Below, in pieces: positions 1 through 54,443 of a stretch of 54,443 nucleotides of DNA. Each line of letters opens with the position of its first letter. The first letter of the stretch is position 1. Origin of the DNA: Sphingopyxis sp. KK2 (GTDB lineage: Bacteria > Pseudomonadota > Alphaproteobacteria > Sphingomonadales > Sphingomonadaceae); contig NZ_LYVN01000010.1 in assembly GCF_001990265.1 (NCBI RefSeq), positions 1-54,443 on the forward strand, given 5' to 3'. The position numbers were made by a program, and so were the translations under genes. The notes under the pieces were generated by a model, which was not told the DNA's origin, searched no databases, and was given only the letters and a program-made list of their open reading frames with translations.

Positions 1-1
1 C

Positions 2-514
2 GTTGGCGGCGCGGCGCTGGCCTTTACCCGCCGTCGCAAGGCTCGCGACGAATGGGCCGAAACGACGGTCGAATATAACGATGTTCCGGTCGCCGCGCCC
101 GTCGCTCCGCACATCGTTCGCGAACCGCAGCCTGCCCCTGCCCAGCCCGCTTACGCACTCAGCGAAGAGCAGGTCATCGCAACGCCCGCGCCCGCGCAGC
201 GCTCGACCCCGGCCTTTGCCGCCGCGCCGAGCGGCAGCATGGGCCGCCATGAGGCGATGGCGCTCGTCGGTCCGACCGCGGACAATCCCTTCCTGACGCT
301 CAAGAAGCGGCTCAAGCGCGCACGTTTCTATGACCGCAAGGAGCGCCACGAATATGAGGGCCTGCTCGACCAGCCGCAGGTCGCTCGCCAGCCGGTCAGC
401 GCATGGGAGATCGCGAACCGTCCCGAACCCGCGCCCGCCAAGCAGACGACGCGCCGCCCCGACCAGGCGCCGCTCTTTCCCGGCCGGCTTCGTCCCGGAT
501 ATGCCGGCAGCTGA
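2..514 (+). CDS. Hypothetical protein, C-terminal part (5' truncated by window edge)
   Basis: This open frame enters from the left edge and stops at 512-514, giving 170 visible residues. The visible part begins with the end of a hydrophobic segment followed by Arg-Arg-Arg-Lys, the usual positive-inside end of a membrane helix. A long Pro/Ala/Gln-rich linker follows, then a basic block containing NPFLTLKKRLKRARFYDRKE and a Pro-rich tail. I see no enzyme motif. It looks like a membrane-anchored protein with a cytoplasmic tail, but I do not recognise a characterised family. It converges on rplL across a shared terminator, so the position just downstream of rplL, where rpoB usually lies, is taken by this opposite-strand gene. 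Confidence 0.6.
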   Translation, partial: VGGAALAFTRRRKARDEWAETTVEYNDVPVAAPVAPHIVREPQPAPAQPAYALSEEQVIATPAPAQRSTPAFAAAPSGSMGRHEAMALVGPTADNPFLTLKKRLKRARFYDRKERHEYEGLLDQPQVARQPVSAWEIANRPEPAPAKQTTRRPDQAPLFPGRLRPGYAGS

Positions 515-541
515 TCAGCCGCCAGCGATATCCGGAAACAG

Positions 542-573
542 AAAAGGGCGGCGCCTCGCGGCACCGCCCTTTT
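542..573. terminator. Bidirectional rho-independent terminator between rplL and the left-edge gene
   Basis: A perfect 10-bp stem (AAAAGGGCGG at 542-551, CCGCCCTTTT at 564-573), with possible extra GCC/GGC pairing inside, carries A and T runs on its flanks. It therefore reads as a U-tailed terminator on both strands. It lies between the stop of the plus-strand gene (514) and the stop of rplL (616). Confidence 0.85.
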
Positions 574-615
574 CCTATTGCCTTGCCCCGGCCCGCAATC
601 GGACCGGGAAAAACA

Positions 616-987
616 TTACTTGAGTTCGACGGTCGCGCCGGCAGCTTCGAGCTTCTTCTTCAGCTCTTCGGCTTCCGCCTTGCTCACGCCTTCCTTGATC
701 GCCTTGGGAGCGCTTTCGACGAGCGCCTTGGCTTCGCCGAGGCCCAGGCCGGTGATCGCACGGACTTCCTTGATCGCGTTGATCTTGTTGCCGCCGTCAC
801 CGGTCAGGATGACGTCGAATTCGGTCTGCTCTTCAGCAGCCGGGCCAGCAGCGGCAGCGGCCGGAGCGGCAGCAACGGCAGCGGCAGCCGAAACGCCCCA
901 CTTTTCTTCGAGCATCTTCGACAGGTCAGCCGCTTCGAGGACGGTCAGGGTCGACAGTTCTTCAACGATCTTTGCAAGATCAGCCAT
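616..987 (-). CDS. rplL: 50S ribosomal protein L7/L12
   Basis: This encodes the stalk protein of the large ribosomal subunit, which recruits translational GTPases. The 123-residue product has the family layout: an N-terminal helical dimerisation region (about residues 1-30), an Ala/Pro-rich hinge (about 33-52), and a C-terminal globular domain containing the conserved [18 protein letters not shown] stretch. An ATG two codons upstream (993) is possible, but the GGAG ribosome-binding site at 995-998 is only 1 nt from it and 7 nt from the ATG at 987, so I chose 987. It lies 58 bp downstream of rplJ in the same operon and ends at a strong terminator. rpoB does not follow. Confidence 0.97.
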
Positions 988-1045
988 GTTCATTCTCCAT
1001 CAGAACCGGGAAATCCCGGTGGTAGTTTCAAGGGTTAATTCAAAA

Positions 1046-1561
1046 TCACGCTGCGTCTTTGGCGGCATATGCGCCAAAAACCCGCGCCAACTGGCCGGCC
1101 GGGGCTGCGGCAATCTGCGCAACCTTGGTGGCCGGAGCCTGCACCAGACCGATGATCTTGGCACGCAGCTCGTCGAGCGAGGGAAGCGAAGCCAGCGCGG
1201 TAACGCCAGCCACGTCGAGCACCACGTCACCCATGCCACCACCAACGATTTCCAGCTTGGGGTTGGTCTTGGCAAATTCCACCGCGATCTTCGCAGCCGC
1301 GACCGCATCGGTCGAGGTTGCCAGCGCGGTGGGGCCGGTCAGCAGTTCGCCGATGCCGGTGTAGGACGTGCCGTCGAGCGCGATTTTGGCAAGACGGTTC
1401 TTCGTGACGCGAAAGTCGGCCCCGGCATCACGCATCTGCTGACGCAGCACCGTCGACTGAGCGACGGTCAGACCCAGGTTGCGGACGACCACAACCGAGG
1501 CAGCTGACGACAGGGTAGCGTTCAGCGAGGATACGGCTTCGGCCTTTTCCGTACGATCCAT
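1046..1561 (-). CDS. rplJ: 50S ribosomal protein L10
   Basis: This is the stalk base protein, which binds 23S rRNA and carries L7/L12 dimers on its C-terminal helix. The 171-residue product starts MDRTEKAEAVSSLN and has the typical NLGLTVAQ and KNRLAKIA segments. The frame stays open further upstream, but the start at 1561 is preceded by GGAG with a 7-nt spacer and matches the usual L10 N-terminus. It is the first gene of a rplJ-rplL operon with an upstream untranslated leader of up to about 190 nt. In many bacteria L10 with L12 represses translation by binding this leader. rplA is not adjacent but about 8 kb away. Confidence 0.97.
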   Translation of the reverse strand: MDRTEKAEAVSSLNATLSSAASVVVVRNLGLTVAQSTVLRQQMRDAGADFRVTKNRLAKIALDGTSYTGIGELLTGPTALATSTDAVAAAKIAVEFAKTNPKLEIVGGGMGDVVLDVAGVTALASLPSLDELRAKIIGLVQAPATKVAQIAAAPAGQLARVFGAYAAKDAA

Positions 1562-1750
1562 GCCTATACTCCACTCTGTGCCCGGTATCGCACGCGCAAG
1601 CGCACGCTGCCGGGCGGCTAAACCACGCAAAGGCCGGACCAGCCGAGGCTCGCCTGTCCTTTGCGCAACGATGTCCGATGGGGTCGGTCAAGCCGCGTCA
1701 CCTGTTGCACAGGCGGGCGACCGATAAAGACTGTTCCCCGTCTCGGCTGG
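1562..1750 (-). promoter_or_regulatory. rplJL leader region (candidate L10-binding leader)
   Basis: This untranslated stretch precedes rplJ. It contains a perfect 8-bp long-range stem (1626-1633 with 1658-1665, CGCAAAGG/CCTTTGCG) and a small hairpin CCTGT-TGC-ACAGG (1701-1713). Its length and structure fit the autoregulatory L10 leaders known from other bacteria. I identified it by position and pairing only and could not test it against the Rfam L10 leader model. Confidence 0.45.
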
Positions 1751-1751
1751 A

Positions 1752-1780
1752 AATTAAGAAGGGCATATTCCCTTCACCAA
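1752..1780 (-). promoter_or_regulatory. Candidate promoter for rplJL
   Basis: On the minus strand TTGGTG (1775-1780) and TTAATT (1752-1757) are separated by 17 bp, a reasonable sigma-70-type spacing. The spacer contains the inverted repeat GAAGGG-6-CCCTTC (1758-1775). The -10 match is only moderate. Confidence 0.35.
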
Positions 1781-2006
1781 CTGTCTCGGACGGAATCGCC
1801 GCTGCCGGAGCAGCGACAATGTGCGGTGGCCAATAGCGTCGCGGCGAACGAAGTCAAGGCGCGATGGCGCGACCGAGCGACGCGACTGTCCTGCAATTGA
1901 CCCAAAAGGCCGCCAACTGAGCCATGACAGGGGCCCCGAAATCTGATAAGCCATTGAAACTTGATGCACCCCCCTTGCGCATCTCCGGCTTCGACAGGAG
2001 GGACCA
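1781..2006. other. Intergenic stretch upstream of the small gene at 2007
   Basis: No convincing coding frame is visible on either strand here. The only clear signal is a strong Shine-Dalgarno sequence AGGAGGG (1996-2002) at the right end, serving the TTG start at 2007. A TTGACC hexamer at 1897-1902 has no good -10 partner. Confidence 0.5.
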
Positions 2007-2210
2007 TTGGGTATTCTGGACATGTTTGGCGGTCGCCGCGCTGCCCGCAGGTTGGCGGACGATCTCGACGCGCTGCAGCAGATGCGTTTGAAGCATGGGG
2101 ACAATACCCGCGCCGAACTCCAACGGCGCGCCGCCGATCGCGGGCTCAACGGCCGAGATCGCCGGCATTGGCAGCGCCTACTCGCCCTCGCCCTCGAAGA
2201 CAATATCTGA
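2007..2210 (+). CDS. Small basic hypothetical protein (67 aa)
   Basis: This small protein begins with TTG, supported by AGGAGGG (1996-2002) placed 4 nt upstream, an unusually strong ribosome-binding site. The product is charged and predicted helical throughout: an N-terminal GILDMFGGRRAARRLADDLDAL segment, then an Arg/Gln-rich helix with RDRRHWQRLLALALED. There is no signal peptide or membrane segment. I do not recognise a family. It stands alone between the divergent rplJ leader and the PadR gene. Confidence 0.6.
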   Translation: MGILDMFGGRRAARRLADDLDALQQMRLKHGDNTRAELQRRAADRGLNGRDRRHWQRLLALALEDNI

Positions 2211-2256
2211 CCAAAATCTGAGGATTTTTGCACGAAGCCCCTTGCACGACCAATTA

Positions 2257-2293
2257 TAAGATATATCTTAGAGCTATCTAGAAACACTCTAAG
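2257..2293 (+). promoter_or_regulatory. Palindromic operator cluster in front of the PadR gene
   Basis: A perfect 14-bp palindrome TAAGATATATCTTA lies at 2257-2270. Partly overlapping it is the inverted repeat CTTAGAG-N13-CTCTAAG (2267-2273 and 2287-2293). A possible promoter TTGCAC (2242-2247)-N16-TATCTT (2264-2269) would place the palindrome over the -10 box. PadR proteins bind palindromes and usually repress their own promoter, so autoregulation is the simplest reading. Confidence 0.6.
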
Positions 2294-2297
2294 GACA

Positions 2298-2894
2298 ATG
2301 ATGATGATATATTTCGTAAAAGCGGGCGGGCGTGGCTGCGGCAAGCGCCACGGCATGCCTCGCGGCGGCGGACGGGGTTATGGCCATGGACGCGGCTTTG
2401 GCGGACGCGATGGCGAGGATGGCGGCCGATCGCGGCGCCGGATGTTCGACAGCGGCGAATTGCCGCTTGTCCTGCTTCGCCTGATCGCCGACGAACCGCG
2501 TCATGGCTATGACCTGATCCGCCGGATCGAGGAGCTAACCGGCGGCGCCTATGCCCCCAGCCCGGGGGTCATCTACCCCACCCTCACCCTGCTCGACGAC
2601 ATGGGTCAGATCGCGGCGCAGCAAAGCGACGGCGCGAAGAAATTGTTCGCGATCACCCCCGAGGGGCAGGCCGAGCTCGATGCCAACGCGGATCTCGTCG
2701 CGGCGCTGATCGCCCGGCTCGCTGCTGTCGGCGAAGAGCGGCAGCGGACCGACGGCGGATCGGTGCGCCGGGCGATGGGCAATCTGCGCAACGTCCTGGT
2801 CAATCGGCTGGGCGACCGCGACATCGACGAAGCGACGCTCCACGAGGTCGTCGCGCTGATCGACGAGGCGGCGCAGAAGATCGAGCGGCTTTGA
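2298..2894 (+). CDS. PadR family transcriptional regulator, YqjI/NfeR-like
   Basis: This is a 198-residue DNA-binding regulator. Residues 1-48 form a Gly/Arg-rich tail with a few His and one Cys. From about residue 49 comes the PadR winged helix: SGELPLVLLRLIADEPRHGYDLI, then the recognition part with APSPGVIYPTLTLLDD, followed by a coiled C-terminal dimerisation helix. The arrangement of a Gly/basic tail before a PadR domain resembles E. coli YqjI (NfeR), a nickel/iron-responsive repressor, but this tail has far fewer metal-binding residues. Three in-frame ATGs (2298, 2301, 2304) follow AAGGA (2291-2295), and the second or third has better spacing. It is followed 14 bp later by a DUF2218 gene and preceded by palindromes that suggest autoregulation. 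Confidence 0.85.
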   Translation: MMMIYFVKAGGRGCGKRHGMPRGGGRGYGHGRGFGGRDGEDGGRSRRRMFDSGELPLVLLRLIADEPRHGYDLIRRIEELTGGAYAPSPGVIYPTLTLLDDMGQIAAQQSDGAKKLFAITPEGQAELDANADLVAALIARLAAVGEERQRTDGGSVRRAMGNLRNVLVNRLGDRDIDEATLHEVVALIDEAAQKIERL

Positions 2895-2908
2895 AAGGAA
2901 CAACGACC

Positions 2909-3229
2909 ATGACCATCTCGGCAACCGCCAGTGTGCCCACCGCGCATGCGAGCAAATATCTGCAGCAGCTGTGCAAGCATTGGCAGCATAATCTGGCGGT
3001 CGAGTTTACCGCCGACCATGGCACGGTGACCTTCCCCAAGGACGCACGCGGGGCCGACTGGCCCGGCGACGGGCTCGTCACCTTCGATGCCGGCGCCGAC
3101 GCGCTGGCGGTCCGCATCGACGCCAGCGTCGACGGCCAGCTCGAGGGATTGAAGGGCGCGGTCGCCCGCCATCTCGACCGCTTCGCCTTTCGCGAGGCAC
3201 CGCTGGCGTTCGACTGGCAAGCAGCCTGA
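2909..3229 (+). CDS. DUF2218 domain protein
   Basis: The 106-residue protein spans a single DUF2218 domain: a helical start (ASKYLQQLCKHWQHNL), then strands FTADHGTVTFP and LAVRIDA, and a C-terminal helix with HLDRFAFREAPLAFDW. I chose the ATG at 2909 because AAAGGAA (2894-2900) lies 8 nt upstream. In other proteobacteria DUF2218 genes often accompany siderophore-interacting proteins or PadR/YqjI-type regulators. Together with the PadR gene directly upstream this suggests a role in iron or metal metabolism. The molecular activity of the domain is not known to me. Confidence 0.8.
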   Translation: MTISATASVPTAHASKYLQQLCKHWQHNLAVEFTADHGTVTFPKDARGADWPGDGLVTFDAGADALAVRIDASVDGQLEGLKGAVARHLDRFAFREAPLAFDWQAA

Positions 3230-3238
3230 CTCGCGATA

Positions 3239-3322
3239 TATCGTTTTTCGATAATATCGATTGACGATATCGAAGATAAGAAATATATCGTTCTTCGATA
3301 ATTAATCTATCGGAGAACGATA
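3239..3322 (+). promoter_or_regulatory. Four tandem TATCG-N5-CGATA palindromes (operator array)
   Basis: The 15-bp pattern TATCG-N5-CGATA occurs exactly four times: 3239-3253, 3255-3269, 3286-3300 and 3308-3322. Two of the sites lie in a 20-bp direct repeat with a single mismatch (3236-3255 and 3283-3302). The last copy covers the ribosome-binding region and reaches the first base of the ATG at 3322. Such an array is best explained as binding sites for the small XRE regulator encoded two genes downstream, giving autoregulation at transcription and possibly at translation initiation. Confidence 0.75.
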
Positions 3323-3846
3323 TGTCCAAAAATCATTCGACGCTGCTCGCAGTGACGCGTGGGCTGTTGTGGCTGATGCTGACGCTGATCGCTGCGGCCT
3401 TCCTGTTCGTGATCGTCTCGGGCGGCGCGCTCGCGGTCATGTGGCCCGAGATCGCGGTCGAGGCGAAGAACAGCCAGATCTTCCTCGACGCGGGGAATAT
3501 CCGGCCGCAGCTCTTCGCCCTCCTCGCGATCCTCGCCGCAGTGCTCGCCGCCGCCGTCTATATCGTCCGCAAGTTGCAGGCGCTGATCGCCACGGCGGCG
3601 ACCGATCCGTTCATTCCCGCCAATGCGGCGCGGCTTCGCCATATCGGCTGGGCGCTCGTCGCGGTACAGCTGCTCGCGTTGCCGCTTGGATCGGTCGCGC
3701 GGAGCATCGCGGTTTCGACGAGCCAGTTCGCCGACATGGGCGGCATCAACCTGCAGAGCATCCTCGCAATCCTGCTCGCCTTCGTCCTCGCCGCCGTGTT
3801 CGAACGCGGCACCGCGATGCGCGACGAGCTGGAAGGAACGGTGTGA
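3322..3846 (+). CDS. DUF2975 family integral membrane protein
   Basis: The 174-residue protein has four hydrophobic segments, roughly residues 14-36, 55-77, 102-122 and 138-157, consistent with a four-helix inner-membrane protein of the DUF2975 family. The start codon overlaps the last copy of the operator array. The stop overlaps the start of the next gene (TGATG), so the two are translationally coupled. DUF2975 genes are commonly paired with a short YozG-like XRE regulator, exactly as here. Function is unknown; a membrane partner that modulates the regulator is plausible but unproven. Confidence 0.8.
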   Translation: MSKNHSTLLAVTRGLLWLMLTLIAAAFLFVIVSGGALAVMWPEIAVEAKNSQIFLDAGNIRPQLFALLAILAAVLAAAVYIVRKLQALIATAATDPFIPANAARLRHIGWALVAVQLLALPLGSVARSIAVSTSQFADMGGINLQSILAILLAFVLAAVFERGTAMRDELEGTV

Positions 3847-4052
3847 TGGCGATCGTCGTGAAACTGGACGACCTGCTCCACGCCAAGCGGATGACGCTGA
3901 CCGACCTGTCGGACCGCATCGGCATCACGCTCGCCAATCTTTCGATCCTCAAGACCGGCAAGGCCAAGGCGATGCGCTTTTCGACGCTTGAGGCGATCTG
4001 CACCGAACTCGGCTGCCAACCGGGCGACCTGCTGGCCTTCGAGCCCGACTAG
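3846..4052 (+). CDS. Small XRE/Cro-CI family HTH regulator (YozG-like)
   Basis: This 68-residue protein is essentially a single helix-turn-helix domain. It begins MAIVVKLDDLLHAKRMTLTD and has the typical LSDRIGITLANLSILKTGKAKAMRFSTLEAICTELGCQPGDLL arrangement (helices 2-3 about residues 20-40, helix 5 at the end). It overlaps the DUF2975 gene by one base (TGATG). I infer that it binds the four TATCG-N5-CGATA sites in front of the pair. No effector domain is present, so any signal would have to come through the membrane partner or through dosage. Confidence 0.85.
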   Translation: MAIVVKLDDLLHAKRMTLTDLSDRIGITLANLSILKTGKAKAMRFSTLEAICTELGCQPGDLLAFEPD

Positions 4053-4084
4053 CGGGGCGCCGCACCCGCCGCATCCTTGCCCCA

Positions 4085-4109
4085 CCCCGCCTCCCCGGTC
4101 GCGGCGGGG
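4085..4109 (+). terminator. Candidate terminator after the DUF2975-XRE pair
   Basis: A 7-bp GC stem CCCCGCC (4085-4091) / GGCGGGG (4103-4109) with an 11-nt loop is followed by CCTGTTTATC. The T run is short, so this is only a moderate candidate. Confidence 0.4.
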
Positions 4110-4211
4110 CCTGTTTATCGGGGGCTTGGCGGAACGCGAATCCGGCATACAACGTTCAAGCATCGGCGGTCGCTTCTGGCCGCCTTTTGCATGACCAGGA
4201 AAGGAAGTTTT

Positions 4212-4529
4212 GTGACCGATTCCCAAGGGCTGTTATGTCCGACCTGCCGCGTGAATCTGACGATGTCCGAACGGCAGGGGATCGAGATCGACTATTGCCC
4301 GCAATGCCGCGGCGTATGGCTCGATCGCGGCGAACTCGACAAGATCATCGAGCGCAGCGAAGCCGCCAATGCCCCGCAGCAGCAGGCCGCCCCGCCGCCG
4401 CCGCCCCAGCAGCCGCAATATCGCGAGCAGGAATATCGCGGCGGCGAGCGCGGCTATGACGACCGCTATTATGGCAAGCCCTACAAGAAAAATTACAAGA
4501 AGAGCTTCCTCAGCGAATTGTTCGACTGA
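4212..4529 (+). CDS. Zinc-ribbon protein of the TFIIB-type zinc finger family
   Basis: The 105-residue protein has two CxxC knuckles, LLCPTC and DYCPQC, about 20 residues apart in its N-terminal third, followed by RGVWLDRGELDKIIE, the hallmark of the zf-TFIIB domain. The rest is low complexity: a Gln/Pro stretch, then an Arg/Tyr/Gly-rich region and a Lys-rich end. I chose the GTG at 4212 because of AAGGAAG at 4201-4207. An ATG at 4191 in the same frame is the alternative. The role is unknown; the ribbon probably binds zinc and a partner protein. Confidence 0.75.
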   Translation: MTDSQGLLCPTCRVNLTMSERQGIEIDYCPQCRGVWLDRGELDKIIERSEAANAPQQQAAPPPPPQQPQYREQEYRGGERGYDDRYYGKPYKKNYKKSFLSELFD

Positions 4530-4532
4530 CGA

Positions 4533-5930
4533 TCATCCTGCGACGGCATTGCGCCGGGCATAGAGGAAATAGACACCCAGCCCGACGACATTCCAGATCA
4601 GGAACCAAAGCTGCGTCTGCGCCGGGAGGTTGAAAAAAAGATAGGCGCAGCCGAAGACCGCCCCGAGGCCGACCACCCACGGCAGCGGCGCGCGGAAGGT
4701 GCGCGGCGCGTCGGGGGCGCGGCGGCGCATGATGAGCATGCATATCGCAACGGCGGTGAAGGCCGCGAGCGTCCCGGCGTTGGCGAGCGCGGCAAGTTCG
4801 TCGAGCGGGATGAAACCCGCGAGGATCGCCACGACGATCGCCGTGAAGATGGTGATACGCACCGGCGACCCGCGCGACGACAGCTTGGCGAGGCTCGCGG
4901 GCAAGAGCCCGTCGCGCGCCATGGTGAAGAAGATGCGGCTCTGCCCATAGAAAAAGGCGAGGATGACGGTCGGCAGGGCCACCGCCGCCGAGACCCCGAG
5001 ATACCAGGCCGCGCCGGGCTGGCCGAGTTCGCGCAGGATCAGCGCCAGCGGTTCGGGGCTGTTGGCGAATTTGCTGTAAGCGATCGCACCGACCGCCGCG
5101 ACCGCGACGACGACATAGATGGCGACGCAGGCGATCATCGACCCGATGATCCCGATCTTGAGGTCGCGGTCGGGATTCTTGGTTTCCTCGGCCGCGGTCG
5201 CGATCGCATCGAAGCCATAGAAAGCGAAAAAGATGATCGCCGCGGCGGCCATGACGCCGCGCTCGACCCCGTCGGGGCCGACATGCTTGGCAAAGCCGAA
5301 GGGATTGAAGGGCTCGAGATTGGCCGCGTCGAATGCGGGCAGCGCGACCGCGACGAACACCGCCAGCGCGATGATCTTCACGACGACCAGGATCGCATTG
5401 ACCGTCGCGCTCTCGCGCGTGCCGAACAACAGCATGCCCGCGACGACCGCGATGATCGCGATGGCGGGCAAATTGACGATGCCGCCGAGTTCGGGGCCCT
5501 GCATCAGCGCCATCGGTACCCCGACCGATGCGTGAAGCAGCGGCGCGACATAGCCCGACCAACCGACCGCAACGGCGCTGACAACCAGCGAATATTCGAG
5601 AATCAGGCTCCAGCCGACGATCCAGGCGATGAGTTCGCCGATGACGACATAGCTGTAGGTATAGGCGCTGCCCGACGCCGGGATCATCGTCGCCATTTCG
5701 GCATAGGCGAGCGCGGCGAAGACGCAGATAAGCCCGGCGATAGCGAAGGACAGGATCACCGCCGGGCCCGCCTTGGCGGCGCCAACGCCGATCAGCGTCA
5801 GGATGCCGGTGCCGACGATCGCGCCGACGCCGAGAGCAATGAGGTGCGGCCAGCCGAGCGTGCGCGCCAGCCCCTGTCCTTCGTGCGTTTCCGGAACGAT
5901 GGTTTTGCGGCGCAGCAGGCTGTTCGACAT
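4533..5930 (-). CDS. APC family amino acid permease (cationic amino acid transporter-like)
   Basis: This 465-residue inner-membrane transporter has about 12 hydrophobic helices. The N-terminus contains LARTLGWPHLIALGVGAIVGTGIL, with the conserved G-x-I-x-G-TGI glycine motif of the APC superfamily in helix 1. Later motifs include AFYGFDAIATAAEETKNPDRDLKIGI, typical of the cationic amino acid transporter (CAT) branch. I chose the start at 5930 because GGGAG lies just upstream and it gives the normal N-terminus. It converges with the zinc-ribbon gene (3 bp apart). It probably imports amino acids by proton symport; the substrate cannot be read from the sequence. Confidence 0.85.
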   Translation of the reverse strand: MSNSLLRRKTIVPETHEGQGLARTLGWPHLIALGVGAIVGTGILTLIGVGAAKAGPAVILSFAIAGLICVFAALAYAEMATMIPASGSAYTYSYVVIGELIAWIVGWSLILEYSLVVSAVAVGWSGYVAPLLHASVGVPMALMQGPELGGIVNLPAIAIIAVVAGMLLFGTRESATVNAILVVVKIIALAVFVAVALPAFDAANLEPFNPFGFAKHVGPDGVERGVMAAAAIIFFAFYGFDAIATAAEETKNPDRDLKIGIIGSMIACVAIYVVVAVAAVGAIAYSKFANSPEPLALILRELGQPGAAWYLGVSAAVALPTVILAFFYGQSRIFFTMARDGLLPASLAKLSSRGSPVRITIFTAIVVAILAGFIPLDELAALANAGTLAAFTAVAICMLIMRRRAPDAPRTFRAPLPWVVGLGAVFGCAYLFFNLPAQTQLWFLIWNVVGLGVYFLYARRNAVAG

Positions 5931-5991
5931 AGAGGCTCCCCTGATTTTCGTTGCTTGTGAAACGGGATTTGGGAGAAGGCAAGTCGCGCCG

Positions 5992-6630
5992 TCAGCCGGC
6001 GTGAGCGACCTTCCCCGCCCGCCAGGCCAGCGCGGCGGCGAAGGCCGCCGCCAGACCATAAGCCGCGGGCGCCGACCACAGAACCGTCCGCGCGCCGACG
6101 ATGGCACCCGCAACCAGCGCACCCCATAGCAGCAGATGCCCAAGCCAGCGGCCGTCGTCGCCGCCGCGGAGCGCATTGGCGATCTTGTGCCCCAATTGCA
6201 CCAGCGTGCCAGTCATGTAGGTAACGCCGACAATCGTACCATTGCGAGCCGGAAGCGCGGCATTGACGGCGCCCATGGCAAAGGCAAGGCATAGGACCGG
6301 CGGCCACCCGGGAAGCGCCAGCCGCAAACCGATCGCCGCGGCCAGAAGAACCGCAACCGACGCCAGGACGATGCGCGACTGCCGCGGCCCCGATCGCGCC
6401 GCGACCAGCGCTCCTGCGACCACGCCGGCCACGAACATGATGATGATTCCGCCGGCAATCGCCGCTGCACCCTGCCATTGCGCCAGTCCAACGGCCAGCC
6501 GGGTCGAATTCCCCGTCATGAACGAGACGAAGAAGCCCGCCGATTCCACAAAACCGATCGCATCGACGAAGCCCGCAAGGGTCGCGATGCCGACCGCCAG
6601 GTGCTGATGGCTGCGTTCGAAGCGGATCAT
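5992..6630 (-). CDS. DUF1275 (YoaK-like) membrane protein
   Basis: The 212-residue product is hydrophobic with about six membrane segments. It carries the DUF1275 signature near the N-terminus: AGFVDAIGFVESAGFFVSFMTGNSTRLAVGL (about residues 19-49). A second conserved stretch, TYMTGTLVQLGHKIANAL, lies in the C-terminal half. Family members are widespread and of unknown function. It starts 4 bp after the pterin dehydratase gene and is probably cotranscribed with it. The frame stays open far upstream through GC-rich DNA, but that part is not coding. Confidence 0.85.
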   Translation of the reverse strand: MIRFERSHQHLAVGIATLAGFVDAIGFVESAGFFVSFMTGNSTRLAVGLAQWQGAAAIAGGIIIMFVAGVVAGALVAARSGPRQSRIVLASVAVLLAAAIGLRLALPGWPPVLCLAFAMGAVNAALPARNGTIVGVTYMTGTLVQLGHKIANALRGGDDGRWLGHLLLWGALVAGAIVGARTVLWSAPAAYGLAAAFAAALAWRAGKVAHAG

Positions 6631-6634
6631 CGCG

Positions 6635-6922
6635 CTAGAGCAGCGCCTCGATCGCCTCGGCGAGCTTTGCGTCGCGCTCCGACAGCCCATCGGCGTCGTG
6701 CGTCGTGAGCAATATGTCGACGCGGTTGTAGACGTTCGACCATTCGGGGTGATGATCCATCTTTTCGGCGATGATCGCGACACTTGCCATGAAGCCGAAG
6801 GCCTGCGCGAAATCGTCGAATTTGAAGCGGCGGGTGATCGCGTCGCGCTGCGGTTCGTGCGTCCAGTCGGGGAAGCGCGCGAGCAGGGCGTCGCGCGCGG
6901 CATCGTCGAGTTTCTGGACCAT
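6635..6922 (-). CDS. phhB: 4a-hydroxytetrahydrobiopterin dehydratase (pterin-4a-carbinolamine dehydratase)
   Basis: The 95-residue enzyme dehydrates 4a-hydroxytetrahydropterin so that the cofactor of aromatic amino acid hydroxylases can be recycled. The family fingerprint is clear: [27 protein letters not shown], with the catalytic His57-His58-Pro-Glu-Trp group and His75-Asp76. Length is normal for the family. phhA is not in the window, so the partner hydroxylase must lie elsewhere, or this copy serves another purpose such as molybdopterin or folate metabolism. It forms a two-gene unit with the DUF1275 gene. Confidence 0.92.
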
Positions 6923-6975
6923 CGCTTCGTCTCCCTGCTGGTAATGGCGCGACGCTCCCCATAAGGAAGGGCGCG

Positions 6976-7404
6976 ATGAGCGACAAGACCGCCCTTTCCT
7001 CGCTTCCCGCCGGCTGGACCGGAATGGCCCCCGACACCGACGCCCTCTTCGCGATGGCCGAGGCCGCGCTCGACAGCCTGCCCGCGGTGTTCGCGCCGCA
7101 TATCCGCGACGTCGTGATCGCGATCGAGGAATTCGCCGACGACGAGGTTCTGAAGTCGGTCGATATCGAACATCCCTATGACCTCACCGGCCTTTATGAA
7201 GGCCGCCCGCTGACCGAGCGCAGCATCGATGCGAGCGGCGGCATGCCCGACCGCGTCACCCTCTATCGCATCCCGATCCTCGTCGAATGGATCGAGAGCG
7301 GCGAAAGGCTCGACTGGCTGGTCCGCCATGTGCTGATCCACGAGATCGGGCATCATTTCGGCTTCTCCGACGACGACATGCACGCGCTGGAAGATATGGC
7401 GTGA
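6976..7404 (+). CDS. Minimal zincin-type metallopeptidase family protein
   Basis: The 142-residue protein has [18 protein letters not shown] at residues 122-139: a HExxH zinc site with further acidic/His residues that could supply the third ligand. This matches the short possible-metallopeptidase family (formerly DUF1025). There is no signal peptide, so it is probably cytoplasmic; substrates are unknown. It is the first gene of a four-gene chain in which each stop overlaps the next start by 4 bases, ending with ccmA, ccmB and a VOC gene. Confidence 0.85.
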
Positions 7405-7985
7405 CCGAGCTCCTGCGGCTGGACCGGGTGGCGTGCGTTCGCGGCGACCGGCTGCTGTTCGAAGGGCTGACGCTGGCGCTGAACCGCGGCGAGGCGCTGT
7501 GGCTGCGCGGCCCGAACGGCGCCGGCAAGTCGAGCCTGATCCGCGTCGCAGCGGGGCTGCTGCGCGCCTCGGCCGGCACGGTCGAGCGCTTCGGCCGCGT
7601 CGCGCTGATCGACGAGGCGGCGGCGCTCGATGCCGAATTGCCACTGCGCCGCGCGCTCGATTTCTGGGCGCGCGTCGACACCGTCGATGGCCACACCGTC
7701 GACCGCGCGATGGAGGCGATGGCGCTGCACCCGCTCGCCGAGGTGCCGGTATCGATGCTGTCGACCGGGCAGCGCAAGCGCGCCGCGATGGTGCGGGTGA
7801 TCGCCAGCAGCGCGCCGATCTGGCTGCTCGACGAGCCCGCGAACGGCATGGACGATGCGGCGCAGGCGCGACTGGTTGCGGCGGTGGCGACGCACCGGGC
7901 GAACGGCGGCGCGGTGTTGCTGGCGTCGCATTTCGCGCTGGGCATTCCCGATCTGGCGGAGCTCGACATGGGGGCGCTGGCGTGA
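7401..7985 (+). CDS. ccmA: Heme exporter ATP-binding protein CcmA
   Basis: This is the ATPase of the CcmAB(CD) complex, which acts in system I cytochrome c maturation by releasing holo-CcmE. The 194-residue protein carries Walker A GPNGAGKSS (about 37-45), an ABC signature LSTGQRKRAAM (one Ser-Gly replaced by Thr-Gly, as is common in CcmA), and Walker B IWLLDEPANGMDD. The GTG start at 7401 overlaps the stop of the upstream gene (GTGA). It overlaps ccmB in the same way. The short length is normal for CcmA. Confidence 0.93.
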   Translation: MTELLRLDRVACVRGDRLLFEGLTLALNRGEALWLRGPNGAGKSSLIRVAAGLLRASAGTVERFGRVALIDEAAALDAELPLRRALDFWARVDTVDGHTVDRAMEAMALHPLAEVPVSMLSTGQRKRAAMVRVIASSAPIWLLDEPANGMDDAAQARLVAAVATHRANGGAVLLASHFALGIPDLAELDMGALA

Positions 7986-8629
7986 CGATGCTGATCGCCC
8001 TGTTCTGGCGCGACCTCCGGCGCGCGTGGGGCAGCGGCGCGCTGTGGCTGCCGGTGCTGTTCTTCCTGCTCGTCGCGACCGCCTTTCCCTTCGCGGTCGG
8101 CCCTGATGCGCCGCTGTTGCAGCGGGCGGGCGGCGGCATGGTGTGGGTCGCCGCGCTGCTCGCGGCGCTGCTGCCGATCGACCGGCTGGTGCGCCCCGAC
8201 CGCGATGCCGGGGTGCTCGACCAGCTTGCGGTGCGCGGGGTCGCCGACGAGGTGATCGCGGCGGTGAAGATCCTGGCGCACGCGATCGGATTTGGCCTGC
8301 CGCTGTTGATCGCGCTGTTCCCGGCCTCGGCGCTGCTGGCGCAGGATGCGGGCCGGGTCGAGACGCTGGCGACGGGGATCGCGATCGCCATCCCTGCCCT
8401 CGCCTCGCTCGCGGTGCTCAGCGCCTCGCTGACCGCGGGGCTCAAGGGCGGCAATGCGATCGGCGGGCTGCTCGTGCTGCCGCTCGCGGTGCCGCTGCTG
8501 ATCTTTGGTGCCGGCATGCTCGACCCGTCGGGACGCGGCGCGATCAAGCTGCTCGCCGCGGTGAGCCTTCTCCTGACGGTGATCGGACCGTTCGCGGCGG
8601 GCGCGGCGCTCCGCGGACTGCGCGAATGA
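7982..8629 (+). CDS. ccmB: Heme exporter membrane protein CcmB
   Basis: This is the membrane partner of CcmA, 215 residues with six hydrophobic helices and the typical opening LIALFWRDLRRAWGSG. Conserved segments include LLPIDRLVRPDRDAGVLDQL and GLLVLPLAVPLLIFGAG. GTG at 7982 overlaps the ccmA stop, and an ATG at 7988 is a possible alternative. The remaining ccm genes (ccmC, D, E, F, H) do not follow. The operon instead continues into a VOC protein, so the maturation system is split across the chromosome. Confidence 0.92.
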   Translation: MTMLIALFWRDLRRAWGSGALWLPVLFFLLVATAFPFAVGPDAPLLQRAGGGMVWVAALLAALLPIDRLVRPDRDAGVLDQLAVRGVADEVIAAVKILAHAIGFGLPLLIALFPASALLAQDAGRVETLATGIAIAIPALASLAVLSASLTAGLKGGNAIGGLLVLPLAVPLLIFGAGMLDPSGRGAIKLLAAVSLLLTVIGPFAAGAALRGLRE

Positions 8630-9036
8630 CGCCGCAATCGCTCGCGCATGTCGCGCTGGTGGTGCGCGACTATGACGAAGCGATCGATTTCTATGTCGGG
8701 ACGCTGAGCTTCACGCTGGTCGCCGACGAATATCAGCCGGCACAGGACAAGCGCTGGGTGCTCGTCGCGCCGCCGGGGAACCCCGAGGGTGGTACGACGA
8801 TCCTGCTGGCGCGCGCGGCGAACGCGGAGCAGGCGGAGTTTATCGGCAACCAGTCGGGCGGGCGCGTCTTCCTGTTTTTGCAAACCGACGACTTCGCCCG
8901 CGACTATCAGCGCCTTCTCGACAAGGACGTGCGGATCGAGCGCGAGCCGATCGAGGCCGATTACGGCACCGTCGCGGTGTTCCTCGACCTCTATGGCAAT
9001 AAATGGGATTTGATCGAGTTTCGCCGGCCGGCGTGA
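8626..9036 (+). CDS. VOC superfamily (glyoxalase-like) protein
   Basis: The 136-residue protein has the vicinal-oxygen-chelate fold pattern: LAHVALVVRDYDEAIDFYVGTLSF at the start and VAVFLDLYGNKWDLIEF at the end. His8, from the first module, and Glu near the C-terminus are possible metal ligands. The start overlaps the ccmB stop (ATGA). It could be a glyoxalase-like, dioxygenase-like or resistance-type protein; nothing in the sequence decides. Membership in an operon with ccmAB is probably structural rather than functional. Confidence 0.85.
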   Translation: MTPQSLAHVALVVRDYDEAIDFYVGTLSFTLVADEYQPAQDKRWVLVAPPGNPEGGTTILLARAANAEQAEFIGNQSGGRVFLFLQTDDFARDYQRLLDKDVRIEREPIEADYGTVAVFLDLYGNKWDLIEFRRPA

Positions 9037-9046
9037 CGATCGATGG

Positions 9047-9283
9047 ATGGTTTCCCACCTTAACGAGACAAAAGATACGCATGGGCGCGTCCGGAATGTC
9101 TCCTTTGTCGCGTTAAGGCCTGGAATGGCGAAGGACATCGTCGCGACGCTGTTCGAGGCAAGCGAGTTGATCATCCACGAGGGTAGATCATGGCGCGATT
9201 TATTAGGAAAGAGTTTTATCGAGATGTCCGCTAGCGACCGGTTGCGGGCGTTCACCCTTGCTCTCAGGATTATGTTCGAATAG
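9047..9283 (+). CDS. Possible small hypothetical protein in a lower-GC patch
   Basis: This is an open frame of 78 codons. The first 25 codons run through a long inverted repeat, so the real start may be the ATG at 9125 (52 residues, beginning MAKDIVATLFEASELI). The C-terminal half reads like a helical protein (SWRDLLGKSFIEMSASDRLRAF). Codon use is visibly less GC-rich than the neighbours. No Shine-Dalgarno sequence is convincing. It ends 9 bp before the next small gene and may be cotranscribed with it. Confidence 0.35.
   Translation: MVSHLNETKDTHGRVRNVSFVALRPGMAKDIVATLFEASELIIHEGRSWRDLLGKSFIEMSASDRLRAFTLALRIMFE
9058..9118. repeat. Long imperfect inverted repeat at the left border of the low-GC patch
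   Basis: Arms CCTTAACG-A-GACAAA at 9058-9072 and the complementary sequence at 9103-9118 pair over about 16 positions with one mismatch and one slipped A, separated by roughly 30 nt. The alternative pairing GAGACA (9065-9070) / TGTCTC (9097-9102) is also possible. There is no T run, so it is not a typical terminator. Confidence 0.6.
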
Positions 9284-9292
9284 CGGCGTAGC

Positions 9293-9583
9293 ATGGTAGA
9301 CACTGGCTTATCCGTGACCCTCAATGCAGATCAGGCTCTGGTTCTTTTCGATCTTTTAGCTCGTTGGGAAGGTGACAAGGATGCGCCTAGACCGTCTGAC
9401 GAATGTTTTGAAAGCGCGGCGGAAGTAAGAGTTCTTATCGACTTGTTTCAGAAGCTGGATGAAGAGCTTGTGCCTATGTTGTCCGCCTGTGAGCAATATG
9501 AAGACGCGGTTCGCCAAGCGCGTTTACGCGTTGCGAGCGGCGACGGCGTCGCGCTGCTCGGCCCGTTCCGCAACGGCAGCTAG
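9293..9583 (+). CDS. Hypothetical protein, 96 aa
   Basis: The protein starts MVDTGLSVTLNADQALVLFDLLARWEGD and continues with a helical region ECFESAAEVRVLIDLFQKLDEELVPMLSACEQYEDAVRQAR. This two-helix pattern resembles small uncharacterised proteins found next to mobile or toxin-type genes in many bacteria, but I cannot name the family with confidence. Base composition is lower in GC than the surrounding genes, suggesting a recent arrival. It converges with rplA across a strong terminator. Confidence 0.55.
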   Translation: MVDTGLSVTLNADQALVLFDLLARWEGDKDAPRPSDECFESAAEVRVLIDLFQKLDEELVPMLSACEQYEDAVRQARLRVASGDGVALLGPFRNGS

Positions 9584-9606
9584 CCACCCCAAAGCAGACA
9601 TAAGAA

Positions 9607-9632
9607 AAGGGCCGGAGTTTCCCCCGGCCCTT
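9607..9632. terminator. Terminator of the rplK-rplA transcript (bidirectional)
   Basis: A perfect 9-bp stem AAGGGCCGG (9607-9615) / CCGGCCCTT (9624-9632) has an A-rich left flank that gives a U run on the minus-strand transcript. It lies between the rplA stop (9655) and the stop of the convergent small gene (9583). Confidence 0.85.
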
Positions 9633-9654
9633 CGCTAAATCGCAGTGCCTGAAA

Positions 9655-10353
9655 TCAGGCGCCGGTGACGTCGGCGGTGTCGACCTTGACGCCCGGGCCC
9701 ATCGACGACGACAGCGCGATCTTGCGGACATATTTGCCCTTCGCGCCGGCCGGCTTGGCCTTGACGATCGCATCGACGAAGGCGTCGAAGTTCTGGCGGA
9801 GCTTTTCCTCGCCGAACGACAGCTTGCCGAGGCCGGCGTGGATGATGCCGACCTTTTCGACGCGGAATTCGATCTGACCGCCCTTGGCGGCCTTCACGGC
9901 TTCGGCGACGTTCGGGGTCACGGTGCCCAGCTTCGGGTTCGGCATCAGGCCCTTCGGACCCAGCGTCTTGCCGAGGCGGCCGACGATGCCCATCATGTCC
10001 GGCGTCGCGATGACGCGGCCATAGTCGAGGTTGCCCGCGAGCATGTCTTCCATCAGGTCTTCGGCACCGACCTTGTCGGCGCCGGCGGCCAGCGCCTTTT
10101 CGGCATTGTCGCCGCGCGCGAACACGGCGACCTTGACGTCCTTGCCGGTACCGGCGGGAAGCGTCACGACGCCGCGGACCATCTGGTCGGCGTGGCGCGG
10201 ATCGACGCCGAGGTTCATCGCGATTTCGAGCGTTTCGTCGAACTTGGCCGAGGCCAGCTCGCGAACGGTCTTGATCGCTTCGTCGACAGCATGAAGCTTC
10301 AGCGTGTCAACCTTGCCCTCAAGGGCCTTCTGCTTCTTGGTCAGCTTTGCCAT
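9655..10353 (-). CDS. rplA: 50S ribosomal protein L1
   Basis: This is the L1 stalk protein, which helps move deacylated tRNA out of the E site and also represses its own operon by binding mRNA. The 232-residue sequence shows the family pattern, including [24 protein letters not shown] and the strongly conserved [17 protein letters not shown] block. It starts 4 bp after rplK and ends at a strong terminator. rplJ, which normally follows, is displaced by about 8 kb. Confidence 0.98.
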
Positions 10354-10357
10354 CGGA

Positions 10358-10789
10358 TCAGCCCTCCGTCACTTCGAGGCCCATCGAGCGCGCGCTGCCC
10401 TCGATGATCTTCGTCGCCTGTTCGATATCGTTCGCGTTGAGATCCTTCATCTTGATCTCGGCGATTTCGGCGAGCTTCGAGCGCGCGATCTTGCCACCGC
10501 TGATCTTGCCGGGTTCCTTCGAGCCCGACTTCAAGTTCGCGGCCTTCTTGATGAGGTAGGTCGCCGGGGGCGTCTTGGTGACGAACGAGAAGCTCTTGTC
10601 GGCAAAGACGGTGATGATGGTCGGGGTCGGGGTGCCCTTTTCCATGGAATCGGTCGCGGCGTTGAACGCCTTGCAGAATTCCATGATGTTGACGCCGCGC
10701 TGACCGAGTGCCGGCCCGAGCGGCGGCGACGGGTTGGCGGTGCCGGCGGGCACCTGCAGCTTGATGTAGCCGCTGATCTTCTTAGCCAT
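10358..10789 (-). CDS. rplK: 50S ribosomal protein L11
   Basis: This ribosomal protein forms the GTPase-associated centre with 23S rRNA and is needed for RelA activation. The 143-residue product has the Pro-rich N-terminal region ([31 protein letters not shown]) and the C-terminal RNA-binding part ending in ARSMGLEV. A clear AGGAGG precedes the ATG at 10789. It is separated from the upstream tesB gene by 155 bp holding a stable hairpin, so it may have its own promoter or be cotranscribed from secE. Confidence 0.98.
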
Positions 10790-10811
10790 GATGGCCTCCT
10801 GTCTTTCTGTC

Positions 10812-10831
10812 GCCCCGGATGGATCCGGGGC
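10812..10831 (-). promoter_or_regulatory. Stable hairpin in the rplK leader
   Basis: A perfect 9-bp stem GCCCCGGAT (10812-10820) / ATCCGGGGC (10823-10831) lies 22 bp upstream of the rplK start. No U run follows on either strand, so I read it as a leader structure, possibly related to L1 feedback control, rather than a terminator. That role is inference. Confidence 0.4.
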
Positions 10832-10944
10832 TCAAAATTAGCGGTCAAGCAGAAGGGCATCACCCCTTCCTCCCGCGCGGAATCACGCCCGTATCTGACG
10901 CGAAGCGGCGCCGTTAGCGGCAAACCGGCCACGAAGCAAGGCTT

Positions 10945-11883
10945 TTAGCCCTGCGGCACCATCCGGATCAGCCCTTCCTGAACCGCCGAAGCGATCAAAG
11001 TGCCGTCCTGACGATAGACCAGCCCGCGGTTGATCCCGCGGCCGCCGCCCGACCAGTCGCTGTCCATGACATAAACGAACCAATCGTCGACGCGGATGTC
11101 GTCATGGAACCACATCGCATGGTCGAGGCTGGTCGAAAACAGCCCCGGCTGAGTCCAGGTCAGCCCGTGCGGAACCATGGCGGACGACAGCAGCCCCATG
11201 TCCGAGGCATAGGCGAGCAGCGCGCGGTGGGTCAGCGGATCGTCGCCGACCGGCGCGGCGATGCGGAACCATTCATAATGCATCGTCGAGGCGGCGCCCG
11301 GCGCCGGGCGGAAGCTGCGCACCTCGAACGGGTGGTTGGTCGCCATCTGCTCGAGCCGCGCATCGTCGATCAGCGGATCGGCGGCGATGACGTCGCCGAA
11401 ATCGCGGCATGCCTCGGGCGGCAAGAGGTCGGGCATCGGCGCTTGGTGCGCAAGGCCCTGCTCGGGCGCCTGGAACGAGGCGGTGAGGTTGAAGATCACC
11501 TTGCCGTCCTGGCGCACGACGACGCGGCGGTTGGCAAAGCTGCGCCCGTCGAAGTCGCGGTGGACGCGAAAGTGCAACGGCTTGGTCTCGTCACCGCCGC
11601 GCAGGAAATAGGCGTGGAGCGAATGGACGACCTTGCCCGGATCGACCGTGCGCGCCGCGGCGACCATCGCCTGCGCGATCACCTGCCCGCCGAAGATGCG
11701 CTCGCGCGTCGGCTTCTTGAAGGCGGGATAGGTGAATTCGTCGGGTTCGTCGGCGGCTTCGAGATCGAACAGCTTGACGACGCGGCGGACGACGCGTTCG
11801 CGGTCGATCGACGCGTGAATGTCGCGGGCGCGATCCGCCCGGGCCTGAATCTCGGCGGGAGTCAGGCTCATATCATCATCCAA
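10945..11883 (-). CDS. tesB: Acyl-CoA thioesterase II
   Basis: This enzyme hydrolyses acyl-CoA to free fatty acid and CoA. The 312-residue protein has the double hot-dog layout: an N-terminal repeat with RIFGGQVIAQAMVAAARTV and SLHAYFLRGGD, and a C-terminal repeat ending LDHAMWFHDDIRVDDWFVYVMDSDWSGGGRGINRGLVY. The alternative start at 11871 (MSLTPAEIQ) cannot be excluded. It sits between nusG (28 bp upstream) and rplK, an unusual guest inside the secE-nusG-rplK cluster, and is presumably read from the same promoter. Confidence 0.92.
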   Translation of the reverse strand: MDDDMSLTPAEIQARADRARDIHASIDRERVVRRVVKLFDLEAADEPDEFTYPAFKKPTRERIFGGQVIAQAMVAAARTVDPGKVVHSLHAYFLRGGDETKPLHFRVHRDFDGRSFANRRVVVRQDGKVIFNLTASFQAPEQGLAHQAPMPDLLPPEACRDFGDVIAADPLIDDARLEQMATNHPFEVRSFRPAPGAASTMHYEWFRIAAPVGDDPLTHRALLAYASDMGLLSSAMVPHGLTWTQPGLFSTSLDHAMWFHDDIRVDDWFVYVMDSDWSGGGRGINRGLVYRQDGTLIASAVQEGLIRMVPQG

Positions 11884-11911
11884 TCCATTCGGGGAGCGAT
11901 GGCCAAGGCCA

Positions 11912-12448
11912 TCACTTCATGCGTTCGACCTGTTCGAAGTCGAGTTCGACCGGGGTCGCACGACCGAAGATCGAGACGCTGACCTTGACGCGCGCCTTTT
12001 CGAAATCGAGCTCCTCGACCAGCCCGTTGAAGCTGGCGAAGGGACCGTCGAGCACCTTGACCTGGTCGCCGATTTCGTAATCGACGCGAATTTCCTGCTT
12101 CGGACGGGCTGCGGCCTCTTCCTTGCTGTTCAGGATGCGCGCGGCTTCGGCTTCGCTGATCGCCTGCGGCTTGCCCATCGAACCGAGGAAACCGGTGACC
12201 TTCGGCGTGTTCTTGACGAGGTGATAGACGTCGTCGGTCATCGTCAGCTTGGCGAGGACATAACCGGGGAAGAATTTCCGCTCGGCCTGAACCTTCTTGC
12301 CGCGCTTCACCTCGGTGACCGTCTCGACCGGCACCTCGACCGATTCGACGAGCTGCGACAGACCCATGCGTTCGGCTTCGGCGATCACCGAGTCGCGGAC
12401 CTTGTTCTCGAAACCCGAATAGGCGTGAATGATGTACCAGCGCGCCAT
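11912..12448 (-). CDS. nusG: Transcription termination/antitermination protein NusG
   Basis: This transcription elongation factor binds RNA polymerase and links it to Rho or to ribosomal S10. The 178-residue sequence has the N-terminal NGN domain (MARWYIIHAYSGFENKVRDSV, with FFPGYVLAKLTMTDDVYHLVKNTPKVTGFLG) and a C-terminal KOW domain (YEIGDQVKVLDGPFASFNGLVEELD). It lies 30 bp after secE. Length and order are normal for the family, except that tesB rather than rplK follows. Confidence 0.98.
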   Translation of the reverse strand: MARWYIIHAYSGFENKVRDSVIAEAERMGLSQLVESVEVPVETVTEVKRGKKVQAERKFFPGYVLAKLTMTDDVYHLVKNTPKVTGFLGSMGKPQAISEAEAARILNSKEEAAARPKQEIRVDYEIGDQVKVLDGPFASFNGLVEELDFEKARVKVSVSIFGRATPVELDFEQVERMK

Positions 12449-12478
12449 GTCTATATTATCCCTGTAAGCCTGCGCGGA

Positions 12479-12676
12479 TCAGCGCGCGAGCGACGTCAGC
12501 CAGGTGACGATCGCGTGGAAAACCGTGTCGACGCCGAGGAAGAAGAAGGAAAGGATCGTGGTCATGATCAGCACCAGGATCGTCGTCTGCACCGTCTCGC
12601 GGCTGGTGGGCCAAACGATCTTGCGCGCTTCGTCCTTCACCTGATTGATGAATTGGCCGGGGCTGGTCTTCGCCAT
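12479..12676 (-). CDS. secE: Preprotein translocase subunit SecE
   Basis: This 65-residue single-spanning subunit of the SecYEG channel has a short cytoplasmic helix (FINQVKDEARKIVWPTSRETVQTT) followed by one membrane helix of about 20 residues. It is the short form common in alphaproteobacteria. The frame is open 19 codons upstream, but the ATG at 12676 gives the conserved N-terminus. It leads the secE-nusG-tesB-rplK-rplA gene line. Confidence 0.96.
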   Translation of the reverse strand: MAKTSPGQFINQVKDEARKIVWPTSRETVQTTILVLIMTTILSFFFLGVDTVFHAIVTWLTSLAR

Positions 12677-12858
12677 GATCCTGCTGTCCTCGTAAGCGTC
12701 CGAATATCCGCCAGATGGGTTGCCCTGCCCCAAGCGTCAACTCTGCTTTGGGCAATAGTCCGCCCACCCTCCCCGAGCATGTCGGCGAAAGGCGGAAGGA
12801 AAACGGCGCATCTGTCCGAATGGTGCGGCCTTTACTTGCGCGCGGGAGCGATTGCAAG

Positions 12859-14196
12859 TCAAAGGCTGGCGGCGCGATGCGGCATGTGCGGGCGCATCGC
12901 GAGCAGCAGGAAAATCATGATCGTCCAGCTCGTGACCGGCTGGAGCACGAAGAGCAGGTGCAGCGCACCGGCCGACGCCTTGCCGTCCTGCGGATCGAAG
13001 CCGACGAGGCCGAGCAGCGCGTAGCTGACCGCGATCGCGGCGGCGACGCCGAATTTCTGCATCAGGTTCAGGAGCGCGAAGAGGAAGGCCGAGCGGCTGC
13101 GACCGCAGCGCGCGGCATCGCGCGGGACGAGGTCGGCAAGCATCGAATAGATGAAGAGCAGCCCGACGAAGCCGGTGCCGAGCAGCAGCGAAAAGCCCGC
13201 CGCCTGGACGAGCCCCTGCGGCTCCTGCGCCAAGGTGCCGAGCAGGAGGGTCGAGACGAGCAGCGCCATCGCGACCATCGTCGCGGGCTTGCCGAAACGC
13301 CGCGCGAGGATCGTCCAGACCGGCGAGGCGATGGCGCCGCCGATGAAGCTGGCGAACAGCAGCACCGCGCTCTGCGCGTCGAGATCGAGCACCGCGGCGG
13401 CAAAGAAGATGAAGAGCGAGGTCAAAGAACCGAAGGCGAAGCTGTTGAGGAAGGTCACCCCGAACAGGAGCATCAGCGGTGCGAAGCCGAGCGAGGCGCG
13501 GATCTCGCTGCGCCAGCCGATGCCGGGTTCGGCGACGACCGACCGGAGCGGCACCTGGCGGATCGCGAACAAGGCGATCGGCACCATGACGAGGAACAGG
13601 CTGGCATAAGCCAGGATGCGCCCCTGCAGGCTGATGCCGGGCATCAGCATCTGCGCCGCCGCGGGTGCGGCGAAGGCGGCGATCAGCGCGAGCTTCGCGA
13701 ACCAGTCGCGCATGCCATAGAGTAGCGCGCTGTCCGCCGGGCTGCGCACCAGCGCCGCGCCCCACGACAATTGCGCGACCTCATAGAGGCTGTAGCTCGA
13801 ATAGAAGAGCACCATCAGCAGGAAGAGCGCCGCGAAGGGCAAGGCGTTGCCGATGGTGACGATGGTGAGGAGGAGCAGCGCGAGCGGCACGAGCGCGAGC
13901 AGCATCCAGCGCCGATGCGCGCCGAGTCCGGTGCGGACGCGGTCGATCATCGTCCCGATCAGCGGATCGACGACGCCGTCCCAGATCGTGGTGAGCGAAA
14001 AGAGCAGCCCGACCAGCCCGACCGCGATCACGCCCCCTTCGGCGATATAGGGCGGCAGATAGACGCTGAACGGCAGGCTGAGGATCGCGGTCGGCCCCGC
14101 GGTCGCGGCAAAGGCGGCGACGGTGCGCGGGCGCAGCGACGCGTCGGGCGATTCGCGCGGGTCCGCCGGGGGTGCTGCCGTCGAAATATTCCCCAC
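12859..14196 (-). CDS. MFS transporter, GPH (glycoside-pentoside-hexuronide:cation symporter) type
   Basis: The 445-residue protein has about 12 hydrophobic helices and the MelB-like features of the GPH family. An N-terminal region FSLTTIWDGVVDPLIGTMIDRVRTGLGAHRRWML matches the conserved DxxxDPxxGxxxDRTxxxxGRxRPW motif in relaxed form. The substrate is unknown; sugars or sugar-like glycosides are typical. A 16-bp palindrome (14234-14249) lies 38 bp upstream and may be the operator of a TetR-type regulator encoded elsewhere. The gene is followed by 182 bp without genes before secE. Confidence 0.85.
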   Translation of the reverse strand: MGNISTAAPPADPRESPDASLRPRTVAAFAATAGPTAILSLPFSVYLPPYIAEGGVIAVGLVGLLFSLTTIWDGVVDPLIGTMIDRVRTGLGAHRRWMLLALVPLALLLLTIVTIGNALPFAALFLLMVLFYSSYSLYEVAQLSWGAALVRSPADSALLYGMRDWFAKLALIAAFAAPAAAQMLMPGISLQGRILAYASLFLVMVPIALFAIRQVPLRSVVAEPGIGWRSEIRASLGFAPLMLLFGVTFLNSFAFGSLTSLFIFFAAAVLDLDAQSAVLLFASFIGGAIASPVWTILARRFGKPATMVAMALLVSTLLLGTLAQEPQGLVQAAGFSLLLGTGFVGLLFIYSMLADLVPRDAARCGRSRSAFLFALLNLMQKFGVAAAIAVSYALLGLVGFDPQDGKASAGALHLLFVLQPVTSWTIMIFLLLAMRPHMPHRAASL

Positions 14197-14233
14197 CCTG
14201 CCGCTCTCCGATCCGCCCCGACGCTTTCAGTAA

Positions 14234-14249
14234 TTGACACTGATGTCAA
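14234..14249. promoter_or_regulatory. Palindrome TTGACA-CTGA-TGTCAA upstream of the GPH transporter
   Basis: A perfect pair of 6-bp arms, TTGACA (14234-14239) and TGTCAA (14244-14249), is spaced by 4 bp. This size and symmetry are typical of TetR-family operators. No TetR gene is in the window. The arm itself looks like a -35 hexamer on either strand, but I find no good -10 partner. Confidence 0.5.
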
Positions 14250-14404
14250 CATAGGTGCGCCATGATGGCAGGCCGGACCCTAAAAACTATTGGCGTTGCC
14301 TTCGCCGGGCGGGGCCAATAGCCCGACGATGGGGTTCAAGGGGGCATGGCGTTGAAAGTTCACCATTCATGCGCTGCGGCGCGGCGCCCGACCGGCGTGC
14401 GGCG

Positions 14405-14962
14405 ATGCCGCTGAAACGCGTGCTCCCGGCATCGGCGGCTGCCGGCTTGCTGCTGGCCGCTTCGCTGGCCTTTGCGCAGGATATCATCATCGGTATCCCG
14501 CGCGATTCCTCGACGCCGCGACCGCCCGCCGAACGCAGCGCCGCACAGCGCGAGCGCGACCGGGCTATCGAGGCCGAAGTGTCGCGACTGGGCGAACATC
14601 GGCGCCAGGAGGCCGAGCGGCTGGTCGATATGCGACTGAAGGCCGAAGCCGCGCGGAAAAAGTCCGTCCCCGCCGCTGCCTTGCCGCAACCGCCGCCATA
14701 TCCGGCCTATGTGCCACCCCCGGCATTAGCCCAGACGCAACCGCCCAAGGGATATGTCGATCTCAGCGACTCCAGGCCCATCAGCGCCGCCAATCCGAAT
14801 GAGGCGCGCATAGCCTTTGAAAAGCTCCAGCGCTGCGATCACGGTCCCATCCAATATCCCGTCAGCCCCGCCTGCTATCCCGACGGGTCGGGAAAATATA
14901 ATTGCCAAGCGCGGATACGCTGCCCGCTCCGCCTCGGCCCGGGCGGAGCGAAGCAGGAATGA
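14405..14962 (+). CDS. Exported hypothetical protein, Gln/Arg-rich
   Basis: The 185-residue product starts with a signal peptide (MPLKRVLPASAAAGLLLAAS..., predicted cut after AFA/Q near residue 24). A long charged helical region follows (AERSAAQRERDRAIEAEVSRLGEHRRQEAERLVDMRLKAEA split by short turns), then a Pro-rich linker and a C-terminal part with four Cys (RCDHGP, PACYPD, YNCQARIRC) that may form disulfides in the periplasm. An in-frame ATG at 14369 is less likely. I do not recognise the family. Confidence 0.65.
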   Translation: MPLKRVLPASAAAGLLLAASLAFAQDIIIGIPRDSSTPRPPAERSAAQRERDRAIEAEVSRLGEHRRQEAERLVDMRLKAEAARKKSVPAAALPQPPPYPAYVPPPALAQTQPPKGYVDLSDSRPISAANPNEARIAFEKLQRCDHGPIQYPVSPACYPDGSGKYNCQARIRCPLRLGPGGAKQE

Positions 14963-14988
14963 CCGCCGGGATGCTGGCCCGGGTTCTC

Positions 14989-15051
14989 GCCACGCGCGTC
15001 ATCTTTGCGACGACCTTCCCGAAAGCCCGCTGCAATCCTGCGACGATCTCG
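14989..15051 (+). pseudogene. C-terminal relic of a third member of the TGQQTPENA paralogue family
   Basis: In one frame this stretch reads ATRVIFATTFPKARCNPATIS, which aligns with ATRLAFAMTFLKAHCNPADN, the end of the intact gene at 15757-16257, with the key Cys-Asn-Pro conserved. The nucleotide sequences are also similar. No N-terminal half is found upstream, where an unrelated gene ends at 14962. I read it as the remnant of a tandem duplicate. It could instead belong to a short expressed ORF starting at 14959. Confidence 0.55.
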
Positions 15052-15099
15052 GCTCCCGGCGCGAGGATGCGTCGGCGCCAACCCCGACGGAGTTCCACG

Positions 15100-15714
15100 A
15101 TGAAATCGATTGTCCGCCCGAGCCTGCTCCTCGCCATCGCCGCCGGGATGTGGACCGCCGCTCCGGCCACCGCGCAAACCGGTCAGCAAACGCCGGAAAA
15201 TGCGCATCGTTTCCTTTCAACGCTGGCGAACGAAAACCGCATCGGCTTCGAGACCCCGAGCTATTTCTACGAGGTGAAATTCTATAGTTCGACCGGCTAT
15301 AATGGCGAGTATCGGATAACCAGCCGGCTCGATCGTTTCCCGGCGCCGGGTGGACGGCTGACCATGCGCTTCCTGGGGAGCGGCGGTTGCAAATCGACGA
15401 TCGAGCCCTTCCCAATCGCCTTTCAGGCCTATCAGCGTGAAGCCGACACGCCGCGGCGAAATATAACGATCCCCGGCCGCGAGAGCTGGCACGATTACAT
15501 TCCGCACCTCGAATATATCAACGCCAACGGGATCGACTGGTCGCGGCTGAGTTCGGTCGCCCCCGACGGCGCGAAACTGACCCTGAACGGCGGCGCGTTC
15601 AGCGGCGGGGCGATCTATCTCTATTTCGAGTCGCCCGAAATGGCGACACGCGCCGCCTATGCGATCGAGGTGATCCGCCAGTCCTGCGACCCGGTCGCCA
15701 GCACCGGATTCTGA
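15100..15714 (+). CDS. Exported hypothetical protein (TGQQTPENA family, paralogue 1)
   Basis: The 204-residue product has a signal peptide ending near TAAPATAQ (about residue 26), followed by TGQQTPENAHRFLSTLA. The mature part is rich in beta-type sequence, with two central Cys-free sheets and a C-terminal helix AYAIEVIRQSCDPVASTGF. The N- and C-terminal signatures are shared with the next gene. ACGGAG (15087-15092) supports the start at 15100. It is probably a periplasmic protein; function is unknown. Confidence 0.75.
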   Translation: MKSIVRPSLLLAIAAGMWTAAPATAQTGQQTPENAHRFLSTLANENRIGFETPSYFYEVKFYSSTGYNGEYRITSRLDRFPAPGGRLTMRFLGSGGCKSTIEPFPIAFQAYQREADTPRRNITIPGRESWHDYIPHLEYINANGIDWSRLSSVAPDGAKLTLNGGAFSGGAIYLYFESPEMATRAAYAIEVIRQSCDPVASTGF

Positions 15715-15756
15715 GACCGCCTTGGCGACATCCCTTTCCGCGATGGAGTTTCCCCG

Positions 15757-16257
15757 ATGAAATCGAACATGCGCTCGATCCTGTGCCTGTCGCTTGCCGC
15801 AGCGGCATCGACCGCCACGCCGGCAGCGGCCCAGACCGGGCAACAGACGCCCGAAAACGCCAAGAAATTCATCGAATTGACGATGCTCGGTGCCGAGATC
15901 AGCCCGCGCGATTATTATCCCTATCAGATATATATCAGGCTGGTTCCGACCGGGCAGGGTCCCTATTCCAATGGCCTCTGCTATATCAGCTTCAGGGTGA
16001 CGAAGACCGTAAAATTGCGCGGCGAGCCGGAACAGTCCTACACCGACGGGACGATCGGACTGGATTTCCAGTCGATGTCCGATGTCCGCAGCGAAGGATC
16101 GGTCGTGTTCATGGCGCAGCCCGCCCCCATGGATTACAGCCTCAAGACAGGGCTGTCGGCGGTCCATCTTCCTTCCGAGGATCTCGCGACGCGCCTCGCC
16201 TTCGCGATGACGTTTCTGAAGGCGCACTGCAACCCGGCGGACAATCTGGGCTTTTGA
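15757..16257 (+). CDS. Exported hypothetical protein (TGQQTPENA family, paralogue 2)
   Basis: This 166-residue paralogue of the preceding gene lies 42 bp away. It has a signal peptide cleaved around PAAAQ, then the shared TGQQTPENAKKFIEL block, a beta-rich middle, and a C-terminal helix with FAMTFLKAHCNPADNLGF, matching the Cys-x-Pro end of paralogue 1. Identity outside the two ends is low, so the duplication is old. It converges with gdx, 16 bp apart, with no visible terminator. Confidence 0.75.
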   Translation: MKSNMRSILCLSLAAAASTATPAAAQTGQQTPENAKKFIELTMLGAEISPRDYYPYQIYIRLVPTGQGPYSNGLCYISFRVTKTVKLRGEPEQSYTDGTIGLDFQSMSDVRSEGSVVFMAQPAPMDYSLKTGLSAVHLPSEDLATRLAFAMTFLKAHCNPADNLGF

Positions 16258-16273
16258 TGCCGGCGCGCCACAA

Positions 16274-16594
16274 TCAGGCGGGCGACGAGAGTTTCATCAA
16301 CACAAGCCCAGCGACGATGAGCAGCGCCGCGACGATGCGCGTCGCGCTCGCCTGTTCGCCGAGGATGGCGATGCCGACAACGAAGGCACCGACCGCGCCG
16401 ATGCCGGTCCAGATCGTATAGGCGGTGCCGAGCGGCAGCGATTTCATCGACAGCGACAGCAGCGCGAAGCTCGCGATCATCGCGGCGATGGTCACCGCCG
16501 ACGCGGCGGGGCGGGTGAAGCCTTCGGACTGTTTCATCGAAAAGGCCCAGACGATTTCGAGCAGACCGGCGATTGTGAGATAGATCCAGGCCAT
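16274..16594 (-). CDS. gdx: SMR-family guanidinium exporter (Gdx/SugE)
   Basis: This 106-residue, four-helix small multidrug resistance protein is close to E. coli SugE/Gdx: WIYLTIAGLLEIVWAFSMKQSEGFT near the N-terminus with the essential Glu13, and SLPLGTAYTIWTGIGAVGAF in helix 3. Gdx proteins export guanidinium in exchange for protons as antiparallel dimers. A second SMR gene is not present, consistent with a homodimer. Its leader contains a hairpin resembling half of a guanidine-II riboswitch. Confidence 0.9.
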   Translation of the reverse strand: MAWIYLTIAGLLEIVWAFSMKQSEGFTRPAASAVTIAAMIASFALLSLSMKSLPLGTAYTIWTGIGAVGAFVVGIAILGEQASATRIVAALLIVAGLVLMKLSSPA

Positions 16595-16620
16595 GGGCGG
16601 CGGCCTCCCTTAAAGAGCCG

Positions 16621-16634
16621 CCGGGCCGTCCCGG
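16621..16634 (-). promoter_or_regulatory. ACGG-tetraloop hairpin in the gdx leader (possible degenerate guanidine-II element)
   Basis: On the minus strand CCGGG-ACGG-CCCGG forms a perfect 5-bp stem with an ACGG loop, 26 nt before the gdx start and just upstream of its AGGGAGG ribosome-binding site. Guanidine-II (mini-ykkC) riboswitches consist of two such ACGR-loop hairpins in front of sugE genes. Here I find only one; the upstream part contains another strong hairpin but without the ACGR loop. Confidence 0.3.
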
Positions 16635-16708
16635 ACTTGATAACCCGCATCATGCAGGCGAGGACGTGGCCCCTGTCGGCGCCCAGATAGGACCGACAGG
16701 GTGCGCGT

Positions 16709-18133
16709 TCAAGCCGCAGATTTTCGCCGCACGATCGTCTGCGCATTGGTATATTCGAGCAGGCCTTCGAGCCCGCCCTCGACCCCGACGCCCGACTGTT
16801 TCATGCCGCCGAATGCCGCGGTCGGCGACAGATGCTGGGTTTCGTTGACCCACACCGTCCCGCTCGCGATGCGCTGCGCGATGTCGAACGCCTTATCCTC
16901 GTCGCGGCCCCATACCGAGCCGCCGAGGCCATAGTCGGTCGCATTGGCGCGCGCGACGACATCGTCGAGATCGTCGAACTTGAGCAGCGGCAGCACGGGG
17001 CCGAACTGCTCCTCCTGCACGATACGGCTGTCCTCGGGCGGGTTGTCGAGGATGGTGATCGGGATGAAATAGCCGGGCACGTCGGCGGCCTCGCCGCCGA
17101 CAAGAAATGTATAACCCTTGTCCTTGGCATCCTCGATCAGTTCGAGCACGCGGCGGTACTGCGCCGCATTGTTGATCGGACCGATCTGCGTCCCCTGTTC
17201 GGAGCCATCGCCGACCTTGACCGTCTTCGCATAGGCAACGAGCGCGTCGCGGAGCGGCTCGTAGATGTCCTTGTGGACATACATGCGCTTGGTCGCGATG
17301 CAGATCTGGCCGTTGTTGCGGAACGCGGCCCAGAACAGCTCCTCGGCGACCTTTTCGACATCGACGTCGGGCATCACGATCGCAGCGTCGTTGCCGCCGA
17401 GTTCGAGCGTCACCCGCTTCAAGGTCGGCGCCGCCGATTCCATTACGCGGCGCCCCGTCGCGGTCGATCCGGTGAAGCTGATCTTGTCGAAGCCGGGGTG
17501 CGAGGTCATCCACGGCCCCAGCGCGTCGCCGCCGGTGACGATGTTGAGCACCCCCGGCGGCAGCATGTCCTTGACCAGCTCGCCGAATTTCAGCGTCGCG
17601 AGCGGGGTGAAGGGTGAGGGTTTCAGCACCATCGTATTGCCCGCGAGCAGCGCCGGGCCGACCTTGAACATCGCGAGGATCATCGGGAAATTCCACGGCG
17701 CGATCGCCCCGACGACACCGAGCGGGACATGGCGCGTCTCGCTATAGCGTTCGGCGCTGTCCTCGTTGACCGTGACCGGCAGGTCGAGGCTCGATGCGCC
17801 CATCAGCCAATAGCCGGCGCCCATGATCTCGCCTTCGGCCTCGCTATGCGGTTTGCCCTGTTCGGCGGTGAGCAGCCGTTTGAAGGCGTCGGCGTTGGCC
17901 ATGACGGCCTGTCCCATCGCCATCAGCGCGGCCTTGCGGTCGGCGATCGGGGTCGCCGCCCAGCCGGGGAAGGCCGCGCGTGCTGCCGCGATCGCGCGGT
18001 CGAGGTCGTCGCGCGTCGCGTCGGGGACGCTCGCGATCGCCTGCTCGGTTGCGGGGTTCAGCACGTCGAAGCGAGCACTGCCGTCGTCGAGCTTGCCGCC
18101 GATCAGCATCTTGTAGTCACGGTCGAAATCCAT
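16709..18133 (-). CDS. NAD(P)-dependent aldehyde dehydrogenase
   Basis: This aldehyde dehydrogenase superfamily enzyme (474 residues) oxidises an aldehyde to the acid. Conserved parts include APWNFPMILAMFKVGPALLAGN (about 145-166), FTGSTATGRRV (220-230), the general base Glu244 in LELGGND, and the catalytic Cys278 in GQICIATKR. It lies 105 bp downstream of an alcohol dehydrogenase on the same strand and would act on that enzyme's product. A hairpin follows the alcohol dehydrogenase stop, so partial readthrough or a separate promoter is possible. Confidence 0.92.
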   Translation of the reverse strand: MDFDRDYKMLIGGKLDDGSARFDVLNPATEQAIASVPDATRDDLDRAIAAARAAFPGWAATPIADRKAALMAMGQAVMANADAFKRLLTAEQGKPHSEAEGEIMGAGYWLMGASSLDLPVTVNEDSAERYSETRHVPLGVVGAIAPWNFPMILAMFKVGPALLAGNTMVLKPSPFTPLATLKFGELVKDMLPPGVLNIVTGGDALGPWMTSHPGFDKISFTGSTATGRRVMESAAPTLKRVTLELGGNDAAIVMPDVDVEKVAEELFWAAFRNNGQICIATKRMYVHKDIYEPLRDALVAYAKTVKVGDGSEQGTQIGPINNAAQYRRVLELIEDAKDKGYTFLVGGEAADVPGYFIPITILDNPPEDSRIVQEEQFGPVLPLLKFDDLDDVVARANATDYGLGGSVWGRDEDKAFDIAQRIASGTVWVNETQHLSPTAAFGGMKQSGVGVEGGLEGLLEYTNAQTIVRRKSAA

Positions 18134-18215
18134 CGTCTCTCTCCTTTGGCTCGCCCCGGGACGGCGTCAGCTTGTTGACCTGTTCACGCGCAATTGTCGG
18201 CGCGTCCTGTTTTCA

Positions 18216-18238
18216 CAACTCCCAAAAGCGCGGAGTTG
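18216..18238 (-). terminator. Weak hairpin after the alcohol dehydrogenase gene
   Basis: A 7-bp stem CAACTCC (18216-18222) / GGAGTTG (18232-18238) directly follows the alcohol dehydrogenase stop codon. The minus-strand transcript has no U run after it, so it may only attenuate or stabilise the mRNA. Confidence 0.25.
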
Positions 18239-19351
18239 CTATGGTATCAGCACGACCTTGATGCACTCGCCGCGCGCCTGTGCCGCCAGCGCTTCGTTTA
18301 TCTCGGCGAGCGGGAAGGTCCGGATCAGCCGATCGAACGGAAAGCGCCCCGCGGCATGATGCGCGATCAGTTCGGGGATGAAGGCCTGCGGGTCGCTGTC
18401 GCCCTCGATGATCCCGATGATGCGGTGCCCGGGGGTCATCAGCGCCGCGATATTGACGCTGATCGCGGCGTCCGCCTTCGACGGCACCCCGACCAGCCCG
18501 ATCGCGCCATGGCTGCCGAGCGACGCCAGTCCGGCCTCGATGACGGGAACGATACCGCTGGTGTCGAAGGCGAAGTCGAGCCCGGCGGGGACGATTTCGC
18601 GCAGGGCGTCGGCTAGATTTTCGGCCGCCGCAGGGTCGATGACATGCGTCGCGCCCAAATCCCGCGCGATATCGCGCCGCGCTGCGATCGGTTCGACGAG
18701 GATGATCGTCGCACAGCCCTGGATGACCGCGCCCATCACCGCAGCAAGCCCGACGGGGCCGCCGCCGAAGATGGCGATGCTCGATCCGGCCGGGCACGCG
18801 AGCGAGTTCATCACGCCGCCCGCGCCGGTCTGGAAACCGCAGCCCAGGGGTCCGAGCAGTTCGAGCGCGACGTTCGATGTATCGACCTTCACGACGTTGC
18901 GCGCGCGCGTGACGGTGAGCGCCGAGAAGGAGGACTGGCCGAAGAAATGCGAGGTGACGCGCTCGCCGCCCTTGGCATAAGCGGTCGAGCCGTCGTCGAG
19001 CCGCATCCCGGCATAGTTCAGCGGCACGAAGTTCTGGCAATAGCTCGGCAGATGCTCGTCGCAGCGCGGGCAGGCGCCGCAGCTCGAAAAGCCGACGACG
19101 ACCTGGTCGCCGACCGCGAGCCCCTCGACGCCCTCGCCGACCGCCTCGATCACCCCCGCGCCTTCGTGGCCGAGCACGCCCGGAAGCGCGAAGGGCGCGA
19201 ACTGGTCGCGGAAGATCAGGTCGGTGTGGCACAGGCCGACGCCGGCGATCGCCACGCGCACTTCGCCCGCGCGCGGCGCTTCGACCTCGATCGTCTCGAT
19301 CGTGAAATCGCCGCCGGGCTGCCGCACCACCGCGGCCATCGCTTCGCTCAT
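18239..19351 (-). CDS. Zinc-dependent alcohol dehydrogenase (MDR family, aryl-alcohol dehydrogenase-like)
   Basis: The 370-residue medium-chain dehydrogenase has catalytic zinc ligands Cys41, His62-Glu63 and a Cys in LGPLGCGFQTG (about 175), and the structural zinc cluster Cys91, 94, 97 and 105. A Rossmann motif AIFGGGPVGLAAV follows. The cysteine pattern and the GPLGCGFQTGAG stretch resemble benzyl/aryl-alcohol and long-chain alcohol dehydrogenases. It lies 12 bp after an AraC gene in the TonB receptor-P450 operon, so I infer that it oxidises the alcohol made by the P450. Confidence 0.9.
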   Translation of the reverse strand: MSEAMAAVVRQPGGDFTIETIEVEAPRAGEVRVAIAGVGLCHTDLIFRDQFAPFALPGVLGHEGAGVIEAVGEGVEGLAVGDQVVVGFSSCGACPRCDEHLPSYCQNFVPLNYAGMRLDDGSTAYAKGGERVTSHFFGQSSFSALTVTRARNVVKVDTSNVALELLGPLGCGFQTGAGGVMNSLACPAGSSIAIFGGGPVGLAAVMGAVIQGCATIILVEPIAARRDIARDLGATHVIDPAAAENLADALREIVPAGLDFAFDTSGIVPVIEAGLASLGSHGAIGLVGVPSKADAAISVNIAALMTPGHRIIGIIEGDSDPQAFIPELIAHHAAGRFPFDRLIRTFPLAEINEALAAQARGECIKVVLIP

Positions 19352-19363
19352 ATCCTTCTCCGT

Positions 19364-20248
19364 TCAGTGAAGTCCGCGCCGTTCCTGCTGGCGATAGTCG
19401 CTCGGTGCGATCCCGAACCAGGCGCGGAAGGCGCGGCTGAAATGGCTCTGGCTGGTAAAGCCCGTCGCCTCCGAGAGCGCGGCGAGGCTGAGGTCGGTCT
19501 GGACGAGCATCTGCTGCGCCCGGTCGAGCCGCGCCTTCATCACATATTGATGCGGTGAAATGCCCGTCGCCTTCTTGAACAGGCGGCAGAAATGCGACGG
19601 CGTCACCCCGGCGACCGCCGCCATCGCGTCGAGGCTATGTTCCTCGGCGGGGTTGGCGAGCACCGCATTCATGATCTTGTGGAGCCGATAGGCCGAAAAA
19701 TCGGACACGGGGATTTCGGTCGGATTGCCATGCGCGGGCGGGCCGGAGAGGATATGCGCCTTCAGCGCACCCACCATCGCCGCCACATAAGCAGTGCGCT
19801 CCTCGGCCGGCGGCGCATAGAGTTCGGCAAGGATCTGGCGCGTCAGCGCGACGCCGAGCGGATCGGCGAAAGCGAAACGCATCTTGTTGAACTGGTCGGC
19901 ATAGGGCTGGCCCGCGAGCACATCCGATGACATCGACAAGGTAACGACGTCGAGCTCGCCGTCGACGAGCCAGCCCGTCGGCTGCCCTGCAGGCACGATC
20001 GTCGCGCAGCCGGGGATCGAACTGGTCTCGGTCCAGCCGTCGCGGTCCCAGGTCTTGACCTGCGGCTTTCCCGCGACATGGACGGTGAAGATCGGCTGCG
20101 GCAGCGCGGGCAGCGTATAGGTGCCGACGAACTGGCGCCAGCGGCACAGCGACCAGCCGTCGCCGAACGATCCCATCTCGACGTCGGGCGCACGGCCGAG
20201 AACGTCGCAGATGATCGCCTTATTGTCCCAGACGCTTTCCTGCTTCAC
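19364..20248 (-). CDS. AraC family transcriptional regulator
   Basis: This 294-residue regulator has a ligand-binding N-terminal part (about 1-180) and a C-terminal double helix-turn-helix: SLDAMAAVAGVTPSHFCRLFKKATGISPHQYVMKARLDRAQQML, then LAALSEATGFTSQSHFSRAFRAWFGIAPSDYR. The GTG start at 20248 overlaps the P450 stop (GTGA), fixing the N-terminus. Its position inside the TonB receptor-P450-alcohol dehydrogenase operon suggests that it activates this operon in response to the substrate or an oxidation product. Confidence 0.9.
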   Translation of the reverse strand: MKQESVWDNKAIICDVLGRAPDVEMGSFGDGWSLCRWRQFVGTYTLPALPQPIFTVHVAGKPQVKTWDRDGWTETSSIPGCATIVPAGQPTGWLVDGELDVVTLSMSSDVLAGQPYADQFNKMRFAFADPLGVALTRQILAELYAPPAEERTAYVAAMVGALKAHILSGPPAHGNPTEIPVSDFSAYRLHKIMNAVLANPAEEHSLDAMAAVAGVTPSHFCRLFKKATGISPHQYVMKARLDRAQQMLVQTDLSLAALSEATGFTSQSHFSRAFRAWFGIAPSDYRQQERRGLH

Positions 20249-21456
20249 GCCACCAGCCTGACGTCGAGCCGCTTGAAGCCGTTGATGAAGTTCGACCGCA
20301 CGCGGCTCGGCTCTCCCATGATTTCTATCCGCCGAACATGGCGCGCCATTTCGGCAAAGGCCAGCCGCAATTGCATCTCGGCGAGGCGCGATCCGACGCA
20401 CACATGGACGCCGGCGCCAAAGGCGAGATGCTGGCGGATCGGCCGCGCGATGTCGAAGGCGTCGGGATCGGCAAAGACCGACGGGTCGCGATTGCCGGCG
20501 GGATAGAAGACGACGACCTTGTCGCCCTTGCGGATCGCCTTGCCCCCGAGTTCGGTGTCGCGCGTCGCGGTGCGGCGCATGTGGATCACCGGGCTGGCAT
20601 GGCGGACCATTTCCTTGACGGCGTTCGGCAGCAGGCCGGGATCGACGCGGACGGCATCCCATTGATCGGGGTTGTTCGCAAAGGCGATCAGGCTGTGGTT
20701 GATCGAATTGCGCGTCGTCTCATTGCCGCCCACCAGCGCGAGGATGAGGTTGCCGATAAAATCGCCGAGCGGGACGGGTTCTCCATGGATCTCGGTGTTC
20801 GCGAGCAGCGAGGCGATGTCGGGTCCCGGATTGGCGCGGCGCTCGTCGAACAGCGCCGAGGCGAAGGAGATGAATTCGCCCATCACCGCCGCCATGGCCT
20901 CTGGCGACTGGCGGAAATCGGGGTCGTCCTCGCCGACGAAGGCGTCGGTCCAGCGATGGAGATCGTGCCACATCTCGGCGGGCACGCCGAGCAGTTCGGC
21001 GAGCGTCAGCAGCGGCAACGGCACCGTGAGCAGCGAGAGGATGTCGACCGTCTCGTTCAGCGGCACATCGGCGAAGAGCCGCTCGACACGCTCGGCAATC
21101 CGCGCCTCGATTCCTTCGAGCCGGCCGGGCGACAGCGCGGGCATCACGAACTTGCGATATTGGGTGTGCGTCGGCGGATCGCGCGAGATGAAGGGGATGC
21201 CGATCGCCGACTCCCCCGCGCCCGTCAGCCCGACCTCATTCTCGTTGAAGATGCGGTGCCCGCCATTCTCGTGCGCCGAGGAGAAAAGATCGGCCTGCCG
21301 CGACACCAAATTGATCTCGTCGAACCCCAGCACTGCCCAGAAGCCGGCACCGTCGGCTTCTGGGTTCCAGTGGACCGGGCCCGTAGCGCGCAGCGCTGCA
21401 AGCTCGGCATAGGGCATGCCGCCGACATAGAGGTCGGGGTCCTTCAGGTCGGTCAT
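20245..21456 (-). CDS. Cytochrome P450 monooxygenase
   Basis: The 403-residue soluble bacterial P450 has the I-helix oxygen-binding region ALVGGNETTRNS, the K-helix E-x-x-R in EMVRHASP, and the heme-ligand loop FGAGVHVCVG with the proximal Cys353. The architecture is that of a class I enzyme, which needs a ferredoxin and a reductase; neither is encoded in this operon. It starts 2 bp after the TonB receptor stop and overlaps the AraC start. The probable role is hydroxylation of the imported hydrophobic compound. Terpenoid, steroid or alkyl substrates are all possible; I cannot choose. Confidence 0.93.
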   Translation of the reverse strand: MTDLKDPDLYVGGMPYAELAALRATGPVHWNPEADGAGFWAVLGFDEINLVSRQADLFSSAHENGGHRIFNENEVGLTGAGESAIGIPFISRDPPTHTQYRKFVMPALSPGRLEGIEARIAERVERLFADVPLNETVDILSLLTVPLPLLTLAELLGVPAEMWHDLHRWTDAFVGEDDPDFRQSPEAMAAVMGEFISFASALFDERRANPGPDIASLLANTEIHGEPVPLGDFIGNLILALVGGNETTRNSINHSLIAFANNPDQWDAVRVDPGLLPNAVKEMVRHASPVIHMRRTATRDTELGGKAIRKGDKVVVFYPAGNRDPSVFADPDAFDIARPIRQHLAFGAGVHVCVGSRLAEMQLRLAFAEMARHVRRIEIMGEPSRVRSNFINGFKRLDVRLVA

Positions 21457-21458
21457 CG

Positions 21459-23681
21459 TCAGAAGCTGTAACGCAGGCTAACACCATAGGTGCGCGGCGC
21501 CGACGGCACGAGGAAGTTGTAGGGGAACCCCGCCCCCCGCAGGTCGAGGCCATAGCCATAGGTCTTGCGCTCGAAGATATTGTTCGCGAACGCGCGCACC
21601 GTCAGCGCGTCGTTCGACCAGCTGAGCGACGCATTGACCTTGGCATTGGCGCCCTGTTGCAGTTCGCTGTTCATCTGCGGCGTGCCCGGCGCATTTATGT
21701 CGTTGAACGGCGAGAAATATTGGCGGCTCGAATAGGCCATGTTGGGCGCGAAGGTGATCGTACCGCCACCGACCTCGACCATATCCCATTCGAACCCGAG
21801 CTGCGCGGTGAGCTTGGGCGCAAAGGGCAGTTCGTTGCCCGACAGGTCGGCGCCCTGCAGCGTCAGTTCCTTGTACTTGGAGTGCAGCCAGCCGAGCGAT
21901 GCGTTGACGCGCAGGCCGTCGGTCGGCCGCAGCGTCGTCTCGACCTCCAGCCCATAAACCTCCGATGAGGGCGCGTTGACGAGGAAGGAAACCGGCCCGG
22001 CGCGCGTGTCCTGCAGCTGCTGGTTCGAATAATCGTAATAAAAGGCCGAGGCGGCATAGGTCAGCAACCGGTCGGCGGTACGCCCCTTGATCCCGATCTC
22101 ATAGGCGTTGACGCGCTCGGGCTCGATATAGCCGATCCCCGCCGACGAGGTGTAACCGCCGCCGTTGACCGCGCCCGCGCGATAGCCGCGGTTGTAGCTC
22201 GCATAAACCAGCGGGCCGTCGTCGAAGGTGTAGCTGAGCGCGATGCGCCCGGTCAGCGCATTGTTGGTGTCGGCGAGCGCGAAACGCGCGTCGGGATCAT
22301 AGGCGCAGGTCCCCGCGACGCCCGGACAGGGCACGGTGGTCGCGATCGGCGTCTGCGAATCGTCGACCCCGCCGATGAACAGATAGGCGAAGGCGTCGTC
22401 GTAGCGCGACTTGTCCTTGGTGTAGCGCGCGCCGAGCGTCAGCACGAGCCGGTCGGCGAGGTCGATATCGGCCTGCCCGAACACCGCGTAGCTTTTGCGA
22501 ACCTGCCGGTAATGCTGGAAGAAGCCCCCGGCCGGCGGCAGCGGCAGGTTGAAGGTATTGTCGGTGATATTGCGGTCCCAGCCGTAGAAGAGCCCGCCGA
22601 CGAAATTGATCCCGTCGCCCTCATAGTTAGCACGCAACTCCTGGCTGAATTGGCGGTAACGCGATTGCCAGTTGATATCGAGGATATCGAGCGGCGATCC
22701 GTCGGCTGCCTGCTGGAGATCCTGCTTGCCGCCGTCATAGCTGGTGATCGAGGTCAGACTGAGCGTATCGCTGAGTTCCAGCGCGATATTGGCCGAGAAT
22801 CCCCAGACATCGGTGCGGTTCTCGCCGATGCGATTCTCATTGGTCTCGAAAAAGCCGAGCCCGGCGCGAAAGGGTTCGAGGCCGTGCACCGCGGCCTGCG
22901 TCCCGCGATCGCGCCCGGCATAGGCGCGGAGCACGATGTCGAGCGTCTCGACCGGCTTGACGCGGAGCGAGGCGCGCCCCTGCAGCGTATCGACCGACGC
23001 GGCGTCGCGTCCGCCAGGAAAGACATTCCGGATCTGGCCATCACCCTTGGCATAATTGACCGCAAGGCGGAGCCCGGCGACATCCTCGGCAAGCGTCGCC
23101 TCGGCGGCGCCCTGCGCGGTAAAGGTATCGAAATTGGCGTAGCCGACCTGAAGATAGCCGTTGCTGCCCGACAGATCCGGCTTCTTGGTGATGAAGTTGA
23201 TCGCGCCGCCGGTCGTGTTGCGGCCGAACAGCGTCCCTTGCGGCCCGCGCAGCACCTCGATCCGGTCGAGGTCGAACAGGCCCATGCCGTGGCTGGTGCG
23301 TGGGGCGAGATAGACGTCGTCGAGATAGACGCCGACGGGCGAGGCCTGATTGCTGTTATATTCGTTCGCGACCCCGATGCCGCGCAGCGAGAAGTTCGGC
23401 TGGGTATCGCCATAGGGGCTGTTGATCTGGAGATTGGGCACCGCGTCGCCGAGCTGCGACGAATTGGTGATGCCCCGCTCGGCCAGCGTGTCGCCGCCGA
23501 GCGCGGTGACCGCGAGCGGCACGTCGAGCAGCGACTGTTCGCGGCGCTGCGCGGTGACGACGATGTCGCCGTCGGTCGCAACGCTGTCGTCGGCGGGCGG
23601 CGCGTCCTGCGCGAACGCCAGTGTCGATGTCGAAACAGTCAGCGCCGCGATGACGACGCGCGCAAATGACAATGCTGCCAC
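21459..23681 (-). CDS. TonB-dependent outer-membrane receptor
   Basis: The 740-residue receptor has a signal peptide (cut after TLAFAQ, about residue 25), a TonB-box-like DIVVTAQRREQSLLDVPLAV region, a plug with LQINSPYGDTQPNFSLRGIG and the typical LFDLDRIEVLRGPQGTLFGRNTTGGAINFITKKP block, and a C-terminal beta strand ending in YGVSLRYSF, with a terminal Phe as required for Bam-dependent insertion. The GTG start is supported by AGAAGGA. It heads the operon with P450, AraC and alcohol dehydrogenase. Sphingomonads use such receptors to take up large or hydrophobic carbon sources. Confidence 0.95.
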   Translation of the reverse strand: MAALSFARVVIAALTVSTSTLAFAQDAPPADDSVATDGDIVVTAQRREQSLLDVPLAVTALGGDTLAERGITNSSQLGDAVPNLQINSPYGDTQPNFSLRGIGVANEYNSNQASPVGVYLDDVYLAPRTSHGMGLFDLDRIEVLRGPQGTLFGRNTTGGAINFITKKPDLSGSNGYLQVGYANFDTFTAQGAAEATLAEDVAGLRLAVNYAKGDGQIRNVFPGGRDAASVDTLQGRASLRVKPVETLDIVLRAYAGRDRGTQAAVHGLEPFRAGLGFFETNENRIGENRTDVWGFSANIALELSDTLSLTSITSYDGGKQDLQQAADGSPLDILDINWQSRYRQFSQELRANYEGDGINFVGGLFYGWDRNITDNTFNLPLPPAGGFFQHYRQVRKSYAVFGQADIDLADRLVLTLGARYTKDKSRYDDAFAYLFIGGVDDSQTPIATTVPCPGVAGTCAYDPDARFALADTNNALTGRIALSYTFDDGPLVYASYNRGYRAGAVNGGGYTSSAGIGYIEPERVNAYEIGIKGRTADRLLTYAASAFYYDYSNQQLQDTRAGPVSFLVNAPSSEVYGLEVETTLRPTDGLRVNASLGWLHSKYKELTLQGADLSGNELPFAPKLTAQLGFEWDMVEVGGGTITFAPNMAYSSRQYFSPFNDINAPGTPQMNSELQQGANAKVNASLSWSNDALTVRAFANNIFERKTYGYGLDLRGAGFPYNFLVPSAPRTYGVSLRYSF

Positions 23682-23745
23682 AATCCTTCTCCCTCAAAGC
23701 CAGGCCTCTGCGAGCCTCCGTTGGGAGAAAATCTAGGGCATTGCG

Positions 23746-23771
23746 GCAGGCGTGGCTTTAGCCGCGCTTGC
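23746..23771 (-). terminator. Hairpin between amidohydrolase and TonB receptor genes
   Basis: A 12-bp stem (23746-23757 with 23760-23771) with two G-U pairs and a 2-nt loop lies between the amidohydrolase stop (23837) and the TonB receptor start (23681). It may terminate the amidohydrolase transcript, but no long U run follows. Confidence 0.35.
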
Positions 23772-23836
23772 AATCAGTTTTGACATTTCTTGCGCGGCCC
23801 GTCCGCGAACATAGCGTGGAACGACATCCTCGCCGG

Positions 23837-25177
23837 TCAGGCGGGCATCAGATTCTTGTGGATGACGCCGTCCTTTACGATCAGCAGCAGGTTTTGGGCA
23901 TAATCCTCGAGCAGGTGCAGGTCGTCGAGCGGATTGCCGCGCACCAGCAGCATATCGGCCCAGCCGCCCTCGCGGATCACCCCAAGCGCGGCCTGCCGAT
24001 ATGGGTTGCGGCGACCGCTGCGCCCGAACAGCTCGCAATTGCCGGAGGTGGCGATGCGCAGCACCTCGGCATTCGTATAAATGGCGCCGAAGCGCGGCAG
24101 CATCGCATTTTCGGTGCGCGACGTCGGACTTCGCCAGAAGAGGTCGGTGCCGAAGGCGACCTTGACGCCATGCTTCTTCGCGAGCCGAACGGCCGACTGC
24201 CACCCTTCGCCGCCGAGCGATTCCTTCGCCTTCACCTGCTGTTCGGCGGTCAATATATTGTCGCCATCCTCGAACGGCTGGATCGACAGCCAGGCGCCTT
24301 TTTCGGCGATCAGCGCGGCGGTGCGGTCGTCGATCGCATGGCCATGCTCGATCGACAGCACCCCGGCTTCGAGGCAGCGGCGTACGCCGGCGGGGGTATA
24401 GGCATGGGCGCAGGCATAGGTGTCCCAGTCGGTCACGGCGCCGACGATCGCGCGCATTTCGTCGAGCGTATATTGCACCGTGTCGATCGGGTCATGATCC
24501 GACGTCACCCCGCCGCCCGCCATGATCTTGATCTGCGACGCGCCGCGCTTGAGCTGTTCGCGCGTCGCGGCGAGCACTTCGGGCACGCCGTTGGCGACTG
24601 CGGTCATGCCCTTTTGCTGGCGGATCGTCGGGCGACCGCCAAGCGCGGTCGGCAGTTCGCCGACCGGTTCGGGATCGCCATGGCCCGAGGTCTGCGAGAT
24701 CGCCGCGCCGCTGGGGTAGCAACGCGGTCCGGGCATGATGCCCTGGTCGATCGCATTCTTGATCCCGAAGATCGCGCCCGCCGTGTCGCGCACCGTCGTG
24801 AAGCCGCGCATCAGCTGATATTCGGCGTCCTTGAAGATCATCGCGATATGCGTCGCGTCGTCGGAGCCCATCCACGGCACGCCGCGCACCGCCGCCATAT
24901 GCCAGTGCGCGTCGGTCAGGCCCGGCATCAGCGTCTGCCCCGCACCATCGATCACGGTCGCGCCCGCCGGGACCGGGATGTCGCCCGCCGACACCGCGTC
25001 GATGCGCTTGCCGGTGACGCGCACATTGCGCGGTTGGCGCGTGCTGCCGGTGCCGTCGAACAGCATCACATTGCGAATCAGGATCGTCGCGGGCGGCGCA
25101 TCGGCCGCCGACGCCGCCGCCAGCGGGGCAAGGCCGATGCCCGCCAGAACGGCGCGGCGTGTCGGTTGAAAGCTCAT
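23837..25177 (-). CDS. Exported amidohydrolase family protein (imidazolonepropionase/prolidase-like)
   Basis: The 446-residue metal-dependent hydrolase has an N-terminal signal with Arg-Arg (PTRRAVLAGIGLAPLAAASAA), so Tat export is possible. The TIM-barrel amidohydrolase motifs are visible: LMPGLTDAHWHM with metal ligands His91 and His93, the IKIMAGGGVTSDHDPID segment with the bridging Lys, and HAYTPAGVRRCLEAGVLSIEHGHAID. This subgroup includes Xaa-Pro and cyclic amide hydrolases. It follows the small exported gene at 25257 by 79 bp and is probably controlled from the GGGTAA box region at 25789. Confidence 0.88.
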   Translation of the reverse strand: MSFQPTRRAVLAGIGLAPLAAASAADAPPATILIRNVMLFDGTGSTRQPRNVRVTGKRIDAVSAGDIPVPAGATVIDGAGQTLMPGLTDAHWHMAAVRGVPWMGSDDATHIAMIFKDAEYQLMRGFTTVRDTAGAIFGIKNAIDQGIMPGPRCYPSGAAISQTSGHGDPEPVGELPTALGGRPTIRQQKGMTAVANGVPEVLAATREQLKRGASQIKIMAGGGVTSDHDPIDTVQYTLDEMRAIVGAVTDWDTYACAHAYTPAGVRRCLEAGVLSIEHGHAIDDRTAALIAEKGAWLSIQPFEDGDNILTAEQQVKAKESLGGEGWQSAVRLAKKHGVKVAFGTDLFWRSPTSRTENAMLPRFGAIYTNAEVLRIATSGNCELFGRSGRRNPYRQAALGVIREGGWADMLLVRGNPLDDLHLLEDYAQNLLLIVKDGVIHKNLMPA

Positions 25178-25256
25178 ATCGTCTCCGTCATGGCGCCAGC
25201 GTGCGGCCGGGACGCGGCCGCGACAACGGCCAGCTTCGCCGGCCGGAAGGGACCAG

Positions 25257-25721
25257 CTATTGACCGCGCATCTTGGCCGCGCGCTCGCTCTCGATCTGCG
25301 CCACCCATTTTTCGGCGGTCAGCGGGCCGGTGCCTTCGAAATGGACATGGTCGGCCATCTTCTCGCGTATATCGACGAAATAGAGCAGCCCGGACGGCAG
25401 CCCCATTTCCTTGGCCTTGGCCGCCATCGCCGCTTCCTGCGCGGGCGTCGGTTTCGGGCGCGCAGGCTTGTAGAGCAGCACGTCCCAGCCCTCGCCGCCG
25501 GCATGCAGGAACAATTGCGTCGGCGGCTGGCCACCGGCGGCGCTGACCTTGTCCCATTTCTCCATGTCGCGGATGAATTCCTCGGTCTTGCCGGGAACGA
25601 GCCGGAACATTTCGAAGACCGGCGTCGTCATTTCGACGGCAGCGGGATCGGCCGCTTCCTTGGCCGCGGCAGGTGCGGTCAGGCCGAGAGCCAACAGGGC
25701 GAAAGTCAGGCTGCGCAGCAT
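25257..25721 (-). CDS. Exported hypothetical protein (154 aa)
   Basis: The product has a signal peptide cleaved after TAPAAAK (about residue 20). The mature part MTTPVFEMFRLVPGKTEEFIRDMEKWDKV, then LFLHAGGEGWDVLLYKP, has a beta-alpha-beta pattern like ferredoxin-fold NIPSNAP or monooxygenase-type domains, but I cannot assign a family. The frame is open upstream, but the ATG at 25721 follows GGGG and starts the signal peptide. It leads a two-gene unit with the amidohydrolase, downstream of two GGGTAA boxes. Confidence 0.7.
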   Translation of the reverse strand: MLRSLTFALLALGLTAPAAAKEAADPAAVEMTTPVFEMFRLVPGKTEEFIRDMEKWDKVSAAGGQPPTQLFLHAGGEGWDVLLYKPARPKPTPAQEAAMAAKAKEMGLPSGLLYFVDIREKMADHVHFEGTGPLTAEKWVAQIESERAAKMRGQ

Positions 25722-25788
25722 CGGATAGTCCCCTCGTGATAGAGAAGGCAGCGTGCATCGCGGCCGCTTGGGCGACAAGCGGCGATGC

Positions 25789-25863
25789 GGGTAACCGATC
25801 GGGAGATGGGTAAGATGCGTTCGTCCCGACACGCCAGATTACCCATCGATGGCCCGCTTACCC
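25789..25863. promoter_or_regulatory. GGGTAA box cluster A (two divergent pairs)
   Basis: GGGTAA lies at 25789-25794 and 25808-25813. Its complement TTACCC lies at 25839-25844 and 25858-25863. Each pair has a 19-bp period. The left pair faces the minus-strand gene at 25721 (67 bp away) and the right pair the plus-strand cupin at 25948 (84 bp away). I propose that they are sites of the LuxR/MalT-like regulator encoded at 33242-35923. Confidence 0.7.
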
Positions 25864-25947
25864 CATGGTCCCGCTTCCTTGGCCGGCCGCGCGCGATTAG
25901 TCTTGGCTGGCAATTTCTGCGCTCATGCTTTCAGCAAGGCTCTTCCG

Positions 25948-26430
25948 ATGGACGATATCAGCCGCCGCAACCTCCTCGCCGCCGCCGCGGTCGGATCGAT
26001 GGCCGGCCCCGTCGCGATGGCCGCTCCCGCCACCGCGTCCAAGGCCCGTCCGTCGCGCTTCATGGTCGAGCGCGCGACCGAGGGGTTCAACAAGTTCAAG
26101 GCGGTCCACGAAGGCCTCGGCGAACTCGGCGTCCGGCTGTTCGATTTCGATGGCGCCGCCGCGCCCGCCAATTTCATGATCTATGACATCCCGCCCGGCG
26201 CGAGCGAGGGCGTGCACCTCCACAATCTCAGCGACCCGGCGCTCGGCCCCTATGAGGAATATTATTATATCGTCGAAGGCAGCGGCGTGATGACGATCGA
26301 TAAGGAAAGATTTCCGGTCACCGCCGGCGACCATGTCTTTGCGCCGCTCGACAGCTGGCGGGGCATCGCCAACGACCATCCCGCCGACAATCTGAAAATC
26401 TTCCTGACCTATATCGACCGCTCGGTTTAG
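25948..26430 (+). CDS. Exported cupin-domain protein
   Basis: The 160-residue protein begins MDDISRRNLLAAAAVGSMAGPVAMAA, with the twin-arginine and hydrophobic core of a Tat signal. The mature domain is a single cupin: PPGASEGVHLHNLSDPALGPYEEYYYIVEGSGVMTID carries the G(X)5HXH(X)nE pattern (His-Leu-His and a following Glu), and VTAGDHVFAPLDSWRGIAND is the second motif. It probably binds a metal and may be a dioxygenase or isomerase in the periplasm. It is the only gene on its strand here, preceded by the right half of box cluster A, and overlaps the M28 peptidase end by 4 bp. Confidence 0.82.
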   Translation: MDDISRRNLLAAAAVGSMAGPVAMAAPATASKARPSRFMVERATEGFNKFKAVHEGLGELGVRLFDFDGAAAPANFMIYDIPPGASEGVHLHNLSDPALGPYEEYYYIVEGSGVMTIDKERFPVTAGDHVFAPLDSWRGIANDHPADNLKIFLTYIDRSV

Positions 26431-28625
26431 CCTGCGGGCGCCGCCGGCAGGCGCAGCGGCCGGATCCACACCTGCCGGTCGCCGGTATGCACCGGCTGCG
26501 CGGTCGCCGGGCGCTTCGCGACCAGCTTCGCACCGGCCTCCCCCGCCCCATAGCGCGTGCGCCGCCAGCTGATTTCGGGCAGCTCGCCCTTCACCGCGAG
26601 GTCGAACTCGACCTCGAGGCGGCGGCAGGTGCGCCCGGTGCAGCCGATATAGACGGGCTCTCCCCTGATCGCCGGACGCGTGCCGTTGACGCGGATGTTC
26701 CGCATCGCCTTGCCATCCTCGATCAGCAGCTCCTGCCGGTCGGACGACGGGGCCACCAGTGCCAGGCGGATGGTGCGGCGAATGCCCGTGACCGTGTCGG
26801 ACAGGATTTCGACGCTGCCGTCATCGGCCAGCTTGGGTGCCGGCGCGCGCCAATAGCCCTTGTCGTCGGGCTGGTCGGCGAATTTCGCCTGTGCGGCGAT
26901 GGCGGGCGGCACCGGGCCATTGTCGTCGATCAGGAACGCCGCCTTTCCGGCATCATCCTCATGGACGATGGTCAGGTGGCGCGGCGCACCGGGGCCATAG
27001 GCGGGAACCATCAGCGCGGCGACGAAGGCACCGAGCATGACCACCGCAAAAACCGCCGGGGTCGCGCGCGTCGCGCGTCCGGCGCCGGGCAGGAAGAAGA
27101 GATACATCAGCACGAGCAGGAAGGTCGCGAGCGCCGCCTGTTCGATGAACAGCCCCTCCTCGAGTCCGCCGCCGAGCGGCAGCGCGACGAGCAGGTAGAC
27201 GACCGCCGCGGCGACGAGCAGCCATGGCACCGCGCGCCGCCCGGCCGGAACGAGCGCGGCGACCGCGGCCGCGATGACGAAGGGCATCGACCAGGCCGCG
27301 AGGATCGTCAGCCCCGGCACGAAGGCGAAAGCGGCAAGGATGAGGATCGCGAGCCAGCCCCAGGCCGCCGCGGTCCCGCGCGCCGCATTGTCCTCGCGCG
27401 ACAAGGCGAGAATCGCCGATGCGCCGGTGAGCGCCGCGGCGGCATAGAGCACACGAAAAACGACGGGCCAGGCGGTGCCGAAATCCGCCTCGGGCCGCAG
27501 CGCCCCGACGAGCATTGCGGCGCCGATCGCGAGGCCGGTGCCGACCACGATCGCGAGCAGCGGGATGAAGGCGCTGCGGATGCGGCGCGCGGTGCCGCCG
27601 CGCCAATAGAGGAGGCCTGCCGCGGCCAGCCCCAGCCCGACGACGACCGCGGCCGCGATCTGGGGCAGTTCGAGCAGAAATTGCCGCCCCACGTCGGTGT
27701 AGACGCGCTGCCCTTCGGCGCCTGCCTTCTTTTGCGCCGCGAAGCGCTCGACCGCCGACAAGGTCGTCGCGCCCATATGGCGCACCGAATTGCGATCGAG
27801 ATGCGCCAGATTGTCGAGCGGCGTGTGATAGCGCTTGCCGCTGCCGATGATCGAATAATTGCCCGCGTCGACCTTCAACGGCAGCAGCATCGTCAGATCG
27901 GTGTCGTTGGGCAGCAGTTCGTAGAAATCGGTCGAGAGCGAATTGGCCGACGGCAGCGGCCGGCCGATCGCGGCGGCGTCGCGCGCATTGGGGGTGCTCG
28001 TCTGGAACATGTTGGCGCCGCCGGTGGTGCCGCGCGCCTCCATGTTGATCACCGCGCCAACGCGCTTCGCGAGCGGATCATGCGCAGCGAAGGCGGCAGC
28101 GCCGATCAGGCCCGCTTCCTCGGCATCGGTGATGACGACGAGCACCGGGCGCGCCAGCGTCCTGCCCTTGAGCTGGGCCGCGATTTCAAGCGCCACCGCC
28201 ATGCCGAGGCCGTCGTCCGCCGCGCCCGGCCCCGCCGCCACCGAATCATGGTGCGACAGGATCATCAGCGCATCGTCCCCTGGCGGGGTGACCCAGAAGG
28301 CGATGTTGCGCGGCCGCGAGCAGATGGCGGCGCCTTCGCGAAGGTCGTTGCAGTGGAAGCGTTCGTCGACCTGCGGCGTGAAGCCGGCCTTGCGGATCTC
28401 GGCGAGCAGCCGTGCTTCGACCGCGTCGTTCGCGTCGCTGTCGGTCGGGTGCGGGCGCTCGTCGCCGAGGATCGTCGCGAGCCGCGCCACCGCGCGGTCG
28501 GTGTCGAAGGGGGTTTCGACCGACGAAGGCGCCTCGACGCCGATCGGGCGCAGCGTCCAAAGCGCGAGCAGGACCAGCCCGATGACGATACCGCGCCCCG
28601 CGCCGCTTTTGATCCAATCAGCCAT
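26427..28625 (-). CDS. M28 family aminopeptidase with C-terminal membrane domain
   Basis: The 732-residue protein has an N-terminal membrane anchor (about 12-30), then an M28 zinc peptidase domain facing the periplasm. Ligands are seen in LSHHDSV (His125/126, Asp127), GAADDGLG (Asp137) and DAEEAGLIG (Glu169/170). From about residue 330 to 560 there are roughly eight hydrophobic helices, and the C-terminal 170 residues are soluble again. This layout resembles yeast-vacuolar Pff1-type M28 proteases. A role in peptide scavenging is likely. Its ribosome-binding region is a G run. It converges on the cupin gene. Confidence 0.88.
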   Translation of the reverse strand: MADWIKSGAGRGIVIGLVLLALWTLRPIGVEAPSSVETPFDTDRAVARLATILGDERPHPTDSDANDAVEARLLAEIRKAGFTPQVDERFHCNDLREGAAICSRPRNIAFWVTPPGDDALMILSHHDSVAAGPGAADDGLGMAVALEIAAQLKGRTLARPVLVVITDAEEAGLIGAAAFAAHDPLAKRVGAVINMEARGTTGGANMFQTSTPNARDAAAIGRPLPSANSLSTDFYELLPNDTDLTMLLPLKVDAGNYSIIGSGKRYHTPLDNLAHLDRNSVRHMGATTLSAVERFAAQKKAGAEGQRVYTDVGRQFLLELPQIAAAVVVGLGLAAAGLLYWRGGTARRIRSAFIPLLAIVVGTGLAIGAAMLVGALRPEADFGTAWPVVFRVLYAAAALTGASAILALSREDNAARGTAAAWGWLAILILAAFAFVPGLTILAAWSMPFVIAAAVAALVPAGRRAVPWLLVAAAVVYLLVALPLGGGLEEGLFIEQAALATFLLVLMYLFFLPGAGRATRATPAVFAVVMLGAFVAALMVPAYGPGAPRHLTIVHEDDAGKAAFLIDDNGPVPPAIAAQAKFADQPDDKGYWRAPAPKLADDGSVEILSDTVTGIRRTIRLALVAPSSDRQELLIEDGKAMRNIRVNGTRPAIRGEPVYIGCTGRTCRRLEVEFDLAVKGELPEISWRRTRYGAGEAGAKLVAKRPATAQPVHTGDRQVWIRPLRLPAAPAG

Positions 28626-28658
28626 ATACCCCCCAAATTGACCCTTGGCCCCTTGCCC

Positions 28659-29972
28659 TTAACCGTTGTTCGCCGAAGTCTCGCGCGGCAGCAACAGGAT
28701 CATCGCCGCGGCGAGCAGGCCGCCGAGCCCCATCACCAGCGAGACGAGGAGCAGGCTGCCGCCGCTCGCGAACAGCGCGCCCGCGACCACCGGACCCAGC
28801 GCCGAGCCGCCGCGCCCGATGCCGATGACGAAGCCCGTGCCGCTCGCGCGGAGCGCAGCGGGATAGGCCTGCGCCAGCAGCGGATACATGCCGACAACCC
28901 CGGCGTTGATGAAGAAGGCAGCGATCGCGACCGTGATCGACAGCCGCGTGAGGTCGGCCCCCGCGACGCCGAACAGCGCGATCGCGACGAACCCCGCAAG
29001 CATCGCTCCCGCCACCAGGGGACGGAGGTTGAAGCGCTGGCTCGCGAGCCCGATGAGCACCGCGCCCGCGAGATTGCCGACATTGGCGGCGACGAGCACC
29101 CGGCCCGCCTGCGCCGCGTCGAAACCCATGTCGACGACGATCTTGGGCACCCATTTCTGGATATAATAGAAGAAGAGGATCTGCGCGAAATAGGCGATCG
29201 TCAGCAGGATCGTGATGCGCGCGAAGCCGGGGCCGAAGAGCGAGGTGATCGACGGTTTCAGCACCTCGGCGGGGACCGGCGGCAGCGCCTCGGCCGGTGC
29301 GTGGCCAATGCGCGCCAGCGTGTGGTTCACCCGCTCCAGCGCGCCCGCCGGACGCCGTGCGATCAGCGACTCGATCGATTCGGGCAGGAAGAAAAAGGCG
29401 AGCGGGATCATCGCCGCCGACGCGATCGCGCCGAGCATGAACACCGATCGCCAGTCGCCCGTTTCGGCGAGCAGACGCGACGCCAGCAACCCGCCGAGGA
29501 TCGCCCCGGTCGAATAGCCCGCGATGTTGAGCGCGACGTTCAGCCCGCGCCTCTTGTCGTTGGAAAATTCGGCGACCATCGCGCTCGTCGACGACAGCAT
29601 GCCCCCGATGCCGATGCCGGTCAGGAAGCGCACCACCGACAGGCTGGTCACCCCCTCGGCATGCATCGCCGCATACATGCCGATCGCCATCACGATCAGG
29701 CAGGCGAGGATCGTCGGGCGGCGGCCGACGCGGTCGGCGACATTGCCGATCAGTACCGACCCCGCCGCCATGCCGAGCAATTCCATCGACAGCACGATGC
29801 CCAGCGTCGCCTTGTCGACACCCCATTCCTCGGCGATGCCGGGCGCGGCGAAGCTGATCGCGAGTACGTCGAAACCGTCGAGCGCGTTGAGCGCGATACA
29901 CAAGGCGACGACGACGATCTGGAGCGTGCGCATCGGCGCGGCGGCGATCACCGCCCTTGGGTCCTGGCTCAT
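28659..29972 (-). CDS. MFS transporter, aromatic acid:H+ symporter (AAHS) type
   Basis: The 437-residue protein has about 12 helices. Motifs typical of the AAHS branch include ALDGFDVLAISFAAPGIAEEWGV with the Asp of helix 1 and GNVADRVGRRPTIL in loop 2-3, with a second RRGLNVALNIAGYSTGAILGG stretch. I chose the ATG at 29972, preceded by GGGAGAG. The frame begins 16 codons upstream without one. It lies 67 bp after an IclR gene in the same direction, fitting import of an aromatic or related carboxylic acid feeding the SDR and aldehyde dehydrogenase. Confidence 0.88.
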   Translation of the reverse strand: MSQDPRAVIAAAPMRTLQIVVVALCIALNALDGFDVLAISFAAPGIAEEWGVDKATLGIVLSMELLGMAAGSVLIGNVADRVGRRPTILACLIVMAIGMYAAMHAEGVTSLSVVRFLTGIGIGGMLSSTSAMVAEFSNDKRRGLNVALNIAGYSTGAILGGLLASRLLAETGDWRSVFMLGAIASAAMIPLAFFFLPESIESLIARRPAGALERVNHTLARIGHAPAEALPPVPAEVLKPSITSLFGPGFARITILLTIAYFAQILFFYYIQKWVPKIVVDMGFDAAQAGRVLVAANVGNLAGAVLIGLASQRFNLRPLVAGAMLAGFVAIALFGVAGADLTRLSITVAIAAFFINAGVVGMYPLLAQAYPAALRASGTGFVIGIGRGGSALGPVVAGALFASGGSLLLVSLVMGLGGLLAAAMILLLPRETSANNG

Positions 29973-30039
29973 GATGTGACTCTCCCGCCGGCGGCGTCCC
30001 CTGTGGGCGCTCCGGTCCATTCTCGTTCCGGATGATGCG

Positions 30040-30765
30040 TTATTTCAGCTTGGCGAGATGCTTGGCGGCGATCGCCGCCATTTCGGGTCGCCGCTCGAGG
30101 CAGCGCGACACCGGGCCGACCACCACCACCGACAGCAGCCGGTCGTTGCCGGGAAGTGGCAGCGCCACACCCGCCAGATCGGGGGTATATTCGGTGTTGC
30201 TCTGGTGCCAGCCCAGTTCCTCGGCTTCGTCCAGCCGCGCCTCGACCGCCTTGGCATTGGTGGGCGTCGTCCGCGAATAGCGGACGAAATCGATCTTTTT
30301 GTACAGCCGCTCGCGCTCGACCTTGGGCATCTGCACGAGCAGCGCGCGCCCCGCCGAGGTCGCATGGATCGGCACCCGGTCGCCGACGGTCGCAAAATAG
30401 CGCACCGGCTGCAGCGATTCGACGACGTCGACAAAGGTCGCGTGGATGCCGGCGGGCGCCGCGATCGCCACCGTCTCGCCCGTCGCCGCCATAAGGTCGC
30501 GCGCGAGGCGATGATATTTGTCGGGCAAGGGCTCGGCCTGCGCCACCGCCTCGGCGAGCACCAGCCAGCGCGGGCTGGGGTAATAGCCGCCGCGCCCGCG
30601 CGGTTCGTAGAGATAGCCCTTCGACGCCAGCGTCGCGACGATCTTGAAGGTGCTCGACCGCGGCCAGCCGAGGTCCTCGGCGATTTCGGCGGCGGTGGCC
30701 GGACGCAGCCGCTTGGCGAAATATTCTAGGATTTCGAGGACGTTCGCGGCCTGCCGCACGATCAT
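30040..30765 (-). CDS. IclR family transcriptional regulator
   Basis: The 241-residue regulator has an N-terminal winged helix (RQAANVLEILEYFAKRLRPATAAEIAEDLGWPRSSTFKIVATLASKGYL) and a C-terminal IclR effector domain with VYF-like RYFATVGDRVPIHATSAGRALLV and SNTEYTPDLAGVALPLPG. IclR proteins control aromatic and carboxylic acid catabolism and usually bind 14-bp palindromes. Two GGACAT-type palindromes, upstream of the aldehyde dehydrogenase (33143) and of the CoA-transferase (50227), are candidate sites. It lies between the MFS gene and the SDR gene in one gene line. Confidence 0.9.
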   Translation of the reverse strand: MIVRQAANVLEILEYFAKRLRPATAAEIAEDLGWPRSSTFKIVATLASKGYLYEPRGRGGYYPSPRWLVLAEAVAQAEPLPDKYHRLARDLMAATGETVAIAAPAGIHATFVDVVESLQPVRYFATVGDRVPIHATSAGRALLVQMPKVERERLYKKIDFVRYSRTTPTNAKAVEARLDEAEELGWHQSNTEYTPDLAGVALPLPGNDRLLSVVVVGPVSRCLERRPEMAAIAAKHLAKLK

Positions 30766-30858
30766 GGTCTGGTTCGCCTGCTATGCTTCGTGACATCCCA
30801 TATGGCCGAAGCGGCGCGTCCGGAAAAGCCGTCAGCATTTCCGGGTGCGCGCTCACCG

Positions 30859-31623
30859 TCAGCGCGCCGTAAAGCCGCCATCGACGGGCAGCGCCACGCC
30901 GGTGACGAAGGCCGCCTCGTCCGACACCAGCCACAGCGCGGCGTCGGCGACCTCTCCCGCCTGAACGAGCCGTCCCATCGGGACATTCGCCATCAGCTTC
31001 GCCTCGTTCGCCGCGGCTTCGGCGGGGTCGCCGCTGCGTCCGGTGAAGCCGATTTTCATCGGCGTGTCGGCAAGGCCGGGACATACGACATTGACGCGGA
31101 TCTTGTCCGCCGCGAGCGCGAGCGCGAGGCTCTTGGTCAGCCCGACGACGCCCCATTTCGCGGCCGAATAGATCGGGCTCATCATCGATCCGACGAGCCC
31201 CGAGACCGATGCCGTGAACAGGATCGACCCGCCGCCGCGTTGCCGCATATGCGGCGCGGCCTTGCCCGCCCCCAAGGCGGCCGACGTGACATTGAGCGCG
31301 ATCGCCTTGTCATAGGCGGCAAGGTCGAGATCCTCGACCGAGGCGGGACCGGGCATGCCGGCATGCGCCCAGAGGATGTCGAGCCCGCCGAGCGCTGCAG
31401 CCGCCTGATCGATGCTGTCCTTTGCGCCGTCGGGATCGAGCAGATCGGCGACGATCGGAACAACCTTGTCGGCACCGAAATCGGCGACCAGCGCGTCGAG
31501 CGCCCCGGCACTGATGTCGATCGCGGCGACGCGCGCGCCTTCGCGCACGAAGCGTTCGACGCCCGCGCGGCCCATGCCCGATGCGGCGGCGGTGACGGCG
31601 GCAAGCTTGCCTTGCAGACGCAT
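30859..31623 (-). CDS. SDR family NAD(P)-dependent oxidoreductase
   Basis: This 254-residue classical short-chain dehydrogenase has catalytic residues Asn111, Ser139, Tyr152 and Lys156 (IYSAAK). The cofactor loop is TAAASGMGRA instead of the usual TGxxxGxG: the first Gly is Ala, which is tolerated in some members. The following VAAIDI with an Asp suggests NAD preference. GAGGAGA precedes the ATG. It begins 12 bp after the aldehyde dehydrogenase and likely oxidises an alcohol whose aldehyde is the substrate of that enzyme, or another intermediate. Confidence 0.9.
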   Translation of the reverse strand: MRLQGKLAAVTAAASGMGRAGVERFVREGARVAAIDISAGALDALVADFGADKVVPIVADLLDPDGAKDSIDQAAAALGGLDILWAHAGMPGPASVEDLDLAAYDKAIALNVTSAALGAGKAAPHMRQRGGGSILFTASVSGLVGSMMSPIYSAAKWGVVGLTKSLALALAADKIRVNVVCPGLADTPMKIGFTGRSGDPAEAAANEAKLMANVPMGRLVQAGEVADAALWLVSDEAAFVTGVALPVDGGFTAR

Positions 31624-31635
31624 GTTATCTTCTCC

Positions 31636-33114
31636 TCAGGATGCGAAGGGGTCGGGGAACCGCCCCGTCGTCGATACGATGGTGGTTTTGGTTTCGAGGA
31701 AGGGGTCGAGCCCTTCGATGCCGTTCTCGCGGCCCCAGCCGCTGGCCTTGACCCCGCCATAGGGGGTCGACCAGCGGATGTAGCGATAGGTGTTCACCCA
31801 CACCATGCCCGCCTCGATCCGCGCCGCGACGCGGTGCGCACGCCCGGTGTCGCCCGACCACAGCCCGGCAGCGAGCCCGTAAGGCGTCGAATTGGCGATT
31901 CCGATCGCCTCCTCTTCGTCGTCGAAGGGGATCAGCGCGGCGACCGGGCCGAAGATTTCTTCCTGCGCGATGCGCATGCCGCCCGACACGCCGGCGAACA
32001 CGGTGGGTTCGACGAAATAGCCGCCCGCCATTCCTTCGCGCTCGATGCGGCGGCCACCGGTGACGAGTTCGGCGCCCTCGCCCTGCCCGATCGCGACATA
32101 GGAGAGCGTCTTGTCGAGCTGCTGCTGGTGCGCCTGCGGCCCCATATGCGTCGCGGGGTCGAGCGGCATGCCGACGCGCACCCGCCCGGCGCGTTCGCGA
32201 AACGCATCGACGACCCGGTCGTAGATCGAGCGCTCGACGAGCACGCGGCTGCCGAGCGCGCAGCTCTGCCCGCACAGCGCCCAGGCCGATCCGGTCGCGG
32301 CGTTGAGCGCATTCTCGATATCGGCATCGGCGAAGATGATGTGCGGCGCCTTGCCGCCGAGTTCGAAGGTGCAGCGCGTCAGCGTGTCGGCCCCCGCCTT
32401 CAGGATCGTCTTGGCGGTCGCGCCCTCGCCGGTGAAGCTGATCTTGGCCAAGTCGGGATGTTCGACGAGCGCCGCCCCCGCAACCGGCCCGTCGCCGGGC
32501 ACGACATTGACCACCCCCGGCGGAAAGCCTGCTTCCTCGAACAGATGCGCGAGCGCCAGCGACGACGCCGGGGTCTGCTCGGCAGGCTTCAGCACCACGG
32601 TGCAACCCGCCGCGAGCGCCGGGCCGAGTTTCCACGCCGCCGCCATCATCGGCACATTCCACGGCGTGATCGCGCCGACGACCCCAACCGGGTGGCGCGT
32701 GGTGAAGGCATGGACACTGTCGTCCATCGGGATCGTCCGCCCGCCGAGCTTGTCGGCGAGCGAGGCGAACCAGTGATAATATTGTGCGTGCAGCCCGATA
32801 TCGCCGCGCGATTCGCGCACCGCGCGGCCATTGTCGCGCGTCTCGACTTCGGCCAGCGCATCCACGTAAGTAGCGTAAAGATCGGCGAATTTGCGCAGCA
32901 GCGCAGCGCGTTCCCACGGCGGCATCTTGCGCCAGGGGCCCTCGAACGCGGCCTTCGCCGCTGCGACCGCCCGGTCGATGTCGGCACGGCCGCCATAAGC
33001 GACGTCTCCCCAAGGCTCGCCCGTCGAGGGATCGATGCTGGGACGCACCCCGCCATCGATCGGCTGGACCCACTCGCCACCGATGAACAAGCGATCGAAC
33101 CGGAACTCACCCAT
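31636..33114 (-). CDS. NAD(P)-dependent aldehyde dehydrogenase (betaine-aldehyde dehydrogenase-like)
   Basis: The 492-residue aldehyde dehydrogenase has ITPWNVPMMAAAWKLGPALAAGCTVVLKP, the FTGEGATAK cofactor loop, the general base Glu251 in FELGGK, and the catalytic Cys285 in GQSCALGSR. I chose the ATG at 33114 because AGGTGAG is properly spaced; a GTG at 33123 is the alternative. It starts a gene line aldehyde dehydrogenase-SDR-IclR-MFS. Its promoter region carries a GGGTAA box (33188) and a palindrome (33143), suggesting dual control by an activator and an IclR repressor. Confidence 0.92.
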   Translation of the reverse strand: MGEFRFDRLFIGGEWVQPIDGGVRPSIDPSTGEPWGDVAYGGRADIDRAVAAAKAAFEGPWRKMPPWERAALLRKFADLYATYVDALAEVETRDNGRAVRESRGDIGLHAQYYHWFASLADKLGGRTIPMDDSVHAFTTRHPVGVVGAITPWNVPMMAAAWKLGPALAAGCTVVLKPAEQTPASSLALAHLFEEAGFPPGVVNVVPGDGPVAGAALVEHPDLAKISFTGEGATAKTILKAGADTLTRCTFELGGKAPHIIFADADIENALNAATGSAWALCGQSCALGSRVLVERSIYDRVVDAFRERAGRVRVGMPLDPATHMGPQAHQQQLDKTLSYVAIGQGEGAELVTGGRRIEREGMAGGYFVEPTVFAGVSGGMRIAQEEIFGPVAALIPFDDEEEAIGIANSTPYGLAAGLWSGDTGRAHRVAARIEAGMVWVNTYRYIRWSTPYGGVKASGWGRENGIEGLDPFLETKTTIVSTTGRFPDPFAS

Positions 33115-33142
33115 CACTCTCACCTACATAGTTTCTGATATT

Positions 33143-33156
33143 GGACATAAATGTCC
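33143..33156 (-). promoter_or_regulatory. GGACAT-AA-ATGTCC palindrome (candidate IclR operator)
   Basis: A perfect 14-bp palindrome lies 29 bp upstream of the aldehyde dehydrogenase start, just downstream of a TATATT -10-like element (33166-33171, minus strand). A related sequence occurs at 50227-50240. The proximity of an IclR gene in the operon suggests autoregulation. Confidence 0.55.
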
Positions 33157-33187
33157 CCATATAGAAATATAAGTCAAGCGGGCGAAC

Positions 33188-33193
33188 GGGTAA
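33188..33193 (+). promoter_or_regulatory. GGGTAA box B upstream of the aldehyde dehydrogenase operon
   Basis: This single GGGTAA box (inside CGGGTAACCG) is 73 bp upstream of the minus-strand start at 33114 (64 bp from the alternative start at 33123). Its polarity is the same as all other boxes. On the minus strand TTACCC is followed after 16 bp by TATATT, so the box would sit where the -35 element belongs. The partner box is absent or degenerate. Confidence 0.6.
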
Positions 33194-33241
33194 CCGCCCG
33201 CCCGACATGGGCGACCATGGTCATCGCGATGCGGGGTGTGG

Positions 33242-35923
33242 CTATGGCATCCCGGCGGGGATCAGGCCTCTTTCGGCGGAAATGCGCACTGCGTCGCGGC
33301 GCTTGCTGACCCCGATCTTGCGGAACACCGACTTCAGCCGATATTTCACGGTGTCGGGCGACATGCCGATCAGCCGAGCGATTTCCTTGTTCGAATGGCC
33401 TTGGCTCAGATAGAGCAGCACCTCGGCCTCGGCCTCGCTGAACATGCCGAGCACCGTGACATTGTTGCGATAGACGGCGAGCGATTTCACGAGCGATTTC
33501 ATGAACTGGGCGCGGAACCGGTCGACCTGCGTATCGGCGTCGAGCGCGTCGTCGAGGCACGCCTGCACGAAATGCCGCGCCTCAACGAAGGGACGCACGA
33601 TGTTCTGGAACATCGCGATGCCGACTGCTTCGTCGAAGCAGGCGCGCGACGCGGCGGTATCGCCGCGCATCCGCAGGCCCGCGGCGGCGAGGATATTGAC
33701 GTCGATCAGCAGCCGGCCCGCGCCATGCTGTTCGGCCCAGTCGCGCAGCTTCTGCAACTCTTCGAGGGCCAGTTCATACTCGCCGATCAACAGCCGCAGC
33801 CGCGTCCGGCACAGGCTCGCGGCGACCGCGACCGGGCGATAGGCGGGCGACTCCTCGTGCATCATGTCGGCCATCGGATCGAGCCCGACCACCGCCGCGG
33901 CCGCGAGCACCGCATGCGTCGGCGCGCCCTGCGAAATCTGAAGCTCGATGCTGCAAATATCGGCGAGCATTTCGAGCTGGCGCAGCCGCCGCCGCGCCGC
34001 GACCCGGCGCGCGCGCGCGATCACGTCGCACGCTTCCTCGAACGCCCCTTCGCCCGCGAGCGCGCGTGCTTCGGTGAAATAAGCCGCGGCATAGACATCG
34101 ACCCAGCCATCAGACTGTTCCATATGCGGCAGCGCCCAGGCAAGAAGCTCGCGCGCCTCGGCCACCATATCCTGTTCGAACAACAGCTCGGCGCGGAACG
34201 CAGCACAATTGGCCGCAAGGTCGGATCGATCGCCATAGGTGTCGGTGATATTGGCGCAGGCGGCGTGCAGGATCGCCTCGGCATCCTTCGACCGCCCCTG
34301 CGCGCGCTTGATCCGCGCTTCGAGGAAGCGGGTAAACAGGTCGCTGTAGAGCGAGCCGATCGCGAGATAATGATCGCGCGAGGCCAGCGTCGGCTGCAAC
34401 GCGCGTTCGAGCCAGCCGCCCTCCAGATATTTGGCGCCCAAAGTCTCGCTGATGTTGGCGAGGACCAGATGGTCGTTCGCGGGCAGCTTGCGGAGCAGCG
34501 CCTCGCGCGCCAGCAGATCGTCGAAGGTCACCGGCTGGTTCTCATAATCGGTCAGCGTGTCGCCGACGACGCGCACCTCGGTCTTGAGATCGACCGACAG
34601 GTCGGCGCCCTCGACCTCTGAAAGAAAGAGGTCATATTCGGCGCGCGCCGATCCGAGTTCGCCGAGCTTGATCTGCAGATAGACCTGCGCCAGCGCGAGC
34701 CGCGGTCGTCCGCGGATCAGCGCGATCGGCAGCTTGGCGAGGCCGCGCTCGACCACGCCCTGCAGGCCTTGCGGGATCAGGCGCCAGCCACCCGCCTCCT
34801 CAAGGATCGACGCGACGAGCAGGTCGTCCCCCGACAATATCGCATGATCGAGCGCCTCGGCGGTCTGCCCGCGTTCGGCGAGCCAGCTCGCGATGCGGCG
34901 CTGGAGCGCGGCGAACTGGACGCGGTCGGAGCGTTCGAAGCGGTCGCGCAGATATTCGGCGAACAGCTGGTGATAGCGATATTCGCGGCGTTCCCAGCTG
35001 ACGGGGGTGAGGAACACGCCCTGCTGTTCGAGCCGTTCCAGCACCATCCAGCCGTCCTGCCGGTCGCAGAGCAGGTCGACCATCTCGCCGGTCAGCCGGT
35101 CGACGAGCGCGGTACGCGCGACGATGTCGCGCGTCTCCTGCGGCAGCGTCATCAGCACCTGTTCGGACAGATAGCGTGCAAGGTCGCTGCTGGTGCCGCA
35201 ATATTCGTCGATGACGCGCTCGGCCTCCATGCCGCGCTTGATCGACAGCGAGGCAAGCTGGACCGCAATCGGCCAGCCCTCGGTGCGGTCGAGCAGCGTG
35301 TCGATATCGAGCGTTTCGAGCGGCCGGTCGGTACGCGTCAGCAGGCATTCGGTTTCCTGCGCCGAAAAACGCAACTCCGCCGGGCCGATTTCGAGCAATT
35401 GTTCCTCGGCGGCGAGGATCGACTGGCCGACCCATGGATAATCGCGCGACGCGAACAGAAAATGGCAATTGGGCGGTGCGAGCCGTACCAGCGTTTCGAG
35501 GAACTGGCCGACCGCCTCGCTGAAGGCATGGTGCAGGTCGTCGAGGATCAGCACCACCGGCGCCTGGCTTTCGCCGATCTCGTTGATCATCGCCGACAGC
35601 GCCGCGCGCGGCGGCAGGTCGCTCGTCGCCTTCGCTTCGCCATCCGCCTGGTCGCGGCGCAGCGCCAGCAGCAGATAATTGACGAAGCGCTTGAGATCGC
35701 GATCATCGCGCTCGAGCGTCAGCCAAGCGACGCGCGCCGTCTCGGCGCCCAGCGTATCGCGCCACTGCGCGAGCAGGCTGGTCTTGCCATAGCCTGCGGG
35801 CGCATGGACGAGTGTCAGGCGGTGGCTGAGCACACCCTGTAGCTGGCCGAGCAGCACCTCCCGGCGGATCTGGTCGCCCATCCACAGGGGCGGATCGAAC
35901 TTGGCGGCAATCAGGTCCTGCAT
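33242..35923 (-). CDS. LuxR family regulator with MalT-like ATPase domain
   Basis: The 893-residue regulator is of the large ATP-binding LuxR (LAL/MalT) type. The N-terminal NTPase has Walker A APAGYGKTSL (41-50) and Walker B PVVLILDDLHHAFSEAV (about 120-136). A long middle of helical, TPR-like repeats (about 330-800) is the likely ligand-sensing part. The C-terminal LuxR helix-turn-helix is LYLSQGHSNKEIARLIGMSP, DTVKYRLKSVFRKIGVSKRRDA. Such proteins bind direct-repeat boxes as ATP- and inducer-dependent activators. It lies in the centre of the island and has GGGTAA boxes in its divergent region facing hyuA. I infer that it is the master activator of the GGGTAA regulon. Confidence 0.9.
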   Translation of the reverse strand: MQDLIAAKFDPPLWMGDQIRREVLLGQLQGVLSHRLTLVHAPAGYGKTSLLAQWRDTLGAETARVAWLTLERDDRDLKRFVNYLLLALRRDQADGEAKATSDLPPRAALSAMINEIGESQAPVVLILDDLHHAFSEAVGQFLETLVRLAPPNCHFLFASRDYPWVGQSILAAEEQLLEIGPAELRFSAQETECLLTRTDRPLETLDIDTLLDRTEGWPIAVQLASLSIKRGMEAERVIDEYCGTSSDLARYLSEQVLMTLPQETRDIVARTALVDRLTGEMVDLLCDRQDGWMVLERLEQQGVFLTPVSWERREYRYHQLFAEYLRDRFERSDRVQFAALQRRIASWLAERGQTAEALDHAILSGDDLLVASILEEAGGWRLIPQGLQGVVERGLAKLPIALIRGRPRLALAQVYLQIKLGELGSARAEYDLFLSEVEGADLSVDLKTEVRVVGDTLTDYENQPVTFDDLLAREALLRKLPANDHLVLANISETLGAKYLEGGWLERALQPTLASRDHYLAIGSLYSDLFTRFLEARIKRAQGRSKDAEAILHAACANITDTYGDRSDLAANCAAFRAELLFEQDMVAEARELLAWALPHMEQSDGWVDVYAAAYFTEARALAGEGAFEEACDVIARARRVAARRRLRQLEMLADICSIELQISQGAPTHAVLAAAAVVGLDPMADMMHEESPAYRPVAVAASLCRTRLRLLIGEYELALEELQKLRDWAEQHGAGRLLIDVNILAAAGLRMRGDTAASRACFDEAVGIAMFQNIVRPFVEARHFVQACLDDALDADTQVDRFRAQFMKSLVKSLAVYRNNVTVLGMFSEAEAEVLLYLSQGHSNKEIARLIGMSPDTVKYRLKSVFRKIGVSKRRDAVRISAERGLIPAGMP

Positions 35924-36007
35924 GGCTCAACCTCTTACGCGTGGCAGTCGGTTTCCGGTCAGGGAGGTTACGGATCGATGACAGCCCTGACAACCGCCTG
36001 AAAAGCC

Positions 36008-36035
36008 TTACCCGTCTTCTTCAAAGCCATTACCC
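36008..36035 (+). promoter_or_regulatory. GGGTAA box cluster C upstream of the hyuA-type operon
   Basis: TTACCC boxes lie at 36008-36013 and 36030-36035 (22-bp period), 91 bp upstream of the GTG at 36127. A weaker GCACCC follows at 36050-36055. No box faces the divergent luxR gene, so that gene is probably not autoregulated through this motif. Confidence 0.65.
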
Positions 36036-36126
36036 GTTCACGGTCCCCGGCACCCGTTTTACGCGTTGCGCCTGCCCCATCCCCCCAGTGTAATCGGCAG
36101 GCAAGAGGCTGCGGGAGGATGATTGA

Positions 36127-37725
36127 GTGCGCATCGGTGTCGACGTCGGAGGAACCAACACCGATGCGGTGCTGATTGCCGGGGGCCGCGTGGTCGCCTC
36201 GACCAAGCAGCCGACCAGCGCCGACGTCAGTTCGGGCGTCACCGCCGCGATCGGGGCGATCCTGTCGCAGGCTGGCGTATCCGCCACCAATGTCTCTGCC
36301 GTCATGATCGGCACCACGCATTTCACCAACGCGCTCGTCGAGCGCGACCGGCTCGACCGCGTTGGCATCATCCGGCTCGCGAGTCCCTCGGGCGAAGCCC
36401 TGCCCCCGATGACCGGTTGGCCCCCGGCGCTCGTCGACCGGATCGCGGGCGCGACCTTCCTGCTGCCCGGCGGCTATGAAGTCGACGGGCGCGAGATTTC
36501 GGCGCTCGACGAAGCCGCGGTGCGCGCAGCAGCGCGCGACTGCCGCGAACAGGGCATCACCAGCATCGCGGTCAGCTGCGCCTTTGCCCCGATCAACGCC
36601 GCGATGGAGGAATGGGCGGCGGCGATCATCGCCGACGCGCATCCCGATGCGCAGGCCAGCCTTTCGCACAATGTCGGCCGGCTCGGGCTGATCGAGCGCG
36701 AGAATGGCACCATCCTGAACGCCGCGCTCGCGACCTTGGCGCAACATGTCATGGCCTCGCTCGAACGCGCGCTTTCCACGCTCGGCATCGCCGCCCCGCT
36801 CTATATCTCGCAGAATGACGGGACGCTGATCTCGGCGGCCGAGGCGGCGCGCTATCCGGTGCTGACGATCGGGTCGGGGCCGACGAACAGCATGCGCGGC
36901 GCCGCCTTCCTGACCGGGGTCGACAACGGCATCGTCATGGATGTCGGCGGCACGACCTGCGACATCGGCGTGCTCGCCGGCGGTTATCCGCGTGAATCGT
37001 CGATCGCGGTCGACATCGGCGGGGTGCGGACCAATTTGCGCATGCCCGACATTCTCGCGATCGGCCTCGGCGGCGGCACGCGCATCCATCTGGGCGACAG
37101 CGACGACGGCGTGACCATCGGACCCGACTCGGTGGGCTTCCGCCTGACCGAGGATGCCTGCCTGTTCGGCGGATCGACGCTGACGACCAGCGACGTCGCG
37201 GTCGCGGCGGGCAAGGCCAGCTTTGGCGATCCCGCACTGATCCCGGCACTCGCACCGTCGCTCAGCGCCGCGATCCTTACCCGCATGGCCGACATGCTCG
37301 CCGACGGCATCGACCGCATGAAGACGCAGTCGGGCGATGTCACGATCATCGCGGTCGGCGGCGGCCATTTCCTGATCGACGACGATGTGAAGGGGGCGGC
37401 GCATGTCGTGCGGCCCGACCATGCCGCGGTCGCCAACGCCGTCGGCGCCGCGATCGCCCAGGTCGGGGCGCAGGCCGACCGCATCATCGATTATGACGCC
37501 GAACCCCGCGCCGCCGCGCTCGAGGAAATGCGCGAAACGCTCCTCGCGCGGGTCGTCGCGGCGGGAGCCACGCGCGAAACAGCAGAGATTGTCGACATGG
37601 ACGAAGTGTTTCTTTCCTACCTGCCCGGCCGGTCGGCGCAATTGCGCATGAAGGCGGTCGGCAGCCTCGCCGATGCCGACAGCGCGACCGCCGCCCCGCG
37701 GACGGAGGCGCGCCATGTTCATTGA
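36127..37725 (+). CDS. Hydantoinase/oxoprolinase family protein (HyuA-like, short form)
   Basis: The 532-residue protein of the actin-like ATPase superfamily starts with the phosphate-binding loop GVDVGGTNTDAVLI (about 4-17). It continues with IGTTHFTNALVERD, then SGPTNSMRGAAFLTG and VMDVGGTTCDIGVLAGG, the second phosphate loop. It is shorter than catabolic HyuA or 5-oxoprolinase subunits (about 690 residues) and belongs to the type that accompanies DUF917 proteins. The GTG start follows GGGAGG (36113-36118). It overlaps the DUF917 gene by 11 bp. The substrate is unknown; an ATP-driven opening of a lactam or cyclic amide is the family theme. Confidence 0.88.
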   Translation: MRIGVDVGGTNTDAVLIAGGRVVASTKQPTSADVSSGVTAAIGAILSQAGVSATNVSAVMIGTTHFTNALVERDRLDRVGIIRLASPSGEALPPMTGWPPALVDRIAGATFLLPGGYEVDGREISALDEAAVRAAARDCREQGITSIAVSCAFAPINAAMEEWAAAIIADAHPDAQASLSHNVGRLGLIERENGTILNAALATLAQHVMASLERALSTLGIAAPLYISQNDGTLISAAEAARYPVLTIGSGPTNSMRGAAFLTGVDNGIVMDVGGTTCDIGVLAGGYPRESSIAVDIGGVRTNLRMPDILAIGLGGGTRIHLGDSDDGVTIGPDSVGFRLTEDACLFGGSTLTTSDVAVAAGKASFGDPALIPALAPSLSAAILTRMADMLADGIDRMKTQSGDVTIIAVGGGHFLIDDDVKGAAHVVRPDHAAVANAVGAAIAQVGAQADRIIDYDAEPRAAALEEMRETLLARVVAAGATRETAEIVDMDEVFLSYLPGRSAQLRMKAVGSLADADSATAAPRTEARHVH

Positions 37726-38821
37726 CGATGCCGCCGTGCTGGCGGACCTGGCGAGCGGCGCGGCCTTTCTGGGGTCGGGCGGCGGCGGCGATCCTTATTA
37801 CAGCCTGCTGCTGGCCGAGGCGGCGCTCGCGCGCTGCGGACGGTTCGAGCTGGTCTCGCTCGCCGATGTGGCCGACGATGCGCTGCTCGCCCCTTGCGGC
37901 TGGATCGGCGCGCCGACGGTGTCGGTCGAAAAATTGCCCAACGGCAAGGAGGCGGTGTCGGGGCTCCGGCGGCTCGAGGAGATCATGGGCAAGCCGATCG
38001 ACGCGGTGCTGCCGATCGAGATCGGCGGCGGCAACGGCCTTGCGCCCTTCATCGCCGCGGCCGAGCTGGGCATCCCCGTGATCGACTGCGACGGCATGGG
38101 CCGCGCCTTTCCCGAATCGCAGATGGCGATCTTCAACATTCGCGGCATTTCGGCCTGCCCGTCGGTGCTCACCGCCGCCGACGGATCGCTGAGCGTCATC
38201 GAGACCGGGGATAATCTCACGCACGAACGCATCGCACGCGCGCTGGCGGTCTCGCTCGGCGGCATCGCGCATATGGTCGAATATCCGCTGACCGGCGCTG
38301 AGGCGAAGGCGCATGCCGTGCCGGGCAGCGTCAGCGCGGCGATCGCCGTGGGCCGCGCGGTGCGCGAAGCTCGCGCCGGCGGCGCCGACCCGTTCGCGGC
38401 GCTGGGCAAGGCGCTCGAAGCGACCGGCCTCTATCCGCATTGCCTGACCCTGTTCGACGGCAAGATCGTCGATCTCGAACGCGAAACGCGCGGCGGCTTT
38501 TCGGTCGGCACGGTGACGATCGACGGTTTCGCGGACAGCGGCCGGATGGAGATCGAGTTCCAGAACGAGAATCTCGTCGCGACGCGCGACGGCAAGGTCC
38601 TCGCGATGGTCCCCGATATCATCACCGTGATGGACCGCGACACCGCCGACACGATCACGACAGAAAAACTGAAATATGGCCAGCGGGTCAAGGTGATCGC
38701 GGCCGCCGCGCCCGACATTTTGCGCGACGACCATGCGCTGTCCTTTGTCGGGCCGCGTGCTTTCGGTATGGGCTATGACTTCGCCCCGGTGGAAGCGTTG
38801 AACGAGACGGAGACGGCATGA
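37715..38821 (+). CDS. DUF917 family protein
   Basis: The 368-residue protein has the DUF917 hallmark GSGGGGDPYY near residues 21-30, a later IEIGGGNGLAPFIAAAELGIPVIDCDGMGRAFPE block, and a C-terminal beta-rich region with KVLAMVPDIITVMD. It is predicted soluble. DUF917 partners of HyuA-like proteins are thought to form a two-component hydrolase-like enzyme, but no reaction is established to my knowledge. GGAGG at 37704-37708 supports the ATG inside the end of the HyuA gene, and the ATGA overlap with the permease gene implies tight coupling. Confidence 0.88.
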   Translation: MFIDDAAVLADLASGAAFLGSGGGGDPYYSLLLAEAALARCGRFELVSLADVADDALLAPCGWIGAPTVSVEKLPNGKEAVSGLRRLEEIMGKPIDAVLPIEIGGGNGLAPFIAAAELGIPVIDCDGMGRAFPESQMAIFNIRGISACPSVLTAADGSLSVIETGDNLTHERIARALAVSLGGIAHMVEYPLTGAEAKAHAVPGSVSAAIAVGRAVREARAGGADPFAALGKALEATGLYPHCLTLFDGKIVDLERETRGGFSVGTVTIDGFADSGRMEIEFQNENLVATRDGKVLAMVPDIITVMDRDTADTITTEKLKYGQRVKVIAAAAPDILRDDHALSFVGPRAFGMGYDFAPVEALNETETA

Positions 38822-40086
38822 GCGCAGAGGCGGGCGGGAATTATGCGAGCGGGCGCCTGCCCGAAGAGCTGACCATCCCCGGCTGGCGCGTTGCGCTGAT
38901 CATCGCGAGTTTCACCTTCTCGCTCCCCGGCTTTCTCAACAACGCACAGGCGGGGCTCGCGCTCGGCATGAACCAGGCGGTGCTCGCGGCGCTCGGCGCC
39001 GGGCTGATCCTCTGCGCGGGGGCCTGCCTGACCGCGATCGTCAGCGTGCGCACCCGGCTCACCACCTATATGCTCGTCCAGCGCTCCTTCGGCCTGTGGG
39101 GCGCGGCGCTGGTCAACATCGTCATTGCGATCGTCCATTTCTGCTGGTTCGGGGTCAATGTCTCCTTCTTCGGCGACGCGATGGTCGCCGCCGCGCAGGA
39201 CGGCTACGGCATCCCCGGGAACTTCAACCTCTTCGTCATCCTCGGCAGCGTCATCATCACCCTGTCGACGATCTGGGGTTTTCGTACCCTCGACCGGCTG
39301 GCGATGGTCGCGGTTCCCTTCGTCGGGGTGATCCTGATCGCGGTGTGCGTCGTCGCGCTCGGCGACAATCCCGCCCCCGACCTGGGTCCGGTCGCCGCGC
39401 CGCCGGTGCCGATGAGCTTTGGCATCGCGCTGTCGTCGCTCGTCGGCGGCAATCTCCTCACGGTCGCGGCGATGCCCGACCTGTCGCGCTTCATTCGCAC
39501 CGAGCGCGGCGCGGTGTCGGCGATGCTGCTCTCCTTCCCCTTTTGCGCGCCACTGATCATGCTGGTTTCGGCGCTGATCGCGCTGACCACCGGCCAGACC
39601 GACATCATGAAGCTCGTCGTCGCGCTGGGCTTCGGCCTGCCCGCGCTCGCAATGCTGATCCTTTCGGTGTGGACGATCAACGCGCTCAACCTCTATTCGG
39701 CGGGTCTGTCGCTGGCGGCGACCTTCCCGCGCCTGAAACAGGGCTGGATCATCGTCATCGGCGGCGCGATCGGCTGCCTGTTCGCGCTGCTCGGCATCAT
39801 CAACAGCTTCATCCCCTTCCTGATCGCGCTCGGCCTGATCATCCCCCCGATCGCCGCGATTTACGTGATCGACGGCTTCATGACCTTCCGCGATCGCGAC
39901 GAAGTGGCGACCGTAGCGGTGCGCTGGGAGGCCATAGGCGTATGGATCGGCAGCCTCGCGATCACCCTGCCCGCGATGCAGATGGGCTGGACGCTGACGA
40001 CGGTACCCGCGCTCGACGCGACGATCCTCGCCGCCGGTGCCTATCTCACCGTGCTGCGCCTGCGCCGCCAGGAGGCATTGGCTTGA
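38818..40086 (+). CDS. NCS1 family permease (cytosine/purine permease-like)
   Basis: The 422-residue protein has about 12 helices, with FSLPGFLNNAQAGLALGMNQ in the first region and VGGNLLTVAAMPDLSRFIRTERGAV in the middle, both typical of NCS1 permeases of the CodB type. NCS1 members carry cytosine, allantoin, hydantoins and related heterocycles. Together with the HyuA-DUF917 pair this implies uptake of a cyclic amide or nucleobase-like compound. The start overlaps the DUF917 stop (ATGA), and its own stop overlaps the TTG of the next gene. Confidence 0.88.
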   Translation: MSAEAGGNYASGRLPEELTIPGWRVALIIASFTFSLPGFLNNAQAGLALGMNQAVLAALGAGLILCAGACLTAIVSVRTRLTTYMLVQRSFGLWGAALVNIVIAIVHFCWFGVNVSFFGDAMVAAAQDGYGIPGNFNLFVILGSVIITLSTIWGFRTLDRLAMVAVPFVGVILIAVCVVALGDNPAPDLGPVAAPPVPMSFGIALSSLVGGNLLTVAAMPDLSRFIRTERGAVSAMLLSFPFCAPLIMLVSALIALTTGQTDIMKLVVALGFGLPALAMLILSVWTINALNLYSAGLSLAATFPRLKQGWIIVIGGAIGCLFALLGIINSFIPFLIALGLIIPPIAAIYVIDGFMTFRDRDEVATVAVRWEAIGVWIGSLAITLPAMQMGWTLTTVPALDATILAAGAYLTVLRLRRQEALA

Positions 40087-40952
40087 AGCTTCTCGCCGCA
40101 AGCTTCGTGCTGGCCCTGACCGCGCCCATGGCCACGCTCGCCGCCGAACCCACAGCGCCAGCGCCCTATGCGATGCCCGAGACCGAGGCGTGGGACATGA
40201 CATCGGCCACGGGCCGGACCTATCGCATCTTCGTGTCGCGCCCCGCAGGCGAGGCACCCGAGGGCGGCTATCCGATTCTGTATGTCCTCGACGGCAATGC
40301 GATGTTCGCGGGCTTCGCCGAGGCGCGGCGTATTCAGGGCTTCGGCGGGCGCGACCTCGACAAGATGATCGTCGTTGGCATCGGCCATCCCGGCGAGCAG
40401 GTCTATGACGCGCGCCGGATGGAAGATTTCACCGGGCCGCTGGTCACCCCGGCGCTCAAACAGCTTTACGCCAAATATCTCTCGGGCGGCCGCGACGCCT
40501 TTCGCGCCTTCCTGCTCGATGAACTCAAGCCCGCGATCGCCAAACGCTACAAGCTGCATCCACAGCGGCAGGCGCTCTACGGTCATTCGCTCGGCGGACT
40601 TTTCGCGCTCCACCTCTTCTACTCGCATCCCGGCGCCTTCGACACGATCGTCGCCGCGAGCCCCTCGATCTGGTGGGACGATCAGGCGATCCTCGCCGAA
40701 GAAGCCGCTTGGCGCACCCGCGCCGGGAAGGACGCCAAGCTGGCGCGCCGCACGCGTCTGCTGCTGATCGCGGGCGAACTGGAGAGCGACGGATCGATCG
40801 CGCAGGACAGCGCCGCGCTAGCCGGGCGCCTCGCGCCGCTGTCGGCAGCGGGGCTGCGCAGCGACTTCCTGCTGCTCGACGGCGAGACGCACGTCACCGT
40901 GCCGCACCGCTCGATCACCGCGACGATGCGCGCGGTGATGCGCTGGCCCTGA
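40083..40952 (+). CDS. Exported alpha/beta hydrolase (esterase, Fes/IroE-like)
   Basis: The 289-residue protein has a signal peptide (about 1-20). The nucleophile is Ser169 in YGHSLGG, with a late His in GETHVTVPHRS, the pattern of the putative esterase/enterochelin hydrolase group. The TTG start at 40083 overlaps the permease stop (TTGA) and is supported by AGGAGG (40070-40075) with a 7-nt spacer. It ends one base before the convergent amidohydrolase stop. It may hydrolyse an ester outside the cell membrane before uptake, or process an iron chelator. Confidence 0.82.
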   Translation: MKLLAASFVLALTAPMATLAAEPTAPAPYAMPETEAWDMTSATGRTYRIFVSRPAGEAPEGGYPILYVLDGNAMFAGFAEARRIQGFGGRDLDKMIVVGIGHPGEQVYDARRMEDFTGPLVTPALKQLYAKYLSGGRDAFRAFLLDELKPAIAKRYKLHPQRQALYGHSLGGLFALHLFYSHPGAFDTIVAASPSIWWDDQAILAEEAAWRTRAGKDAKLARRTRLLLIAGELESDGSIAQDSAALAGRLAPLSAAGLRSDFLLLDGETHVTVPHRSITATMRAVMRWP

Positions 40953-42677
40953 TTATTTGGTCGCGGCGTCCCAGTCGCCGAACACCGGCTTGCCCTCGAA
41001 CAGGGTGACCAGCACCTTGGTCTTGGAAATCTCATAGACCGGCAGCTTGAAGATATCCTTGTCGAGGATGACGAGGTCGGCGCTCTTGCCCGCCTTGATC
41101 GACCCCGTGACATCGTCGAAGCCGTTGACATAGGCGACGTTGATCGTGTGGCTCGCGATCGCGTCCTTCAGGCTGACGCCTTCGTCGGGCAGCAACGGTT
41201 TCGCGTTCGGATCGCCCGCGGTACGCCGCGTCATCGCGACCTCGATACCCTCCAGCGGATTCGCGCCGCCCACCGGCCAGTCGGCGCCATAGGCAAGCTT
41301 GCCACCCGCGCGGACGATGCTGCCCGCCGGGTAGATATAGGTGGCGCGCTTCGGGCCGATCGCGGCGACGGTCAGGTCCATATAGTCGTACCACGACGCC
41401 CAGGTCGGCTGGAACTGCGCAAAGGTCGCGAGCTTGCCGAAGCGCGGCTGGTCGCCGGGGTCGACGACATTCATATGGGTGATCATATGATGCGTCGGTT
41501 TGGCGCCATTCGCGGTGCGCGCCGCCTCGATCGCGTCGAGCGAGATATGCACCCCGCCATCGCCGATCGCGTGGAGGAAGGCGTGCATGCCCTTGCCATC
41601 GACAGCGGTGACCGCCTGTTTCAGCACCTCGGGCGCGATCTGCGGCGTGCCGCGCTCGTCGCCGCTATTCTCATAGGGCGCGAGCATGAAGGCGGTCTTT
41701 TGCGGGATCACCCCGTCGACATAGAATTTGACCGTGTGCGTCGAAATACCCAGCGCATTGGCGCGCTCGGCGGCCTTCAGCAGTCCGGGGAGTTGCTCCA
41801 TGCCCTCCTCGTTCTTCCACTTCAGCGACACCGCGACATGGCTCGTCAGCTTGCCCGCATCGAGCACCGCCTTATACGCATCGACCATCGCGCTGCCGCC
41901 GTCGGCGCCATATTCGACCCCGGCGTCGTTCCAGCTGGTGATGCCGAGGCTGTTGAAATGATCGGCGACGTAGAGGATCGAATTCTGCACCTCGGTCGCC
42001 GAGGGCGGCGGGATCATATGCTTGACCAGGTCCATCGCGGCTTCCTGCAGGCTGCCGACCGGCTCGCCCGTCGCGGGGTCGCGGTCGATCGTGCCGTTGG
42101 CAGGGTCGCTGGTGTCGCGCGTGATCTTCGCGACCTCGAGCGCCTTCGAATTGAGCCAATAGGTGTGCCCGCCGGTCGATTCGAAGATCAAAGGCCGCGT
42201 CGTCGACACCGCATCGAGCAATTCCTTGCGCGGGATGCCGCTCGGCGGGAACAGCGCGTCGCTCCACCCGATGCCATAGACTGCCCCGTCGCCGGGTGCC
42301 GCCGCGACGCATTTGGCGATCAACGCCTGATAATCGGCGATCGTCTTGCCGTCCTGCAGCGGGCAGCGCGTGCGGCTCAAGGCCCCGAACAGCGGATGGA
42401 CATGCGCGTCGCCGAAAGCCGGAAGCACCAGCTTGCCGCCGACATCGACCGTCCGCGTCGCCGCCCCGCGCAGCTTGCTGACGCTCGCCGCCGTTCCGAC
42501 CGCAACGATCTTGCCGTCCAGAATCGCAACCGCCTCGGCCCAGGGCTGCTTCTCCTCGACCGTATAGACGCGCGCGTTGGTCAGGATCAGGTCGGCCTCG
42601 ACCCGGTCCTTCGCATGCGCGGCCCCCGACAGGCTCAGCAGGGCGACGAGGGTGGCAGAGGCAACGGCTTTCGACAT
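40953..42677 (-). CDS. Exported amidohydrolase, YtcJ/amidohydrolase-3 type
   Basis: The 574-residue enzyme has a signal peptide (about 1-22: MSKAVASATLVALLSLSGAA). A beta-sandwich start ILTNARVYTV precedes the barrel, then VLPAFGDAHVHPLFG with metal ligands His92 and His94, and MHAFLHAIGDGGVHISLDAIE with further His ligands. A C-terminal sheet closes the fold. Related enzymes deacylate or hydrolyse N-acyl and cyclic compounds. I chose the start at 42677 to include the signal peptide. Its upstream region carries two GGGTAA boxes in the right polarity (42784, 42804), shared with the divergent GntR gene. Confidence 0.88.
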   Translation of the reverse strand: MSKAVASATLVALLSLSGAAHAKDRVEADLILTNARVYTVEEKQPWAEAVAILDGKIVAVGTAASVSKLRGAATRTVDVGGKLVLPAFGDAHVHPLFGALSRTRCPLQDGKTIADYQALIAKCVAAAPGDGAVYGIGWSDALFPPSGIPRKELLDAVSTTRPLIFESTGGHTYWLNSKALEVAKITRDTSDPANGTIDRDPATGEPVGSLQEAAMDLVKHMIPPPSATEVQNSILYVADHFNSLGITSWNDAGVEYGADGGSAMVDAYKAVLDAGKLTSHVAVSLKWKNEEGMEQLPGLLKAAERANALGISTHTVKFYVDGVIPQKTAFMLAPYENSGDERGTPQIAPEVLKQAVTAVDGKGMHAFLHAIGDGGVHISLDAIEAARTANGAKPTHHMITHMNVVDPGDQPRFGKLATFAQFQPTWASWYDYMDLTVAAIGPKRATYIYPAGSIVRAGGKLAYGADWPVGGANPLEGIEVAMTRRTAGDPNAKPLLPDEGVSLKDAIASHTINVAYVNGFDDVTGSIKAGKSADLVILDKDIFKLPVYEISKTKVLVTLFEGKPVFGDWDAATK

Positions 42678-42783
42678 GGTGGCTCCCGGCGGCTGATGCG
42701 AACCTTGTTGCAGGTCCGGCGATCGATGGACATCCCGTCTGTCATTGAACATCAAGCGCCCCGGGTATCGAAGTCGTGGCGCA

Positions 42784-42859
42784 GGGTAACTCCCGGTGAA
42801 GACGGGTAAGCCTTGTCGCCGGTCGCCGGACGCTTCCCCAATATTCGCCCGGCTTACCC
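42784..42859. promoter_or_regulatory. GGGTAA box cluster D (two divergent pairs)
   Basis: GGGTAA lies at 42784-42789 and 42804-42809 (20-bp period), facing the amidohydrolase. TTCCCC, a one-base variant, lies at 42834-42839 and TTACCC at 42854-42859 (20-bp period), facing the GntR-PepSY genes. The arrangement copies cluster A almost exactly, with a 30-bp distance between the inner boxes here and 31 bp there. Confidence 0.7.
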
Positions 42860-42930
42860 GTCCCGTCCCTTTCGCCCGATCCTCGGCGACGGAATAAAAG
42901 GCCGGTCAGCCGGATCGAGCGAGGGGAGCA

Positions 42931-43347
42931 ATGCTGTACAACTGGCATATCGGCCTGCGCGACCGCATCGATCGCAGCCGCCGCGACCCACTCCATTTCC
43001 AGATCGCCCATGCGATCGTCCATGATATTGAGCATGGGCGGCTTGCCCCGGGCGCGTGGCTGCCGAGCAGCCGCTATCTGGCGGAAACGCTCGGCTTCAA
43101 CCGAAAGGCCGTTGTACGAGCCTATGAACGGCTGATCGCGCAAGGCTGGCTGACCAGCCTCGGAACGCGCGGGACCGCGGTTGCAGCGGCGCTGCCATGC
43201 CTTTCGGCGACGTCGCGATTGCCCGATGCGGGTCCCTGCGGGGTCGGCTATCGCTTCCGCAAACCTCGACGCGACCGCGCGACGCGGGGCCTTGCATCGG
43301 TGGCACCCGGCGCATCTTCGGACATCCAACGGAAAGACCAGCAATGA
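42931..43347 (+). CDS. Short GntR family regulator (MocR-like head without aminotransferase domain)
   Basis: The 138-residue protein has a GntR winged helix at about residues 17-85: DPLHFQIAHAIVHDIEHGRLAPGAWLPSSRYLAETLG, then NRKAVVRAYERLIAQGWLTSLGTRGTAV. The motif order and LPSSR match the MocR/PdxR subgroup, which normally continues into a 350-residue aminotransferase-like domain. Here the protein ends with about 50 basic residues instead. It overlaps the next gene by 4 bp (ATGA). It could be a natural stand-alone regulator of the YtrA type or a truncated MocR protein. Confidence 0.78.
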   Translation: MLYNWHIGLRDRIDRSRRDPLHFQIAHAIVHDIEHGRLAPGAWLPSSRYLAETLGFNRKAVVRAYERLIAQGWLTSLGTRGTAVAAALPCLSATSRLPDAGPCGVGYRFRKPRRDRATRGLASVAPGASSDIQRKDQQ

Positions 43348-44438
43348 CCGATACCCCGCGGGGCAACAGCAAGGCGCGCAAGACCCTGGTGAAAATCCAC
43401 CGCTGGCTCGGGCTCGGCGCTGCAGCGATCTGGCTGCTCCAGGCAGTGACCGGCGTCATCCTGACCTTTCATTTCGAGGCCGAGGACGCGCTGCTGACAA
43501 CGCGGAGCCAGCCAACCGACCTCGCCGCGATCGAGCGACGGATCGATGCGCTCGCGACGGCGGGGGGCAAGGCAGAGATCAGCTGGATCTGGACGACCGC
43601 GGGCCTTGCCGACCGCTATATCATCCTGCACGATGATCCCGCCGGGGTGAGCCGCAAGGCCTATATCGACGGCGCGGGTGCGATCCTGCGCGACAATCCG
43701 GCCGACCGGTACAGCGTCCTGGGCTTCATCCGCGAAATCCATCTGACGCTCGTCGCCGGCCAGACCGGACACTGGATTCTCGCGGGCAGCGGCGTTTTGC
43801 TGTTCACCAACCTGATCTTCGGCCTCGTCGTCGCCTGGCCGCGGCGCGGCCAGTGGCGCCATGCGCTGCGTCCCCGCGGCCGGCGCGGATCGACCGCCGG
43901 CTATTACGGCTGGCACAAGGCACTAGGCCTGTGGGCGGGCATCCCCGCGCTGGTCATCGTCGGCACCGGCAGCCTGTTCATGTTCGAACATGAAATTCGC
44001 GAACTCGCGGGGATCGAGGAAATCACCTTGCCCGCCAATCCGCCGACCAGCCGCCCGATCGGCTTCGCCGCCGCTGCGCGCGCATCGGTCGCGGCGATCC
44101 CCGGCAGCCGCTTCGTCGGCACCACCTTCCCCTCGGCGCAGGATGCCAGCTATTATGCATGGGTCCGCGCGCCGGGCGAACTCTACCGCGGCGGCTATGG
44201 CGGCAGTCTGGTGATCGTCGATGCCAATGACGGCAGCGTCCGCGGTGCCTGGCCCGCGACCGAGGCCGGGTTCGGCGCGGCGGTCATCGGATCCTTCTAC
44301 CCGCTACACACCGGCGAAGGCCTCGGCCTCGCCGGGCGCATCCTCGCGCTGGCGATCGGGGTCTGGCTGACCGTCATGATCGTCGTCGGCCTGCTGCTCT
44401 GGTGGCGGAGGCGGCCGCGCGCCAAGGCGAACGGCTGA
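43344..44438 (+). CDS. PepSY-associated transmembrane protein
   Basis: The 364-residue protein of the PepSY_TM family has four clear membrane helices: about 17-43, 142-165, 195-220 and 335-357. Conserved features include LVKIHRWLGLGAAAIWLLQAVTGVI at the start, REIHLTL, and YYGWHKALGLWAGIPAL. The periplasmic loops hold the PepSY-like part. Such proteins often sit with TonB receptors and iron genes and may act in ferric reduction with membrane-bound heme, since conserved His residues lie in the helices. The start overlaps the GntR stop, and GGGTAA boxes D precede the pair. Confidence 0.85.
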   Translation: MTDTPRGNSKARKTLVKIHRWLGLGAAAIWLLQAVTGVILTFHFEAEDALLTTRSQPTDLAAIERRIDALATAGGKAEISWIWTTAGLADRYIILHDDPAGVSRKAYIDGAGAILRDNPADRYSVLGFIREIHLTLVAGQTGHWILAGSGVLLFTNLIFGLVVAWPRRGQWRHALRPRGRRGSTAGYYGWHKALGLWAGIPALVIVGTGSLFMFEHEIRELAGIEEITLPANPPTSRPIGFAAAARASVAAIPGSRFVGTTFPSAQDASYYAWVRAPGELYRGGYGGSLVIVDANDGSVRGAWPATEAGFGAAVIGSFYPLHTGEGLGLAGRILALAIGVWLTVMIVVGLLLWWRRRPRAKANG

Positions 44439-44439
44439 A

Positions 44440-44465
44440 TTACCCTTCGCACCCGCCGCTTACCC
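44440..44465 (+). promoter_or_regulatory. GGGTAA box cluster E upstream of the gene at 44566
   Basis: TTACCC boxes lie at 44440-44445 and 44460-44465 with a 20-bp period. The cluster starts one base after the PepSY gene stop and lies 100 bp upstream of the ATG at 44566. Polarity is the same as in all other plus-strand targets. Confidence 0.7.
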
Positions 44466-44565
44466 AAAGACCCTGCTGACCGTCCCCGCCCATTGTGCTG
44501 AGTTCGCTCCGGGCGGATTCGGCGCAACGGGCGCCGGCTGGGTCGTCAATAGGGAGGTCTTGGAC

Positions 44566-45192
44566 ATGCAGAAATTTACCATGAAGATGTGGACGGTAGC
44601 CGCGGGCGTCGCGGCGGCCACGACGATGGCGCCACCCGCCACCGCCGCCGATCCCAACGCCCCGCAGGCGCCGCAGCCGAGCGAGCTCGTCTACCCCACC
44701 GGTTTCGACAAGGCGCTGTCGCTGATGCTCGCGGGCGAAGGCGGCGAGAATGGCATCGGCTCGCACCGCGTGTGGCCGACCCTGTCCTTCCCCGCGCTGA
44801 CCACCGAACAGATCGGCAAGGCGCTGACCGGCAACACCCTCGCCATCTCCTATCATTATGCGCACCAGTACGGCGCCGACGGCAAGGTCGGCGGCTACAA
44901 CATCCGCTACGACCCCATCGACGTGAAGAAATGCCCCAAGAAGGAAATCCCGGGCGACGGCCTGCTGCTCTACGAAGGCGTTTGCAGCGCGCAGGTCAAC
45001 GAGCCGGTGACGGGCAGTTGGAAGGCTGAGGACAACAAGCTGTGCGTCGACATCGCATGGGCCGGCAAGTCTCAGATCACGGGTTGCTATACGATGTTCT
45101 TCGTGATGGATAGCGTCGCGATGGTGAAGCCCGACGGGACCGTTTCGGGCAAGGCGCATGCGCTCAAAAAGGGTGCCGCGCCCGACATGTAG
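44566..45192 (+). CDS. Exported hypothetical protein (208 aa)
   Basis: The protein has a signal peptide with cleavage near PATAADPN (about residue 28). The mature part begins with a Pro-rich linker; then VWPTLSFPALTTEQIGKALTGNTLA and YGADGKVGGYNIRYDPIDVKKCPKK suggest a beta-rich periplasmic domain. Four Cys are spaced as pairs (KKCPKK, GVCSAQ, KLCVDI, TGCYTM), which may form disulfides. AGGGAGG (44551-44557) sits 8 nt before this ATG, favouring it over a TTG at 44560. It is followed closely by the dioxygenase gene. I do not recognise a family. Confidence 0.75.
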   Translation: MQKFTMKMWTVAAGVAAATTMAPPATAADPNAPQAPQPSELVYPTGFDKALSLMLAGEGGENGIGSHRVWPTLSFPALTTEQIGKALTGNTLAISYHYAHQYGADGKVGGYNIRYDPIDVKKCPKKEIPGDGLLLYEGVCSAQVNEPVTGSWKAEDNKLCVDIAWAGKSQITGCYTMFFVMDSVAMVKPDGTVSGKAHALKKGAAPDM

Positions 45193-45201
45193 GACCAGCA
45201 A

Positions 45202-45873
45202 TTGCTGATTTGCATCCCTGATATCCTGAGTGGCGACCAGCTTGAAAAGCTGGTCGCCATGATGGACCGACAGCAGTTCATCGACGGCCGCGAAACCGCC
45301 GGCTGGGCCGCTGCGGGGGTGAAGGAGAACAAGCAGGTCGCCGGCAACTCCAAGGACTATGGCGCCATGCAGGCGATGGTCACCGAGGCGCTGGCGGCCA
45401 ATCGCTTCTTCGCAATGGCGGCGATGCCGCGCACGATGCGGCCCATATTGTTCAGCCGCTATACCGAGGGCATGGGCTATGGCCCGCATGTCGACAACGC
45501 GCTGATGGGCGACCACCCGCAGACGCGCATCGACCTTGCCTACACGCTCTTCCTCTCCGACCCCGAGACTTATGAAGGCGGCGAACTCGAGATCGACGAG
45601 CCCGCCGGCACGCGCGCGTTCAAGCTGCCCGCCGGCGCCGCGATCCTCTATCCGGCCAATTCGGTGCATCAGGTCGCCAAGGTGACGTCGGGCCGGCGCG
45701 ATGTCGCGGTGGGCTGGATCCAGAGCCTGGTACGCGAAGCCGACAAGCGCCGCATCCTGTTCGAGCTCGAGAATCTGCGCGCCACCATGTTCGCCGAGAG
45801 CGGCAAGAGCGCGGCCTTCGACACGCTGACGCGCAACACCAGCGACCTGTGGCGGATGTGGGCCGAGACCTGA
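45202..45873 (+). CDS. Fe(II)/2-oxoglutarate-dependent hydroxylase, PKHD type (PiuC/YbiX-like)
   Basis: The 223-residue dioxygenase has iron ligands in YGPHVDNALMG (His-x-Asp) and SVHQVAKVTSGRRDVAVGWIQS (distal His and the Arg that binds 2-oxoglutarate), as in PiuC/YbiX. PiuC genes usually travel with TonB siderophore receptors and PepSY proteins, exactly the neighbours here. The TTG start follows AGGAC, 10 bp after the upstream gene. The role in siderophore uptake is known only from association. Its chemistry here is inferred from the motifs. Confidence 0.9.
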   Translation: MLICIPDILSGDQLEKLVAMMDRQQFIDGRETAGWAAAGVKENKQVAGNSKDYGAMQAMVTEALAANRFFAMAAMPRTMRPILFSRYTEGMGYGPHVDNALMGDHPQTRIDLAYTLFLSDPETYEGGELEIDEPAGTRAFKLPAGAAILYPANSVHQVAKVTSGRRDVAVGWIQSLVREADKRRILFELENLRATMFAESGKSAAFDTLTRNTSDLWRMWAET

Positions 45874-45879
45874 GGCCGC

Positions 45880-47817
45880 CTAGAGCATATCCATGACCTG
45901 CCCGGCGGCGCGGTACGCCTCGTGCATCGCGTGCGCCATCGCCATTTCGCCGAGCAGTTCGGAATGGGCAAAGATGATGCGGCCGTGCGGTTTGCGGATC
46001 ACATCCGACGGTGGCGGCGCGCCGTCGCGGCCGAAATAGAAACCCGGCTGCGGCGCGACATAGGCATGCCCCCAGCGGTTGAGGATGATCCCCGCGATAT
46101 CGCGCTTCGCATCGAAACCCGCCGCCGCGAAACCTGCAGTCAATTGCTCGCGCAGCTGGCGCTCGAAATCGGCATAGCTCGTTGCGAACAGCTGCGCACG
46201 CCCCGCAGGCCCCTGTTGCGGACCCGGCAAATCGGGGTGCAGAAAGGGGATGTAGAAGGTCAGCACCGTCGGGCTGTCGGGGGTGAAGACCGGCGCGCCG
46301 CCCATATCGACATTACGCCGGATCGATGTCTGCCAGCCGAGCGCGTCGAACCAGCGCGTGTTGGTAAAACCCAGCTTGTCGAAGGCGCGCCAGTTACGAA
46401 GCGCCACATTCGCGATCATCACCGGCCCGTGGTGGAATTCGCCATAGGCCTTGCGATGCCCCTCGGGCATGTCGGACACGATGCGGCGGTTCACCCAGCC
46501 GCCCGATGCCATCACGACCGCTTTCGCCCGCACGCGGCGAACCTTGCCGTCCCGTGCATAACTGACGATCGCATGGTCGGCCGTCGCCGCGTCGCCGGGA
46601 TGCCGCACGTCGATCGCGGTCGAGCCCGAACGGATGCGGACCTTGTTGCCCGCTTGGTCGAGCTTCGCGGGGTCGATCGCACCGCCGATGGGCGCGAGGC
46701 TGCCCTCCCCCTGAGTCCGGATCGCCCCGGGGATCATCCGCGCCAGCATGATGCGCATGAAGGCGGTGTTGCCGCCGGGAAAGGAGACGAGCCCGATGTC
46801 CGACGACGAAATCACCTTGTCCTTGATCGTCGTGCCGGGCAGCCGCAGCCGATGCGCGGCAAAGGCCGAGATACCGCTGCCGCACACGCCATAATTGCCG
46901 ACCGCGATGCCGGGATCGATATAATCGCGCACCTCGGTCCCATAGCCGAGCTTGTCGAGCAGCTGGTAATAGGTGAGCGTATCGAGCCACTTTTCCGGGT
47001 CCGCCACCCCGGCCAGCCCGTCGCGCCGGTCGGCGACAAAATCATCGAGCTGCTTCTTTGCCAAAGCCGACCAAGGCGTCTTGGCAAAGCCGTCCTTTGT
47101 CGGGTTCGCGACCCAGCCCGTGCCGGGGAAATGATAGCCGGTGGCATAGGCCTTTTCCCATGCGGGGGCCATCGGGCCGAAATGATAGTCGGTCAGCTCA
47201 TATTTCTCGGCCCCGCCGCCGAGCGGTTCGAGGTCATATTGGGTCGGCAGCCCGAACTCGCGATAATAGTCGGTGAAGATGTCGTAGGTGCCTTCGCCGA
47301 AGCTGCCGCGGATATAGCCGGGACGCGGGACGATCGCGCCGTTCGAACCCTGCGGCGCGATCAGGCGACGGCCGTCGATGTCGAACTCGTTCTGCTTCGC
47401 CTCGCCGCCGACCACCGGATGATTGTCGAGCAGCAGGCAGGTCTTTCCCGCGCCCGCGCGTTTCGAAAATTCATAGGCCGCGGTCATCCCCGAAAACCCG
47501 CCGCCGACGATCACCAGATCGAAATCCTCGTCGACCGCTTTGGTCGAAGGATCGGCATAAAGGCCATCGCGGATGCCATGGGCGGCGTTGACGACGGCCT
47601 GGGTATTGCCGTTCGACCAGGCATAATCGCCGACCCCGCCATAGCCGGTCCACGACGATCCCGACGGCGCCCAGGGACCGTCGGCGTTCTCACCGGCGCC
47701 GCCGCAACCCGCGACCAGCGCCGCGCCGCTCGCGACCATCGCGCCGTTGAAGAAATCGCGCCGCGTGATGCGACTGCCCATGCCGAGCAGGTCGTCCGAC
47801 CGTTGTCCGCCCATCAT
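45880..47817 (-). CDS. Tat-exported lipoprotein flavoenzyme, spermidine dehydrogenase-like
   Basis: The 645-residue FAD/NAD(P)-binding oxidoreductase has an N-terminus that carries SRITRRDFFNG, a perfect twin-arginine motif, and then ALVAGCGG, a lipobox, so it is probably folded in the cytoplasm, exported by Tat and lipidated. The Rossmann motif DLVIVGGGFSGMTAAYEFSKR begins about residue 100. The overall layout (KQNEFDIDGRRLIAPQGSN, GVCGSGISAFAAHRL) matches the spermidine/polyamine dehydrogenase-like family. It lies between the TonB receptor and the dioxygenase gene, separated from the receptor by a strong terminator. It probably oxidises an amine or polyamine-type compound in the periplasm. 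Confidence 0.82.
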   Translation of the reverse strand: MMGGQRSDDLLGMGSRITRRDFFNGAMVASGAALVAGCGGAGENADGPWAPSGSSWTGYGGVGDYAWSNGNTQAVVNAAHGIRDGLYADPSTKAVDEDFDLVIVGGGFSGMTAAYEFSKRAGAGKTCLLLDNHPVVGGEAKQNEFDIDGRRLIAPQGSNGAIVPRPGYIRGSFGEGTYDIFTDYYREFGLPTQYDLEPLGGGAEKYELTDYHFGPMAPAWEKAYATGYHFPGTGWVANPTKDGFAKTPWSALAKKQLDDFVADRRDGLAGVADPEKWLDTLTYYQLLDKLGYGTEVRDYIDPGIAVGNYGVCGSGISAFAAHRLRLPGTTIKDKVISSSDIGLVSFPGGNTAFMRIMLARMIPGAIRTQGEGSLAPIGGAIDPAKLDQAGNKVRIRSGSTAIDVRHPGDAATADHAIVSYARDGKVRRVRAKAVVMASGGWVNRRIVSDMPEGHRKAYGEFHHGPVMIANVALRNWRAFDKLGFTNTRWFDALGWQTSIRRNVDMGGAPVFTPDSPTVLTFYIPFLHPDLPGPQQGPAGRAQLFATSYADFERQLREQLTAGFAAAGFDAKRDIAGIILNRWGHAYVAPQPGFYFGRDGAPPPSDVIRKPHGRIIFAHSELLGEMAMAHAMHEAYRAAGQVMDML

Positions 47818-47846
47818 CTGCCTCTCGCACATATTCCAAGAAAAAC

Positions 47847-47871
47847 GGCGGCCGGGGATGCCCCGGCCGCC
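47847..47871 (-). terminator. Strong rho-independent terminator of the TonB receptor gene
   Basis: A perfect 11-bp stem GGCGGCCGGGG (47847-47857) / CCCCGGCCGCC (47861-47871) with an ATG loop is followed on the minus strand by TTTTT (47841-47845). It lies between the receptor stop (47902) and the flavoenzyme start (47817), so most transcripts from the receptor should end here. Confidence 0.9.
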
Positions 47872-47901
47872 GCCCCATGAAGACCTTGTCAACTGCCCCG
47901 T

Positions 47902-49983
47902 TCAGAACTTGTAGGTCAGCGTCCCCTGAACGGTTCGCGGCTCGCCGTTCGCACACGACCCGAACGCCGAGCAGCCCGGATAATAGACCTCGTCGAACAG
48001 GTTGATCGCGTTGAACTGGAGCGTCCACGCCTTGTAGTCGAGCGCCACCATTGCATCGGCCAGCGTGTAGCTGGGCGTTTCCACCACAAAGGCACCGCCG
48101 AACGGATCCGAGTTAAGTTTCCCCGTATAGCGGACGCCGCCGCCGATGCGCATGCTGAGATCGTTGCCGAGTTCGACGGTCTTGGTGCCGAAGATGCTGG
48201 CAAGATATTTCGGCGTATCATCGCGCTGGCGGTCCTGACCCGACAGCCGGACCGTGCCATAGGCGAAAGCAGCGACGAGCGAGAAATCGTCGGCGACATT
48301 ATAGTTCGCCTGGAACTCGACGCCCTTCGCCTTGACCGATCCGGTCTGAATCGAATTCAGCGGATTGCTCGGGTCGGTGCGGAGCGCATTATCTTCCTTG
48401 AGATCGTACAGCGACACGCGCAGCATCGTCGCGCGGGTCGGCTGCCATTTGACGCCGACTTCGACCTGCTTGCCGAACAGCGGCTGATAGGCGCTGCCGA
48501 ACTGGTTGAGCCCCGAGATCGGCAGGAAGGATTCCGAATAGCTGATATAGGGCGCCAGCGTCGACGTGGCGTTGATGGTCAGGCCAGCGCGCTTGGTGGT
48601 CTTCTTGGTCTTCTCGACCGGCGCACCGACATCCACCTTCGAGACGCTGTCGTGGCGGATGCCGAGGACCAGCGACGCCACCTGGCCGAAGTCGATCTGG
48701 TCCTGCAGATAAAAGCCGGTCTGCTTCAGAATCTGCGTGTTGAAGAAGTTGAACACCGGGGCGGGGGCGGTGCCATAGACCGGGTTATAGACATCGATCG
48801 CCCCGGCATTTTCGACGAACGCCTGCCCCGACACCTGCTTGAAATAGGAATAGTCGACGCCCGCGAGCAGCTGGTGCGAGGCCGGGCCGGTCTCGAACTT
48901 GAACGCGACGCCATTGTCGGTGTTGAACGTCCGATATTTGATGTTGATCGCGAACAGGTTGCGCGGAACCGCCGTGGTGCCGGGCAGGAACGGATCGAGC
49001 GGACCGCCCGGGCTCAGATAGGTCGCGAGATAATATTCGGCCTGCTTGGTATTGGCCCAGGTGTAGCGGGTCGAACTGCGGAGGCTGAACGCGTCCGAAA
49101 ATTCATGCGTCGCGAGCAGGCTGACCGCCGTATATTCCTTGTCGCCGCGATTGATGTCCGGCTCGCCGAAGAAGCTCGAGTTGCGGATACGCTGGCCCGG
49201 CAACGCCAGGAGCGATCCGACGAGCGGCATGACGTTATAGTTCGGCGGGTTATGATCTTCCTGATAGATGCCGATCAGGTCGATATTGGTCTGCTCGCCT
49301 GGCCTCCAGGTCAGCCCCCCCTGCGCCACGACGCGATCGTTGCGCGTGAAATCCATGCGCGAGTCCGAATCGCGTACCACGCCGACGAACCGCGCCGCGA
49401 GCGTGTCGCTGAGCGGACCGGTGACGTCGACGGTCGCTTCCTTGCGGTCGAAGGTGCCATAGCTGACGCTCGCACTGCCGCCGAAGTCGAATTGCGGGCG
49501 CTTGGTCTGCATGTTGGTGATGCCGCCCGAACTGCCGGCCCCGTACAGCACGGAGGCCGGGCCGACGAGCACTTCGACGCGCTCGAGCGTCGCGATTTCG
49601 GGACGCGGCATATAGACGAAGCCATAGTTGCGCTTCAGCCCATCCACATAGAGTACCGATTCGAAGCCGCGTATGTTGTTGAAATCGCCGCGCGAATCGT
49701 CGCCGCCGTTATAGACGCCCGCCGTATATTTCAGCGCTTCGCGGATGTTCAGCGCGCCGCGGTCCTGCATTTCCTCCACCGTGACGACTTCGATCGCCTG
49801 CGGAATGCGCAAGATGGGGGTGTCGGTCTTGGTCGCGGAGGTCGCGGACGTACCGGTCACCACGATATCGGACTCGTCGGTCGTTTCGGACTGGGCGAAG
49901 GCCGGCTGCGCGCAGGCCAGCGCCAGCAGCGACACCCCGAGCGATCCCCGCACCACCGCACGATCTAAACAAACGCGCATCAT
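47902..49983 (-). CDS. TonB-dependent siderophore-type receptor
   Basis: The 693-residue outer-membrane receptor has a signal peptide cleaved near ACAQPAFAQ (about residue 30). The N-terminal plug contains DIVVTGTSATSATKTDTPILRIPQAIEVVT, then DRGALNIREALKYTAGVYNGGDD, RIERVEVLVGP-like RPEIATLERVEVLVGPASVLYG and GSSGGITNMQTKRP, the pattern of siderophore receptors such as FhuA/FecA relatives. It ends in the terminal strand TVQGTLTYKF. AGGGGG supports the ATG at 49983. A strong terminator follows. The promoter region shows GGGTAA boxes F. No Fur box is obvious, so regulation by the catabolic LuxR rather than by iron alone is possible. Confidence 0.93.
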   Translation of the reverse strand: MMRVCLDRAVVRGSLGVSLLALACAQPAFAQSETTDESDIVVTGTSATSATKTDTPILRIPQAIEVVTVEEMQDRGALNIREALKYTAGVYNGGDDSRGDFNNIRGFESVLYVDGLKRNYGFVYMPRPEIATLERVEVLVGPASVLYGAGSSGGITNMQTKRPQFDFGGSASVSYGTFDRKEATVDVTGPLSDTLAARFVGVVRDSDSRMDFTRNDRVVAQGGLTWRPGEQTNIDLIGIYQEDHNPPNYNVMPLVGSLLALPGQRIRNSSFFGEPDINRGDKEYTAVSLLATHEFSDAFSLRSSTRYTWANTKQAEYYLATYLSPGGPLDPFLPGTTAVPRNLFAINIKYRTFNTDNGVAFKFETGPASHQLLAGVDYSYFKQVSGQAFVENAGAIDVYNPVYGTAPAPVFNFFNTQILKQTGFYLQDQIDFGQVASLVLGIRHDSVSKVDVGAPVEKTKKTTKRAGLTINATSTLAPYISYSESFLPISGLNQFGSAYQPLFGKQVEVGVKWQPTRATMLRVSLYDLKEDNALRTDPSNPLNSIQTGSVKAKGVEFQANYNVADDFSLVAAFAYGTVRLSGQDRQRDDTPKYLASIFGTKTVELGNDLSMRIGGGVRYTGKLNSDPFGGAFVVETPSYTLADAMVALDYKAWTLQFNAINLFDEVYYPGCSAFGSCANGEPRTVQGTLTYKF

Positions 49984-50086
49984 AACGCCCCCTTCTCTTT
50001 CTGTTGGTCTAGGTCCTGATTCCCTGGTCGTCTTCAATCTGTCATGCGACTGTAGATCGCTTGAAAATCTGTGGTTGGCCCAAATC

Positions 50087-50190
50087 GGGTAAAAGCCGTT
50101 TATGATGGGTGGATTTTGGCCTCTCCGGCGCGCTTACCCACGGCTAACTGCGACAAAACCAGCCATCTCTGCGGCCTTGGCCGCTTACCC
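50087..50190. promoter_or_regulatory. GGGTAA box cluster F between TonB receptor and CoA-transferase
   Basis: GGGTAA lies at 50087-50092 and the variant GGGTGG at 50107-50112 (20-bp period), facing the minus-strand receptor (103 bp). TTACCC lies at 50134-50139 and 50185-50190, facing the plus-strand CoA-transferase (84 bp from the nearer box). The last two have a 51-bp separation, unlike the other clusters. Confidence 0.65.
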
Positions 50191-50226
50191 ATGTGCGCCC
50201 GGGCGTCGCAATACATCTCTATTTTT

Positions 50227-50240
50227 GGACATTTTAGTCT
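50227..50240 (+). promoter_or_regulatory. GGACAT-type half-palindrome upstream of the CoA-transferase (candidate IclR site)
   Basis: GGACATTTTAGTCT at 50227-50240 matches the palindrome at 33143-33156 in 11 of 14 positions. Like that site it lies 30-40 bp downstream of a GGGTAA box. An ATATC-N6-GATAT inverted repeat follows at 50243-50258. Confidence 0.35.
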
Positions 50241-50274
50241 CTATATCGAAATAGATATCGAGGGAGAGAATGCG

Positions 50275-51465
50275 ATGCTACCGCTGCTCAAGGGAATCCG
50301 GATCGTCGAGGTCGGCGCCGTCGTGCTCGGTCCTTATGCGGGCCAGATTCTCGCCGACCTCGGCGCCGAGGTGATCAAGGTCGAAGCGCTCGACGGTGAC
50401 ATCGCCCGGAACGCGCATCCGGCGGGGCCCGACGGCGGCGCTTTGTTCCTCAACAACAACCGCAACAAACGCATGCTCGCGATCGACCTCAAGCGGCCCG
50501 AGGGGCGCGCCGCACTCGCCAAATTGCTCGAAACCGCCGACGTGCTCTTCCACAATATGCGCGTCGATGCCGCCGAACGGCTGGGCCTCGGCTTCGAAGC
50601 GGTCGCCGCGATCAAGCCCGACATCATCCATTGCGCCGCGATCGGCTTCGGCCAGCGCGGTCCCTATCGCGATCGTCCGGCCTTCGACGACATCATCCAG
50701 GCGGCGAGCGGCCTCGCCGGGATCGAAACGGCCACGGGCGCCGATCCGCGCTTCGTACCGACCGTGCTCGCCGACAAGGTCGCCGCGCTGCACGCGGTCT
50801 ATGCCATCCTCGCGGCGCTGGTCGCGCGCGCGAACGGCCGCACCGGCGCGATCAAGGTCGAAGTGCCGATGTTCGAAGCGCTCGCCGCCTTCCTCCTCAA
50901 CGAGCATCTGGCGGGAGCGACCTTCGCGCCCGACGGCGCGCTCGGCTATCCGCGCATCCTGTCGTCCAACCGCCGTCCGTTCCGCACCGCCGACGGCTGG
51001 ATCGCGGTGCTGCCCTATACCGACCGGCAATGGCACGCCTTCCTGACCGAGGTGGGCCGCGGCGATATCATCGAACAGCCCTGGTTCGCCGACCCACGCG
51101 AGCGTCCCGCGCATATCGACCGCCTCTATGCGATCGTCGCCGAGAGCCTGCCCGCGCGCCCGACCGCCGCGTGGATGGAGGCGCTTTCGGCGTGCGACGT
51201 CCCCTGCTCGACGGTCCCCGACCTCCCCGGCCTGCTCGACGATCCGCATCTCGCCGAGATCGGTTTTTTTGACGTGCCCCAGGGATATCCCGACGGCATC
51301 AAGCGCGCGCTGCCCCAGCCGGTGCTGTTCGACGGCGTCGCTCCGGCGCCCGACATCGCCCCGCGCGCGCTTGGCAGCGACAGTCGCGCCATCCTGCGCG
51401 AAGCGGGGCTCGACGATTGGGAAATCGAGACGCTCGTCAGCGCCGGCGTCGTTGCCACGGCCTAG
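50275..51465 (+). CDS. CaiB/BaiF family CoA-transferase
   Basis: The 396-residue type III CoA-transferase begins with LKGIRIVEVGAVVLGPYAGQILADLGAEVIKVE, the family fingerprint, and has the catalytic Asp138 in PAFDDIIQAASG. RANGRTGAIKVEVPMFEALAAF and the C-terminal DLPGLLDDPHLAEIGFF are also typical. AGGGAGAG (50261-50268) fixes the ATG at 50275. It moves CoA from an acyl-CoA donor to a carboxylic acid produced by the catabolic genes of the island. It converges on the HSL-type hydrolase gene, overlapping by 4 bp. Confidence 0.93.
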   Translation: MLPLLKGIRIVEVGAVVLGPYAGQILADLGAEVIKVEALDGDIARNAHPAGPDGGALFLNNNRNKRMLAIDLKRPEGRAALAKLLETADVLFHNMRVDAAERLGLGFEAVAAIKPDIIHCAAIGFGQRGPYRDRPAFDDIIQAASGLAGIETATGADPRFVPTVLADKVAALHAVYAILAALVARANGRTGAIKVEVPMFEALAAFLLNEHLAGATFAPDGALGYPRILSSNRRPFRTADGWIAVLPYTDRQWHAFLTEVGRGDIIEQPWFADPRERPAHIDRLYAIVAESLPARPTAAWMEALSACDVPCSTVPDLPGLLDDPHLAEIGFFDVPQGYPDGIKRALPQPVLFDGVAPAPDIAPRALGSDSRAILREAGLDDWEIETLVSAGVVATA

Positions 51466-52409
51466 CCGAGGCGGGCCTTCACAAAGTCGGCGCCGTCGTC
51501 AATCGCCCGCCGCGCGACCTCGGCAACCGACATCGCCTCGAGAAAGCTGTGCGTCGCCCCCGCATAGACCTGCGCGGCGGTTTCGACCCCGGCGCCCTCC
51601 AACCGCGCCTGCATTGCCAGCGACTGCTCGGTCAGCAGATCGCATTCGGGGATCGCGAGCATCACCGGAGGCAGGCCGCCCAGATCGGCCAGGATCGGGC
51701 AAGCAAGCGGATCACTCGTGCCCGCGTCCCAATCATCCAGATAATTGACGTAATAGCTCTGCGCCTCGGCGCGGTCCATGATCGACCCCGACCCGCCAAA
51801 GCGCGCCTCGGCCTCGTCGGAGACCTCGGGGGTGAAATAGCCATAGTTGGACAGGATCGCGCGGATCAGGCCGCCCTCACCGCGCGCGCGCAGCCGCAGC
51901 GCGGTCGCGAAGCTCAGATTGCCGCCCGCCGAATCGCCGCCGATCGCAAGCCGCGTCGGATCGACGCCCAGCGTCGCGCCATGCGCCTTGAGCCACAGCA
52001 TCAGCGCCTCGATCCGGTCGAGTGCCACCGGATATTTGTGCTCGGGCGACAGCGGATAATCGACCCCAATCACCGTAAAGCCGCCCGCCGCGGCATATTC
52101 GCGCATCAGCCGGTCGTGCGTGTCGATCGAGAAGAGCGTGAAACCGCCGCCGTGCAGATAGACGAGCGCGGGCGCTGGAACCACCGCACCCTCGGGCCGA
52201 TAGACGCGGATGCGCAGTTCGCCTGCCCCGGCATCGAAGCGACGTTCGAAGGTCTCGGCCATCATCGGGCCACCCGCCGTCCAATGCGCCCGCACCGCTT
52301 CCGACACCGCGCGCTGACGGGGAAAGTCGAGCGTGTCGAACGGCGGGTGCTCGGCCCAGCGTTGTTTCATCACCGTCAGGAATTCGGCGATCTCGGGATC
52401 GATCGTCAT
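51462..52409 (-). CDS. HSL-type alpha/beta hydrolase (carboxylesterase)
   Basis: The 315-residue hormone-sensitive lipase family enzyme has the oxyanion-hole motif HGGGF at 86-90, the nucleophile Ser160 in GGDSAGG, an Asp/Glu in PECDLLTEQ and a His in GATHSFLEAM near the C-terminus. There is no signal peptide, so it acts in the cytoplasm on short acyl esters. The ATG overlaps the stop of the upstream amidohydrolase (ATGA), so the two are translated from one mRNA. An in-frame Met further upstream would lie inside the upstream gene. Confidence 0.9.
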   Translation of the reverse strand: MTIDPEIAEFLTVMKQRWAEHPPFDTLDFPRQRAVSEAVRAHWTAGGPMMAETFERRFDAGAGELRIRVYRPEGAVVPAPALVYLHGGGFTLFSIDTHDRLMREYAAAGGFTVIGVDYPLSPEHKYPVALDRIEALMLWLKAHGATLGVDPTRLAIGGDSAGGNLSFATALRLRARGEGGLIRAILSNYGYFTPEVSDEAEARFGGSGSIMDRAEAQSYYVNYLDDWDAGTSDPLACPILADLGGLPPVMLAIPECDLLTEQSLAMQARLEGAGVETAAQVYAGATHSFLEAMSVAEVARRAIDDGADFVKARLG

Positions 52410-54443
52410 TTTACCGGCAGCCATTGCGCGTCCTTCTCGGCATCGATGTAGGGCGACGCGGGCATCTTGCGCGGCGTCGGCCACAGTTCGTCGAGCGTCG
52501 CGGCGTCGAACAATTGCCCGCCGCGCATCACCAGCCTGATCGACATCGTCTTGCGGATGTCGGTCAGCGGGTCTTCGTCGAACACGACCAGATCGGCATA
52601 TTTGCCGGGTTCGAGCGTGCCCATGTCGGCAAGCCGTCCGATCGTTTCCGCCGCCCCGGCGGTCGCCGCATGCAGCACCGCCATCGGCTTCATCCCGCCG
52701 AGCGCATGACCCTCCATCTCGTAGTGAAAGCCGATCCCCGGCTCGTCGCCGTGCGAACCCATGCCGACCAGCGCGCCGCTTTCGGCAAGCTTCGCGGCGT
52801 CGGCAGCTAGTGCGGGCATGCGCGACGCCGCGAGCGAGCCCCAGGGCCGGAAACCCAGCTTGTGCGCGACGGCCGACGGCGACCAGAAATGCCGCACCTT
52901 GGGGTCGAGCGCGGGGTCGTGCAGCGACACATAATAGTGCCGCCCCGACGGGCCGCTGGTGTTGATAAGCAGCGTCGCGACATAGCTGGTGCGCATCTGA
53001 CGATAGAGGCCGACAACATCCTCGCCAAAGGGCGTGATCGGCAGCGCATGTTCGTTGCCGGCATAGCCGTCGATGATCTGCGTCAGCATCAGCTTGGGAT
53101 TGTGGCTGCCCTCGGTCGTCGGGACGATGCCCTGCTCGCGCGCGGCCATCGCGATCCACTGGCGGATGATCCGGCTTTCACCGCGATATTGCTTGATGTT
53201 GCGCAGGCCCCAGGCATCACGATAGCGACGCAGCACGTCGCGCACCTGATCGAGCGAGGTGAAGCGTTCCTTTGAAAAGAGCGCCGGTCCGGTCGAGCGC
53301 AACCGCGGCCCGATCACCAGCCCCGCGTCGATCAGGTCCTGATAGGCGATCTGGTCGATGCCGAGCGTCGAGGGATCGAAGGAGGTGGTGACCCCGAAGG
53401 CGAGCCGCGCGGGCAAATCCCATTCGTCGTAACCGATGACGTTGCGGCGCACCCCGCCGATATGGTCGTGATCGTCGATGAAACCGGGCGCGACGGTCTT
53501 GCCGCCCAGTTCGCGTTCGGGCGTGCCGGCAGGAACCGACAGCGTGCCGCGCGGGCCGATCGCCGCGATCCGGTCGCCGCTGATCAATATGTCGGCATCG
53601 TCGATGATCTTGTCGCCGCCCGCCATCGTCAGCGCCCGCGCGCCGCGCAGCAACAGGCTGCCCGCCGGCCGCGCGCGCGGCATTTCGGCGATCAGCTCGA
53701 CATGCTTCGCGGGCGGGGTCGCTTTCGCATCGGGCAATATCTGCAGATAATTGCCGACGGTCCAGAGCAGGCTGCCGTCGGCGCGCCAGTCGAAGAAATC
53801 GGCCCCCATGCGCGTGACCTTGCGCCCCGTCGTCCCGGTGGCGGTCAGGTCGATCGCGACCTTGGGGTCGGCGGGCACGGGCAGGACATAGAGCTGTTCG
53901 CTCGTCTGCGCCGCGATCCATTGGCCGTCGGGACTGATCCGCAGGTCGTCGGCGTCGGCGAGCCGTTCGGTGAAATAATAATCCTGCGCCTTCACCGACG
54001 CGACAACGCGCTGGGTGCCGCCGGCAAGGTCGACCGCGACCAGCCCGTCGCGGCCGAGCAGATAGGCGGTGCCGGGCTCGCCACGCACGAAATGCGGCCG
54101 CTGCCCGAGCGCGCCGCTGGTGACGACCCGCGCCGGCCCGCCCGCTGCGGGCAGCGCGACGAGATCGGCGGGGCGCACCGTGCCGAATTCGAAACTGGTT
54201 TGCTGCCGCGCGGCGGCGGGCGAGCGGACCGCGAGGATCGACGCACCATCGGGCGTGAAGGCGGGATGGGTGTAAAAGGCCGACACATCGCTGACCTTCA
54301 CCGGTGCGCCGGAGCCGTCGGCGGCGATGCTCCACACCGCGCCGCCCGCGCGCTCGCTCCAGGTGACGTAGGCGATGCGCGACCCGTCGGGGCTCCAGCC
54401 CGGGAGCGAGGCGGGTTCGCCGCTGATCGGCAGGCGCAGCGCC
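52406..54443 (-). CDS. Amidohydrolase with N-terminal beta-propeller repeats (3' part; start outside window)
   Basis: At least 678 residues are visible; the gene continues beyond the right edge. The upstream part shows PD40/TolB-like repeats (PGWSPDGSRIAYVTW, then HPAFTPDGASILAV, RISPDGQWIAAQ), as in WD40-like propellers. From about the middle it becomes an amidohydrolase barrel: RGARALTMAGGDKIIDDADILI and TVAPGFIDDHDHIGG with metal His ligands, then GSHGDEPGIG and KYADLVVFDEDPLTDI. The fusion of a propeller with an amidohydrolase is typical of sphingomonad and bacteroidete prolidase-like exported enzymes. It overlaps the HSL hydrolase gene (ATGA). Confidence 0.88.
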   Translation of the reverse strand, partial: ALRLPISGEPASLPGWSPDGSRIAYVTWSERAGGAVWSIAADGSGAPVKVSDVSAFYTHPAFTPDGASILAVRSPAAARQQTSFEFGTVRPADLVALPAAGGPARVVTSGALGQRPHFVRGEPGTAYLLGRDGLVAVDLAGGTQRVVASVKAQDYYFTERLADADDLRISPDGQWIAAQTSEQLYVLPVPADPKVAIDLTATGTTGRKVTRMGADFFDWRADGSLLWTVGNYLQILPDAKATPPAKHVELIAEMPRARPAGSLLLRGARALTMAGGDKIIDDADILISGDRIAAIGPRGTLSVPAGTPERELGGKTVAPGFIDDHDHIGGVRRNVIGYDEWDLPARLAFGVTTSFDPSTLGIDQIAYQDLIDAGLVIGPRLRSTGPALFSKERFTSLDQVRDVLRRYRDAWGLRNIKQYRGESRIIRQWIAMAAREQGIVPTTEGSHNPKLMLTQIIDGYAGNEHALPITPFGEDVVGLYRQMRTSYVATLLINTSGPSGRHYYVSLHDPALDPKVRHFWSPSAVAHKLGFRPWGSLAASRMPALAADAAKLAESGALVGMGSHGDEPGIGFHYEMEGHALGGMKPMAVLHAATAGAAETIGRLADMGTLEPGKYADLVVFDEDPLTDIRKTMSIRLVMRGGQLFDAATLDELWPTPRKMPASPYIDAEKDAQWLPVK

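Follow-up and report, generated by a model that had tools for sequence, protein, structure and literature searches.

Background

The passages of PMC7567727 and PMC10427625 that deal with MalT of Escherichia coli describe an activator, and in those of the former, as we read the position given, the G-rich end of the MalT box faces the -35 element. For Actinoplanes sp. SE50/110, the relevant extract of PMC7567727 describes a regulator of the same type with a large co-regulated region and one motif at many promoters. The Streptomyces LAL regulators of antibiotic clusters, as far as the excerpted accounts go, are large ATP-binding proteins of the LuxR family, and for several there is a link to the cluster in which their own gene lies. 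The excerpt of PMC12352068 reports DAP-seq for one LuxR protein of Novosphingobium aromaticivorans.

We consider an island in Sphingopyxis sp. KK2, contained in a stretch of 54,443 nucleotides that was analysed whole and is called the window below. It holds a gene for a LuxR-family protein and many copies of the box GGGTAA, or TTACCC on the other strand. The protein is like E. coli MalT in its STAND NTPase, TPR region and LuxR-type HTH, and in its sequence match to the solved MalT; the G-rich end of the boxes likewise faces the -35. It is unlike MalT in scoring 310.9 bits where the equivalog model NF003420 has its cutoff at 537, and the MalT box GGGGA(T/G)GAGG is not enriched in the window (9 matches with at most one mismatch, against 8.3 expected). 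By our estimate, the G-rich end of the island boxes also lies about one helical turn upstream of the -34.5/-35.5 given for MalT in the part of PMC7567727 cited above. The Actinoplanes motif, in the same partial account, is a palindrome, TCATCC-5-GGATGA, that overlaps the -35, whereas the island has a direct repeat upstream of it; the Streptomyces regulators, in the accounts excerpted, belong to another phylum and to another type of cluster. A role in a maltose regulon was considered and rejected: families of glycoside hydrolases or of maltose transport are absent from the 28 reading frames scanned.

Among the literature matches listed, none describes a GGGTAA box or such a regulon. To our knowledge, a DNA site has been assigned to few MalT-type regulators beyond those of enteric bacteria and actinomycetes. 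The proposed regulon and its box are new, and the regulator is of a known kind.

Results and discussion

Boxes and pairs in the window

The original prediction, made from these letters, held that GGGTAA boxes, mostly in direct pairs, join the operons of the island under its LuxR protein. An exact word scan finds all 15 exact positions that it named, and the variant boxes at 42834 and 50107 are present as well. The whole window has 19 exact copies where 4.8 are expected, a count reached by none of 100 shuffles; the four additional ones lie at 24, 30578, 34330 and 37277, the last three inside the coding sequences of IclR, LuxR and hyuA. Of the 15 boxes, ten make up five exact direct pairs, with spacings of 19, 19, 20, 20 and 22 bp as anticipated, at 68, 85, 92, 98 and 107 bp from the gene start, near the predicted 64-106 bp. 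GGGTAA points away from the gene, TTACCC being found when reading towards it. The string GGGTAAGC has an exact match at six places in the window.

The pattern GGGTAA-N10-20-GGGTAA matches six times in the genome, with five of the matches inside the window; its reversed control has a single match. Restricted to spacings of 19-22 bp (N13-16), the scan returns the five pairs of the window and nothing elsewhere in the 4.34-Mb genome.

Table 1. Features of the island, in window coordinates
Feature	Position	Strand	Basis
Box pair, TTACCC twice, 19 bp; secreted 154-aa protein/amidohydrolase unit (start 25721, minus)	25789..25813	-	word scan
Box pair, 19 bp; cupin (start 25948)	25839..25863	+	word scan
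Palindrome TTTCTATATGGGGACATTTATGTC, probable IclR-type operator, outside the GGGTAA regulon	33144..33167	-	0 mismatches
Single box 16 bp before TTGACT (-35); ALDH-SDR-IclR-MFS operon	33188..33193	-	locus comparison
LuxR-family regulator, MalT (LAL/STAND) type, 893 aa	33242..35923	-	Pfam and structure-sequence match
hyuA promoter: box pair (22 bp), third degenerate box, -35, -10	36008..36035 (pair)	+	word scan, promoter alignment
Candidate target operon: HyuA/S-Me-THD (DUF917)/NCS1-type permease/esterase	36127..40952	+	profile matches
Box pair, 20 bp; amidohydrolase (Amidohydro_3, ATG 42677, minus strand)	42784..42809	-	word scan
GntR/PepSY promoter: exact box 42854-42859, degenerate distal box 42834	42834..42859	+	locus comparison
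GntR protein	42931-43347		
Box pair, 20 bp; secreted 209-aa protein and Fe2+-dependent (YbiX-type) dioxygenase	44440..44465	+	word scan
TonB-receptor promoter: exact box 50087-50092, degenerate GGGTGG 50107, 20 bp apart	50087..50112	-	locus comparison
Box facing CoA-transferase, about 140 bp from start 50275	50134..50139	+	locus comparison
Box near CoA-transferase	50185..50190	+	locus comparison
Second IclR-type palindrome, before CoA-transferase	50216..50251	.	2 mismatches on each strand

The regulator and its orthologs

The LuxR protein has the MalT-type (LAL) layout, with an AAA NTPase, a MalT-like TPR region and a C-terminal GerE HTH in one chain (Pfam AAA_22, 38.5 bits, cutoff 27; TPR_MalT, 48.6, cutoff 45; GerE, 46.4, cutoff 23.5). 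Its N-terminal half, residues 4-415, matches the solved E. coli MalT (8bob) with E 4.5e-50. Orthologs, 49-94% identical, occur in sphingomonads, Caulobacter, Henriciella, Niveispirillum and Luteimonas. Their HTH, SNKEIARLIGMSPDTVKYRLKSVFRKIGV, is near-invariant among the alignment rows that reach it and is mostly unlike the ENTVKFHLK type of the paralogs.

Co-occurrence of pairs and luxR

Of 397 genomes sampled in the family, nine carry a close ortholog (54% or more) and 388 do not. All nine have at least two pairs, 32 in all, as do 24 of the 388 (Fisher p 6e-11, kinship ignored); 83 of the latter have any pair (116 pairs, mean 0.30). Paralogs alone, 25-33% identical, are found in 24 of these 388 genomes: G203 has two pairs and the other 23 have none. 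A further 21 genomes with the ortholog all have pairs and, one of them (G414) being the same genome as G381, this makes 29 distinct LuxR-positive genomes, every one with pairs. The reversed control, built on AATGGG, is not rare, with 4 matches against 32 pairs in the nine family genomes and 29 against 60 in the further 21; it gives no pair in the 61 loci examined.

When all hexamers were scanned across 27 of the 29 loci that hold an ortholog, GGGTAA gave 48 tandem pairs at 19-22 bp against 0.14 expected; the other top words are GC-rich, with counts about 1.0 to 1.8 times those expected. Around 21 MalT-type paralogs (25-33% identity) we found no GGGTAA pair, in stretches of 4-6 kb as against about 22 kb for most ortholog loci, and the eight top tandem words are all GC-rich.

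The comparison of orthologous islands, which had been proposed as a check, shows pairs recurring before the same gene set, and they also occur away from luxR: before a TonB receptor 1.5 Mb distant in G201, before the amidohydrolase gene and an esterase gene, both on a contig other than that of luxR, in G381, and before the 209-aa protein gene on two contigs without luxR in G085. The TonB receptors that have pairs include some just 36-40% identical to that of the window. Homologs of the 209-aa protein (E<=1e-25) are confined to four of the 397 genomes, all LuxR-positive; the natural knock-out comparison thus had no carriers without luxR.

The choice of the LuxR protein as regulator is supported by the co-occurrence in 29 genomes, by the pairs before unlinked targets, and by the near-invariant recognition helix together with the pair-free paralog loci. 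Since distant bacteria with this one regulator gene in common have retained the boxes, these are very probably the landing site of its product: on this comparison of sequences, we hold with considerable confidence that GGGTAA/TTACCC is the operator of the MalT-type protein of the island.

Targets and promoter geometry

In the LuxR-positive loci, 78 of 91 distinct pairs stand 330 bp or less in front of a listed gene, the list being partly fixed after viewing: without the later queries for a Sphingomonas-type TonB receptor (19 pairs), a second esterase (3) and an esterase (1), 55 of the 91 are assigned. As 26 of the 91 also face a listed gene in the other direction, direction alone cannot assign targets.

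Pairs recur before several of the genes predicted as targets. HyuA lies behind a pair in 25 cases, at 91-99 bp in all 25. In the window its predicted pair stands, at 22 bp, but the boxes number three: a degenerate GCACCC follows 20 bp on (about 36050), then the -35 TTGCGC and, after 17 bp, the -10 TGTAAT. Four loci, three from Novosphingobium and one from Niveispirillum, have a one-base variant of the distal box and so no exact hyuA pair; L011 differs more. The amidohydrolase (Amidohydro_3) has eight pairs before it across these loci and the 209-aa protein gene nine, the window's counted in both; the promoter of the latter has a -35 CTGACC, 17 bp, then TGAGTT. Cupin orthologs of four loci (L001, L002, L012 and L098) are likewise behind pairs, as is the 154-aa protein/amidohydrolase unit of L004.

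At each of the GntR and TonB promoters, one exact box stands and its partner is degenerate. The exact GntR/PepSY box is kept in all three loci with a GntR match (L001, L004 and L012), with the distal box degenerate by eye; the exact TonB box is kept in four of four relatives, and GGGTGG in three (L169 has GGGTGA). The ALDH operon has a single box. An exact copy stands 16-17 bp upstream of TTGACT in L001, L002, L003, L012 and L097 and a one-base variant in L004, but the box was not found in the eight Sphingomonas loci compared. At the doubtful CoA-transferase, the position of box 50134 is kept in four of four relatives and its role is uncertain; box 50185 is missing from all four and may be due to chance. 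The comparison thus does not support the CoA-transferase, or ALDH in Sphingomonas, as targets.

In the predicted target promoters, word scan and promoter alignment place short direct-repeat sites upstream of the -35, which in many of them begins 16-17 bp past the first base of the last box. For 38 of 62 non-redundant promoters, the sigma-70-like -35 that scores best has an offset of 15-18 or 35-39 (300 shuffles: mean 5.9, maximum 16), these offset classes having been set after viewing the sequences and leaving 24 of the 62 outside. Among 15 aligned hyuA promoters, chosen for carrying the pair, column identity averages 44%; outside the two selected hexamers, the only columns without variation are the CCC and one T in the third box and the first T of the -35.

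A possible mechanism

Boxes stand in direct pairs, or as three at hyuA, spaced about two helical turns. The LuxR protein, being of the STAND type, would bind an inducer and ATP, self-assemble, sit side by side on the boxes and recruit RNA polymerase. It would thereby activate the HyuA-DUF917-permease-esterase operon and the genes for the secreted amidohydrolases, the TonB receptor, the PepSY protein and the YbiX-type dioxygenase. The protein might instead bind the boxes and repress, or act on part of the listed genes only: an exact pair is present at only five window promoters, and the CoA-transferase and ALDH boxes are poorly conserved. We consider this unlikely, as many promoters have their boxes upstream of the predicted -35, the usual position of an activator, and MalT, in the passages cited at the outset, is one.

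Returning to activation, the targets, which comprise a TonB receptor, amidohydrolases, hydantoinase-type enzymes, a permease and an iron-type dioxygenase, point to a substrate, and a hyuA-promoter reporter is a possible assay for it. In NCBIfam, HyuA, DUF917 and the amidohydrolase all score far under the cutoffs of the models they match. A wider, more tentative conjecture, which we would not yet favour over its negation, is that of a transferable module: a STAND activator oligomerising on two or three TTACCC boxes may have moved with box-bearing operons among Alphaproteobacteria and into Luteimonas (Gammaproteobacteria), gaining members by box acquisition (TonB receptors of different subfamilies, genes on other contigs), and may control how an undescribed cyclic amide or hydantoin-like compound, possibly one that binds iron, is taken up and opened. 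Site, spacing, promoter position and target list come from comparison alone, so that binding, induction and ligand discovery are directly testable.

Other candidate regulators

The boxes could belong to the IclR protein of the ALDH operon, which is found (E<=1e-75) in eight family genomes, all among the nine that are LuxR-positive; IclR and LuxR therefore both track the boxes there. IclR is nevertheless a very unlikely binder, because seven of the 21 further LuxR-positive genomes keep pairs where no IclR ortholog was found at E<=1e-40 (Henriciella, Caulobacter sp. 602-1, three Novosphingobium and two Niveispirillum; one is a MAG). The ALDH promoter, moreover, has a separate palindrome, and the Sphingomonas loci have no GGGTAA there.

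Just as improbable is an assignment to the GntR protein, or to some regulator whose gene lies elsewhere than in the island: a GntR homolog occurs in seven of the nine LuxR-positive family genomes, but at E<=1e-15 there is none in G085 or G150, which carry six and three pairs, and a family-wide regulator would leave pairs in luxR-free genomes, whose low average was given above. The island is sporadic in the family (nine of 397) and present in distant taxa, and has therefore probably moved; still, that block copying rather than function conserved the pairs is hardly credible, given the diverged hyuA flanks around an invariant unselected third box and -35 T, luxR identities down to 49%, and pairs before unlinked targets and remote TonB receptors.

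With LuxR retained as the probable reader of GGGTAA, the palindromes of Table 1 suggest a second circuit. Sequence similar to TTTCTATATGGGGACATTTATGTC is visible by eye in the ALDH promoters of other loci; we infer that IclR acts through a palindrome of its own on the ALDH-SDR-IclR-MFS operon, to which one LuxR box would have been added in the Sphingopyxis-like group. IclR probably also controls the CoA-transferase: the core GGAC-N6-GTC of the second palindrome is not kept in L170 but is kept in L168, L169 and L171.

The box in the window and its genome

Exact GGGTAA occurs 19 times in the window against 4.8 expected. All 15 exact positions of the original prediction are among them, and its two variant boxes were found as well; the direct pairs it placed 19-22 bp apart were recovered as five exact tandem pairs, with spacings of 19, 19, 20, 20 and 22 bp. 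When the genome (4.34 Mb, 320 contigs) was scanned for two boxes with 10-20 bases between them, six pairs were obtained, five of them inside the window, and the reversed control, the same pattern with AATGGG, gave one match. At 13-16 bases between, all five pairs of the genome lie in the window.

The regulator and its orthologs

The probable regulator, the LuxR protein encoded at 33242-35923, has the MalT-type domain layout; its N-terminal half matches solved MalT, and it scores under the cutoff for MalT itself. The named genomes yielded 31 loci, 29 of them at 49-94% identity, with two pairs of loci each coming from a single MAG. The orthologs are hosted by Sphingopyxis, Sphingosinicella, Henriciella, Caulobacter, Croceicoccus, Sphingomonas, Novosphingobium, Niveispirillum, Luteimonas and uncultured relatives, and their HTH is near-invariant and mostly unlike that of the paralogs. 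In a family sample of 397 genomes, nine carry a close ortholog (at least 54% identity) and 24 others only paralogs (25-33%). The sample has 10 other genomes from the genus of the window, none of which matches LuxR at the cutoff, so the island is sporadic. One genome, G201, has two luxR copies about 41 kb apart (loci L097 and L099), with box-bearing neighbours at each.

Pairs accompany luxR

The pattern GGGTAA-N13-16-GGGTAA was run on the family sample. The nine genomes with a close ortholog hold 32 pairs, at least two in each; the 388 others hold 116, spread over 83 genomes (mean 0.30), and two or more are found in 24 of these 388. A single one of the 24 paralog-only genomes has pairs, two of them, the other 23 having none. 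Pairs are present in all 21 further genomes with an ortholog, found through the named loci (1 to 5 each, 60 in total); one of them, G414, yields the same places as G381, leaving 29 distinct genomes. The reversed control is commoner here, with 29 matches in the 21 further genomes and 4 in the nine of the family, both totals added by hand for these two groups; outside the family, pair number alone is therefore weaker evidence than the places of the pairs.

Around the orthologs themselves, 27 of the 29 loci (L016 and L027, from the same species as L015, were dropped) contain 48 tandem pairs versus 0.14 expected; in 21 loci around paralogs, shorter stretches of 4-6 kb, there are none. For an extra ortholog on a Novosphingobium plasmid, unused in any definition, the pair expected between luxR and the TonB gene is present, and hyuA has a pair with a one-base change; this case is only weakly independent, because its promoters closely resemble those of locus L028.

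The island's IclR protein co-occurs with LuxR in the family sample but is an unlikely binder of the boxes: of 21 LuxR-bearing genomes, 7 lack an IclR hit at E<=1e-40 and still have pairs. GntR is unlikely as well, two family genomes without GntR at E<=1e-15 having 6 and 3 pairs.

Genes behind the pairs

Across the window and the retrieved loci there are 91 pairs: all those of the 29 genomes, with two of L027. A listed gene begins no more than 330 bp downstream of 78 of them, in the direction in which TTACCC reads (Table); the count is 55 without the queries added once the loci had been viewed (Sphingomonas-type TonB, esterase and second esterase, 23 pairs), and 26 of the 91 read toward a listed gene in the other direction too. 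The distance to HyuA is 91-99 bp in 25 of 25 cases. Two of the 13 remaining pairs stand before other long reading frames (L005, L011); among the other eleven, seven lie within reading frames longer than 150 aa, as background would, and 0.30 pairs per genome over 29 genomes predicts about nine.

Table. Genes behind GGGTAA pairs, and palindrome sites in the window
Feature	Gene or promoter	Pairs	Window position
GGGTAA pair	HyuA	25	
GGGTAA pair	TonB receptor	22	
GGGTAA pair	209-aa secreted protein	9	
GGGTAA pair	amidohydrolase	8	
GGGTAA pair	cupin	5	
GGGTAA pair	second esterase	3	
GGGTAA pair	154-aa secreted protein	2	
GGGTAA pair	PepSY	2	
GGGTAA pair	esterase	1	
GGGTAA pair	GntR	1	
IclR-type palindrome	ALDH-operon promoter		33144-33167
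IclR-type palindrome	CoA-transferase promoter		50216-50251

The strongest evidence is given by targets unlinked to luxR. In G201 a pair precedes a TonB receptor 1.5 Mb away (L106); in G085 pairs precede the 209-aa protein on two contigs other than that of luxR, with the dioxygenase behind it in L093 and the contig ending there in L094; and on contig 16 of G381 (L092) pairs precede the amidohydrolase and an esterase.

A 460-aa reading frame without listed homolog, behind a pair at 21341 in L005 and 6960 in L100, is a possible additional regulon member.

Promoter anatomy

In gene direction the box reads TTACCC, and many distal copies are TTACCCGTCTT. At hyuA the pair is followed, about 20 bp further on, by a degenerate third copy, CACCCG, and then by a predicted -35 element, TTGCGC or similar; in the window, TGTAAT comes 17 bp after it. 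The distal box is a one-base variant in L018, L020, L028 and L029, and L011 has a different arrangement. In 15 aligned hyuA promoters, picked for carrying the pair, the two hexamers are invariant by selection. The third box also keeps CCC and one T throughout, and the -35 its first T, which the choice of promoters did not require (mean column identity 44%). A crude sigma-70 scoring of 62 non-redundant promoters placed the best -35 at 15-18 or 35-39 bases, counted from where the second box starts, in 38 of them; 300 shuffles gave 5.9 on average and 16 at most. These classes were set after inspection and leave 24 promoters outside.

Other predicted targets stand in part. The box of the ALDH operon at 33188 is present but single, and lacks a counterpart in the Sphingomonas loci; it lies 16 bp before TTGACT in the window and 16-17 bp ahead of it in L001, L002, L003, L012 and L097, with a one-base variant in L004. 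At the CoA-transferase and TonB genes, all four relatives keep 50087 and 50134, three keep 50107, the degenerate partner, and none has 50185. One GntR box is exact, the other degenerate.

The palindrome TTTCnATATnnGGACAnnnnnGTC has three matches, on two window sites, within 3 mismatches (0.12 expected), and the Sphingomonas loci without the ALDH box retain a similar sequence. We infer that it is the operator of the ALDH operon's IclR protein (30040-30765); its presence at exactly two window sites suggests a second, overlapping regulon. In two loci from genomes where the IclR search gave no ortholog, L007 (Henriciella) and L022 (a Niveispirillum MAG), TTACCC stands upstream of the ALDH gene and no palindrome is seen by eye, as though LuxR had taken over control from IclR.

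Mechanism and novelty

These comparisons show the box, its spacing and position, the target set and the association with the regulator gene. MalT oligomerises and binds cooperatively under the action of ATP and inducer (PMC10427625); by analogy, the island LuxR would do the same, its inducer coming from the pathway. A cyclic amide or hydantoin-like compound might be the substrate of the target enzymes. The TonB receptor is siderophore-type (TIGR01783, above cutoff) and, with the PepSY protein and the Fe2+-dependent dioxygenase, could hint at an iron link. A MalT-type activator on direct-repeat sites is of an already known kind; the matches listed in the openly licensed literature include no description of a GGGTAA box or regulon, and what is new, as far as we are aware, is the site together with the regulon and its spread.

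On a plasmid of Novosphingobium sp. EMRT-2 (L173, 11718-11865), a 32%-identical MalT-type LuxR has HyuA/HyuB genes and a TonB receptor next to it. The receptor is preceded by two GGGTAG words with a distance of 28 bp; both read toward the gene, the reverse of the island boxes. They are perhaps due to chance, or perhaps the altered box of a sister regulon.
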